Origin: Deltaproteobacteria bacterium | GTDB taxonomy: Bacteria; Campylobacterota_A; Desulfurellia; JAGGSF01 | Direction of reading: 5' to 3' | NCBI GenBank assembly: GCA_021159235.1 | Contig: JAGGSF010000080.1 | Location: forward strand, 1-40,051 | DNA: 40,051 nt | Shown: positions 1 through 40,051 of the stretch, one piece after another | Position numbering within the stretch: the first letter of the stretch is position 1 | How the letters are laid out: each line of letters opens with the position of its first letter | Position numbers and translations under genes: made by a program | Notes under the pieces: generated by a model | Seen by the model: the letters and a program-made list of their open reading frames with translations, nothing else | Databases searched by the model: none | Told to the model about the DNA's origin: nothing

Positions 1-93
1 GTACTTTGCGACGAAAAGCGTTAAGATGTTTATTATTACCAAAATAATCATACAAGTCGCTATTATAAGTAATGGAACATTTATTGTTTCCAT
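1..93 (-). CDS. Partial small membrane protein, N-terminus only
   Basis: The first 31 codons of a minus-strand gene are visible before it leaves the window. The ATG at 93 is preceded by a G-rich Shine-Dalgarno (AAGGGGGAAAAG) and a good promoter. The visible residues are almost all hydrophobic (starting METINVPLLII) with a few polar residues at either end, so this is one N-terminal transmembrane helix or a signal anchor. It lies downstream of fumC on the same strand but is separated from it by a hairpin terminator and has its own promoter. It could be a short subunit of a membrane complex or the anchor of a larger protein; nothing seen identifies the family. Confidence 0.6.
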   Translation of the reverse strand, partial: METINVPLLIIATCMIILVIINILTLFVAKY

Positions 94-113
94 CTTTTCC
101 CCCTTATTGTATT

Positions 114-141
114 ATTATACCTGTAAAAAATAGCAAATCAA
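114..141 (-). promoter_or_regulatory. Promoter for the left-edge membrane gene
   Basis: On the minus strand TTGATT (136-141) and TATAAT (114-119) are 16 bp apart. The predicted start leaves a leader of roughly 15 nt that contains the G-rich ribosome binding site before the ATG at 93. Confidence 0.6.
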
Positions 142-174
142 CGGAGAGATTAAATATATACAGGAAGGTTAAAA

Positions 175-204
175 GCAGGCAGGAGCAGACATGCTCCTGC
201 CTGC
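175..204 (-). terminator. Intrinsic-terminator-like hairpin after fumC
   Basis: A perfect 13-bp inverted repeat (arms 175-187 and 192-204, 4-nt loop) starts 4 bp beyond the fumC stop. On the minus strand it is followed by TTTT. This is the clearest terminator in the window; the U tract is short. Confidence 0.75.
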
Positions 205-208
205 AGGT

Positions 209-1609
209 TTAAGAAACTTTGTAAGGAGTTATCATCTTACGAGGATCAACTATTTCATCGTATTCCTTCTCTGTTACAAAACCCGTTTGGAGCGCAGCCT
301 CTTTCAAGGTGAGTCCCTTCTCATCGGCAAGATGAGCAATTTTAGATGCCTTATCGTATCCTATGGCACGAGACAAGGGTGTGACCAGCATCAAATCATT
401 CTTTAAGAAGTAATCAATCTTCTCTGTGTTTGCCTCTATGCCTGCAGCGCAGTTCTTGTTGAAGCTTTCGCACATATCGCCTAAAAGTCTTATGGATTGT
501 AACAGATTATATATCAAAACAGGTTTATACATATTTAGCTCTAATCCAAGACCTGAACCTGCCATGTTTATAGCCACATCGTTGCCTATTACCTGACAAC
601 AAACCTGTGTCATCGCTTCGCACTGTGTCGGATTGACCTTTCCTGGCATAATAGAGCTTCCTGGTTCATTGGCAGGAATCCTTATTTCACCAATGCCGCA
701 GCGTGGGCCGCAGGATAGTATCCTTATATCGTTGGCTATCTTTCTCAGACTGCAGGCCAGTGTCTTCAGTGCACCACTGGCTTCAACGATTGCACTATGA
801 GATGCCAGAGCCGCGAACTTGTTGGGTGCAGGGACAAAATCAATGCCCGTTTCCTTTGAAATCTCTTCTGCCGCTATTACGTCAAAGCCTTCAGGTGAAT
901 TCACACCTGTGCCCACTGCTGTTCCACCTAAAGCCAGTTGTTTTAAGTGAGTTAAACTATTTTCAATGGCTTCTATGCCCTGGTCAATCTGATTGACATA
1001 ACCTGAAAACTCCTGTCCTAAGGTAAGAGGTGTAGCATCCTGCAGGTGTGTTCTTCCTACTTTTATGATATCCTTGAATTCTTCTGATTTTTTGTTTAAC
1101 ACATCCCTTAACCCCTTTACCTTCGGAATAAGTTCTTCTATTATTGCCTTTGTTGCAGCGATATACATGGCAGTAGGAAATGTATCATTTGAAGATTGTG
1201 ACTTATTCACATGGTCGTTGGGATGAACAGGACTTTTGGTACCACGTTCCTTGACACCCAGTATCTCATTTGCCCTGTTTGAAATGACTTCATTGACATT
1301 CATATTAGTTTGAGTGCCGCTCCCTGTTTGCCATACCACCAGGGGAAATTGGTCGTCCAGCTTTCCTTCTATAACCTCATCTGCCGCTTTACATATGGCA
1401 TCTTTGAGCTTTTCATCCAGCACGCCTAACTTACAGTTCGCTATTGCGGCAGCCTTCTTTAGAATACCGAATGCTCTGATAACCTCTATCGGTATCTTTT
1501 CTCCACCTATCCTGAAATTTTGCAGTGAACGTTGGGTTTGTGCACCCCAATATTTGTCCTCTTCTACTTCAATGCTACCCAGAGCATCCGTTTCAATTCT
1601 CTTTGCCAT
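209..1609 (-). CDS. fumC: Class II fumarate hydratase
   Basis: Fumarase of the iron-independent class II family, interconverting fumarate and L-malate in the cytoplasm. The start is set at the ATG at 1609 ([11 protein letters not shown]) because AGGAGG sits just upstream; a further in-frame ATG 17 codons earlier has no such site. The 466-residue product has the family's usual length. Visible landmarks are [10 protein letters not shown] (about 139-148), THLQDATP with the catalytic His at 188, and the signature loop [11 protein letters not shown] with the catalytic Ser at 318; both positions match E. coli FumC numbering. The Gly in MPGKVNP and overall fit favour fumarase over aspartase, which typically has MPAKVNP. 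It appears to have its own promoter within the 66-bp gap after the upstream glycosyltransferase gene and ends at a strong hairpin. Whether it runs in the oxidative or reductive direction cannot be read from this window. Confidence 0.95.
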
Positions 1610-1643
1610 GACATCCTCCTTTAAAATAAGATTCAATATATTT

Positions 1644-1671
1644 ATTTTATCATTTTTCAAGGCTTTTGCAA
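1644..1671 (-). promoter_or_regulatory. Candidate fumC promoter
   Basis: On the minus strand TTGCAA (1666-1671) and TAAAAT (1644-1649) are 16 bp apart in the gap between the glycosyltransferase stop and fumC. The predicted leader of about 28 nt contains the AGGAGG site. The region is AT-rich, so chance matches are possible. Confidence 0.45.
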
Positions 1672-1675
1672 TATT

Positions 1676-2722
1676 TTATCCTGCTTTCAAAATGGGTTTT
1701 GTTATAATCATTTTTCTGTAGATTTTGAGATAGTTTCTTGCCATGCGAGAAGCGGTGAATCTTTCTTCAAATGCCTTTCTGCAGTCTTCGCGATTCAAGC
1801 TTGATGTTTTTTCCACTGCTTTCACTGCATCTTCTATACTTTCTACTATGAATCCTGTAACTCCATCTTCTATCACCTCAGGCACGGAACCGCATCTCCA
1901 GGCAATTACCGGTGTACCACAGGCTAAGGATTCTATCATAACCAAGCCAAAAGGTTCAGGCCAATCAATGGGGAAAATTAGTGCATAAGCATTACCTAAG
2001 AATTCATCTTTTTCCTTTTCTCCTATTTCACCCATAAATTCTGCATAGGGACTTTTAAGCAGTGGTTTAATTTTATCCTTAAAATATTCTTTATCGGCTT
2101 CATCTACTTTTGCAGCAATCTTCAGTTTCATGCCCACCCTTTCAGCGATCTCTATCGCTCTATCCACCCTTTTTTCAGGACATATCCTGCCTAAGAATGC
2201 CAGATATTCGCCGGGTTTTTCATGAAAGCTGTACAGATCTTCTGGCAATCCATGATATACTGTGCCCTGCCAGTTGAGCCAGGGAAGGGGTTTTCTCTGG
2301 TTATTTGAAATAGAGATTACAGGTATATCTTCAAAATTTCTATAGAAGAGTAGGTAATCTTTCAAATCCAGTCTTCCGTGAAGGGTAGTAACAGTAGGCG
2401 TATTGCATGTTCTTACCAACGGGAAATGAAGATAGTCAATATGGAAGTGAATAATATCAAAATAGGAAGACATCTCAAATACCTTTTGAACCATGAGAAC
2501 ATGATAACATATTTTATCTTTGCAGCTTTCATCCAATCTAAGAGATCTTTCGCAGAGGGGGACGAGATGGGCACGAGTAATAGAATCTCCACTGGCAAAA
2601 AGTGTTACATCATGTCCTTCTTTTACCAGTTCCTCTACCAGATAGGAAACAACCCTTTCTGTTCCTCCATAATACTTCGGGGGCACACTTTCATACAGGG
2701 GTGAAACCTGCGCAATTCTCAT
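1676..2722 (-). CDS. GT4-family glycosyltransferase
   Basis: A retaining GT-B glycosyltransferase of family 4, cytoplasmic, 348 residues. The N-terminal domain opens with MRIAQVSPLYE and carries the GGTERVV acceptor-side loop at about 19-25. The C-terminal domain has the nucleotide-sugar motif region FLGRICPEKRVDRAI and the E-x7-E type motif EPFGLVMIESLACGTPVIA. A GGAG site lies about 10 nt before the ATG. It follows the GH65 phosphorylase gene by 89 bp on the same strand, so it may belong to the same alpha-glucoside unit. Donor and acceptor cannot be assigned; a sugar-nucleotide-dependent glucosyl transfer is an inference from context only. Confidence 0.8.
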   Translation of the reverse strand: MRIAQVSPLYESVPPKYYGGTERVVSYLVEELVKEGHDVTLFASGDSITRAHLVPLCERSLRLDESCKDKICYHVLMVQKVFEMSSYFDIIHFHIDYLHFPLVRTCNTPTVTTLHGRLDLKDYLLFYRNFEDIPVISISNNQRKPLPWLNWQGTVYHGLPEDLYSFHEKPGEYLAFLGRICPEKRVDRAIEIAERVGMKLKIAAKVDEADKEYFKDKIKPLLKSPYAEFMGEIGEKEKDEFLGNAYALIFPIDWPEPFGLVMIESLACGTPVIAWRCGSVPEVIEDGVTGFIVESIEDAVKAVEKTSSLNREDCRKAFEERFTASRMARNYLKIYRKMIITKPILKAG

Positions 2723-2811
2723 ATCATATTACTCCACGATTTAATTTTTCCGAAATGCAACATCATATATAATTCTATTTATGAAAAAGTAAAGTAAGAC
2801 TGAGTTATTTA

Positions 2812-5139
2812 TCAATAATAATATTCTGTTATTAAAGCAGGCATTTCTCTTTCAAAGACATAATCTTCATTTGTTCTAATAGAGGTAAGTTTATCAAAAA
2901 TTCCTATTTCTATCTCTTCTTCTTTAGAAGATACGGCTCTTAATTTTATGGACTCATTTGTCAAATCTAATTTTAACCGCTTACCTTTCCAGAATAAGGA
3001 AAAAATCATCCTCTTCCAGCTTCTTGGCATTCTTGGATCTATAAACAATCTTTCCTCTTTGATGCTTATCCCTGCAAAACCAAAAACAATTGCTTGCCAT
3101 GTTCCTCCCAGACAGGCGCCATGAATTCCATCTTTGGTATTTCCGTATAAATTATTGATGTCTATACATAAGGATACATTAAAGAGGTCATATGCTCGGT
3201 GCAGATCCCGACATTCAAGGGCTAATATTGAGTGTATAGAAGGACTCAGAGAGGATTTATGTAGTGTTCTTTTTATGTAAAAATCGTAGTTTACCTTTTT
3301 TGTCTTTAAATCAAAGTTATCCGATAACAGATACAGGAGCATGAGGGTATCTGCCTGCTTTACCAGTTGAGTTTTAGCCAACTCTTTGATTTTTAACCCC
3401 CTGGGAAGAACAGGCATACCGTTTTCATCTGTCTCCGTCAAAATAACCTTCTTCAATTTAAAGTATCCATCAAATTGCTCAATAACTCCTTCTTTGTTCA
3501 TATTTATAGATATTAGAGAAGCTACCTTTTTCCAGTTTTTTACCTCTTCACATTTCAATTTTAATTTTCTTTGCAGACGTTGAGAGACTGAAGGCGCATC
3601 TTCTCTGATTTTATAAAACATTTTGCGGGCAACTGTTAAATTCCATTTTGCCATCATATTAGTGTAGGCATTGTTGTTTACGTTTACATGGAACTCATCC
3701 GGACCGATGACATGGTTTATCTCATATCTATTTTTCTCTTTGTTGTATTCTGCTCTTGAAACCCAGAATCTCGCTGTTTCAAATAAGACTTCATAACCGT
3801 ATCTTTCCATGAATCTTTCATCACCGGTTGCAATAAAGTAGTTGTATACAGCATAGGCAATATCTGCAGTAATATGATGTTCCATTTTATGGGTATAAAC
3901 TTTTGTTATACTCCCATCGATATCTCTTGCCCAGGCAGGCGTCTCTTCTTCTCCAGTGTCTGCTGATTCCCAGGGAAACATTATCCCTCTAAATTTTAAT
4001 TTTTTAGCAATTTCCCTCGCTCTTTTTAATCTTGAACATCTGTATAACAGAATGTTTTTAGCAATCTTTGGCATTGTAAAGAGATAAAAGGGCATGAGGA
4101 ATATCTCTGCATCCCAGAATATATGTCCCCTGTATCCTTCGCCAGTTAGAGTTCTCGCACCAATGCTGGAGAAGCCATTATCTGCAGGAGCGCAGATAAG
4201 CATGTGATATATATTGAACCGTATATTCTGTTGCAAATCTGCCTTTCCTTCAACTAAAATACCTGCTTTTTGCCAGAGTTTCTCCCAGCTTTTTATATGC
4301 TCTTCAACAAGCACATCAAACTCCGTATGTAAAACCTTGTAGAATTTCTTGAATGCTTCCCTTTTATGTTTGACAATTTTGCTTTGAGATGGGAAACACT
4401 TTATACAGAATATCTTGGTGAATATAATGGTTTGACCCTTTTTTAATTTAATTTTGAGGATGCTGTCTTTGGCAAGGATTTTTCTACCGTTAATCTCATA
4501 ATAAAGACCACTCCAGTATACTATGGTGTGTTTTTTCTCCGGTGTTTGAACCAGTAAATATCCAGCATTTCGAAATTGTCCCAACTCTTTTATCCTGAAA
4601 TGCCGTTTTTGGCCTTCGGTAAGAATAGGGCCATTATAAACGGATGTGTCTATCTGTGTGTTTATATCTATTTCACAGGCACTATCCAGAGGAGTGAGAG
4701 CTATCTGCATTACACCGGTATTCTTGTTTTTCATAGAAACAAATCTCAAACATTGATAATCAAACCGATGCTCCTTGCTACTTTGGTATAAGGTATGACG
4801 CAGAAGAAGTCCCTTTTTAAGATTGAGTATTCTTTGATGCTTAAGAACATCCATTATTCCCAAGGCTATTTTTTCTCCTTCTGCAGTAGCTGTAAAATTG
4901 AATGGATTGGGAAGATTAACCAGCTCAGCAACCTGGGAAAACATTTTGTCGTATACGCCGGCGATATATGTTCCCGGCATAGCACCAAGGGGAATCTCTT
5001 CTAATACTGCCCTTACACCTAAGTATCCATTGCCCAAAGAAAACAGAGCTTCGTGAATATTCTGTAGAGAATGTTCCCACTTATTTTCCTTTATAAGCCA
5101 TGAATCATCATCAATATAATGGGAGTAAAAACCTTTCAT
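2812..5139 (-). CDS. Glycoside hydrolase family 65 disaccharide phosphorylase
   Basis: Inverting phosphorylase of family GH65 (trehalose, kojibiose, maltose or nigerose type), which splits an alpha-glucobiose with phosphate to glucose and beta-glucose 1-phosphate. At 775 residues it has the family's usual length. The N-terminal domain contains the typical WEHSLQNIHEALFSLGNGYLG stretch (first 20 residues, 21-40). The alpha/alpha-barrel shows FWDAEIFLMP (341-350), HVIGPDEFH with the probable general acid Glu482, and KQADTLMLLYLL. The late motif NTKDGIHGACLGGTWQ also fits. Its start overlaps the beta-phosphoglucomutase stop by 4 bp (ATGA), which supports the phosphorylase role because that enzyme consumes the beta-phosphate product. 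The exact disaccharide is not determined by anything I can see; trehalose is attractive because trehalose synthesis genes lie 21 kb away. Confidence 0.88.
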   Translation of the reverse strand: MKGFYSHYIDDDSWLIKENKWEHSLQNIHEALFSLGNGYLGVRAVLEEIPLGAMPGTYIAGVYDKMFSQVAELVNLPNPFNFTATAEGEKIALGIMDVLKHQRILNLKKGLLLRHTLYQSSKEHRFDYQCLRFVSMKNKNTGVMQIALTPLDSACEIDINTQIDTSVYNGPILTEGQKRHFRIKELGQFRNAGYLLVQTPEKKHTIVYWSGLYYEINGRKILAKDSILKIKLKKGQTIIFTKIFCIKCFPSQSKIVKHKREAFKKFYKVLHTEFDVLVEEHIKSWEKLWQKAGILVEGKADLQQNIRFNIYHMLICAPADNGFSSIGARTLTGEGYRGHIFWDAEIFLMPFYLFTMPKIAKNILLYRCSRLKRAREIAKKLKFRGIMFPWESADTGEEETPAWARDIDGSITKVYTHKMEHHITADIAYAVYNYFIATGDERFMERYGYEVLFETARFWVSRAEYNKEKNRYEINHVIGPDEFHVNVNNNAYTNMMAKWNLTVARKMFYKIREDAPSVSQRLQRKLKLKCEEVKNWKKVASLISINMNKEGVIEQFDGYFKLKKVILTETDENGMPVLPRGLKIKELAKTQLVKQADTLMLLYLLSDNFDLKTKKVNYDFYIKRTLHKSSLSPSIHSILALECRDLHRAYDLFNVSLCIDINNLYGNTKDGIHGACLGGTWQAIVFGFAGISIKEERLFIDPRMPRSWKRMIFSLFWKGKRLKLDLTNESIKLRAVSSKEEEIEIGIFDKLTSIRTNEDYVFEREMPALITEYYY

Positions 5140-5789
5140 GATGAGACCAGTTGTTTCAACTGTTCGATACTTATCTGACTTACATCGGATATCACTAAAT
5201 CAGCTTCTTTTAACCTCTCTGGGTTGTTATACCTGTCTATTCCAATGCATTTTGTGCCCGCTGTTTTTGCTGCTTCTACACCCAATACTGCATCTTCAAA
5301 CACCACACATCGTTCTGGAGTTGAGTTTAGTCTGTCAATAGCCAGTAGAAAGGCATCGGGATGAGGTTTCCCCCTTTTTATATCGTTACCGGTAATTATT
5401 ACATCAAATAGGTTATCTATATTAGCCTTCTTCAAGATATAAAGGCAGTTTTTGCTGGAAGAGATTACTGCCACTTTTATACCTTCTTTCCTTAAGTTTT
5501 TTATTAAATTTAATGTGCTTTCATAAACCTTTACTCCTTCTTTCTCTAAAAACTCCAGGAAATAGTCTTGTTTCTTTGAAGCTGCTTTTTTTAATTCTTC
5601 TTGTGACAAATGAGACAGAATGGCTCTTGCTCCATCTATTCTGGGTATGCCATCTACTTTTTCTTTGTAATCTTGAAAGCTAAAATCTTTTCCGTATTCA
5701 GAAAACATCTTCTTCCAGGCTTTAAAGTGTAAAGGAACTGTATCTACAACAACTCCGTCTAAATCAAATATCACCGCTTCTAAACTCAT
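5136..5789 (-). CDS. pgmB: Beta-phosphoglucomutase (HAD superfamily)
   Basis: Converts beta-glucose 1-phosphate to glucose 6-phosphate through a phospho-aspartate. The 217-residue protein has every HAD landmark of the beta-PGM subfamily: FDLDGV with nucleophile Asp9 and acid/base Asp11, the helical cap (about 15-90), SSS at 111-113, Lys141 in GKPHPD, and metal-binding Glu165-Asp166 in FEDAVLGVEAA. It is the first gene of the unit with GH65 and overlaps it by 4 bp. There is no Shine-Dalgarno before its ATG; instead a -10-like TATTAT lies 7 nt upstream, one of several leaderless-type starts in the window. A generic phosphatase of the same fold is the alternative but is less likely next to GH65. 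Confidence 0.88.
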   Translation of the reverse strand: MSLEAVIFDLDGVVVDTVPLHFKAWKKMFSEYGKDFSFQDYKEKVDGIPRIDGARAILSHLSQEELKKAASKKQDYFLEFLEKEGVKVYESTLNLIKNLRKEGIKVAVISSSKNCLYILKKANIDNLFDVIITGNDIKRGKPHPDAFLLAIDRLNSTPERCVVFEDAVLGVEAAKTAGTKCIGIDRYNNPERLKEADLVISDVSQISIEQLKQLVSS

Positions 5790-5796
5790 ATTTTTT

Positions 5797-5825
5797 ATAA
5801 TAGTATTTTTCGCTTATTCACACCA
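5797..5825 (-). promoter_or_regulatory. Possible leaderless promoter of pgmB
   Basis: On the minus strand TATTAT (5797-5802) ends 7 nt before the ATG at 5789. The hexamer 17 bp further up is TGGTGT (5820-5825), a poor -35 match. The lack of any Shine-Dalgarno supports a leaderless start more than the promoter score does. Confidence 0.35.
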
Positions 5826-5833
5826 GTAGGAAT

Positions 5834-5862
5834 TTGTATCAGCTGTGCTTTCATGATAGAAT
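5834..5862 (+). promoter_or_regulatory. xseA promoter, leaderless geometry
   Basis: TTGTAT (5834-5839) and TAGAAT (5857-5862) are 17 bp apart. Exactly 6 nt separate the -10 from the ATG at 5869, which places the transcription start on the start codon itself. No Shine-Dalgarno is present. Confidence 0.5.
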
Positions 5863-5868
5863 AAAAAT

Positions 5869-7062
5869 ATGAAGACGGTCTATTCTGTAACAGAGCTCAC
5901 CACACGTATAAAAGATCTTCTGGAAGAAAATTTCCGCAGGGTGTGGGTAGAGGGAGAAATAAACAATTTCAAACATCATTCCTCTGGACATATGTATTTT
6001 TCATTACAGGATGAAAAAAGCAGTATACGGGCGGTAATCTATAGGACTACAGCACAAAGGATAGGATTTTTGCCAAAGAATGGAATGAAGGTTGTTGCTA
6101 TGGGTAATATCGGTGTCTATCCTCCACGGGGTGAATATCAGCTCATCGTAGGGTACATTGAACCTGAAGGATTGGGAGCAAAACAACTTGCTTTTGAGGA
6201 GTTGAAGAAAGAATTAGAAAAAAAGGGTTATTTTGAACATAAAAAACCCATTCCTCCTTTTCCCAAGAAAATTATAGTGGTAACCTCTCCTACTGGTGCA
6301 GCTGTTAGAGACATTGTCAATATTATTTCACGAAGGGCAAGAGGTGTTGAGCTTTACATCTATCCGGTGCAGGTTCAGGGAGAAACAGCAAAATATGAGA
6401 TAATACAGGCTCTCAGCAAAATAAACACGGGTTTTATAGATGCAGATGTGGTGATTTTATCCCGAGGAGGGGGTTCGTGGGAAGATTTGTGGACATTCAA
6501 CGAAAGGGAGATAGCGGAAGCAATTCATGCCTGTCGTTATCCTTTAATCAGTGCTATAGGTCATGAGATAGATTTTACCATTGCAGATTTCGTTGCAGAC
6601 TTGCGTGCACCCACCCCTTCTGCTGCAGCAGAACTGGTTGTAAAGAACAGGTTTGAACTTTTGGAAAAGATAGATTTGATCAGGGATAGTATAAAAAACA
6701 ATGCTTTGAAGATGTTTGAAATGAGAAAGAGGGAATATGACCTTACCTGGGGAGAAAAGAACATACTTAGGTTTGTTTCCTCATTGCAGGATAGGATGAG
6801 GAAAGTTGATGATTTAGAGGAAAAAATAATTAGAGAAATAAACATTGTATATGAAAGAAAAAGGGAAAAACTTAAAGGACTAAAAGAGAAATTGTGTGCG
6901 CTTAACCCTGCCTCTATCTTAAGAAGGGGTTATTCTATAACCTATGATGAAAGTGGACGGATAATAAAAACTGTGAAAAGTATTATTCCTGAGTCTACAT
7001 TAAAGACACAGCTGCAAGATGGTGTTGTTAAGTCCAGGGTAGAGAAAATCTTTCTACAATAA
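5869..7062 (+). CDS. xseA: Exodeoxyribonuclease VII large subunit
   Basis: Catalytic subunit of exonuclease VII, which degrades single-stranded DNA from both ends in repair and recombination. The 397-residue protein has an N-terminal OB-fold for ssDNA binding (about 1-100, with VWVEGEINNFKHHSSGHMYF) and a central nuclease domain with PKKIIVVTSPTGAAVRDI and LSRGGGSWEDLWTFNE (about 198-212). These are followed by PLISAIGHEIDFTIADFVADLRAPTPSAAAE, read here as motif clusters at 225-234, 235-246 and 247-254, and a coiled-coil C-terminus. It is somewhat shorter than E. coli XseA, mainly in the coiled-coil part. No xseB small-subunit gene follows; the next gene is convergent and overlaps the 3' end by 35 bp. 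Confidence 0.93.
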   Translation: MKTVYSVTELTTRIKDLLEENFRRVWVEGEINNFKHHSSGHMYFSLQDEKSSIRAVIYRTTAQRIGFLPKNGMKVVAMGNIGVYPPRGEYQLIVGYIEPEGLGAKQLAFEELKKELEKKGYFEHKKPIPPFPKKIIVVTSPTGAAVRDIVNIISRRARGVELYIYPVQVQGETAKYEIIQALSKINTGFIDADVVILSRGGGSWEDLWTFNEREIAEAIHACRYPLISAIGHEIDFTIADFVADLRAPTPSAAAELVVKNRFELLEKIDLIRDSIKNNALKMFEMRKREYDLTWGEKNILRFVSSLQDRMRKVDDLEEKIIREINIVYERKREKLKGLKEKLCALNPASILRRGYSITYDESGRIIKTVKSIIPESTLKTQLQDGVVKSRVEKIFLQ

Positions 7063-7960
7063 TGCCTTCCCTTAAGCCTCCATCGGTGGAGATAATCTCA
7101 TCTTTCCTGTACAAATTCAGCAATTCCTCCAGGAATATGCATCCTGATACAATTACATCTTCCCTTCCTTTTTCTAATATAGGAAAATGATGCAGTCTTT
7201 CCTTTGCAGTTAATCTTACCATCTTCTCTCTTAATTTTTCTATCTCCTTTTTCCTTAGATGAAATCCTGTGGTTTTTTCCCAATCATATTCCTTGAGTTT
7301 TAAAGCAATGGCAGAAAGAGTGGTTACTGTTCCTGCATCACCAATGATATCTCTTATTGGATAGCTCAAGAAATCCTTTAATGATTCAGACAATGTATGT
7401 CCAATAAAATCCCTTAATTTGTCTAATTCTTTCTTTACTGGAGGATCATGTAATAAGAAGGATTCTGTGAGTTTTACCACTCCTTGAGGGATGCTTAAGA
7501 CATGTTTTATTCCTCTATCAAAGATGACGAATTCCGTGCTTCCACCGCCTAAATCAAAAAAGAGATTGGTGTTGTTCAGTTTATATTTCTCTTTGAGCAG
7601 AAATAGAGCACCCTTTGTAGTAAGTTCTGCTTCTTTCTTTCCGGTAATAATCTCTGGTGAAAAACCCATTTTCTTTACCTTTTTTAAGAAGACATCCCTG
7701 TTTTCTGCTTCTCTCAATGCACTGGTGGCTAAAAATGATACCTCTCGGACCTGAAATTCATCTATCTTTTTTTTGAATCCTTCAAGTGCAGATATTGTTC
7801 TTTCCATAGCTGAGACTTTAAGCAATTTCTGTTTAGATATACTCTCTCCTGTTCTGACCAATACATTTTGTGAAAAAAGGGGATATATTTTATTTTCCTT
7901 TACATCGGCGATGAGTATTCTCAGTGTATTTGTTCCCAGGTCTATGGACGCTATTCTCAT
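7028..7960 (-). CDS. Exopolyphosphatase / pppGpp phosphohydrolase, Ppx-GppA family
   Basis: A 310-residue member of the ASKHA-fold Ppx/GppA phosphatases, hydrolysing polyphosphate or pppGpp. The phosphate-binding loops are clear: SIDLGTNTLRILIADV (5-20) and FFDLGGGSTEFVIF (134-147). The probable catalytic Glu lies in ITGKKEAELT (near 110), and a GDAGTVTTLSAIAL stretch follows. Its length fits the short two-domain form without the HD-like C-terminal extension of E. coli Ppx. Its start overlaps the PiT stop by 4 bp and it is the last gene of the mrp-DUF47-pit-ppx unit, favouring a polyphosphate role. The last 35 bp overlap the 3' end of convergent xseA. Confidence 0.88.
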   Translation of the reverse strand: MRIASIDLGTNTLRILIADVKENKIYPLFSQNVLVRTGESISKQKLLKVSAMERTISALEGFKKKIDEFQVREVSFLATSALREAENRDVFLKKVKKMGFSPEIITGKKEAELTTKGALFLLKEKYKLNNTNLFFDLGGGSTEFVIFDRGIKHVLSIPQGVVKLTESFLLHDPPVKKELDKLRDFIGHTLSESLKDFLSYPIRDIIGDAGTVTTLSAIALKLKEYDWEKTTGFHLRKKEIEKLREKMVRLTAKERLHHFPILEKGREDVIVSGCIFLEELLNLYRKDEIISTDGGLREGIIVERFSLPWT

Positions 7961-9192
7961 CTAAAAAACATTCCTAAAATGAGGTATATTACAATGGATA
8001 AAACCATCGCTATAGGCACAGTTAAGATCCAGGCTAAGGAAATATCTTTGATGACCTTTAGGTTTAAGGATGCTATACCTCTGGCCAGACCTACGCCAAT
8101 CACAGCACCAACCAGGGTATGGGTAGTGGATACGGGAAGACCCAGCCTGGAACAGAGCAAAACAGTGGTGGCTGCAGCAAGTTCTGCCGAAAATCCCCTT
8201 GAAGGATTCATGCCGGTGATCTTTCTTCCAATGACAATGATCACTCTAAATCCATAGGTAGCCAGTCCAGCAACGATGCCCAAAGCTCCTGTACCCAAAA
8301 CCCACACCGGTACATAGACCTCTGATACACCTTCTGTAAATTTATATGCAAATACTGCTCCTGCTAATGGTCCTACGGCATTGGCTACATCGTTTGCCCC
8401 ATGAGAAAAAGCCATGGAACAAGCAGTCATTATCTGCAATCCTTTAAATATACGTTCTACCTGAGGATACCTTTTCTTGTAAGATACCTCTCTCACCTCC
8501 ACCTTAGCGGTAAGCGTCTTGGTTATAAAAAATGTAATAGCTGAAATAATAAGAGCAATAAGCAGTACCTTGTTAAATGAGAGACACAGGTGTAGGTTTT
8601 TTAAACCTTTATAAAAAATGGCAAAACTAAGTATTAAAATAACTGAGGATGACAGATAAGGTGCATATTTCTTGGCGGCGACAACGGGTTTTTCCACCTG
8701 AAGAATCAATCTTTTTACAAAAGAAAAGATGAGAAAGGCAATAATTGCTCCCGTCAGGGGAGAGATGATCCAGCTTAGTACAATTTGCAGAACTTTTGCC
8801 CAATGAATGGAGGAAAATCCGCTTCCCACAATACCAAACCCCATGACTGCACCCACTATAGAATGAGTGGTAGAAACAGGCATACCTGAACGGGAGGCGA
8901 TGTTCAGCCAGATGGCAGCAGCAAGCAAGCTGGATACCATGCCCAGTGCAAATGTATTAGCTGCATAGCTTGTAGGGCTGACTATCCCTTTAGCAATGGT
9001 GCCTGTAACATGACTGCCTACAAGCACAGCACCGGCGAACTCAAATATGGCAGCGACTATTATCGCCTGTTTAAATGAGAGAGCGCGTGAGCCAACAGAT
9101 GTACCCATAGCATTGGCTACATCATTTGCTCCTATATTCCACGCCATGTAAAGTGCAAAGATGGTAGCAAGGATAAGGAGAGTGCTGTGCAT
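7957..9192 (-). CDS. Inorganic phosphate transporter, PiT family
   Basis: Low-affinity phosphate permease of the inner membrane, 411 residues, about ten hydrophobic segments. The diagnostic inverted repeat is present: GANDVANAMGTSVGSRAL near the N-terminus and GANDVANAVGPLAGAVFA in the second half, each with its partner GMPVSTTHSIVGAVMG or GLPVSTTHTLVGAVIG. It follows the DUF47 gene by 2 bp, the classic pairing for bacterial PiT carriers, and overlaps ppx by 4 bp. There is no obvious Shine-Dalgarno, so translational coupling to the upstream gene is likely. Sulfate-type relatives exist, but the DUF47 and Ppx neighbours argue for phosphate. Confidence 0.92.
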   Translation of the reverse strand: MHSTLLILATIFALYMAWNIGANDVANAMGTSVGSRALSFKQAIIVAAIFEFAGAVLVGSHVTGTIAKGIVSPTSYAANTFALGMVSSLLAAAIWLNIASRSGMPVSTTHSIVGAVMGFGIVGSGFSSIHWAKVLQIVLSWIISPLTGAIIAFLIFSFVKRLILQVEKPVVAAKKYAPYLSSSVILILSFAIFYKGLKNLHLCLSFNKVLLIALIISAITFFITKTLTAKVEVREVSYKKRYPQVERIFKGLQIMTACSMAFSHGANDVANAVGPLAGAVFAYKFTEGVSEVYVPVWVLGTGALGIVAGLATYGFRVIIVIGRKITGMNPSRGFSAELAAATTVLLCSRLGLPVSTTHTLVGAVIGVGLARGIASLNLKVIKDISLAWILTVPIAMVLSIVIYLILGMFFR

Positions 9193-9194
9193 AT

Positions 9195-9863
9195 TTACTT
9201 GGAGATGATGAGCCTAATCCTGTTGCCCACTTTCTCTGCAGCGTTGGCTACATCACTCGTAGCCTGTATAATTTTCAACCATAACCATAGATCGGCAAAA
9301 CTAAACTTTTCCGAGGTATTCAATATAATCTTGGTAATCTCATATCCTAACCTGTCTGTTTTATGTTCTTCTTCGTTCAGTTTATCCAGCAGCTCAGTGA
9401 TATGTTTTGTCTCTGGTCCCCCAAATGAAGATTCTCTCAATGTCTCCAATTCATCAACCACTTTTTTGGATAGATTAGCTACATCCACTACCTTTTCCAC
9501 AAAGTATTTCACTTTTTCTACCAGCTCGGAGGGAATTTTTATCATTTTAAAAGAAAGTAAAACGCCCACATCTTCTGCTGCATCGGCAACGGCATCTATG
9601 GAGGTGATGATTTCCAGTACATCTCCTCGTGCTACTGACATAAATATACTGTTGGGCAAAGAACTCCTGATCTTATTTTTGATTATGTCTGTTTCGTATT
9701 CCTTATGAGATATTTCTTCCGCCAGTCTTTGAACTTCTTTCTCCTTCCCTGATAAAAAAGCGTCAAAAGTGGCGGGAATGAGCCTGACACATTCATATGC
9801 CATATTCATCATCTCTTGCATTGCCTGGAACGGTGATCTTCTAAAAATATCAAAGATCTTCAT
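9195..9863 (-). CDS. DUF47 / PhoU-like regulator of the PiT transporter
   Basis: A 222-residue, wholly helical protein of the DUF47 family, distant relatives of PhoU that are usually encoded beside PiT transporters and are thought to modulate them. Typical features are the start MKIFDIFRRSPFQ, the SLPNSIFMSVARGDVLEIITSID segment in helix 4 (positions about 68-90, described here in part) and the C-terminal ATSDVANAAEKVGNRIRLI helix with its acidic and amide residues. It sits 3 bp after mrp and 2 bp before pit. No Shine-Dalgarno precedes its ATG, so coupling to mrp translation is likely. Its biochemical role is not established for the family in general. Confidence 0.88.
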   Translation of the reverse strand: MKIFDIFRRSPFQAMQEMMNMAYECVRLIPATFDAFLSGKEKEVQRLAEEISHKEYETDIIKNKIRSSLPNSIFMSVARGDVLEIITSIDAVADAAEDVGVLLSFKMIKIPSELVEKVKYFVEKVVDVANLSKKVVDELETLRESSFGGPETKHITELLDKLNEEEHKTDRLGYEITKIILNTSEKFSFADLWLWLKIIQATSDVANAAEKVGNRIRLIISK

Positions 9864-9866
9864 TTT

Positions 9867-10889
9867 TTATAATGTTTCTAAGGTTTTCATCTCTTCTATA
9901 ATCTTTTTTGCTACATTCATAAAAGCTTTAGCTCCCAATGAATCAGGTTTGCCAACCACAATGGGTTTTCCTTCATCACTACCTGTTCTGATATCTACAT
10001 CAATGGGTATCTCTCCCAGGAATGGCAGGGAAAGCTGAATACTGAGTTTCTTTCCTCCACCATGGCTAAATATATCCACCCTCTTTCCACAATGAGGACA
10101 GATAAAGTAGCTCATATTCTCAATTACACCCAGTACAGGAATCTTGAGTTTTTTAAAGAAATCTACTGCTCTTGCAGCATCTGTTAAAGCTACATCCTGT
10201 GGTGTGGTGACAACGAGGCCGCCCGTTACCTTAGTCAGCTGAGCCATAGACAGCTGGGCATCACCTGTCCCTGGAGGAAAATCCACAACCAGAAAGTCTA
10301 AATCTCCCCAGCTAACATCTTCCAGGAATTGTTCTACCGTCTTATGAATTAATGGTCCTCTCCAGATAAGTGCTGTTCCCTTGGGAATAAGGTTGCCAAT
10401 AGAGAATACCTTAATACCCTCTTTTTCCACGGGTAGCATTTTATCTTTTTCTTCCTGGTTTAATCTTATAGCCTCTTCTTCTATACCCATCATCTTCGGT
10501 ACATTTGGCCCATAGATGTCTGTATCTAGAATGCCTACTCTTTGGCCTGATTTAGCCAGGGCCAGAGCAATATTCACACTTACCGTAGTCTTACCCACGC
10601 CACCTTTTCCCGAAGTCGTGCCGATGATGTGTTTTATCCGGGGAACAATATTCTTTTTTTCTATCTTTACATTGACCTTTTTTACACCCTCTATCTTTTC
10701 TAATGTCTGGATTATACTTGATCTCAGCTGTTGTGAGATTGCTTCATCTTCTATGCCTAAGGAGCCTTTTACTGTAACTTCTCCGTTTTCATTTATCTTC
10801 ACATCCTCTACTATGCCTAAACTTACAATATCTTTTGTGTGCTCAGGGAATTTAACCTTTTTTAATTCATTCATGATTCTTTCTTTCAT
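9867..10889 (-). CDS. Mrp/ApbC-family iron-sulfur carrier ATPase
   Basis: A cytoplasmic P-loop NTPase that binds and transfers a [4Fe-4S] cluster to apoproteins. The start is placed at 10889 (MKERIMNELKK) because AGGAGG lies 6 nt upstream; an upstream in-frame start would add 30 unlikely residues. The 340-residue protein has a DUF59/MIP18-like N-terminal domain (about 1-80), a deviant Walker A GTTSGKGGVGKTT (90-102), the DTDIYGPNVP switch (122-131), DFPPGTGDAQL (203-213) and the cluster-binding CPHC (Cys264, Cys267). It heads the unit containing DUF47, PiT and Ppx, an unusual setting for this family. Confidence 0.92.
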   Translation of the reverse strand: MKERIMNELKKVKFPEHTKDIVSLGIVEDVKINENGEVTVKGSLGIEDEAISQQLRSSIIQTLEKIEGVKKVNVKIEKKNIVPRIKHIIGTTSGKGGVGKTTVSVNIALALAKSGQRVGILDTDIYGPNVPKMMGIEEEAIRLNQEEKDKMLPVEKEGIKVFSIGNLIPKGTALIWRGPLIHKTVEQFLEDVSWGDLDFLVVDFPPGTGDAQLSMAQLTKVTGGLVVTTPQDVALTDAARAVDFFKKLKIPVLGVIENMSYFICPHCGKRVDIFSHGGGKKLSIQLSLPFLGEIPIDVDIRTGSDEGKPIVVGKPDSLGAKAFMNVAKKIIEEMKTLETL

Positions 10890-10914
10890 TTTGACCTCCT
10901 CAAAGATATTACAT

Positions 10915-10942
10915 AGATTATCACGATTTTTTTTTCTGTCAA
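10915..10942 (-). promoter_or_regulatory. Promoter of the mrp-DUF47-pit-ppx unit
   Basis: On the minus strand a perfect TTGACA (10937-10942) and TAATCT (10915-10920) are 16 bp apart, with an A-rich spacer. This gives a leader of about 20 nt carrying AGGAGG before the ATG at 10889. I saw no clear Pho-box repeat. Confidence 0.55.
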
Positions 10943-11046
10943 TTATTTGAATGCCCCCCATCAAAAATCTATATGACACAAATCAAAGATTTAAGCGTAA
11001 ACATCTCATTACAATTTATATGAAACAACAAGGTGTCGAAGGATTT

Positions 11047-11454
11047 TTAGAATAATATCTCTATCGCCTTATATGGACAAACGGAAACGCACAATTCACA
11101 GGCAATGCATTTTTCCTTGTCAAAGGAAATTTTCATTTCCTTCCTGTCAACAGCAATGGCCTTTGTAGGGCAGATGGAAGCGCAGGCAGTACAGTGGGTG
11201 CACCTTTCCTCCAACCATATTATATCCTGGGCAAGAGGCTGCACCTCCACGCCCAGTTCCTGAAGATAATTCATCCCTCTCTGTAATGATTCCCTCTTCC
11301 CACTGATCTCTATCATCAGCCTTCCTTCTTCCTTTGGACTGATCTTTGCCTTCAAGATATTCACAACCAGATCATAGTCCCTGATCAGGTGATATGTTAC
11401 GGGCTGATCAATCAAGGAAGGGGGAAAGGTTAAAACTACTTTCCTCTTCTGCAT
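11047..11454 (-). CDS. NIL-domain ferredoxin, homocysteine synthesis
   Basis: A 135-residue protein with an N-terminal NIL domain (about 1-75) fused to a two-cluster ferredoxin. The Cys spacing is complete for two [4Fe-4S] clusters: Cys85, 88, 91, 95 (CTHCTACASICP) and Cys116, 119, 122, 126 (CIACELCVSVCP). It follows the DUF39 gene by 10 bp with a clean AAGGAG site. DUF39 plus NIL-ferredoxin pairs are known in anaerobic archaea and bacteria to make homocysteine from aspartate semialdehyde and reduced sulfur, the ferredoxin supplying electrons. The pairing here makes that role much more likely than a generic ferredoxin. Confidence 0.9.
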   Translation of the reverse strand: MQKRKVVLTFPPSLIDQPVTYHLIRDYDLVVNILKAKISPKEEGRLMIEISGKRESLQRGMNYLQELGVEVQPLAQDIIWLEERCTHCTACASICPTKAIAVDRKEMKISFDKEKCIACELCVSVCPYKAIEILF

Positions 11455-11464
11455 GTAAAACTCC

Positions 11465-12664
11465 TTATTCTATTGGCCTTTCTTTGAGGTCTTTAAAGGT
11501 TATTCCTGCATCTACAGAAGGAAGCAAAAACACAGGTTCGGTCAATAAAAATTTTCCTCTTTTTATCCATTCCTTGAGTATTTGAGCAATCTCTCGGGCT
11601 TTAGCATAACTGGAAAGACCGGCTGCAGGAACCTTCTTTCCCCGAACGGTTATCATACCTGTTTTAAGTTCGGCATAGCTTACCTCACACAAAACCTCCG
11701 AGCTGCCCGAAGGATAACTCTTGGAATAGTCCACCACCGGTGCATATATCTCCTCATCACTTACCACTGTATACCTCAGTATTTCCTCATTGAGAATGGG
11801 AATGGGCACCCCTATCCCCACCGTCAGATCAGCTCCATACCCTGTTATACTTGTTCCCCTCAACCATTCAGGAGACATCTGCTTCAAGTCTCCCATCACC
11901 GCAAGTGTGCCTGAGGCAACCTTTGGGATACCCTCTTCTGTTCTGGGAACATTGGGGTTATGTTGAGTGCCATTCCAGACCACATAACCCACTCCACCCC
12001 CCAGGAATATCCTTGTTCCTATACCGATAGTCTTGTAATATGGATCGTTTAAAAGGGGTGAAAGCTGACCCGCGCTACAGTAATAGGCGTTCCCCAGATT
12101 GGGTTTCAACATCCCCATATAGGTATATATCACCTTATCGGAGAGGTTTACCGCTACCTCGTAGTTCTGAGTAGCATTTCGTGGATTAAATAAGATAGCT
12201 TCATTTAAATCCCTTATGTTAATCCAGGTTTCCAGTTTTTTTCTTGGATAACAGTCTGTTCCATAGGCAGTAGCTTGAAGTTTGATATCCTTGCCTGCCA
12301 CTAAGTCCTCGATTACATGTCCACCTCCATAGTTGAATCTGCCGGGATAGATTTTGTTTCTGGGGTCATCATCGGGAAGAGCGGTTGCACCGAGATATAT
12401 GTCTACAGCAGCGAGATCCGCACAGGCGGGAACACCATTAAGATATACCTTTTCTATCTTTATCCTGGGCTTTGAATGTCCAATATTAATCAAGACACCA
12501 GAAGAGCACATCGGCCCAAATGTTCCCGTAGTAACTACATCTACCTCCTGTGCGGCTTTTTTTATATCCTTTTCTTTTGCAATATCGATGATTTCCTCAG
12601 CCGTTACAACTACAGCTTTCCCCTTTTTTATTTTCTCATTGATCTCAGCAATCGTCTTTGCCAT
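11465..12664 (-). CDS. Homocysteine biosynthesis protein, DUF39 (COG1900)
   Basis: A 399-residue DUF39 protein, the core of the anaerobic sulfide-dependent route from aspartate semialdehyde to homocysteine. It starts MAKTIAEINEKI after an AGGAGAAGG site. Recognisable parts are TTGTFGPMCSSGVLINIGHS near 46-65, where a Cys (about 53) is the likely reactive residue. A Gly-rich NYGGGHVIEDLVAG stretch, IFLGGGVGYVVWNGTQHNPN and TSITGYGADLTVGIGVPIP follow. This version lacks the C-terminal CBS domains found in some homologues, consistent with its length. It is first in the unit with the NIL-ferredoxin. The product would feed the methionine cycle represented by metK and ahcY at 29-31 kb. Confidence 0.9.
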   Translation of the reverse strand: MAKTIAEINEKIKKGKAVVVTAEEIIDIAKEKDIKKAAQEVDVVTTGTFGPMCSSGVLINIGHSKPRIKIEKVYLNGVPACADLAAVDIYLGATALPDDDPRNKIYPGRFNYGGGHVIEDLVAGKDIKLQATAYGTDCYPRKKLETWINIRDLNEAILFNPRNATQNYEVAVNLSDKVIYTYMGMLKPNLGNAYYCSAGQLSPLLNDPYYKTIGIGTRIFLGGGVGYVVWNGTQHNPNVPRTEEGIPKVASGTLAVMGDLKQMSPEWLRGTSITGYGADLTVGIGVPIPILNEEILRYTVVSDEEIYAPVVDYSKSYPSGSSEVLCEVSYAELKTGMITVRGKKVPAAGLSSYAKAREIAQILKEWIKRGKFLLTEPVFLLPSVDAGITFKDLKERPIE

Positions 12665-12731
12665 TTAAACCTTCTCCTTTCTTCTCAGCCCTCTAACTAA
12701 ACCTTGCAGAACCATTGATTACAATTGTTTA

Positions 12732-12761
12732 TCTATACATCCTTAGCCGAATTTTTGTCAA
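12732..12761 (-). promoter_or_regulatory. Promoter of the homocysteine genes
   Basis: On the minus strand TTGACA (12756-12761) and TATAGA (12732-12737) are 18 bp apart, giving a leader of roughly 60 nt. The leader holds a short ACAATTGT palindrome but is too short and unstructured to my eye for a SAM riboswitch. Confidence 0.5.
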
Positions 12762-12815
12762 GTTTTACATTCGCTTTAGTAGGTGTATTTCTGGCAGTGG
12801 CTAAATTCAGTATAC

Positions 12816-12843
12816 TTGTCAAACAAAAAAATTATGATAATAT
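12816..12843 (+). promoter_or_regulatory. Promoter of the DUF4912-GH57-lptD-ubiX unit, leaderless geometry
   Basis: TTGTCA (12816-12821) and TAATAT (12838-12843) are 16 bp apart. Exactly 6 nt separate the -10 from the ATG at 12850, so transcription should begin at the start codon. No Shine-Dalgarno is present. Confidence 0.5.
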
Positions 12844-12849
12844 GAAAAC

Positions 12850-13314
12850 ATGGAAGAGGAAGCAAAAAGGGTAAAGTTTTACAAAGCTCAGGTCTGGGGG
12901 CAGATAGAGGAAAAATCCATCCCCTCCAGATATATGAAAAACAGGATTATTCTCTTGTCGGTTGATCCCTATCATCTATTTACATCCTGGGAAGTGATGG
13001 AAAAACCGCCTTTTATAATCAGAGTATTTGATTTTACCCGCAGGTTTTTTCCGCAGTACAATGAAGTCTTTTCATTTAAAGTAGAAAGTGATGTAGGAAA
13101 CTGGTATATGAATGGAAAACCCTCGGCTGTCTATCTTGCTCAGATAGGTAAGGTAAAAGAGGGGAAATTTATCCTGATTGCTCAATCAAACATTGTTCAG
13201 ATGCCCAATGGCTCTGTATCCACCAGCAGGATATGTATGGAGATGAGAAAGATAAGGATAGAGGAAAAAAAGATACTTAAAGAGGAAAAAATGGAACACG
13301 CTTATGAAAGATGA
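12850..13314 (+). CDS. DUF4912 domain protein
   Basis: A 154-residue cytoplasmic protein with a DUF4912 domain at about 28-130. It is recognisable by IILLSVDPYHLFTSWEV, the central FDFT and the closing AQIGKVKEGKFILIAQSN, which resemble a small beta-sandwich carbohydrate-binding fold. DUF4912 proteins are commonly encoded next to GH57 (DUF1957) branching enzymes, as here, where the two genes overlap by 11 bp. A role in binding or positioning alpha-glucan for the branching enzyme is an inference. The charged tail after about residue 135 looks unstructured. Confidence 0.8.
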   Translation: MEEEAKRVKFYKAQVWGQIEEKSIPSRYMKNRIILLSVDPYHLFTSWEVMEKPPFIIRVFDFTRRFFPQYNEVFSFKVESDVGNWYMNGKPSAVYLAQIGKVKEGKFILIAQSNIVQMPNGSVSTSRICMEMRKIRIEEKKILKEEKMEHAYER

Positions 13315-14890
13315 CTTGGGTTTTTTAAATCTGGTTTTGCATGCCCACCTTCCTTATGTTCGCCATCCTGAATTTGATGATTTTCTGGAGGAGGATTGGT
13401 TTTACGAGGCATTGTGGGAAACATATATTCCATTTATAGATATGCTGGAAAGATTATGTTATGAAGATGTGGACTTTAGTATAACACTCAGTCTGTCTCC
13501 TACCCTGTGTTCTATGATGGAAGATGAACTGTTAACAGAGAGATTTTTAAGAAAAATGGAAAATTTGAAAGGGCTTATCTTTAAGGAGAAAGAGAGACTG
13601 AAGAACACTGCGTTTGAAAAATCTGTAGGAATGTATGAGAAGAGGATGAAAAAGATAGAAGAGATAATTTCACGCTACAATCCTGTTACGAAAGCATTTA
13701 AAAGATTTTTTGAAGAAAAAAAACTGAATCTCATCACAACATCTGCTACCCATATCTTTATGCCGCATCTGCGATATGCAGGAAAAGCAAACGAAGCACA
13801 GATAAAAATAGGAATTGAGTATTTAAAAACTGTATTCGGTAGAAGACCGAAGGGCTTTTGGCTACCTGAATGTGGATATTACAGGGGTGTGGAAGATATA
13901 CTGGAGAAGGAAGGTGTGGAGTATTTCTTTGGGGAAACACACTGCATCATGTATGCAGACCACTATCCAAAGAGGGGTGTCTACGCACCGATGTTTACAG
14001 AAAACGGTGTTGCTTGCTTTGCAAGGGATACAGAATCTTCCAGGCAGGTGTGGAGTGCAAGGGAAGGTTATCCTGGAGATTTTGATTACAGGGAATTCTA
14101 CAGAGATGTAGGATTTGATGCTCCTTATGATTACATAAGACCCTACTTGCATAAAGATGGTGTAAGGGGAAACACGGGATTGAAATATTACAGAATCACG
14201 GGCAGTAATGTAGATTTAGGAAAGAAAGAACCATACGATCCTGAAGCTGCCAGAAAAAAGACGATCATCCATGCAGAAGACTTTTTATTCAATAGGCAGA
14301 AGCAGATGAAATATTTAAATACCATTTATAACAGAAAGCCCATCATAAATGCATTCTACGATATGGAGTTGTTTGGTCATTGGTGGTGGGAAGGGATAGA
14401 CTTCTTAGAGGAGGTAATAAGAAAAATAGAGAGATTCAACATAAAACTTATAACGCCGGATGAGTATTTGGATGTGTATCCTGAAAATCAGGTAAGCAGG
14501 TTGAATGAATCCAGCTGGGGATGGAAGGGATATGGAGAGACATGGTTAAACGGAACAAACGATTGGATATACAGACATCTGTACGAAATGGAAGACAGAA
14601 TGGAAGAGATGGCAAAAAAATACAAGGACACAAAAGATAAGAGAATATTATTTATACTGTCTCAGATGGCAAGAGAACTGCTGTTAGCTCAATCCTCCGA
14701 TTGGTTATTTATCATGCATGAAGGCAGTTGCCGCCAGTATGCAGAAAGAAGAGAAAAACTGCATATAAACAGGTTCAATCACATGTATGAAAACCTGAAG
14801 AAAAACTTCATAGATGTGGAATTTGCTGAAGAGAGTTATAAAAAAGACAATATCTTTCCAGCCTTGAACTGGAAGGTCTATGCATGTTAA
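13304..14890 (+). CDS. GH57 1,4-alpha-glucan branching enzyme (DUF1957 type)
   Basis: Forms alpha-1,6 branches in glycogen-like glucans by cleaving and transferring alpha-1,4 chains. The 528-residue protein starts FLNLVLHAHLPYVRHPE, the first GH57 conserved region. The probable nucleophile Glu189 lies in FWLPECGYY and the acid/base Asp353 in FYDMELFGHWWWEG. The C-terminal helical DUF1957 domain includes ESSWGWKGYGETWLNG and QMARELLLAQSSDWLF. Both catalytic residues match characterised GH57 branching enzymes. It overlaps the DUF4912 gene upstream and lptD downstream. I see no glycogen synthase (GlgA) or GlgC in the window. Confidence 0.92.
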   Translation: MKDDLGFLNLVLHAHLPYVRHPEFDDFLEEDWFYEALWETYIPFIDMLERLCYEDVDFSITLSLSPTLCSMMEDELLTERFLRKMENLKGLIFKEKERLKNTAFEKSVGMYEKRMKKIEEIISRYNPVTKAFKRFFEEKKLNLITTSATHIFMPHLRYAGKANEAQIKIGIEYLKTVFGRRPKGFWLPECGYYRGVEDILEKEGVEYFFGETHCIMYADHYPKRGVYAPMFTENGVACFARDTESSRQVWSAREGYPGDFDYREFYRDVGFDAPYDYIRPYLHKDGVRGNTGLKYYRITGSNVDLGKKEPYDPEAARKKTIIHAEDFLFNRQKQMKYLNTIYNRKPIINAFYDMELFGHWWWEGIDFLEEVIRKIERFNIKLITPDEYLDVYPENQVSRLNESSWGWKGYGETWLNGTNDWIYRHLYEMEDRMEEMAKKYKDTKDKRILFILSQMARELLLAQSSDWLFIMHEGSCRQYAERREKLHINRFNHMYENLKKNFIDVEFAEESYKKDNIFPALNWKVYAC

Positions 14891-16959
14891 AAATAGGAAT
14901 AATCTTTTTATTCCTTGTTTTCTCTTCTTATTCCTTTGCACAGGAAATTCACATTGAAGCAGATAACATCACCTATTACGAAAAACAAAAACTCTATATT
15001 GGAGAGGGGCATTGTGTTGTTAAAAGAGAAGATGCAACATTAAAAGCGGACAAAATAGATCTTAACAAGGAAACAGGCATCACCCATGTTAAAGGCAATG
15101 TAGAATTTCATTCAGGTGACGATTGGATAAAAGGGAAAAAAGGCACAGTAAATGTAAATCTGTGGAAAGGGTTTATTGAAGATGCTACCTTATTTCTCTC
15201 CAGAGATTTTTTATGGATAAAGGCAAAAAAGATTGTTATTTTAGATAAAACACGCTTCTACGCAGAAAATAGTGCGCTTACCTCCTGCTTTTGTGAAAAC
15301 TGGTTGAAGGGGAAGGGTGCTCATCCCAAATGGACCTTTCATGCCAGAAAAGCTTATGTAGTAAGAGATAAATATCTAAAGGCTTATCCCTTGATTTTTA
15401 AAACAAGAGGCGTGCCTGTGTTTGGACTGCCATATATATATCGTAATTTAAACAGAAAGAGGAGAACAGGATTCTTAACCCCTTCTTTTGGGTATTCCTC
15501 CCGGGGAGGATTTAAATATAGGCAACCATTTTTTCTGGTTTTATCCGATTCTCAAGATGCTACTTTCACATATAATCATGCAGGAAGAAAGGGCAATGGA
15601 GTGGATGTAGAATATAGATATTTCTGGACTAAAGATAGTTTTGGTCAGTGGCATGCTACGTTTTTCAAGGAGAAAAAACCGTATGGGGCAAGTGATAAAA
15701 AATCTCTCCGTTACAATGTGCATGTCAAGCATACTCAGGATTTAGAAAAATACGGTATCATCAGATCCGATATAAATCATTTGAGTGATAGAAATAACTA
15801 TCACGTATTTAAAGATGATGAGCTTTCTTTGACCAGTGAAAGGTATGTAACCAGCAAGTTGTGGTGGGAATGGCACAAGGGTGAATATAAACTGTCCATA
15901 AACAATTATTATTATGAGGATCTACTTTCAGAAAACAACAAAAGGACACTGCAGAAATATCCACAGTTTGAGGCTTCAATAACGGAAAAAAAGATACCAT
16001 CCACGCCATTTTATCTGAATACCTCAACCTACTTAACAAGAAATTACAGGAAAGAAGGAGAAAAAGGATGGGTGTATTCATTGTACCCCTCTTTAAAAGC
16101 ACCTTTTTCCATTTATCAGTTCAGCTTTTTGCCGGAGGGAAAACTGTATTATGATTACAGCTGGTGGAAAGATGAAAATGGCGAAAGACACCATAAGGGA
16201 AGAACAATCCCCGAGGGTATATTCACCGTAAGCGCCACGCTGGAAAGAATATGGTTCACAAATAAAGAGAGCACAGAAGGTATAAGACACAGAATCATTC
16301 CTCAAATCTCCTACGATTATATTCCTTACAGAGACCAGAGTGAACTGCCCGATTTTATATCCCGCAAGAGCAAGGAAAATGTATTAACCTTTAGTCTGGA
16401 AAACAGGATCACACAGAAAAAAAGCGGTAGATATTTTGATCCTCTATATGTGAAATTTTCTCAACCCTTTAACATAAACAAAAAACGCCTTCATCAGAAT
16501 CCATTTGAACCATTCTATATAGAAGGTGTATATAAGCCTACAGATACATTTTCCTTTGACTGGAAAGCCTATTATTCTACGAGAAAAGGTCTTTTTACAC
16601 AGAGCAGCGAAAATGCGCACCTGAATGTGGGCATCTTGAAGTTTTCCACCGGCTATGTGATGAACAGGGATTCCGGTTACCTGTTGAGCGATGAGTCGTG
16701 GAGTGGAAGACTGGACATATATCCACAATCAGGGTTGAATATTTTCTATTCATTTGAAAAAAATTTAAGATATGGATACTTCCCTCAGAAACGGTTCGGC
16801 ATAAACTACATGGAGGACTGCTGGGGCATAAGCCTGCAAACATATATAAATGAAACGATGGAAGAAAATAGAGAAGGTATTAAAGAGAGAAAGAAAAATA
16901 TGGGTATATGGTTTATGTTCACTTTGAAGTCCATCGGCTCGTGGGGTAAAAGGGTATGA
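14884..16959 (+). CDS. lptD: LPS-assembly outer membrane protein LptD
   Basis: Outer-membrane beta-barrel that inserts lipopolysaccharide into the outer leaflet. The 691-residue protein starts with a signal peptide (hydrophobic 4-17, cleavage likely after SFAQ). A periplasmic OstA/LptA-like beta-jellyroll follows (about 22-150, EADNITYYEKQKLYIGEGH at 22-40 and repeated KGNVEF-type strands). The large barrel then runs from about 170 to the end, with aromatic-rich alternating strands. The junction LPYIYRNLNRKRRTGFLTPSFG is the family's conserved plug-to-barrel segment (read as two pieces). Two Cys in SCFCENW (about 135-137) may serve in folding. It overlaps the GH57 gene by 7 bp and ubiX by 4 bp. 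Its presence shows a diderm envelope with LPS; LptE is not seen. Confidence 0.9.
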   Translation: MLKIGIIFLFLVFSSYSFAQEIHIEADNITYYEKQKLYIGEGHCVVKREDATLKADKIDLNKETGITHVKGNVEFHSGDDWIKGKKGTVNVNLWKGFIEDATLFLSRDFLWIKAKKIVILDKTRFYAENSALTSCFCENWLKGKGAHPKWTFHARKAYVVRDKYLKAYPLIFKTRGVPVFGLPYIYRNLNRKRRTGFLTPSFGYSSRGGFKYRQPFFLVLSDSQDATFTYNHAGRKGNGVDVEYRYFWTKDSFGQWHATFFKEKKPYGASDKKSLRYNVHVKHTQDLEKYGIIRSDINHLSDRNNYHVFKDDELSLTSERYVTSKLWWEWHKGEYKLSINNYYYEDLLSENNKRTLQKYPQFEASITEKKIPSTPFYLNTSTYLTRNYRKEGEKGWVYSLYPSLKAPFSIYQFSFLPEGKLYYDYSWWKDENGERHHKGRTIPEGIFTVSATLERIWFTNKESTEGIRHRIIPQISYDYIPYRDQSELPDFISRKSKENVLTFSLENRITQKKSGRYFDPLYVKFSQPFNINKKRLHQNPFEPFYIEGVYKPTDTFSFDWKAYYSTRKGLFTQSSENAHLNVGILKFSTGYVMNRDSGYLLSDESWSGRLDIYPQSGLNIFYSFEKNLRYGYFPQKRFGINYMEDCWGISLQTYINETMEENREGIKERKKNMGIWFMFTLKSIGSWGKRV

Positions 16960-17531
16960 AGATTGCCTGCGGCATAACCGGAGCCAGTGGCATGCCTTAT
17001 GCCGTAAGATTGATAGAATTTTTAGCTCAAACGGAAAACGAAGTATACACAGTTGTATCAGAATGGGGAAAGAAGATTATAAAGTTGGAAATGAACAGAG
17101 AATGGGAAGAGATAATTTCTGGATTTAAAGGGAAGGTTTACAATTTTGAAGAGGATGACCTGTTTTCACCGCTGGCCAGTGGCTCTTTTGGTATAGAAAA
17201 AACAGTAATTCTTCCCTGTTCTATGAAAACACTATCCGCTATTGCACACGGCTTTTCCCAAAACTTAATAGAAAGGATGGCCGATGTATCCATAAAGGAA
17301 GGCAAAATGCTGGTGTTGTGCCCCAGGGAGATGCCCTTTTCTTCCATCCACTTAGAAAATATGCTGAAATTGAGTAAAATGGGTGTAAAGATTGCGCCTC
17401 CTGTTCCTGCTTTCTACCCTCATCCAGAAAGCATAGAGGATATAACGGATTTCGTGGTGGGTAAAATACTGGACATATTGAAGATAGAACACAACCTCTT
17501 TCGGAGATGGCATGGCAATCCAGCCTATTAA
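16956..17531 (+). CDS. ubiX: Flavin prenyltransferase UbiX
   Basis: Makes prenylated FMN, the cofactor of UbiD-type decarboxylases, from FMN and dimethylallyl phosphate. The 191-residue protein starts KIACGITGASGMPYAVRL, the flavoprotein Rossmann loop. It also carries the phosphate-binding PCSMKTLSAIAHG (about 88-100) and CPREMPFSSIHLENMLKLSKMG, here split across the conserved prenyl site near 127-148. Its length is normal. It is last in the DUF4912-GH57-lptD unit, overlapping lptD by ATGA, and ends 6 bp from the convergent padR gene. No ubiD is in the window, so the target decarboxylase (quinone pathway or other) is unknown. Confidence 0.92.
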   Translation: MKIACGITGASGMPYAVRLIEFLAQTENEVYTVVSEWGKKIIKLEMNREWEEIISGFKGKVYNFEEDDLFSPLASGSFGIEKTVILPCSMKTLSAIAHGFSQNLIERMADVSIKEGKMLVLCPREMPFSSIHLENMLKLSKMGVKIAPPVPAFYPHPESIEDITDFVVGKILDILKIEHNLFRRWHGNPAY

Positions 17532-17537
17532 TTGCTG

Positions 17538-17942
17538 CTAAATTTTTAATTCTGTGCACTGTTGTTCTTTAGATTTATACTCTTTATAGCTTTTCAAAAA
17601 TGCATCTAAACTCTCTTTTAAGTGAGAAAGCGTTTCTACCCACTCTTCCAGGTTTTTCTTTCCTTTTTCTGTAATAGTGTATATACGGCGGGCAACACCC
17701 TTTTCCTTTATATTCCACCGTGATTCTAATAATCCTTCCTCTTCCATAGTTCTCAGGATTTTGTATATATAACCTACTTCGTAATTTTCATACTTCACAC
17801 CGATTCGCTTCAGCCTTTCTATCAAATCATAACCGTGTGATTCTCCACCGAGAAGAAAGAAAAGCAAAAAAGCCCGCAGGAACCTGGGTGGCCTATCACC
17901 AGGATAATCTTTTGACCAGCAGCTTACCCTCAATTCTGCCAT
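17538..17942 (-). CDS. PadR-family transcriptional regulator
   Basis: A 134-residue winged-helix repressor. The start is placed at 17942 (MAELRVSCWSKDY) because GGGAGG lies 9 nt upstream; the ATG at 17948 is only 3 nt from it. The PadR N-terminal wHTH runs about 20-95 (FLRAFLLFFLLGGESHGYDLIERL, split by the turn at GGESHGYDL; GYIYKILRTMEEEGLLES; ARRIYTITEKGKKNLEEW). It ends in the amphipathic dimerisation helix. An N-terminal tail with a Cys and a DYPGDRPPRF segment precedes the usual start of the fold. A 22-bp inverted repeat overlaps its own promoter, suggesting autorepression. Effector unknown. Confidence 0.87.
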   Translation of the reverse strand: MAELRVSCWSKDYPGDRPPRFLRAFLLFFLLGGESHGYDLIERLKRIGVKYENYEVGYIYKILRTMEEEGLLESRWNIKEKGVARRIYTITEKGKKNLEEWVETLSHLKESLDAFLKSYKEYKSKEQQCTELKI

Positions 17943-17978
17943 TACCATATACCTCCCATTTATAAAATATCATTAAAC

Positions 17979-18012
17979 AATATTAGAATATGTTAATATT
18001 TGATTTTGTCAA
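17979..18012 (-). promoter_or_regulatory. padR promoter with overlapping inverted-repeat operator
   Basis: On the minus strand TTGACA (18007-18012) and TATTCT (17985-17990) are 16 bp apart. A perfect inverted repeat, AATATTA (17979-17985), 8 nt, TAATATT (17994-18000), straddles the -10. The 7-8-7 spacing is what a PadR dimer would be expected to bind. The AT-rich arms make chance possible. Confidence 0.5.
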
Positions 18013-18030
18013 CCATTACCATTGCTCAAG

Positions 18031-18966
18031 TTATTTCCCTAATATCTGTCCTTTTTTTAAAGGAAATCCACGCAGGAAGGAAGAGGCATCCATTTTCTTT
18101 CTACCTTCCATTTGAACCTGTTCCAACTTTAAAGCACCATCTTTACACAGGATGTAAAAGGCGTCTCTGTCTATCTTTATTATTTCCCCATAGAAGCTTC
18201 CCTTTTCCTTTAATGAAACGGGAAGAGCTTTTAGAATTTTGAGCCGTTTTCCATTTAAAAATGTGAATGTGCCTGGTCTGGGGTTCATGCCTTTTATCTT
18301 TCTTACGATTGTATAGACAGATTCTCCAAAGTTTAATCTTCCATCCTCCTTTCTTAAAGGAGGGGCATAGGTAGACAATTTTCCGTATTGCTTTTTTCTG
18401 CCAATTCTTCCATATCCTATATTTTCCAAACAGCATAGAAGCATTTTTCTTCCTATGTTTGAGAGTTTCTCTGAAAGTGTGGTGTAGTTGTCTTCCTCAT
18501 CTATCCTTACCACCCATTGCATGAGAATATCGCCGGCATCGATTTTGCTATTGACCTCTATAATTGTTACACCTGTCAGTCTGTCTCCATTGATGATTGT
18601 CCAATTTATGGGAGCAGGCCCTCTATACAGAGGGAGTAAGGAAGGATGAACATTTATCATTCTATGAGGAAAGATTTTGTTCAGTTGCTCAGGGATAAAC
18701 TTTCCGTAGGATACCACAACGCCTATCTGTGCATTACATTTTTTTATCTCCTCTAAAAACGAAGGCGATTTAAGGTCTTCAGGTTGAATTACAGGAATAT
18801 TTAAAATTTGTGCTGCTTCCTTCACCGGAGAGGGTGAGATTATTTTCCCCCTTCCACTTTTTTTATCAGGTGTAGTAACTACACGAACTATCCTGTGATG
18901 TGAATTGTTCAATGTGTAAAGGAAAGGAACCGCCCATTCGGATGTGCCAAAAAATACAATATTCAT
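18031..18966 (-). CDS. fmt: Methionyl-tRNA formyltransferase
   Basis: Formylates initiator Met-tRNA with 10-formyl-tetrahydrofolate. The 311-residue protein has the N-terminal formyltransferase fold (VFFGTSEWAVPFLYTL at 4-19) and the signature MINVHPSLLPLYRGPAPINW (about 105-124) with catalytic Asn, His and, further on, Asp in SKIDAGDILMQ. A C-terminal OB-fold (about 200-300) completes it. Its ATG overlaps the def stop by 4 bp, the usual def-fmt arrangement, and no strong Shine-Dalgarno is seen. Confidence 0.95.
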   Translation of the reverse strand: MNIVFFGTSEWAVPFLYTLNNSHHRIVRVVTTPDKKSGRGKIISPSPVKEAAQILNIPVIQPEDLKSPSFLEEIKKCNAQIGVVVSYGKFIPEQLNKIFPHRMINVHPSLLPLYRGPAPINWTIINGDRLTGVTIIEVNSKIDAGDILMQWVVRIDEEDNYTTLSEKLSNIGRKMLLCCLENIGYGRIGRKKQYGKLSTYAPPLRKEDGRLNFGESVYTIVRKIKGMNPRPGTFTFLNGKRLKILKALPVSLKEKGSFYGEIIKIDRDAFYILCKDGALKLEQVQMEGRKKMDASSFLRGFPLKKGQILGK

Positions 18967-19472
18967 CCAGTTTTCAGGCGCATTTTCCTTCGATAATTGC
19001 GAAAGAGTTCTTTCCTTAAGGGTGAGATGCGGTCAATAAACAGTATGCCATTTAGATGGTCAACTTCATGTTGTGCTACAACGGAAAAAAATGTATCCGT
19101 CTCTATTGTTTTTTCCTCTCCTTTTCTGTTTATATATTTTATCTTTATATATTTTTCTCTTGGTACCGGTGAGTAAAAATCGGGAATGCTCAAGCATCCC
19201 TCTTCATGTTCTTCAAACTTGCCTGCATTTTCTATGATCTCGGGATTTATCATCTCAACCAGACCAAAACCGGGGTCATTCTTTTGCAAATCTATGATGG
19301 CTACCCTTATATTTATTCCTACCTGAGGAGCAGCCAGGCCAATACCCCCATACTTATACATGATCTCCCTCATATTATCCAGAAGCTTTATTATGCTATC
19401 ATCTATCTCCTTTACCTCTTCTGATTTAGCTCTCAATATCTTATCAGGGTAGGTTATCAATTTCACCTTCAT
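18963..19472 (-). CDS. def: Peptide deformylase
   Basis: Metalloprotease that removes the N-formyl group from nascent proteins. The start is placed at 19472 (MKVKLITYPDKIL), with GAGGG 8-9 nt upstream. The longer open frame runs back through two tRNA genes and is not coding. The 169-residue product has all three family motifs: GIGLAAPQVG (43-52), EGCLSIP with metal ligand Cys93 (91-97), and QHEVDHLNG with His135, Glu136 and His139. It is followed directly by fmt and preceded by tRNA-Glu and tRNA-Gln, probably on one transcript. Confidence 0.95.
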   Translation of the reverse strand: MKVKLITYPDKILRAKSEEVKEIDDSIIKLLDNMREIMYKYGGIGLAAPQVGINIRVAIIDLQKNDPGFGLVEMINPEIIENAGKFEEHEEGCLSIPDFYSPVPREKYIKIKYINRKGEEKTIETDTFFSVVAQHEVDHLNGILFIDRISPLRKELFRNYRRKMRLKTG

Positions 19473-19498
19473 CTTCTCATCCCTCATCATCCATTTAA

Positions 19499-19570
19499 TG
19501 GCCCCAATGGGAATTGAACCCATGTCCCCGGCTTGAGAGGCCGATGTCCTTACCACTAGACTATGGGGCC
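19499..19570 (-). tRNA. tRNA-Glu (anticodon CTC)
   Basis: A complete cloverleaf on the minus strand: acceptor GGCCCCA pairing with TGGGGCC, discriminator A, anticodon loop CTCTCAA, T arm GGGTTCAATTCCC. It reads GAG. The 3' CCA is not encoded. It lies 4 nt from tRNA-Gln and 26 nt upstream of def. Confidence 0.93.
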
Positions 19571-19574
19571 ATAG

Positions 19575-19645
19575 CTGGGGAGCAGGGATTCGAACCCCGA
19601 TTGACGGATCCAGAGTCCGCTGTCCTGCCGTTAGACGACTCCCCA
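19575..19645 (-). tRNA. tRNA-Gln (anticodon CTG)
   Basis: Cloverleaf on the minus strand with acceptor TGGGGAG pairing CTCCCCA, discriminator G, anticodon loop CTCTGGA and T loop GTTCGAAT. It reads CAG. The weak first pair and G discriminator are typical of bacterial tRNA-Gln. CCA is not encoded. Confidence 0.93.
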
Positions 19646-19657
19646 ATACACTAAAAA

Positions 19658-19686
19658 AATTTAACATCCCCAAAATAATAAGTCAA
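19658..19686 (-). promoter_or_regulatory. Promoter of the tRNA-Gln-tRNA-Glu-def-fmt unit
   Basis: On the minus strand TTGACT (19681-19686) and TAAATT (19658-19663) are 17 bp apart, with the -10 ending 12 nt before the tRNA-Gln 5' end. The -35 lies just beyond the stop of the preceding gene. Confidence 0.5.
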
Positions 19687-19688
19687 CA

Positions 19689-20672
19689 CTATAGTAATCC
19701 TCCATAGCCCAGGTTGTAGATCTCCTCTTCTGTAGGTCTCTCACCTGTTGCAATACGGGGTAGTATAAGATCCAGTGACGACCTGCTACTGCATATGGCA
19801 CCTGCAGGTATGCCAAGGATTACCACCTTTTCGACATAACCGATACTCAAGTAATTGCCAGGCTGAACGGGAAGGCCACGAAAAAATGTTCTGGCTTTAT
19901 CTTTTATCGCCAGATATGTTACATCATCGGGGTCTACAGATGCGCCACCTGTTATCAGTATTACCTCACATCCAAGTTTAATGGATTTTTCTATCTCCAT
20001 CTCTATCACTTCCTTTTTATCTGGCGCTTTTGCAGTATGGATAACATTACAGTTGCAAATACTTTTTATCTTACGTTTCAAAAGAGGTGTAAATGTGTCC
20101 TTTATCCTTCCATAGAAAACTTCGTTGCCTGTGGCGATGATGCCTGTATTTTTTTTCAAAAAAGGCTTGACAGAAACTATACCTCCTCTGGCTATTTCCT
20201 TTGCTCTTTCAATAATCTTCCTTGATGTAAACAGTCCCAAGATGCGCACAGAGGCAATTTTCTGCCCTTTTTCTACTATTTTATTTGAAGGTAAAGTGGG
20301 ACAACTGGGAACTTTTAGTAGATTGAATTGAAGGAGTTTTTCTCTGTCTACCTTTGTCAATCCTTTGAAGGAGGAGTATATATTTATCTTTCCCTCTGAA
20401 GGCTGCCTGTCTCTGTATGTTCCTTCTCCCATTAAACTTTCTGCTAACTCAATTGCCGCATCGTCTTCATGTATTTCGTCAGGCGAGAGGTTGATAGTAT
20501 ATACATGTTCTTTCCCTAAACGCTTGAATTTCTCAACGTCTCCTTTCTGAATTATATATCCTCTTTTAAATAAAGGACCCTTGAATCTTTTCTCTGTGTC
20601 TACAAGTGTTACATCATGTGCCAATGGTTTGCCGATCGCCTGCTCTATCTTGATTTTTTCAATGCGACTCAA
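19689..20672 (-). CDS. Molybdopterin-binding (MoeA/MogA-like) protein
   Basis: A 327-residue protein whose C-terminal half (about 165-310) is a MoCF/MogA-type molybdopterin-binding domain: NTGIIATGNEVFYGRI, LGCEVILITGGASVDPDDVT and ILGIPAGAICSSRSSLDLIL. The N-terminal part (MSRIEKIKIEQAIGKPLAHD) resembles the start of MoeA-like proteins but the MoeA middle domains are reduced. It begins at a TTG (20672) with GAGG 7 nt upstream, inside the 3' end of the preceding gene (14-bp overlap), which indicates coupling. Similar proteins occur near molybdenum-enzyme maturation genes; no molybdoenzyme is in this window. Role in cofactor handling is an inference. Confidence 0.75.
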   Translation of the reverse strand: MSRIEKIKIEQAIGKPLAHDVTLVDTEKRFKGPLFKRGYIIQKGDVEKFKRLGKEHVYTINLSPDEIHEDDAAIELAESLMGEGTYRDRQPSEGKINIYSSFKGLTKVDREKLLQFNLLKVPSCPTLPSNKIVEKGQKIASVRILGLFTSRKIIERAKEIARGGIVSVKPFLKKNTGIIATGNEVFYGRIKDTFTPLLKRKIKSICNCNVIHTAKAPDKKEVIEMEIEKSIKLGCEVILITGGASVDPDDVTYLAIKDKARTFFRGLPVQPGNYLSIGYVEKVVILGIPAGAICSSRSSLDLILPRIATGERPTEEEIYNLGYGGLL

Positions 20673-21363
20673 AACATATCCTCTTTAAACCTAAGAGTTT
20701 TTGTGCTGAGGCAATGGTCACACCATAGAATATAACAATTCTGCTTTTGTTATCCTCCTTAAATGTCTTTATTATTTCATCGATCTTTCCATCAGCGATT
20801 GTATTGCCATTTGCTAGAGTTAAGAAAGAGCCTGCTACAATATCTTTCATGTTTCTTTCGTCTTCTATTAGAACACCGTAAAAATTTTTATCCTTATTTT
20901 TACCATCACATATCCTTATATTTTCCTTCCCTATTTTTTTTATCAGAGCTTCAGCGATGATGGGTTGTAATCCCACCATCCCTACGGTAAGAAACATGCC
21001 GTATCTACGAGAAAAACCATAAGCTATTCTCTGTGCACATCTTTTAGCCTCTTTTCCATTGCAGTGCACTGTTCCTTCTATTAGATTCAGATGCTTTAAG
21101 ACGGCATTGGTGCAAGCTATAAACAGTGCTCGATTTTCAGATGTATTTAAATCTATATTTAATATATCTTCTATTTTACCCTGAAAGTTTATAGCACCTG
21201 TGCTGAATGCCTGTCCCTTATTTCCTTTAAAATCTGCTTCTATCAGCGTTTCTTCTTCATGGGGCGAAGACAGGTGGGTTTTAACCTCAATATTTTCATG
21301 CTGGAGACTGTTTTTTTCCACAATGTTTATAAAATTTTCCTTTAATTCTTCAATCATGCTCAT
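20659..21363 (-). CDS. DUF364/DUF4213-like protein, possible metal-chelate binding
   Basis: A 234-residue cytoplasmic protein. The start is taken as the ATG at 21363 (MSMIEELKENF), 1 bp after the KamA-like gene's stop; a TTG a few codons upstream is an alternative. The pattern INFQGKIEDILNIDLNTSENRALFIACTNAV and the C-terminal AGSFLTLANGNTIADGKIDEII (each read as two pieces around 68-98 and 181-202) resemble the DUF4213-DUF364 pair described as putative heavy-metal chelation proteins. GMVGLQPIIAEAL looks like a Rossmann Gly loop. It overlaps the molybdopterin-binding gene by 14 bp, so the two likely act together. The family match is from memory and moderate. Confidence 0.55.
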   Translation of the reverse strand: MSMIEELKENFINIVEKNSLQHENIEVKTHLSSPHEEETLIEADFKGNKGQAFSTGAINFQGKIEDILNIDLNTSENRALFIACTNAVLKHLNLIEGTVHCNGKEAKRCAQRIAYGFSRRYGMFLTVGMVGLQPIIAEALIKKIGKENIRICDGKNKDKNFYGVLIEDERNMKDIVAGSFLTLANGNTIADGKIDEIIKTFKEDNKSRIVIFYGVTIASAQKLLGLKRICFESH

Positions 21364-21364
21364 T

Positions 21365-22495
21365 TTATAGATTATCAAGCTGTCTATAGGAAATTGCTTG
21401 TTCTGTGTTCATTGAAGTTTTTAGAAAATCATCAAACCAGTAAGCGTCTTTATTTGTTTTGAAAACCATAAGTTGCGATGCATTTTCCAGACCTGGAGAA
21501 CGATGATATTGCATATAGATGTGTTCTGGTGTTGTTCCCACTACTTCAATCTTTCCTGTGGAATGAGACATTATAAAGCGCGCCCTTCCAGCCAGACCGG
21601 AAACCTGCATCCTTGCTTTTCTAAATATCTCATAAGATTCAACTACTGGCACAGCATAAATTCTGTTTCCCAGTGTAGGGCGACACTGAAACACATAGTA
21701 TGAAGATACACCCATAAAGGAAAGTCTACGAAATAGCTCTGCTAAAGTATCAGGGTTATCGTTAACTCCTCTGATGAGCGGTGTTTGATTGACGACAACT
21801 GTACTTGCTTCTAACAGTCGTGTAATGGCGTCAATGCTGACAGGAGTTAACTCTCTGGGATGGTTGAAATTTGTCACTATATAGATGCGTTTTTGAGGTA
21901 AACTGTATCGGCTCAGCATTTCAATTAAAGATGGATCTTCTGTAATCCTGTATGGATTAAACGCAGGTATTTTTGTCCCTATACGAATAATCTTTACATG
22001 TTCAATGCAGCGTATCCTTTGTATAAAATCTTCCAGTTTTCTTGTAGACATAATCAGTGGGTCACCACCCGATAAGAGAACATTGGTAATCTCAGAATGA
22101 TTTCGGAGATATTGCATACTTGGAGAAACATTGTGAGTTACCTCACTATCTCCATTCATAAATAAGCGCTTACGAAAGCAAAAACGGCAGAATCCTCCGC
22201 ACATATTGTTGACAAGCAAAAGAGCTGTATCTGGATATTTATGTTCCAATCCTGCTGCTTTTACATAATGTGCCTCTTTGGAGGCATCGAGCCTGCCCCA
22301 TGGTATCAGTTCTCCTTCATGGGGAACAATTATCCGTCTGATAGGGTCATTTTCATTTGACCAATCAATTAAGGATAAGTAATAATCATTAGCCCTGAAT
22401 GCAAATTTTTTTGTAACCTCTTTTAATATTCGCCGTTGCTCAATGGGAATTTGAGTAACCTGCAGAATATCGGTAATATATCTAATCTTCTTCAC
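21365..22495 (-). CDS. KamA-family radical SAM aminomutase-like protein
   Basis: Radical SAM protein of the lysine 2,3-aminomutase superfamily, 376 residues. The start is a GTG at 22495 with AAGGAAG about 5 nt upstream. The [4Fe-4S] motif is Cys99, Cys103, Cys106 (CGGFCRFCFRKR), followed by LLSGGDPLIM (140-149). Known KamA and EpmB enzymes have a Gly-rich GGGGK region carrying the PLP-lysine; here the equivalent stretch reads MSHSTGKIEVVG with Lys315, so PLP binding may be altered. No efp gene is nearby, so an EpmB role is unsupported. Arginine is encoded by CGN about as often as AGA/AGG by my hand count, more than in the neighbouring trehalose genes. Substrate unknown. Confidence 0.75.
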   Translation of the reverse strand: MKKIRYITDILQVTQIPIEQRRILKEVTKKFAFRANDYYLSLIDWSNENDPIRRIIVPHEGELIPWGRLDASKEAHYVKAAGLEHKYPDTALLLVNNMCGGFCRFCFRKRLFMNGDSEVTHNVSPSMQYLRNHSEITNVLLSGGDPLIMSTRKLEDFIQRIRCIEHVKIIRIGTKIPAFNPYRITEDPSLIEMLSRYSLPQKRIYIVTNFNHPRELTPVSIDAITRLLEASTVVVNQTPLIRGVNDNPDTLAELFRRLSFMGVSSYYVFQCRPTLGNRIYAVPVVESYEIFRKARMQVSGLAGRARFIMSHSTGKIEVVGTTPEHIYMQYHRSPGLENASQLMVFKTNKDAYWFDDFLKTSMNTEQAISYRQLDNL

Positions 22496-22522
22496 ATATC
22501 TTCCTTTTAGTTAGTTGTTTCT

Positions 22523-22551
22523 ATTTTATTTATTTTTATTGCGCCTGTCAA
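22523..22551 (-). promoter_or_regulatory. Promoter of the KamA-like gene
   Basis: On the minus strand a perfect TTGACA (22546-22551) and TAAAAT (22523-22528) are 17 bp apart, with a leader of about 20 nt containing the Shine-Dalgarno. The gene is therefore probably transcribed separately from the HD-GYP gene. Confidence 0.6.
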
Positions 22552-22575
22552 ATTCATGGTTTTTATTAAAAAGAA

Positions 22576-22637
22576 TGATAACGCCCAAGCTCACCTATAG
22601 GAGCGGGATAGCGGTCAGGCGAAGCGTTTTGTTAGAT
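22576..22637 (-). other. attC-like palindromic recombination site (integron cassette end)
   Basis: On the minus strand the segment begins ATCTAACAAAACGC and ends GGTGAGCTTGGGCGTTATC, 62 bp in all. The outer ATCTAAC fits the R'' consensus RYYYAAC. The extra-helical-type AACAA next to it and the closing GGGCGTTA are characteristic of integron attC sites. The arms are imperfectly complementary (AACGC/GCGTT, ACC/GGT and an inner CTAT/ATAG). The end box GTTATCA deviates from GTTRRRY. The HD-GYP stop codon lies inside the left arm, as in gene cassettes. No integrase is in the window. Confidence 0.55.
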
Positions 22638-23289
22638 GTTTAATATTTTCAACAAAAAATGCAAGAAGTTCAGGGTCAAAGCAATGGCTGTTTTCTTTCA
22701 TAATCCGTAAGGCTGCTTCAGGCTTAAACGCAGGGCGATAAGGCCTGTTACTTGTTAGCGCATCATAACAATCGGCAATTCGGAGTATCCGCGCAACCAA
22801 GGGAATTTCATCCCCTTTTAATCCCTCGGGATAACCACTCCCGTCAAAATTTTCATGATGATATAGGATAGCATTTCCTATTAACTCATCAAAGAGTAAA
22901 GGCCTGATAAGATTATATCCCAATTTCGTGTGATGTTTAATCATGATAAACTCAGCTTCTGTCAACTTAGTCGGCTTATTTAAGATTTGTTCATTTATAC
23001 CCATTTTTCCAATGTCATGAAGCAGGCCTGCTCGATATATCACCGGAATCTTTTCTTTCGGAAAATTTAACTGGTGGTTTAAAGTAACAAAATTTACTGC
23101 CATCTTAGCTACATGTTCTGAATGTCCTTTCGTATACGGATCTCTTAATTCAAGAGCTCGAGATAGAAGGAGGGATGTTCGTTCAATTACTTCCGATAAC
23201 TCAATAACCTTCTTTCGTTCAATCTTTATTTTTTCTTGTTGCTCGGCGATGGTTTGTTGCTGCTCCCTTATTTTATCATGTTCAGTCAT
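22615..23289 (-). CDS. HD-GYP domain phosphodiesterase-like protein
   Basis: A 224-residue cytoplasmic protein with a Gln/Glu-rich coiled coil (about 5-38) and an HD-GYP domain (about 44-215), which in characterised members hydrolyses cyclic-di-GMP. Metal-site motifs are complete: GHSEHV (55-60), HDIGKMGI with His91-Asp92, KHHTKLGY (118-125), YHHENFDGSGYP (143-154) and ARILRIADCYDALTSNRPYR. A GAGGAG site is 9 nt from the ATG. There is no receiver domain, unlike many relatives. Its last codons (LTKRFA) lie within the attC-like site, and arginine codons are mostly CGN, so it may be an acquired cassette gene. Its own promoter sits in the 92-bp gap after otsB. Confidence 0.88.
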   Translation of the reverse strand: MTEHDKIREQQQTIAEQQEKIKIERKKVIELSEVIERTSLLLSRALELRDPYTKGHSEHVAKMAVNFVTLNHQLNFPKEKIPVIYRAGLLHDIGKMGINEQILNKPTKLTEAEFIMIKHHTKLGYNLIRPLLFDELIGNAILYHHENFDGSGYPEGLKGDEIPLVARILRIADCYDALTSNRPYRPAFKPEAALRIMKENSHCFDPELLAFFVENIKHLTKRFA

Positions 23290-23329
23290 GTTTCTATCTC
23301 CTCATAGCATTTAACTGTATAATTCACTC

Positions 23330-23365
23330 TTTAAAGCTACATTACTATTTAAAGCTACATTACTA
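23330..23365. repeat. Perfect 18-bp tandem duplication
   Basis: The unit TTTAAAGCTACATTACTA occurs twice head to tail (23330-23347 and 23348-23365) upstream of the HD-GYP gene. Read on the minus strand each copy holds a TAATGT hexamer, one of which is the candidate -10 of that gene. Confidence 0.95.
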
Positions 23366-23385
23366 TCCCTCATAATTTCTGTCAA
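23357..23385 (-). promoter_or_regulatory. Promoter of the HD-GYP gene
   Basis: On the minus strand TTGACA (23380-23385), at the very end of otsB, and TAATGT (23357-23362) are 17 bp apart. The -10 lies in one copy of the 18-bp tandem repeat, and the other copy falls in the leader. Confidence 0.5.
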
Positions 23386-24161
23386 GAAAAGCTCTTTAAG
23401 CACCTTAAAAACAATATAACTTCTTTGCTACTCCTACAGAAATAGCGGGCTTTTGAATATTTTTTATAACCGACTACGATAGATATATCATCTTCTCTCA
23501 GCACCTTAAATGCATCTTCATCCGTTCTGTCATCGCCTATGTAAATTTTTAATATTTCTTCTCTCAGATTAAGCAGATGTTTCATCTTTATTACTGCCTT
23601 TCCTTTATCCCAGTTGATATTTGGTCTTACCTCATAAACCTTTTTCCCGGAGGTTATTCTCAATGTCTCATGGTAGGGACCGATGATATTCTGAATGATT
23701 TTTTTTATATCCTTCGCAGGTCTTCCTGCGACATTGCGGTAATGAACACTTAAGGTCAGACCTTTGTCTTCAATCAGAATGCCATCTATTGTATTTAATT
23801 GTACCTTTAATTTTTTGACAACATTTTTTAGAAGGGGTTTTGTTCTCTCTGCCTCCGGATGCACCCAACAATGTTCTTTATAAGAAATTTCAAAGCCGTG
23901 ATTCCCGGCATATATTATACCTTCAATCCCTATGAGATCTTTCACTTCACTTAATGAGCGACCGCTGATAATACCTATGGAGATACATGGATTTTGGGAA
24001 AGATCGATCAAAAGCTTTCTTGTTTCAGGTGAAAGTTTAGCTAATGATGGGTCTTTGCAGATAGGCACCAGTGTTCCATCATAATCCAGGCACAACAAGA
24101 TATGTTTGTTTCTTGTTTTATTCTTTATTTCAGAGAAAGAGTTAAACAGATATTTTTTCAC
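23382..24161 (-). CDS. otsB: Trehalose-6-phosphate phosphatase
   Basis: Dephosphorylates trehalose 6-phosphate, the second step of the OtsAB pathway. The 259-residue HAD phosphatase has LCLDYDGTLVP with nucleophile Asp26 and Asp28, then IGIISGRSLSEVKDL. YAGNHGFEI and the final metal motif YIGDDRTDEDAFKVL follow. The start is a GTG at 24161 overlapping the treT stop (GTGA), with AAGGAAG further upstream, indicating translational coupling. It closes the otsA-DUF5752-treT-otsB run. Glucosylglycerol-phosphate phosphatases look similar, but the linked OtsA-type gene favours trehalose. Confidence 0.9.
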   Translation of the reverse strand: MKKYLFNSFSEIKNKTRNKHILLCLDYDGTLVPICKDPSLAKLSPETRKLLIDLSQNPCISIGIISGRSLSEVKDLIGIEGIIYAGNHGFEISYKEHCWVHPEAERTKPLLKNVVKKLKVQLNTIDGILIEDKGLTLSVHYRNVAGRPAKDIKKIIQNIIGPYHETLRITSGKKVYEVRPNINWDKGKAVIKMKHLLNLREEILKIYIGDDRTDEDAFKVLREDDISIVVGYKKYSKARYFCRSSKEVILFLRCLKSFS

Positions 24162-25378
24162 AGGTATACTATATCTTCCTTACGATACAACGATAAAAAT
24201 AACAAAAGATAATCACGAATGTGTCTGGTAATAAGAAAATTGTCCTTTATATGTTCTCTTCCGTTTTCCCCCAACTTTTTTGCATATTCGGGATCACTTA
24301 AGAGTTGTTTTATCCAGTAAGCTGTTCCTTCTATGGTATGGGTTAGTATGCCAGAATATCCATGTATAATCTGTAATGGTATGCCTCCCACAGCAGATGC
24401 AATTACCGGTTTTGCCTTCCATAAGGCCTCGGAAACGGTGAGTCCAAAGCCCTCGCGTAAGGATTTCTGAAGTATAATAGTTGAACCTCTTTGCAGGGCA
24501 TTTATCTCTAAATGAGAAGCGGGAGAAAGATGCAATACAAATATATCCTTGTCCTGTTTTGCTTCTTCCATTACCGCCTTAAGCACCTTTTTACCCTCCG
24601 GATCATCTGTTGCTCCACCTCCGGCTAAAACAAGCTGACAATCCATGTGTTTTTTTACAAGACGATAGGCCCTTATTACACCTACAGGATCTTTTAAATA
24701 ATCAAACCTTGAAATTTGGGTTATAACGGGCTTCTCTCTATCAATACCATATCCTTCAAAAACAGAGTCTATGAATTTTTCAGGTAAATCTCTATTTTTC
24801 TCACTCAAAGGATCTATGGAAGGAGAGATGAGAATCTGTTTAGTAGAGATATCTCGACCAAATGTAGGAGCGGAGAAGACAACGGTATCATATTTTTCAA
24901 TGTAGCTTTTCAGAAATGACCAAATACGCTTATTGGGATTGGAAAAGTCGATATGACATCGCCAGATCCAGTTCCTTCCTATTTTATTTCTTTTTTCAAT
25001 AAGTGCAGCAGGTTGAGGATCATGAACAAATATTATGTCACCGTAAAAGTCTATCTCCTCTGCATTTTTTTGGTTGACATCCAAAAAGTAATTTAGTTCA
25101 TCATCTGTAATTTCTACCCTTGCAGAGTGAAGGGCGTTGTGTATCTTTTTGCTTATCACAAAGAATTTTTCATCACCCTTTATAACGTCCCATCCTACAT
25201 TCACACCCAGCTCTTTTAAAAGTGGTATTATTCTGGTTAATATCTCTGCTACTCCACCACCCACAGCAGTAGAATTTATGTTCTGAATCGTTTTTCCAGA
25301 AATCCTATCCGCTAAAAGGTGCAACTCATCAATTATCTCATCTCCAACAATTTTTCTATATTCGCCTAACTTAATCAT
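24158..25378 (-). CDS. treT: Trehalose glycosyltransferring synthase (TreT-like GT4)
   Basis: GT4 enzyme that joins a nucleotide-diphospho-glucose to free glucose to give trehalose directly. The start is placed at 25378 (MIKLGEYRKIVGDEI), 2 bp after the preceding stop; a longer frame upstream lies within the neighbour. The 406-residue length fits TreT. Motifs are INSTAVGGGVAEIL (34-47), WRCHIDFSNPN, ITQISRFDYLKDPVGVI (donor-domain start) and the E-x7-E region REGFGLTVSEALWKAKPVIA. Its location between otsA and otsB supports a trehalose role. A trehalose-specific phosphorylase of the GT4 type is a possible alternative because the two families are similar. Confidence 0.85.
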   Translation of the reverse strand: MIKLGEYRKIVGDEIIDELHLLADRISGKTIQNINSTAVGGGVAEILTRIIPLLKELGVNVGWDVIKGDEKFFVISKKIHNALHSARVEITDDELNYFLDVNQKNAEEIDFYGDIIFVHDPQPAALIEKRNKIGRNWIWRCHIDFSNPNKRIWSFLKSYIEKYDTVVFSAPTFGRDISTKQILISPSIDPLSEKNRDLPEKFIDSVFEGYGIDREKPVITQISRFDYLKDPVGVIRAYRLVKKHMDCQLVLAGGGATDDPEGKKVLKAVMEEAKQDKDIFVLHLSPASHLEINALQRGSTIILQKSLREGFGLTVSEALWKAKPVIASAVGGIPLQIIHGYSGILTHTIEGTAYWIKQLLSDPEYAKKLGENGREHIKDNFLITRHIRDYLLLFLSLYRKEDIVYL

Positions 25379-25380
25379 TT

Positions 25381-26019
25381 TTAGTTTTCCTTGCAGATGA
25401 TAGAGATTATCTTTTCTCTCAATCCTTCCAGTGTGTATGTGTAAGGATCTAAATGGGAAATTTCTGCGGCGATTCTGTCTTTGCCTAAGTCTCTTAGCCA
25501 TCTGGAAAAGTCGTTGTCCACCTTTCCCAACCTTATCCGGGCCTCAAAGATGTGAAAGTAAAGAGAACTCTTTGATATCTTCCTCAAGATTTCTTTAAAC
25601 TCTTTTAGGTTATGAGCAATATAAGGTGTGGGTAAGATAAATGTTTTGCAAGCCATGAAGTGAAATTCACTGCCTTCGGTACAATTTCTAACCGGTCTGT
25701 TTTTGTCTATGTGCTCTTCTAAGATTTCAATGAACCTATTTCTCAACTCTCTTATGCTTGGAAAGTCGACTATATCTACACTGCCGATTTCTTCTCCCAG
25801 GGTTTTTTCCTCCAGTACATCGCTGATCCAGTAGGCAAAATCATTGGCTGGTTCCGGTAGTAGATAATGGTGCTGTTCCAGGAACTTATGGGTGTGATAA
25901 AAGATGGAGGAATCAGGGACAACCTTTATTCCCTCCAGAAGTTCTATCACATTTTTAGATTTCTTGTTTAAAATTTCTACCAGGTTAAATTGGGTATGAA
26001 AGTAAAATGGTTCAGCCAT
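25381..26019 (-). CDS. DUF5752-like protein of unknown function in the trehalose operon
   Basis: A 212-residue soluble protein. The start is placed at 26019 (MAEPFYFHTQFNLVEIL), overlapping nothing but only 1 bp after the otsA stop, with GGAAG 9 nt upstream. It appears to match DUF5752, an uncharacterised family I associate with trehalose and sugar-nucleotide gene neighbourhoods. Visible features are an aromatic N-terminal FYFHTQF, the SSIFYHTHKFLEQHHYLLPEPANDFAYW region (around 48-75) dense in His and aromatics, KTFILPTPYIAHNL, SSLYFHIFEARIRL and a helical C-terminus. No catalytic motif is known to me. Tight packing between otsA and treT suggests it acts with them, perhaps as a partner or regulator. 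Confidence 0.6.
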   Translation of the reverse strand: MAEPFYFHTQFNLVEILNKKSKNVIELLEGIKVVPDSSIFYHTHKFLEQHHYLLPEPANDFAYWISDVLEEKTLGEEIGSVDIVDFPSIRELRNRFIEILEEHIDKNRPVRNCTEGSEFHFMACKTFILPTPYIAHNLKEFKEILRKISKSSLYFHIFEARIRLGKVDNDFSRWLRDLGKDRIAAEISHLDPYTYTLEGLREKIISIICKEN

Positions 26020-26020
26020 T

Positions 26021-27538
26021 TCAAATTTCTTCCAGACCAAGTTTAAAAATCTCGGATAAAATCTTAGCCGTCCAGCGATAGATGTTGTTTTCTTTTACAA
26101 TTTCTCTCATTCTCTGCATCCTCTTTTCCTTTTCCTCTTGGTCCATCTCCAGCGCCTTCTTTATCGTGTCTGCAAACTGGTCTGTGGCGAAAGGATTTAT
26201 AAGCAATGCTGTCTCAAGTTCTCGAGCAGAACCCGTAAATCTACTCAAAATTAAAACACCATCATTATCCCATCTGGATGCGACAAACTCCTTGGCAACG
26301 AGATTCATCCCGTCATGAAGGGAACTGACAATGCATACATCCGCCAAGCGATAGTAGTTTATCAGGTCTTGTTGACAGAAATGAGTCTTACGCAATATGA
26401 TAGGTTGCCAATCTTTGAACTGGTATTTTTCGTTGATTTCAACCATCAGGTGATATACCTCGTCATTATAGTTCTTGTACTGTTGAAGATGAATGCGAGA
26501 AAGGGGGCCTAATTGAAGAAAGGTGAAGCGACCGAGATACTGGGGATATTTTTCAAAAAATCTATCAATTGCCCTAAATCGTTCCAAGATACCCTTTGTA
26601 TAATCAATCCTATCTACACCTATACCTATAAACCTGTTCTTTAATCTGTAATCCCTTTTTATTCTTTTGATATTTTCCTCAACCTCTGGCTTTTTTGACA
26701 TATTTTCTATTCTTTCAAAATCCACACCTATGGGGAATGGTCTGATCAGTGTTTCCTTCTCACGATGAGTTACAGAAGATCTTTCCCGATCTACCTTTGC
26801 TTCAATGAAATGATCTACTGTATCTAAAAAATTTTGACAGTGATAGCGAATATGAAAACCTAACAGATCGTTTCCTAAAAGACCTTCTAATATTTCATTA
26901 CCCCAGGGACATATTCTGAATGTCTCTTCATTGGGCCAGGGAATATGCCAGAACTGAGCAACTGTAATATCCGGCCTTCTGTCTTTGAGAATTTTAGAAA
27001 GCAGGGCGAAATGATAATCCTGGATAAAAACAAAACCCTCATCTTCTCCCATCTCCTCCAGTACAATTTCGGCGAATTTTTCATTTACCTTCCGGTACAT
27101 ATCCCAGTCCGATTTTCTAAAAACAGGCATGGTGTAGGCATTGTGACAGAGTGGCCATAATCCTTCATTGGCAAATCCAAAATAATATCCATTTACTTCC
27201 TCTTTATTCAACCAGACCCTTCTCAGTGTATAACTGGGATTTTCTGGGGGAACCTGAATGTGGTCGTTTGAATCCACAACATCTTTGTCTGCTTCACCGG
27301 AGCCGTGGGCAACCCATGTTCCTCCACAGATCTGCATTACGGTGTTTAATGCCAGTGCCATGCCACTGACAGGCATAACGCACCTGATTTCATCTTCAAA
27401 GAATCTGTGAAGGTAGGGTTCTCTGTTGGATACAATTATAAACCTATATGATCCTATCTTTGTTTTGACTACTTCTCTTAACTTATCTTTATCCCATACC
27501 ACTTTTATTATTCTATTTGCTTTCTGGATAACTGTCAA
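26021..27538 (-). CDS. otsA: Alpha,alpha-trehalose-phosphate synthase (GT20)
   Basis: Transfers glucose from a nucleotide sugar to glucose 6-phosphate. The 505-residue protein has the GT20 N-terminal IIVSNREPY (34-42), PVSGMALALN, FIQDYHFALL, QFWHIPWPNEETFRICPWG and LLGNDLLGFHIRYHC. The donor-domain GVDRIDYTKGILERF and CIVSSLHDGMNLVAKEFVA also fit. The apparent start is a TTG 1 bp after the thrC stop; a GTG 12 codons later is the alternative, and no strong Shine-Dalgarno distinguishes them. The acceptor loop IPWPNEETFR differs from the classic HIPFPxxEIFR wording, which also occurs in glucosylglycerol-phosphate synthases, so that product cannot be fully excluded. Confidence 0.88.
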   Translation of the reverse strand: MTVIQKANRIIKVVWDKDKLREVVKTKIGSYRFIIVSNREPYLHRFFEDEIRCVMPVSGMALALNTVMQICGGTWVAHGSGEADKDVVDSNDHIQVPPENPSYTLRRVWLNKEEVNGYYFGFANEGLWPLCHNAYTMPVFRKSDWDMYRKVNEKFAEIVLEEMGEDEGFVFIQDYHFALLSKILKDRRPDITVAQFWHIPWPNEETFRICPWGNEILEGLLGNDLLGFHIRYHCQNFLDTVDHFIEAKVDRERSSVTHREKETLIRPFPIGVDFERIENMSKKPEVEENIKRIKRDYRLKNRFIGIGVDRIDYTKGILERFRAIDRFFEKYPQYLGRFTFLQLGPLSRIHLQQYKNYNDEVYHLMVEINEKYQFKDWQPIILRKTHFCQQDLINYYRLADVCIVSSLHDGMNLVAKEFVASRWDNDGVLILSRFTGSARELETALLINPFATDQFADTIKKALEMDQEEKEKRMQRMREIVKENNIYRWTAKILSEIFKLGLEEI

Positions 27539-27539
27539 T

Positions 27540-28913
27540 CTATCTCAGTGCATGTTGTTCGATAAATGTTTTCACTTTCTTAATGGAAGCATCGATAACG
27601 GTAAATCTCTCTTTCTTTTTCTCTATATCTTGTAGAGAAGGTGGTATGGGTGGAAACATACCTATACTTTCTTTTACAGGTTTTTGAAATTTTGCAGGAT
27701 GGGCGGTAGCTAAACAGATTAGTGGTTTTTCCTTATCTCTAAGTTTTCTTCCCACCCTCACTCCAACTGCAGTATGAGGATCGAGAATGTATCCCGTTTC
27801 TCTGTAAAAGTCTCTTATCTCTTCTATTGTTTCAGTTTCTGAAGCCTTTGCAGAGAGGAAATCTACTTGAACTGTTTGTAACCTCTGTTTGTCTATCTTT
27901 ATCTCTCCATATTTAGAAAATGTGTCCATCAGTTGTCTTACTTTTTCACCGTCTTCATCAAACAGGTAATACAGGTAACGCTCAAAATTGCTGGCTATCT
28001 GTATATCCATGGAGGGGCTTATGGTATTTACAACCTTGCCCTTTTTGTAGATGCCCGTGTTTACGAATTTTGACAGTATATCATTTTCATTCGTAGCGAG
28101 GATGAGTTTGTCTATATTGAGCCCCATTCTTTTGGCTATAAAACCAGCAAAGATATTACCGAAATTGCCCGTGGGAACACTGAAGTAAACAGAACCTTCA
28201 GTGGAAATCTGAAAATAGGCGTAAAAATAGTAGATGATTTGAGCTAAAATGCGCGTCCAGTTTATGGAATTTACTGCTCCCAACATGTATTTTTTCTTAA
28301 ACTCACTGTCGGAGAATATCTTTTTTACAATGTACTGGCAGTCATCAAATGAACCCTTTATAGCAATACAGAATACATTTTTGTCTTTTACCGTAGTCAT
28401 CTGTTTTTGCTGGATGGGACTGACCTTTCCATAGGGGTAAAGGATGAATATATTCATATTCTTCTTACCCTTAATTCCTTCTATGGCTGCACTGCCTGTA
28501 TCACCGGATGTAGCTCCCAGTATATTCATCTTTTTCCCCTCTTCCTGCAAAATGTATTCAAATAGATTACCCAGAAATTGGAGGGCGATATCTTTAAAAG
28601 CAAGTGTTGGTCCATGGAATAGTTCTGCAATATATATACCGGCTTTTTTTACCACCGGCACAATCTTCTCCGTATCAAAAGAAGAATAACTCTTCTGAAT
28701 AAGTCTCCATAGTGTGTTTTCCTCTATCTCATCGCCGATATACATCTTCATTAGATAAAGTGCCAGCTCTTTAAAATTGAGCGAAGAAAGGTTCTCTTCA
28801 ACAACGGGGATATACTGAGGAACGAGTAAACCACCATCATCAGCAAGCCCCATCTTCACTGCTTGTATGAATGAGATATTCTTTACTTTGCTCCTTGTGC
28901 TTTTGTAAAGCAT
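27540..28913 (-). CDS. thrC: Threonine synthase
   Basis: PLP enzyme converting O-phosphohomoserine to threonine. The 457-residue protein has the long-form N-terminal domain (MLYKSTRSKVKNISFIQAV) and the cofactor-lysine motif HGPTLAFKDIALQF with Lys107. GATSGDTGSAAIEGIKG is the phosphate-binding site, and ILYPYGKVSPIQQKQMTT and GNFGNIFAGFIAKRMGL complete the fold. Its ATG has no Shine-Dalgarno but sits 5 nt after a -10 hexamer, a leaderless geometry. otsA follows by 1 bp, so threonine synthesis and trehalose synthesis appear to share a transcript, a pairing I do not recognise as standard. Confidence 0.94.
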   Translation of the reverse strand: MLYKSTRSKVKNISFIQAVKMGLADDGGLLVPQYIPVVEENLSSLNFKELALYLMKMYIGDEIEENTLWRLIQKSYSSFDTEKIVPVVKKAGIYIAELFHGPTLAFKDIALQFLGNLFEYILQEEGKKMNILGATSGDTGSAAIEGIKGKKNMNIFILYPYGKVSPIQQKQMTTVKDKNVFCIAIKGSFDDCQYIVKKIFSDSEFKKKYMLGAVNSINWTRILAQIIYYFYAYFQISTEGSVYFSVPTGNFGNIFAGFIAKRMGLNIDKLILATNENDILSKFVNTGIYKKGKVVNTISPSMDIQIASNFERYLYYLFDEDGEKVRQLMDTFSKYGEIKIDKQRLQTVQVDFLSAKASETETIEEIRDFYRETGYILDPHTAVGVRVGRKLRDKEKPLICLATAHPAKFQKPVKESIGMFPPIPPSLQDIEKKKERFTVIDASIKKVKTFIEQHALR

Positions 28914-28918
28914 ACTAT

Positions 28919-28947
28919 AAATTAGTGGGAACGTAGTTTAAAGTCAA
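28919..28947 (-). promoter_or_regulatory. thrC-trehalose operon promoter, leaderless geometry
   Basis: On the minus strand TTGACT (28942-28947) and TAATTT (28919-28924) are 17 bp apart, and only 5 nt separate the -10 from the ATG. It lies back to back with the tRNA-Leu/metK promoter, the two -35 boxes being 8 bp apart. Confidence 0.5.
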
Positions 28948-28955
28948 TCTATTCA

Positions 28956-28984
28956 TTGACAAAAATACTGAATATGGATAGATT
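28956..28984 (+). promoter_or_regulatory. Promoter of tRNA-Leu-metK-ahcY
   Basis: TTGACA (28956-28961) and TAGATT (28979-28984) are 17 bp apart. The -10 ends 9 nt before the tRNA-Leu 5' end, a normal spacing for a tRNA promoter. Confidence 0.6.
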
Positions 28985-28993
28985 AATTGAAAG

Positions 28994-29079
28994 GCCGAAG
29001 TGGCGGAATTGGTAGACGCGCTAGATTCAGGATCTAGTGGAGGTTTTTCTCCGTACGGGTTCGAGTCCCGTCTTCGGCA
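28994..29079 (+). tRNA. tRNA-Leu (anticodon CAG)
   Basis: Class II tRNA with acceptor GCCGAAG/CTTCGGC, discriminator A, D arm TGGCGGAATTGGTAGACGC, anticodon loop TTCAGGA, a long variable arm and T loop GTTCGAGT. It reads CUG. CCA is not encoded. No strong terminator separates it from metK 30 nt downstream. Confidence 0.95.
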
Positions 29080-29109
29080 TTTATTTTTATCAGGCAAGAG
29101 GAGAAAAGG

Positions 29110-30267
29110 ATGAAAGAGAGCTTCTTATTTACTTCAGAATCTGTGTGTGAAGGTCATCCAGATAAAGTGGCAGATCAAATCTCTGATGCAATCTTAGACG
29201 CCATAATAAAGGATGATAAAAACTGTCGTGTGGCCTGTGAGACGCTGCTTACCAGGGGTATAGTATTTGTGGCGGGAGAAATTACAACTACCGCTTATGC
29301 TGATATTCCTGAGATTGTTCGAGAGGTGGCAGAAGATGTCGGATATACGGATGCCTCTTATGGATTTGACTATCATTCCTGTGGCATAATAACATCCATT
29401 CACACTCAATCACCGGACATTGCAATGGGAGTAAATAAAGGCCACGGTGTTCTGGGTGCTGGAGACCAGGGAATGATGTTTGGCTATGCTACCGATGAAA
29501 CCCCCGAATACATGCCTGCAACCATTGCTTATGCTCATAAAATTGCTAAAAGACTGGCGGAAGTGAGAAAAAAGGGTATACTTCCTTACCTGCGTCCGGA
29601 TGGTAAATGCCAGGTATCTATCCGCTATTTAAATCATAAACCAGAAAAGGTGACAGCGGTGGTTGTTTCTGCTCAACATAGCCCGAAGATAGAAATGGAG
29701 AAATTGCGCAAGGATATTCTGGAATATGTAATAGAGTATATTATTCCCAAGGACAGGTGGGATGAAAATATAAAGATCTACATAAACCCCACCGGCAGAT
29801 TTGTAGTGGGAGGACCGCAGGCAGATACCGGTCTTACAGGCAGGAAGATTATTGTAGATACATATGGTGGTGTGGGTTCCCACGGTGGAGGATGCTTCTC
29901 TGGAAAAGACCCCACGAAGGTTGATAGATGTGGATCATATATGGCACGCTATGTGGCAAAAAACATTGTTGCTGCAGGATTGGCAAAGAGTTGTGAGGTG
30001 CAAATTGCCTATGCCATTGGTGTGGCGGAACCCGTTTCTCTCATGCTGCATACCTATGGAACGGGCATCATGCCTAAGGAAGAGATAAGAAAGTTGATTC
30101 TATCTACTTACGATTTAACGCCTGCCGGTATTATAAAAAAACTGGATCTTTTAAGACCCATATACAGGAAAACTGCTGTTTATGGCCATTTCGGTAGAGA
30201 TGATGAGGATTTTACATGGGAAAAAACAGATACAGCAGAAATTTTGAGGAAAAAGGCAGGGATATGA
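29110..30267 (+). CDS. metK: S-adenosylmethionine synthetase
   Basis: Makes SAM from methionine and ATP. The 385-residue protein carries [20 protein letters not shown] (first 20 of the ATP/Mg site, 9-28) and the hexapeptide-type [33 protein letters not shown] (P-loop-like segment) and the terminal [16 protein letters not shown] also fit. AGGAG lies 8 nt before the ATG. It is followed with overlap by ahcY, so the SAM cycle enzymes are co-expressed, and is probably cotranscribed with the tRNA-Leu upstream. No SAM riboswitch is seen before it. Confidence 0.97.
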
Positions 30268-30269
30268 TA

Positions 30270-31523
30270 ATGGATTATCACATAGCGGACTTGAGCTTAT
30301 CCTCTTCAGGTGAGAGAAGGATAGAATGGGCAGAAAAAGAAATGGGGGTGTTGAGATTAATAAAAGAGCGCTTTCAGAAGGAAAAACCACTATCTGGTTT
30401 GCGTATTTCAGCCTGCCTGCATGTAACTACCGAGACGGCAAATCTGGCTCTTACCCTGAAGGCTGGAGGGGCAGAGGTTTACCTGTGTGCTTCTAACCCG
30501 CTTTCCACCCAGGATGATATAACAGCGGCTTTAGTAAAGAATGGAGTTGCTGTTTTTGCCATAAGAGGGGAAGATAGAGATACATATTACAATCATATAA
30601 ACGAAGTTCTGGACAGAAAGCCACATATTACAATGGATGATGGGGCAGATCTTACCTCTGTCATCCACAGGGAAAGAAAAGATCTGGCAGGTAACATCCT
30701 GGGTGGTTCAGAAGAAACAACAACGGGAGTTATTAGATTAAGAAGTTTGGAGAAAAAGGGCCTGCTTTTATTTCCTCTGATAGCAGTAAATGACGCTAAT
30801 ACAAAACATCTTTTTGACAACCGCTATGGCACAGGACAAAGTGCAATAGATGGTATTATCAGGGCAACAAACAGATTGATTGCAGGTTCCACCTTTGTTG
30901 TGTGCGGATATGGTTGGTGTGGCAAAGGAATTGCCAAAAGAGCGCAAGGGTTGGGAGCAAATGTTATTGTTACTGAAGTAAATGCATTGAATGCATTAGA
31001 AGCAGTGATGGATGGTTTCAGGGTTATGCCCATCGCGGAGGCAGCTAAAATCGGTGATTTCTTCTGCACTGCAACGGGGAATACCAATGTGATTACTAAG
31101 GAACACTTTGAATTGATGAAAGATGGGGCAATTTTAGCCAATGCGGGACACTTTGATGTGGAAATAGATGTGCGAGGATTGAAGGAGAAAGCGATAGGAT
31201 TTAGAAAGATTAGAAAATCTGTTGATGAGTATACATTACCATCCGGCAGGAAGATATACCTCTTAAGTGAAGGAAGATTGGTGAATTTAGCTGCGGCTGA
31301 GGGACATCCATCCGCCGTTATGGATATGAGTTTTTCTAACCAAGCTCTATGTGCAGAGTTTTTAGCAAAATCAGGTGAAAAGCTGGAAAAGAAGGTATAT
31401 CCTGTTCCTTTCGATATTGATAAAAAGGTAGCACAACTAAAACTGGATGCAATGAATGTTTCTTATGACAGTTTAACGGAGGAGCAGGAAAAATACCTCT
31501 CCTCCTGGGAAATGGGAACTTAG
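30270..31523 (+). CDS. ahcY: S-adenosylhomocysteine hydrolase
   Basis: NAD-dependent hydrolysis of SAH to homocysteine and adenosine. The start is placed at 30270 ([11 protein letters not shown]), with AGGG 8 nt upstream; the ATG at 30264 overlapping the metK stop is a close alternative. The 417-residue protein shows [32 protein letters not shown], the catalytic segment [19 protein letters not shown] (as [13 protein letters not shown] then RYGTGQS), the NAD loop [16 protein letters not shown] and the C-terminal [20 protein letters not shown]. It lacks the insertion present in some longer bacterial homologues. Product homocysteine rejoins the pool made by the DUF39 system. The 3' end overlaps the convergent small membrane gene by 4 bp. 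Confidence 0.95.
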
Positions 31524-31867
31524 GATTTTTTGGGAAGCAGGGCTACAATGATTAGTCCCACTATCTGGAGCCAGAATCCTGCTCCCAGCCACATCCAGAA
31601 GTTTCTCTTCTTCAGCAGTGCCACTATCCCACAGATTACTCCAAATATTATTCCCCAGACCAGAACGCCCATACCGAGATTGGATGATTGAAACAGAGAA
31701 CTCTGGGGTACGGTTATACCCAACTCTCCATGAAGAACATGGGCAATCTCTTCACCACCTGTCATAATAAGGATGAAGGCGATCATAAGTCCTAATATGA
31801 ACAAGCACACTCCCCATACTGTATAATGACGCTTCCAGTTAACCGTATCTTCCTTTACCGCTTCCAT
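31520..31867 (-). CDS. Small three-helix membrane protein, unknown function
   Basis: A 115-residue inner-membrane protein preceded by a clean AAGGAGG site 4 nt from the ATG, so it is a real gene. It has about three hydrophobic helices (roughly 20-37, 67-85 and 91-110), with a short soluble loop (about 38-66, [14 protein letters not shown]) and a basic C-terminus LLPKKS. I do not recognise the family. It is monocistronic and convergent with ahcY, overlapping its stop by 4 bp. Confidence 0.75.
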
Positions 31868-31962
31868 GGCCCCTCCTTATATAAGATTACTTGGTTTCAA
31901 TTATATAATGAAAGTTTTTTTAAAGCAAGTTGTTAATGGTTGACAAATGTTCTGAGGTTTGC

Positions 31963-31990
31963 TTGACAAACAAATTTGCTTGAATATATT
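31963..31990 (+). promoter_or_regulatory. Promoter of the tRNA-Gly-Cys-Leu cluster
   Basis: Perfect TTGACA (31963-31968) and TATATT (31985-31990) are 16 bp apart, the -10 ending 11 nt before tRNA-Gly. A second TTGACA (31940-31945) lies 23 bp upstream but has no matching -10. Confidence 0.65.
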
Positions 31991-32001
31991 AAGAATGCAA
32001 T

Positions 32002-32074
<73 letters not shown>

Positions 32075-32079
32075 CTATT

Positions 32080-32150
32080 GGCGGCGTAGCCAAGTGGTAA
32101 GGCACGGGTCTGCAAAACCCTGATCCCCGGTTCGAATCCGGGCGCCGCCT
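32080..32150 (+). tRNA. tRNA-Cys (anticodon GCA)
   Basis: Cloverleaf with acceptor GGCGGCG/CGCCGCC, discriminator T, anticodon loop CTGCAAA and T loop GTTCGAAT. The genomic sequence after the discriminator is CCT, so CCA must be added. Starts 5 nt after tRNA-Gly. Confidence 0.95.
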
Positions 32151-32161
32151 CCTGTAGAAAG

Positions 32162-32249
32162 GCCGGGGTGGCGGAACTGGTAGACGCAAGGGACTTAAAA
32201 TCCCTTGAGACTTTGTCTCGTGCGGGTTCAAGTCCCGCTCCCGGCACCA
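32162..32249 (+). tRNA. tRNA-Leu (anticodon TAA) with encoded CCA
   Basis: Class II tRNA with acceptor GCCGGGG pairing TCCCGGC (one G-U), discriminator A and an encoded CCA at 32247-32249. The anticodon loop is CTTAAAA, reading UUA and UUG, with a long variable arm. It is the only one of the six tRNA genes here with a genomic CCA. Confidence 0.95.
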
Positions 32250-32274
32250 GCATTCCCTGGTATTTGTCATTATA

Positions 32275-32302
32275 TTGCTTTTTTTCGCACTTTGTGTATA
32301 CT
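32275..32302 (+). promoter_or_regulatory. Promoter of the glutaredoxin-paaK-ACT unit
   Basis: TTGCTT (32275-32280) and TATACT (32297-32302) are 16 bp apart. The leader of about 33 nt carries TGGAGG 7 nt before the ATG at 32342. Confidence 0.5.
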
Positions 32303-32341
32303 TATGCGTGCGTGTTTAAGAGGTGAAATGGAGGTTTTGAA

Positions 32342-32584
32342 ATGAGGGTGGTAGTATTTACAGGTCCTGGATGCCCATGGTGTAAGAAGGTGAAAGATTA
32401 TCTAAAGAGAAACCACATTTCTTTTAAAGAAGTAGATGTGTCGAGAAACGCAAGTGCACAGAGAGATATAATAAGAATGACAGGACAGATGGGTGTTCCT
32501 GTAGTTCTAATCGGCTCAAGAGCTGTGGTAGGTTTTAATAAGAGTAAAATTGATAAACTATTAGGGTTGAGGAAACAGGCATGA
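32342..32584 (+). CDS. Glutaredoxin-like thiol-disulfide protein
   Basis: An 80-residue thioredoxin-fold protein of the glutaredoxin/NrdH-like group. The redox motif is CPWC (Cys11 and Cys14), followed by the cis-Pro loop [20 protein letters not shown], close to small YruB-type glutaredoxins of anaerobes. The ATG has a TGGAGG site. It overlaps paaK by 4 bp (ATGA). Reduction partner unknown; a link to the downstream ligase is positional only. Confidence 0.88.
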
Positions 32585-33882
32585 TCTACGATGATGAGAT
32601 GGAAACACTACCCCGGGAAGCATTGGAAGCATTGCAGTTGAAAAGATTGAAGGCACTGCTGGAGAGGGTCTATGCAACGGTGCCTTTTTACAGAAGGAGA
32701 TTTGATGAATGTGGTGTAAAACCGGAGGATGTAAACAGTCTTTCTGATTTAAGAAAATTACCTTTTACTACCAAGGATGATTTAAGAGAAAACTATCCCT
32801 TTAATATGCTTGCTGTGCCTATGGAACAGGTAATAAGAATTCATGCTTCAAGTGGAACCACAGGCAAACCCACTGTTATTTGCCATTCAAGAAGGGATAT
32901 AGAAATATGGGCTAATTTAATGGCACGCTCCCTTATGGCAACGGGGGTTACAAAGGGAGACAGTATTCAAAATGCATATGGATATGGTCTGTTTACAGGT
33001 GGCTTAGGTGTCCACTATGGAGCAGAAAAGATTGGAGCGGCGGTAATACCTATGTCGGGGGGAAACACAAAACTGCAGATACAGGTTATGCACGATTTCA
33101 AACCCACTGTTTTAACCTGCACTCCATCTTATTCTCTCTATCTGGGTGAGATGGCAGAGGAGATGGGCTACAGTAAAGATGATATTTATTTAAGAATAGG
33201 TGTTCTGGGAGCAGAACCGTGGAGTGAAGGTATCCGCAGACAGATAGAAGAAAAGTTGGGGATAGATGCTCTGGATATCTATGGATTGAGCGAGATGATG
33301 GGACCGGGGGTAGCCATTGAATGTAAAGAGGCAAAACACGGCTTACATATCTGGGAAGACCATTTTATCCCTGAAATTATCAACCCCGATACCGGTGAAG
33401 TTTTGCCAGAAGGTGAAGAGGGAGAACTGGTTATAACCACGCTTACTCGTGAGGCAACACCTCTTATAAGATATAGGACAAGGGATATCACCTCTATAAT
33501 TAAAGAACCCTGTATATGCGGTAGAACACACAGGCGTATTGCCCGTATCAGTGGAAGAACAGATGATATGCTGATCATAAGAGGAGTAAATGTCTTTCCC
33601 TCTCAGATAGAACAGGTGCTGATGCAGGTTGAAGGGGTAGAACCGCACTATCAACTGATATTAGACAGCGAAAAGGGTCTGACTACACTGGAGGTAAGGG
33701 TAGAGGTAAGTGAAGGTATTTTCTCTGACGAGGTGAAAAGATTGGAGAATTTGAAAAACAAAATTCAAGCAGAAATAAAGGAACACTGCATGATAACAGC
33801 AAAGGTGACCTTAGCAGAACCAAAGAGTATTGAGCGCAGTGCGGGTAAGGCAAAGAGGATAATTGACAGAAGAAAAACATAG
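32581..33882 (+). CDS. paaK: Phenylacetate-CoA ligase (PaaK family)
   Basis: Adenylate-forming enzyme that activates phenylacetate or related aryl acids with ATP and CoA. The 433-residue protein has the AMP motif [13 protein letters not shown] (88-100) and the PaaK-typical [63 protein letters not shown] and the C-terminal hinge [20 protein letters not shown] complete it. It is followed 9 bp later by a double-ACT gene, an arrangement common in anaerobes, often near indolepyruvate:ferredoxin oxidoreductase. In such settings it is thought to work on aryl acids from aromatic amino acid metabolism. Exact substrate unverified. Confidence 0.9.
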
Positions 33883-33891
33883 GAGAATGCC

Positions 33892-34323
33892 ATGATTGTA
33901 AACCAGGTATCCGTATTTTTGGAAAACAGAGCAGGAAGACTGCTGGAGGTAACAAAGCTTTTAGGAGAGAATAACATAAATATAAGGGCGTTGTGTGTTG
34001 CCGATACTTCAGATTTTGGCATTCTACGCATGATCGTTGATGATACAGATAGAGCAATATCTATCTTAAGGGATGCAAATTTTTCGGTTGCCAAGACACC
34101 TGTTATTGCGGTAAAGGTAACCGATAAACCCGGCGGATTAGCTCATACCTTAGATGCTTTTCTTAAAGCAGGATTAAATGTGGAATATACATACGCTTCT
34201 TTAACCCGTGAAAAAGACAAGGCCATACTCATCTTTAAGATAGAAGACATTAAACAGGCAATAGACAGACTCTCTCAACAGAATATAGAGGTTTTGACAG
34301 AGAAAGAGGTAAAAAACTTGTAG
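33892..34323 (+). CDS. Tandem ACT-domain protein (COG4747 type)
   Basis: A 143-residue protein made of two ACT domains (about 1-68 and 70-140), each a small-molecule, usually amino-acid, binding module. The first begins NQVSVFLENRAGRLLEVTKLLGENNINI (2-29, read as its first strand and helix) and the second PVIAVKVTDKPGGLAHTLDAF. No catalytic domain is attached. It directly follows paaK and probably senses an amino acid such as an aromatic one; that is an inference. It ends 2 bp from the convergent AsmA-like gene. Confidence 0.88.
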   Translation: MIVNQVSVFLENRAGRLLEVTKLLGENNINIRALCVADTSDFGILRMIVDDTDRAISILRDANFSVAKTPVIAVKVTDKPGGLAHTLDAFLKAGLNVEYTYASLTREKDKAILIFKIEDIKQAIDRLSQQNIEVLTEKEVKNL

Positions 34324-34325
34324 GG

Positions 34326-37238
34326 TTAAAATAAATGCAAGGGAAAGGTTAAGGTTCTCTTTATCACGTTTAACATGCCTTTGCTCAAGGAGGTTATGGG
34401 AACGGGATAAGCTGTCATCTTGCCTTCGATTTTACCTTTCACACGGAATGATAAACCGGTAAAGCTCTTCTCTTTCCCGCCTATAATCCATCCTAAGACA
34501 GGAATAGAGGAGATGATTCTATTTATAGTTCTAAATGTAGTGAAGGTAACAATACCATTTATATATTTGTCTGAAAGTCTGTAATCTCCTGCGAAAAATA
34601 TATCCAGTTCTTTCCCCCTTATTATCAATGGATTTTCATCTTCTATACTGAGTAAACCATTATTCAACTTTATACTGGCAAAAATCTCCTTATAAACCAG
34701 TCCTTCTTTTATCTGTGGGAAATTTAGAGTAAGAAACTCGGCAATGTTTGTTACGCTAAATACTTTATACAGTGCAGGAAAATGCTTTATCTCTCCTTTT
34801 TTTGCCTCAATATTTATCTCTCCTTCTACATTGTTTAAATTGATTTCTCTACTTGTTTTTACATACCCTCTTCCCTGAACATATTCCGTTTCCACAGAGG
34901 AGGCAAAGAGTTGCCTGAATAAAGTATTGTCTCTAAAGGCAAAGCGAATAATGGGCTGTTTTTCAAGATTTACAGTGCAAACAAAGAGAAAATAAGGAGC
35001 AAAGGAACGAATATAGAGTGTACTTTCTTCAAAGTTCACATTCGCACATACATCTTTCATTGTGGCTGTCATCTCTTCATTTTCAAACCTTAACCTTTTA
35101 ATGGCAACATTCACATAGAATGAAACATTTTCAGGAATAGAGGGAAGAATAATTTTTCTCTTTTTATCAGAAAACAGCAGAAAATTGTCTGTTTTTACAT
35201 CACCCAGAAAAACATAATGCTTGTTTCTTTTTTTTCCATCCACCGAAAATGTCAACTTGTTGCCTTCGTATACCATCTTGCCTTCGGGAATATATATATG
35301 ATTTTTTTGCGAATACACGGTGAATGAAGCATCATCTATACCCCATTCTGTCTTTAATTTCTCCACATCTAATTTTCCCTCTATCTGAGGATACAGATTT
35401 ATAGAACCAGAAATTAAAGCGGACTTTACTGGAAACTGATACTGGATGAGCTTTTGCAGAGAAGCAGGGTTGAAACGATTGAACGTTAAATGACAGAAGA
35501 CAGGCTCAAATTCTCTGGACAGTTTCATTTCTCCTTCCATCTGCCCGGATTTGTCCCTTACAATGAAATGCTCGATATTGGTATAATTTTCAGTATGCTT
35601 GCCACAAACAGAAACGAGGAGGCCATCTTCAGTGGTAAATTTTACAGTAAAAGAATATCTCTTGAAGTCTCCCTCAACTGTAAGATCCCCTGAAAGGGCA
35701 GTATCTATGTTGAGATATTGGGGAAAATACCGCTTTGATAAGATGTTGCTGTCTTTTTGGTTCAACTTTGCCTTAGCCTTAATGAAAAATCTTTCTTCAG
35801 GAAACACCATTGATGCATGGTCTATAAAAATCTTAGAGCTGTATATACCGCAATTACCTTTATCAACCAGTACAGAAATGGTTGAAGGCGGGATTCTTTT
35901 TATCTCCCAGTTTCCATCTGTATATTTGATATAAGGGAAATTTTTACTTTTTACAGAGGTATTCTTTAAGTTTAGTTTTACATCGTAGGGAAAGTAGGGA
36001 TGAGAGTGCCACTGATAATTCTTTAAAGAAACAACAGAAAGAACATATCCTTTGAATTCTACATCTCCAGCCCTTGATAGGATATCATCTGGAACAACAA
36101 CAAATTTAAGAAAATCTATTGCTTTCTTATCTATTTGTCCCTCAAGTTTTAAAAGCATATCGCAGGGGTAATACTTTTTTCTATGTATGATGAGTTTAGA
36201 GCCCTTTTTCACCTCTATTTTGCTAAATTTTCCCTTTTTTACATCAACAGTTAATTTCCCCGGGGTTATATCTATATTTGCAGATACATTTCTGAAGAAA
36301 TCCGTATGTTCCTCTACCCTGAAAGAGAGACTGTTCACCGCCATCTTTCCTGTTTTAACTACATTCGGAGAATCTGTTTTACCTTTCAGGTGAAGTTTAT
36401 CTATCTTTATACTGTAAGATAAAAGGTAATTCTCATAAACCTCAGGCAATTCAGGACTTATATATGAAACAATGGGATCTATCTCTTTCTTTTCTATAAA
36501 CGGTGTAGATACATCAAGAGAAACAGATTTTTCTTTAAAGTTTACATTCCCCCTTATCTTATATCCGTTCTCGGATGAAAGGTAAATATCCTTCAACGAT
36601 TTCTCATCTATATCTGCCTTAGCCTTTAAACCTTCAAGAGAAAGCGAAATCCACTTCAGATAACGAGCAGAAAGAATGATTTTTCCGTGAGAAAAGTCAG
36701 TCTGACCCCGATAGTAAAACTCAGCATCATCTACCTTTATATTTTCTCCCCAAACAGAGCCTGAAAAGTAAAATTTTATTCTTTCCCCTAAGTGGGCTTT
36801 TACTCTTCCACAGGCATCAATCTTTCTTATTTCATCCCTTACCGAGACATGTTCAACAACTATATTTAAAAGATAGGGAATCTCTAATCTTCCTTTTTTT
36901 ACTTTTTTTGTTATATTTACATTCGCTTTTTCTATATGAACACTGCTTACAAATTTCTTTCCCGAGATAACCGACAAAACTGCTTGAAAGGGAGAAATCC
37001 TGCTTTCTATGTGTTCAGCGGTAATACTATCTACAGACAACCTTCTTATAGCAATAACAAGATATGGAAAATGGGAAGAACATCTTACATCTTCCAATTT
37101 TATGTTTTTTGAAACCGCCTTTTCTTTAATCAATTTTTCCGCATAATTGGGTAAGAAAAACTGCCAGCTCAGAAATCCAGCTAAAATCAGAACAGTTAGA
37201 ACAAAAATAACAATCCTTAGGAACTTAAACTTACGCAT
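34326..37238 (-). CDS. AsmA-like / YhdP-type envelope protein
   Basis: A 970-residue protein anchored by one N-terminal helix (about 7-27) with the rest in the periplasm. It is rich in repeating short beta strands, as expected for the AsmA/TamB/YhdP group of bridge-like proteins implicated in moving lipids between the two membranes. The C-terminus looks like the AsmA-like domain: GEINIEAKKGEIKHF, INGIVTFTTFRTINRIISSIPVLGWIIGG (its first part) and TGLSFRVKGKIEGKMTAYPV. Homology is judged from architecture and the C-terminal pattern, not from a strict motif. The ATG lacks a Shine-Dalgarno and is overlapped by a hairpin-forming inverted repeat. Confidence 0.78.
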   Translation of the reverse strand: MRKFKFLRIVIFVLTVLILAGFLSWQFFLPNYAEKLIKEKAVSKNIKLEDVRCSSHFPYLVIAIRRLSVDSITAEHIESRISPFQAVLSVISGKKFVSSVHIEKANVNITKKVKKGRLEIPYLLNIVVEHVSVRDEIRKIDACGRVKAHLGERIKFYFSGSVWGENIKVDDAEFYYRGQTDFSHGKIILSARYLKWISLSLEGLKAKADIDEKSLKDIYLSSENGYKIRGNVNFKEKSVSLDVSTPFIEKKEIDPIVSYISPELPEVYENYLLSYSIKIDKLHLKGKTDSPNVVKTGKMAVNSLSFRVEEHTDFFRNVSANIDITPGKLTVDVKKGKFSKIEVKKGSKLIIHRKKYYPCDMLLKLEGQIDKKAIDFLKFVVVPDDILSRAGDVEFKGYVLSVVSLKNYQWHSHPYFPYDVKLNLKNTSVKSKNFPYIKYTDGNWEIKRIPPSTISVLVDKGNCGIYSSKIFIDHASMVFPEERFFIKAKAKLNQKDSNILSKRYFPQYLNIDTALSGDLTVEGDFKRYSFTVKFTTEDGLLVSVCGKHTENYTNIEHFIVRDKSGQMEGEMKLSREFEPVFCHLTFNRFNPASLQKLIQYQFPVKSALISGSINLYPQIEGKLDVEKLKTEWGIDDASFTVYSQKNHIYIPEGKMVYEGNKLTFSVDGKKRNKHYVFLGDVKTDNFLLFSDKKRKIILPSIPENVSFYVNVAIKRLRFENEEMTATMKDVCANVNFEESTLYIRSFAPYFLFVCTVNLEKQPIIRFAFRDNTLFRQLFASSVETEYVQGRGYVKTSREINLNNVEGEINIEAKKGEIKHFPALYKVFSVTNIAEFLTLNFPQIKEGLVYKEIFASIKLNNGLLSIEDENPLIIRGKELDIFFAGDYRLSDKYINGIVTFTTFRTINRIISSIPVLGWIIGGKEKSFTGLSFRVKGKIEGKMTAYPVPITSLSKGMLNVIKRTLTFPLHLF

Positions 37239-37274
37239 GCATTATATACTAATGCACTTATATCCAGTTTACAA
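37238..37274 (-). promoter_or_regulatory. asmA-like gene promoter with inverted repeat at the start codon
   Basis: On the minus strand TTGTAA (37269-37274) and TAGTAT (37246-37251) are 17 bp apart, with 7 nt from -10 to ATG. A perfect 7-bp inverted repeat (TGCATTA 37238-37244, 5 nt, TAATGCA 37250-37256) covers the -10 and reaches the start codon; it could be an operator. Confidence 0.45.
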
Positions 37275-38762
37275 TGTTTTCTTCAGTAAAAACAAAAGGG
37301 GTAAAAGACCGAGAAAAATAAGAGAATTAATGAAAAAAGCATCATTGTAGGCAAGCATGGAGGATTGTTTTCCCAGTTCCTGATAGATAAGGTAATGTGC
37401 CTGATGTGTAGAGAGGTGCAGAAGATGAGATATTTTGTCTGTAGCTTGATGAAAAACTATGTTGGCAGGATTAAATTGTTCTGAAAGACGAAAATGATGA
37501 AATTGTGTTCTGTGAGAAAAGATGTTGCTGACAAAGGCAACACCAAAACTTCCACCCAAACTGCGCAAAAAATTGAATATTGCGGTGGCATTACCCATAA
37601 CCTCTCTCTTTATCCCCATAAATGTAACTACGGCTAAAGGAGTAAAGAAGAAAGCGAGACCTGCTCCCTGAATAATTCGGGGATAAACTATACTCCAGAA
37701 ATCTGCATATAGATTAAAATGCGCCATAAGGTTTAAGGCATGAGCATTTAAAATGATGGCAACAGCTAAAAGGATGCGGCAATCTATTTTTCTGGTAAGA
37801 AGTCCCACCATGGGCAAAAGGATGATTTCAGCTATACCTGCCGGACCTAAGACCAACCCTGCCCAGAGTGCGGTATAGTTCATAAGTTTCTGCACATACA
37901 TGGGAAGGAGAACAACACTGCCAAAAAAGGCAAAAAATCCTGAAAATGCAATCAAACAACCCGAACTATAGGAGAGCTCTTTAAATATTTTTAAATTGAC
38001 AATAGGCTGTTTTACCTTCAACTCATTTATAATAAATCCCGCAAAAAAGATAACGGAGACAACGAGGAGACAAACAATTAAAGAGGAACTGAACCAGTCT
38101 TTGATCTCTCCTCTATCCAGCATTATCTGCAAACAGGTTACACCTATTATCATAAAGATAAATCCTGACCAGTCTATTTTTGTTATATGTTGGCGAATAT
38201 AGGGAGGATCAAAGATAAACAGAGATATGAGGATGATGCTAATGATGCATACAGGTATGTTGATATAGAATATCCAGGGCCATCCCCAGTTATCCGTAAT
38301 CCATCCCCCTAAGATAGGACCGACGATAGGAGCAACTACAATACCCATACTGAATATGGCCATTGCCATACCGTATTCCTTCTTGGGAAATGACTCCAAC
38401 AGAATAGACTGAGAGAGTGGCTGCATTCCTCCACCCCCTAAACCTTGCAGTGTTCTAAATAGAACCAGTAGGGTTAAGCTTTTAGACATGCCGCAGGCCA
38501 GAGAACTGATGGCAAAAAGCGAAACCGAAAAGAGAAGATAATTCTTACGGCCAAAGACATTGGACAACCAACCAGCAGATAAAATGGTGATGGCAGTGGC
38601 TACAATGTATAAAGTGAGAACCCATGTAACCTCATTCAAACTAACATTTAAAGAACCCTGAATATGCGGCAGTGAGACATTCACCACCGTAGAATCCATG
38701 ATCATCATGAATGTGGGCAACATAACGGTGATGGTTACAAGCCATTTGTTTACCTGTTTCAT
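37269..38762 (-). CDS. emrB: EmrB-type multidrug exporter, MFS DHA2 family
   Basis: Inner-membrane proton antiporter with about 14 transmembrane helices, 497 residues. It shows the DHA2 start [19 protein letters not shown], the loop motif WLSNVFGRKNYLLFS and FRTLQGLGGGGMQPLSQSIL. The antiporter motif C region GIVVAPIVGPILGGWITDNWGWPWIF (as GPILGGWITDNWGW) is also present. It overlaps the preceding membrane-fusion gene by 4 bp, the standard emrA-emrB order. The substrate is not predictable, and no TolC-like outer-membrane channel is in the window. Confidence 0.92.
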   Translation of the reverse strand: MKQVNKWLVTITVMLPTFMMIMDSTVVNVSLPHIQGSLNVSLNEVTWVLTLYIVATAITILSAGWLSNVFGRKNYLLFSVSLFAISSLACGMSKSLTLLVLFRTLQGLGGGGMQPLSQSILLESFPKKEYGMAMAIFSMGIVVAPIVGPILGGWITDNWGWPWIFYINIPVCIISIILISLFIFDPPYIRQHITKIDWSGFIFMIIGVTCLQIMLDRGEIKDWFSSSLIVCLLVVSVIFFAGFIINELKVKQPIVNLKIFKELSYSSGCLIAFSGFFAFFGSVVLLPMYVQKLMNYTALWAGLVLGPAGIAEIILLPMVGLLTRKIDCRILLAVAIILNAHALNLMAHFNLYADFWSIVYPRIIQGAGLAFFFTPLAVVTFMGIKREVMGNATAIFNFLRSLGGSFGVAFVSNIFSHRTQFHHFRLSEQFNPANIVFHQATDKISHLLHLSTHQAHYLIYQELGKQSSMLAYNDAFFINSLIFLGLLPLLFLLKKTL

Positions 38763-39724
38763 TTTGAAAGAATAGTCACCTTAGCGGACATGCCTATCCT
38801 CAAAGGAGGGACATCTTCACAGAAAACAATCTTTACCGGCACCCTCTGCACAACCTTTATCCAATTTCCGGAAGCATTTTCTGGAGGAAAGAGGGAAAAT
38901 GCTGCTCCTGTTCCTGCCATAATGCTTTCTACATAACCATGAAATCTCTTTTTGGGATAAGCATCTATTTTTATTATTGCCTTTAAGCCTTTTTTTATGT
39001 GATGAAGTTTTGTTTCCTTGTAATTTGCCTCTATCCATACCTCCTTTGTGTTTACCAGAGAAAGAAGAGGCACTCCTGTTTTAACATAGTTTCCCACCTC
39101 CACACCCTTTTTAACTACAAACCCGTCTGCCGGTGCATAAATACGGGTATAATCTTTATTCAGCAATGCCTCATTCAGTTCTGCTCTTTTCTGTTTGATT
39201 AGACTTTTTTGAACGGCAAAGAGGGCTTTTTTCTGATTCAAGGTTTCTTTGACAAAACTGTATTCTGCCTGTGCTATTTTAAATCTGGTAAGCATATGTT
39301 CATAATTTTGTTTAGATAAGGCATCTCTCTGATAGAGATTCCTTGCCCTTTTCCAATCCCATTGAGTTTGTTCAAGTTTTGCCTTCTTTAAGGTAAGCTG
39401 AGCTAAGGTTGCATCTATCTCTTTTTTTATTTCGTTCAATCGTTTCTCTTCTAAATTCAACGATGCCTCTTTTTCTTTTACCTTTATTTCGAACGGCTTT
39501 CTATCCAGAACAATGAGCAGTTCGCCTTTTTTCACCCATTGATTTTCTTCCACCAATACTTCTTTTACCACTCCACTTACCCTTGAGCTGATCCAGTGAA
39601 TGTGTCCATGAACATAGGCATTAGTTGTAGAAATGTGTGTTTTTTTGTAATGCAAACCATAGATTAAACCAAGGACTACAAACAGCAAGAAGACAACAGC
39701 AAAGGGAATCTTCTTTTTCTTCAT
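38759..39724 (-). CDS. emrA: EmrA-type membrane fusion protein (HlyD family)
   Basis: Periplasmic adaptor linking the EmrB pump to an outer-membrane channel. The 321-residue protein has an N-terminal anchor (about 6-24), the lipoyl half-motif VSGVVKEVLVEENQWVKKG (about 49-67), and a long alpha hairpin (about 77-185) with heptad-like Lys/Leu/Glu. The second lipoyl half IYAPADGFVVKKGVEVGNYV and beta barrel ITKIDAYP-type strands follow. Its ATG has no Shine-Dalgarno but stands 7 nt after a -10, with a near-consensus TTGACG -35, so the mRNA is probably leaderless. It is first in the emrAB operon. Confidence 0.92.
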   Translation of the reverse strand: MKKKKIPFAVVFLLFVVLGLIYGLHYKKTHISTTNAYVHGHIHWISSRVSGVVKEVLVEENQWVKKGELLIVLDRKPFEIKVKEKEASLNLEEKRLNEIKKEIDATLAQLTLKKAKLEQTQWDWKRARNLYQRDALSKQNYEHMLTRFKIAQAEYSFVKETLNQKKALFAVQKSLIKQKRAELNEALLNKDYTRIYAPADGFVVKKGVEVGNYVKTGVPLLSLVNTKEVWIEANYKETKLHHIKKGLKAIIKIDAYPKKRFHGYVESIMAGTGAAFSLFPPENASGNWIKVVQRVPVKIVFCEDVPPLRIGMSAKVTILSK

Positions 39725-39731
39725 TTACATA

Positions 39732-39760
39732 TACATAACAAACTCAAACAGCTTCGTCAA
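39732..39760 (-). promoter_or_regulatory. emrAB promoter, leaderless geometry
   Basis: On the minus strand TTGACG (39755-39760) and TATGTA (39732-39737) are 17 bp apart. Seven nt separate the -10 from the emrA ATG and none of them resembles a Shine-Dalgarno. Confidence 0.55.
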
Positions 39761-39793
39761 TTAAGAGTTGTCATTACAAATTTTAAAATTTTC

Positions 39794-39822
39794 TTGATTC
39801 ATTGAGAGTGCTTAAGTATACT
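39794..39822 (+). promoter_or_regulatory. hppA promoter
   Basis: TTGATT (39794-39799) and TATACT (39817-39822) are 17 bp apart. This gives a conventional leader of about 43 nt with GAGGTGAG before the ATG at 39872, in contrast to the divergent emrA start. Confidence 0.6.
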
Positions 39823-39871
39823 CTGTTTTCGTGTTAATCATATTTTTTTATGAGCAAAGAGAGGTGAGTTA

Positions 39872-40051
39872 ATGGAGAGCATGGTGTTTTATGCACCGTT
39901 GTTAGGTGTCGTAGGCTTGTTTATTGCGTGGATGATTTTCACTTATGTAAGGAAACAACCGATGGGTAATCCCTGCATGCGGGAGATTGCCGGTCTTGTT
40001 CGTGTAGGCGCAACTGCGTTTTTGAAGAGGGAATACACTGCTTTATCTATC
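39872..40051 (+). CDS. hppA: Membrane-bound pyrophosphatase, N-terminal part
   Basis: The first 60 codons of an ion-pumping inorganic pyrophosphatase that couples PPi hydrolysis to H+ or Na+ export. The visible part has the first transmembrane helix (about 5-26) and the conserved cytoplasmic segment with MREIAGLVRVGATAFLKREY (36-55), matching the family pattern M-x-EIA-x-x-I-x-x-GA-x-AFL-x-R-x-Y. A GAGGTGAG site lies upstream. The gene runs off the right edge, so the K+-dependence and ion-specificity residues are not visible. Confidence 0.9.
   Translation, partial: MESMVFYAPLLGVVGLFIAWMIFTYVRKQPMGNPCMREIAGLVRVGATAFLKREYTALSI

What the first reader, a model, noticed from the sequence alone, without database searches (positions are those of the whole stretch)
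5834..39760. Recurrent leaderless-mRNA promoter geometry in first genes
Five or six transcription units start with a gene that has no Shine-Dalgarno and whose -10 hexamer ends 5-7 nt before the ATG, with a -35 16-17 bp further up: xseA (TTGTAT-17-TAGAAT-6-ATG), DUF4912 (TTGTCA-16-TAATAT-6-ATG), thrC (TTGACT-17-TAATTT-5-ATG), asmA-like (TTGTAA-17-TAGTAT-7-ATG), emrA (TTGACG-17-TATGTA-7-ATG) and, with a poor -35, pgmB. Other genes in the same window (fumC, mrp, padR, metK, hppA) have standard leaders with AGGAGG-type sites, so two initiation modes seem to coexist. Wide leaderless use is described in some phyla but would be notable in a diderm anaerobe.
Basis: partly seen in the sequence, partly recalled or inferred. 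Interest (0 to 1): 0.72.

Follow-up and report, generated by a model that had tools for sequence, protein, structure and literature searches.

The report
Leaderless promoters abutting start codons
In this uncultured bacterium about a quarter of the genes that open a transcription unit appear to be read into messages that begin at the start codon itself, with no ribosome-binding leader; this is a known mode of gene expression, found here in a lineage for which I found no earlier description of it.

Summary
In 990 kb of this 1.13 Mb draft genome, TANNNT peaks at exactly -13/-12 before SD-less unit-first genes (35 of 159; shuffles 9.8 +/- 3.0, maximum 20 of 500). A TTGACA-like box appears 16-17 bp further up although it was not selected for. 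SD-led first genes show none (0 of 64) and operon-internal genes no excess. A mixture model puts 24% (95% 18-30) of unit-first genes, 38% of divergently placed ones, in the leaderless class; E. coli gives 0 with the same pipeline. The promoter blocks are conserved up to the ATG in two congeners (five of six in both, the sixth in one); for DUF4912 the block is 33/34 identical while the 41 bases above it are 10-11/41. Two of the six are weaker: the asmA-like gene lies 30 bp behind emrB and is not unit-first, and emrA's -10 lacks the final T. Leaderless initiation is well described in bacteria, diderms included, so this is a new member of a known kind. Start sites were not measured, and the phylum could not be named.

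The parts
5834..5868 (+). xseA promoter: -35 TTGTAT 5834-5839, -10 TAGAAT 5857-5862, 6 nt to ATG 5869
   Evidence: conserved in G023 and G024 at the ortholog's ATG with -10 TAAAAT
5869..7062 (+). xseA, exonuclease VII large subunit, predicted leaderless
   Evidence: Pfam PF02601 1.8e-83, OB domain from residue 5; posterior 0.91
5790..5802 (-). pgmB -10 TATTAT 5802-5797 and 7 nt gap; -35 poor
   Evidence: 30/30 identical in G023, not found in G024 within 3 mismatches; posterior 0.79
5136..5789 (-). beta-phosphoglucomutase-family HAD hydrolase, divergent from xseA (79 bp between)
   Evidence: TIGR02009 above cut-off
12816..12849 (+). DUF4912 promoter: -35 TTGTCA 12816-12821, -10 TAATAT 12838-12843, 6 nt gap
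   Evidence: 33/34 identical in both congeners, 10-11/41 just upstream
12850..13314 (+). DUF4912 protein, predicted leaderless
   Evidence: PF16258; posterior 0.92
28914..28947 (-). thrC promoter: -35 TTGACT 28947-28942, -10 TAATTT 28924-28919, 5 nt gap
   Evidence: conserved in both congeners with -10 TAACTT and a 6 nt gap; posterior 0.78
27540..28913 (-). thrC, threonine synthase, predicted leaderless
   Evidence: Pfam Thr_synth_N from residue 3
37239..37274 (-). asmA-like promoter-like block: TTGTAA 37274-37269 (overlaps emrB stop), TAGTAT 37251-37246, 7 nt gap; operon-internal
   Evidence: 39/39 identical in G023; hexamers and ATG unchanged in G024; same-strand neighbour 30 bp upstream
34326..37238 (-). 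large AsmA/YhdP-like protein, third in the emrA-emrB-asmA-like run
   Evidence: PF13116 below cut-off
39725..39760 (-). emrA promoter-like block: TTGACG 39760-39755, TATGTA 39737-39732, 7 nt gap; -10 off consensus
   Evidence: TTGACG-17-TATGTG-7-ATG in both congeners at the ortholog's ATG
38759..39724 (-). emrA-like periplasmic adaptor
   Evidence: TIGR00998 subfamily match below cut-off
10889..10942 (-). contrast case, mrp: promoter TTGACA 10942-10937 / TAATCT 10920-10915, SD GAGGAGG 10901-10895, ATG 10891-10889 region start at 10889; leader about 19 nt
29096..29109 (+). contrast case, metK: GAGGAG SD before ATG 29110
17949..17960 (-). contrast case, padR: GGGAGG SD before ATG 17948

Best explanation
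These are ordinary housekeeping-sigma promoters placed so that the -10 hexamer occupies -12..-7 or -13..-8 relative to the A of the start codon. In that register transcription should begin on, or within a few bases of, the A of the ATG, giving an mRNA with no leader and no SD. Such mRNAs are taken to be translated by ribosomes that recognise the 5'-terminal AUG directly (the 70S route of established knowledge). The genome uses this mode for about a quarter of its unit-first genes, mostly those facing away from a divergent neighbour, alongside ordinary SD-led leaders. Shown by sequence: geometry, excess, -35, conservation, protein N-termini. Inferred: the transcription start and the mode of ribosome binding.
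For: Sharp TANNNT peak at -13/-12 in SD-less first genes, 35/159 vs 9.8 in shuffles, none in 64 SD-led firsts. A TTGACA-like box emerges only at spacers 16 and 17 (mean matches 2.5 and 3.1 vs about 1.6) though not selected for. Full promoters with the -10 at -14..-11: 21 observed, 1.7 expected; E. coli 0. Mixture estimate 23.8% (17.8-30.4) of first genes, 37.7% of divergent ones, 0.0% of operon-internal ones; the same model moved 5-32 nt upstream gives 2.7% on average. Conserved blocks ending at the ATG: five genes in both congeners, pgmB in one. Conserved domains begin 2-13 residues after these starts (DnaA_N, DnaJ, OTCace_N, Thr_synth_N, tRNA_anti_2). In DUF4912 third codon positions change most within the first 20 codons. 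41/47 predicted leaderless starts have an in-frame stop within 15 codons upstream.
Against: No transcript 5' end has been measured; leaders of 1-5 nt cannot be told from none. Genes and starts come from my own simple caller, which overextends some starts (mrp). A third of first genes fit neither class. Single window cases are not decisive alone (2-4% of control ATGs score as high). The -10 is imperfect in emrA and the -35 in pgmB.
Confidence: 0.87

Rival explanations
1. Chance: an AT-rich genome produces -10-like hexamers near many ATGs.
For: 39% GC genome; each single window case is matched by 2-4% of control ATGs.
Against: Peak limited to two positions, absent in SD-led and operon-internal genes of the same genome, far above dinucleotide shuffles, with an independent -35 at the right spacer and conserved blocks beside unconserved flank.
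Confidence: 0.02
2. The promoters are real but translation starts at a downstream in-frame codon with its own SD, so the mRNAs have leaders and the called starts are too far upstream.
For: The caller ignored upstream signals and does overextend some starts (mrp).
Against: Only 5/47 predicted leaderless genes have an SD before an in-frame start within 40 codons, against 15/64 SD-led firsts and 135/595 internal genes. Conserved domains start within 2-13 residues of many of these starts. Congener proteins align from residue 1.
Confidence: 0.05
3. Transcription starts further upstream at other promoters, and the AT-rich block before the ATG is a non-SD translation aid (unstructured leader or Kozak-like element) rather than a promoter.
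For: A third of first genes have neither SD nor a leaderless promoter, so some SD-less leadered genes probably exist.
Against: A translation aid would not need TTGACA at 16-17 bp above it, nor be missing from operon-internal SD-less genes.
Confidence: 0.05

Closest known systems
TA-led (leaderless) bacterial genes, Zheng et al. 2011 (PMC3160421)
   Same: TANNNT whose first T lies about 12 nt before the start codon, no SD, read as a sigma70 -10 giving a leaderless mRNA; coexists with SD-led genes in one genome
   Different: Here the leaderless class as a whole carries a clear -35 at 16-17 bp; about 5% of all called genes (47 of 974) against 20-40% in Actinobacteria and Deinococcus-Thermus, since most genes here sit inside operons; lineage could not be matched to their list
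-10 region adjacent to ORFs in Deinococcus-Thermus (PMC12340547)
   Same: Same -10-to-ORF placement, shown there by experiment to act as a promoter for leaderless mRNA; a diderm lineage
   Different: There the -10 motif can act as a promoter alone and an added -35 raises expression; here the -35 is usually present. No experiment here
Leaderless transcriptome of Mycobacterium tuberculosis (PMC3898074)
   Same: Two initiation modes in one cell, leaderless starts with TANNNT
   Different: Mapped transcription starts in a high-GC actinobacterium; here 39% GC and prediction only
GeneMarkS-2 class of bacterial genomes with leaderless transcription (summarised in PMC9581028)
   Same: [quoted passage not shown] 24% of unit-first genes here falls in that range
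   Different: GeneMarkS-2 itself was not run here

Membership tests
Bacterial leaderless (TA-led) genes | -10 hexamer TANNNT with first T about 12 nt before the start codon | tested here: met
   peak at -13/-12, 35/159 vs 9.8 expected
Bacterial leaderless (TA-led) genes | no Shine-Dalgarno at these starts | tested here: met
   0 of 64 SD-led first genes have the -13/-12 motif; the six window cases score SD well below 0
Bacterial leaderless (TA-led) genes | the element is a sigma70-type promoter | tested here: met
   -35 emerges at spacers 16-17 without being selected for; 21 full promoters vs 1.7 expected. By sequence only
Bacterial leaderless (TA-led) genes | confined to first genes of transcription units | tested here: met
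   mixture estimate 0.0% in 595 operon-internal genes, 37.7% in 132 divergent first genes; the window's asmA-like gene would be an exception
Bacterial leaderless (TA-led) genes | the called start codon is the true protein N-terminus | tested here: met
   domains begin within 2-13 residues in many cases; congener proteins align from residue 1
Bacterial leaderless (TA-led) genes | mapped transcription start at or within a few nt of the start codon | not testable with these tools
   no RNA data for this uncultured organism
Bacterial leaderless (TA-led) genes | leaderless mRNA is translated (70S or IF2 route) | not testable with these tools
   needs a translation assay
Bacteroidetes-type non-SD leadered initiation | SD motifs scarce across the genome | tested here: not met
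   GGAG/GAGG before 42% of internal genes, 68% in the mixture; anti-SD CCTCC intact in the 16S of phylum relative G007; own 16S missing from the assembly

The most novel reading that the evidence does not exclude
Leaderless initiation is a phylum-wide second mode in an uncultured diderm lineage, most used in its small-genome family (24% of unit-first genes in the 1.1 Mb genome; 17%, 13% and 5% in three relatives with 1.7-1.8 Mb genomes), serves core genes such as dnaA, dnaJ, nadK and argF, and single genes (thrC, DUF4912) have switched between SD-led and leaderless starts within the phylum.
Probability: 0.45. Interest if true: 0.45.

Novelty: new member of a known kind. Interest (0 to 1): 0.32.

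Why it matters
Gene finders that expect an SD misplace starts in such genomes, so start calls and promoter maps of this lineage need a leaderless model. The within-phylum spread (24% down to about 5%) and genes that differ in initiation mode between relatives make it a possible system for asking how promoters and start codons become fused or separated. It also adds one more diderm lineage to those with substantial leaderless use, which argues against tying the mode to Actinobacteria-like cells.

Tried and rejected
1) I first took the lineage to be Candidatus Aerophobetes because the best hits of the query carried that name. 2) A count over the raw genome of TTGA/TTGAC-spacer-TANNNT-gap-ATG, without gene calls, shows only a weak excess in the own genome (64 at gap 6-8 vs about 40) and none usable in relatives, so I did not extend it to the phylum. 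3) The idea that divergent pairs are jointly leaderless: 7 of 66 pairs by hand count, about 9 expected if independent; dropped. 4) Downstream A+T richness does not distinguish leaderless from SD genes (0.650 vs 0.634). 6) The window start GTG 24161 scores well as leaderless but overlaps the end of the upstream gene; taken as chance. 7) No paper in the library holds both Aerophobetes and leaderless, now moot.

Full report
What was checked. The window is contig C1 of a 1.127 Mb, 122-contig draft genome rated 100% complete. Protein families confirm XseA, a beta-phosphoglucomutase-family HAD, DUF4912, threonine synthase and an EmrA-type adaptor; the asmA-like protein has only a sub-threshold YhdP match. 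The organism is diderm: an LptD homologue lies at 14884-16959.

Corrections inside the window. The asmA-like gene is not the start of a unit: emrB ends 30 bp upstream on the same strand and its stop codon is part of the proposed -35. emrA's -10 is TATGTA, without the last T (TATGTG in both congeners). pgmB's -35 is poor. Scored one by one against 213 other ATGs in the same intergenic regions, the six cases lie in the top 2-4% each, suggestive but not decisive singly. fumC and hppA were not checked.

Genome-wide test. I took 990 kb of the genome as stretches, called genes with a fifth-order Markov model and chose starts without looking upstream (973-974 genes). Among first genes without GGAG/GAGG, TANNNT begins at -13 or -12 in 35 of 159, against 9.8 +/- 3.0 (maximum 20 of 500) in dinucleotide shuffles; among SD-led first genes in none of 64; operon-internal genes show no excess. 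In the genes picked only for TANNNT at -14..-11, TTGACA similarity rises at spacers 16 and 17 alone. With a fixed E. coli-type promoter matrix, 21 full promoters fall in the leaderless register where 1.7 are expected; E. coli K-12 gives 0. The E. coli control is rough: 250 kb and my own start calls.

Size of the class. A three-part mixture (leaderless promoter, SD, neither) gives 23.8% (95% 17.8-30.4) of 228 first genes, 37.7% of the 132 divergent ones and 0.0% of 595 internal genes; shuffles give 0.9%, and the same model moved 5-32 nt upstream gives 2.7% on average. 47 genes have posterior above 0.5, among them dnaA, dnaJ, tsaE, argF, nadK, ychF and a family-B DNA polymerase.

Are the starts real? 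Conserved domains begin within 2-13 residues of many of these ATGs. 41 of 47 have an in-frame stop within 15 codons upstream, and only 5 of 47 have an SD before a later in-frame start, fewer than SD-led genes (15/64).

Conservation. In two same-genus genomes the DUF4912 block from TTGTCA to ATG is 33/34 identical while the 41 bases above are 10-11/41, close to random; within the gene, third codon positions vary most. thrC keeps TTGACT and TAAYTT with a one-base shift. The xseA, asmA-like and emrA blocks are found ending exactly at the orthologs' ATG in both. pgmB's is identical in one and not found in the other.

Spread. Four hundred kilobases of each of three more distant relatives give 16.9% (G001), 13.0% (G007) and 4.8% (G022; interval includes 0). 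Orthologs of thrC carry SD-like sequences in those families (AAGGAGAG in G001, GGTGGGAAA in several f3 genomes), and the G001/G003 homologues of DUF4912 have AGGAGGG, so the mode appears to switch gene by gene. The direction of change is not known. Small pools of other phyla (Dehalococcoidia, Omnitrophota) give 4% with intervals reaching 0.

Mechanism. A -10 at -12..-7 relative to the A of ATG is the standard register for transcription starting on that A (established knowledge of sigma70 promoters). The mRNA should then have no leader. How the ribosome binds it is inferred from work in other bacteria.

Place among known things. Zheng et al. 2011 describe exactly this signal in 207 of 953 bacterial genomes, including diderm phyla (PMC3160421); a 2021 summary gives 21.6% of bacterial species (PMC9581028); the Deinococcus case is tested by experiment (PMC12340547). 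The finding is therefore a new member of a known kind. I could not name the phylum: an early Aerophobetes label did not hold.

Limits. No RNA data. Home-made gene calls. Own 16S absent, so the anti-SD was seen only in a relative.

Noticed in passing
window 11465-12664 (-): A methanogenesis-marker-16-like protein (TIGR03287, below cut-off) with 68-76% identity to homologues in many unrelated phyla, more conserved than the genome's other genes.
   Followed up: partly
window 2812-5789 (-) and 24158-27538 (-): A GH65-type phosphorylase with beta-PGM, and a TreT-like plus OtsA-like pair, suggesting trehalose or related disaccharide metabolism by two routes.
   Followed up: no
L017:2526-3494: A Y1 (IS200-like) transposase domain fused to a DnaA C-terminal helix-turn-helix, itself with a predicted leaderless promoter.
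   Followed up: no
L078:3304-5715: A family-B DNA polymerase in this bacterium with a predicted leaderless promoter.
   Followed up: no
window 37239-37274 (-): The 30 bp between emrB and the asmA-like gene is unchanged in G023 and nearly so in G024; it may be an internal promoter or another conserved element.
   Followed up: partly
pooled Omnitrophota loci: Three full promoters in the leaderless register against 0.3 expected: a weak hint that some Omnitrophota use the mode too.
   Followed up: no

Follow-up and report, generated by a model that had tools for sequence, protein, structure and literature searches.

The window, that is, the whole stretch of 40,051 nucleotides analysed here, is contig C1 of a draft genome (1.13 Mb in 122 contigs, estimated to be 100% complete) from a small bacterium that is kin to Hippea, a hot-vent sulfur-reducer, and that probably belongs to the class Desulfurellia of the Campylobacterota. 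Its minus strand, on which all features of the window described below lie, carries in this order the genes for threonine synthase, otsA, a DUF5752 protein, a treT-like protein, otsB, an HD-GYP protein and kamA. The upstream flank of the HD-GYP gene is formed by otsB (trehalose-phosphatase, Pfam Trehalose_PPase; positions 23,382–24,161), and the downstream flank by a kamA-family radical SAM gene (21,365–22,495), which scores above the cut-off of TIGR00238. In both sister species (G001 and G002), otsB and kamA adjoin each other and encode proteins with 81% and 87–88% identity, respectively, to those of the window. The 66 bp that follow the otsB stop codon (23,316–23,381) contain an 18-bp tandem repeat of 2.3 copies (23,326–23,366). 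An Rfam scan of the window returned tRNAs alone and nothing at the 3′ end of the HD-GYP gene.

The HD-GYP gene (22,615–23,289) encodes a protein of 224 amino-acid residues that matches Pfam HD_5 (E 4.6e-37) and the solved HD-GYP phosphodiesterases 5z7c and 4mcw. The translation keeps the catalytic motifs HDIGK and HHENFDGSGYP (HHxxxDGxGYP), and the protein is a putative c-di-GMP phosphodiesterase. It differs from the solved enzymes in being a stand-alone domain with a short N-terminal coil and without a receiver or sensor domain, and the best relative found is only about 52% identical; among plasmid HD-GYP genes, every match has less than 60% identity. With the catalytic motifs and a Shine-Dalgarno-like GAGGAG (23,298–23,303) present, the gene is complete as judged from its sequence. 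It is co-directional with otsB, the cassette described below starting 66 bp past that gene, and a consensus scan directly upstream of the HD-GYP gene yielded no promoter-like or terminator-like site, which makes read-through expression likely, probably from the trehalose genes and not from an integron promoter. The codon usage of the gene deviates from its surroundings, as the earlier note on this DNA had pointed out: 9 of the 13 arginine codons are CGN, compared with 11 of 38 in otsA and 95 of 394 in the 15 other genes of the window (Fisher p = 0.001 for the latter contrast).

A 62-bp element resembling an integron attC site (22,576–22,637) overlaps the 3′ end of the HD-GYP gene, and reads ATCTAACAAAACGC...GGGCGTTATC from 22,637 to 22,577. 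Its R″ box is ATCTAAC (22,631–22,637) and its R′ box, as now present, is GTTATCA (22,576–22,582), both assigned from the sequence and the model alignment; the crossover would lie at G^TT of the latter, whose TTATCA is then presumably host-derived. The crossover rule for integron recombination is GNT/GTTRRRY (PMC10127599). The TGA stop codon of the HD-GYP gene (22,617–22,615) falls in the left (L″) arm of the element, and the reading frame runs in the same direction as the attC site, which is the canonical orientation of a cassette. At the other end, GTTAAAT (23,309–23,315), which fits GTTRRRY, lies 26 bp upstream of the start codon, just before the Shine-Dalgarno sequence. The corresponding cassette unit, TTAAATGC...GGGCG, starts with TTAAAT at 23,314, ends at 22,582 with the G of the crossover triplet of attC and has a length of 733 bp. 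Circularization of this unit would restore an R′ box of the form GTTRRRY, in which GTTAAAT pairs at 6 of 7 positions with ATCTAAC of the R″ box. The positions of the stop codon and of GTTAAAT bear out what the earlier note had reported. That note had also described the element as an imperfect palindrome; its location and extent hold, but the palindrome is weak (see below).

The homology of the element is to genuine attC sites. A BLAST search with the element alone against 61 genomes gave matches in G018, G051 and G021 (E 4e-7, 3e-5 and 4e-5). Each of them is a complete attC site that has R boxes, an L stem whose L″ carries an extra A, and a terminal GTTA; these nearest sequence relatives have cassette-type genes directly upstream, and the G051 contig carries four attC sites in a row. 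Two covariance models were built with the window site left out. Model R1, trained on class 1 integron cassettes, a Thiolapillus plasmid array and the other three G051 sites, is nearly free of circularity, whereas R2, trained on a mixed set that includes the related sites, is partly circular because those sites were found via their likeness to the window site. Across the 40-kb window, the element is the top match of both R1 (23.5 bits, E 0.0013; runner-up 12.1 bits) and R2 (29.7 bits, E 3e-6; runner-up 12.0 bits), and over the whole genome it is the sole R2 match at E ≤ 0.1 (E 9.9e-5). These matches answer the call of the earlier note for a covariance-model search, and the models detected no other attC site in the genome. 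The element is single-copy: the genome holds neither a further copy nor an array, and no attC patterns of its family were found in viral contigs.

Folding energy does not add to this evidence. Compared with dinucleotide shuffles, neither strand of the element shows extra folding (z about 0 to +0.4). The bottom-strand z is about 0 for the window site, −3.75 for its relatives and −4.87 for aadA1, and a constrained attC fold gives −4 kcal/mol for the window site versus −18. A chance inverted repeat that closes an ordinary gene would account for folding at the shuffle level and for a single copy in the genome, but it leaves unexplained the BLAST homology, the matches of two models well above background, the coincidence of the element with a gene-content difference from the sister species (see below) and the finding that 14 of 25 scanned genomes of the class have no R2 match at E ≤ 0.1. 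A chance palindrome was rejected on the homology and the model matches, and we give it next to no credence. Since folding is at the shuffle level, the case for an attC site rests on homology, the models and context, and not on folding energy. The stable bottom-strand hairpin by which attC sites are judged is absent from the window site, which we read as probable decay; we do not propose a cassette that is mobile at present. Alignment with the relatives shows about 11 nt missing from the loop and the right arm. With this loss and with folding at the level of shuffled DNA, the site appears eroded and probably non-functional, and the cassette is probably immobile now.

Comparison with the sister species places the element at a difference in gene content. 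In these species kamA comes 69 and 76 bp after otsB, and the HD-GYP gene and the attC site are both missing between them; neither species has an HD-GYP orthologue. The earlier note had named as evidence against its reading the lack of a model match together with conserved HD-GYP synteny without the palindrome; the opposite was seen, both gene and site being absent from the sisters. The joint absence also bears on the possibility that the attC site is a real fossil beside which the HD-GYP gene arrived separately, by ordinary horizontal transfer. Of 80 HD-GYP loci from other genomes scanned with R2, none has an attC match, so the pairing is not recurrent, a point in favour of such a history; however, the stop codon within the attC site, the canonical direction, the GTTRRRY box just before the Shine-Dalgarno sequence and the joint absence of gene and site from the sisters all speak for a single unit, and separate arrival is very improbable.

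The difference from the sisters exceeds the cassette. Homology extends up to the otsB stop codon and restarts at the kamA promoter, so that the 66 bp on the left, which have no match in the genus, and most of the 30 bp on the right between the attC site and the −35 box of kamA (22,552–22,581), which are mostly unalignable, are also unshared. Because of these unshared flanks on both sides, the empty site is not base-precise. Moreover, the window genome is the outgroup to G001 and G002, and gain in this genome and loss in the ancestor of the sisters therefore each cost one event; for polarizing the event by otsB, the rest of the class offered only homologues that share about 30% identity and belong to longer reading frames. 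The cassette could accordingly date back to the common ancestor of the genus, perhaps as all that was left of a small array, and the ancestor of the sisters could have lost it along with the flanking DNA. A single loss and a single gain are equally parsimonious, the extra unshared DNA on either side suits a deletion bigger than the cassette, and the attC site is old enough to have decayed. Such a deletion must, however, have ended right after the otsB stop codon and right before the kamA promoter, and the deviating arginine codons suit a later arrival; neither objection is strong, but we consider ancestral presence rather unlikely and favour gain in the lineage of the window. Even under ancestral loss, the element is an integron cassette, and its history alone differs.

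The search for a source of recombinase within the genome, suggested in the earlier note, gave no intI gene above cut-off in the window or the 122-contig draft: the best match to TIGR02249 reaches 85.8 bits against a cut-off of 265, and the sub-cut-off candidates are low-scoring tyrosine-recombinase matches. We have good confidence that the locus is best explained as one 733-bp integron cassette with an HD-GYP gene whose chromosomal insertion separated otsB from kamA, in agreement with the cassette reading of the earlier note; the BLAST homology, the R1 and R2 matches, the 6/7 pairing of R″ and R′ in the circle, the stop codon within attC, the absence from the sisters, the deviating arginine codons and the lack of an intI gene above cut-off are grounds for it. 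In the scheme that we infer, which adds an integrase step, a direction (gain) and a later decay to the directly observed attC homology, cassette anatomy, absence from both sisters and lack of an intI gene above cut-off, the bottom strand of attC would fold within a circular cassette. An integron integrase, either acting in trans from another element or once present in the lineage and later lost, would then recombine the circle with a G^TT triplet of the genome, a site of the attG type or a secondary one. The resulting layout would be host-G / TTAAAT...ORF...attC-G / TTATCA-host, and a base-precise empty allele would read ...ATACAG^TTATCATTC.... Subsequent decay of the attC stem would have frozen the cassette in place. 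The imprecise empty site, the attC stem at the shuffle level, the outgroup position of the genome and its assembly in 122 contigs count against this explanation.

Insertion of cassettes at attG or secondary sites has reportedly been shown by experiment (Loot and co-workers, in 2024). Passages of PMC12444791 and PMC12901181 cite such insertion, and a passage of PMC10127599 deals with off-target activity. It would yield G^TT junctions and a single cassette with no attI, as at the present locus; unlike in those experiments, the event here is deduced from sequence alone, and the empty site lacks base precision. Among described arrangements, a single attC without an integrase is termed a SALIN and has been counted in Shewanella (PMC9229058; also PMC12690207). 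By this published definition the locus is a SALIN, with exactly one attC site in the genome according to R2 and no integrase above cut-off in the 122-contig draft. Like the SALINs of Shewanella, it combines one attC and one gene, is integrase-free and chromosomal, and is distant from any integron; it differs from them in its small genome from another host group, in the sister species with an empty site and in its eroded attC stem. With cassette arrays and CALINs (IntegronFinder 2.0, PMC9024848; archaeal CALINs, PMC9668308) it shares the attC anatomy, the orientation of the reading frame, the stop codon within attC and the GTTRRRY boundary, but it has one attC and no integrase. A CALIN was ruled out, as the term applies to two or more attC sites spaced no more than a few kb apart (two being the current IntegronFinder default; PMC9024848) and the 40-kb contig has one; a complete integron was ruled out by the lack of an intI gene above cut-off in the window or genome.

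The earlier note had called a solitary cassette unusual in such a genome. The cassette is indeed single, but SALINs are published, and attC sites without a working integrase occur in other genomes of the class. Among 25 class genomes, R2 found attC sites in 11 and no match at E ≤ 0.1 in 14. The sites mostly occur one per contig; G005 has nine, several of them deep within large contigs, and G007 has eight, and small attC arrays are present in G021 and on contig C81 of G007. The genes ending there encode, among others, isochorismatase, glyoxalase, HNH, HicAB and RAMA-domain proteins. The same hicAB pair with a related attC is found in G018 (C27, L165), G005 (C69, L161) and G015 (C171, L177), and in G018 and G005 a further attC-like end, missed by the models, lies just upstream. 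Sister species G001 has a single cassette of its own (C72, L205 2,703–3,762), in which a DUF4365 gene ending in attC stands straight after clpB; in the window genome this position has a different neighbour and the cassette is absent. G001 also carries an 89-bp tandem repeat of 3.4 copies built of small inverted repeats (C79, L217 155–453), and related pieces occur in G000 (C7, C51) and G002 (C40, C158). Plasmid pTBH13 of Thiolapillus brandeum (L156; 13.5 kb) has several attC-like sites between small genes, TIR-domain and caspase-family genes among them, and so resembles a cassette array whose cargo is of the defence type.

No intI gene above cut-off was found in the 25 class genomes. The sole intI-like gene beyond E 1e-60 among them is an interrupted integron integrase near a contig end in G005 (C14, L159, ~32,420–33,055; 240.5 bits, one internal TAA). 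Among the papers searched, none was found to name integron, attC and Desulfurella together. It is conceivable, although we hold it doubtful, that the class that includes Hippea (Desulfurellia) acquires cassettes mainly as scattered single G^TT insertions, the integrases being supplied in trans or having been lost time and again. If so, its small genomes would document, in nature, attG-type insertion and a subsequent decay of attC by which cassettes become fixed under host promoters.

The locus is a well-supported new case of a known relic type and not a new system, marked by sister species with an empty site, an unusual host and an uncommon cargo. Most of the complete integrons known are from Gammaproteobacteria. 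Here, a natural locus with cassette-free sisters is available in which a single cassette apparently joined the chromosome away from any integron, in a small, integrase-free genome. Such loci could show whether attG insertion shapes natural gene content and whether attC decay locks genes in, and a cargo of c-di-GMP signalling suggests that regulation, beyond resistance or defence, can move via cassettes.
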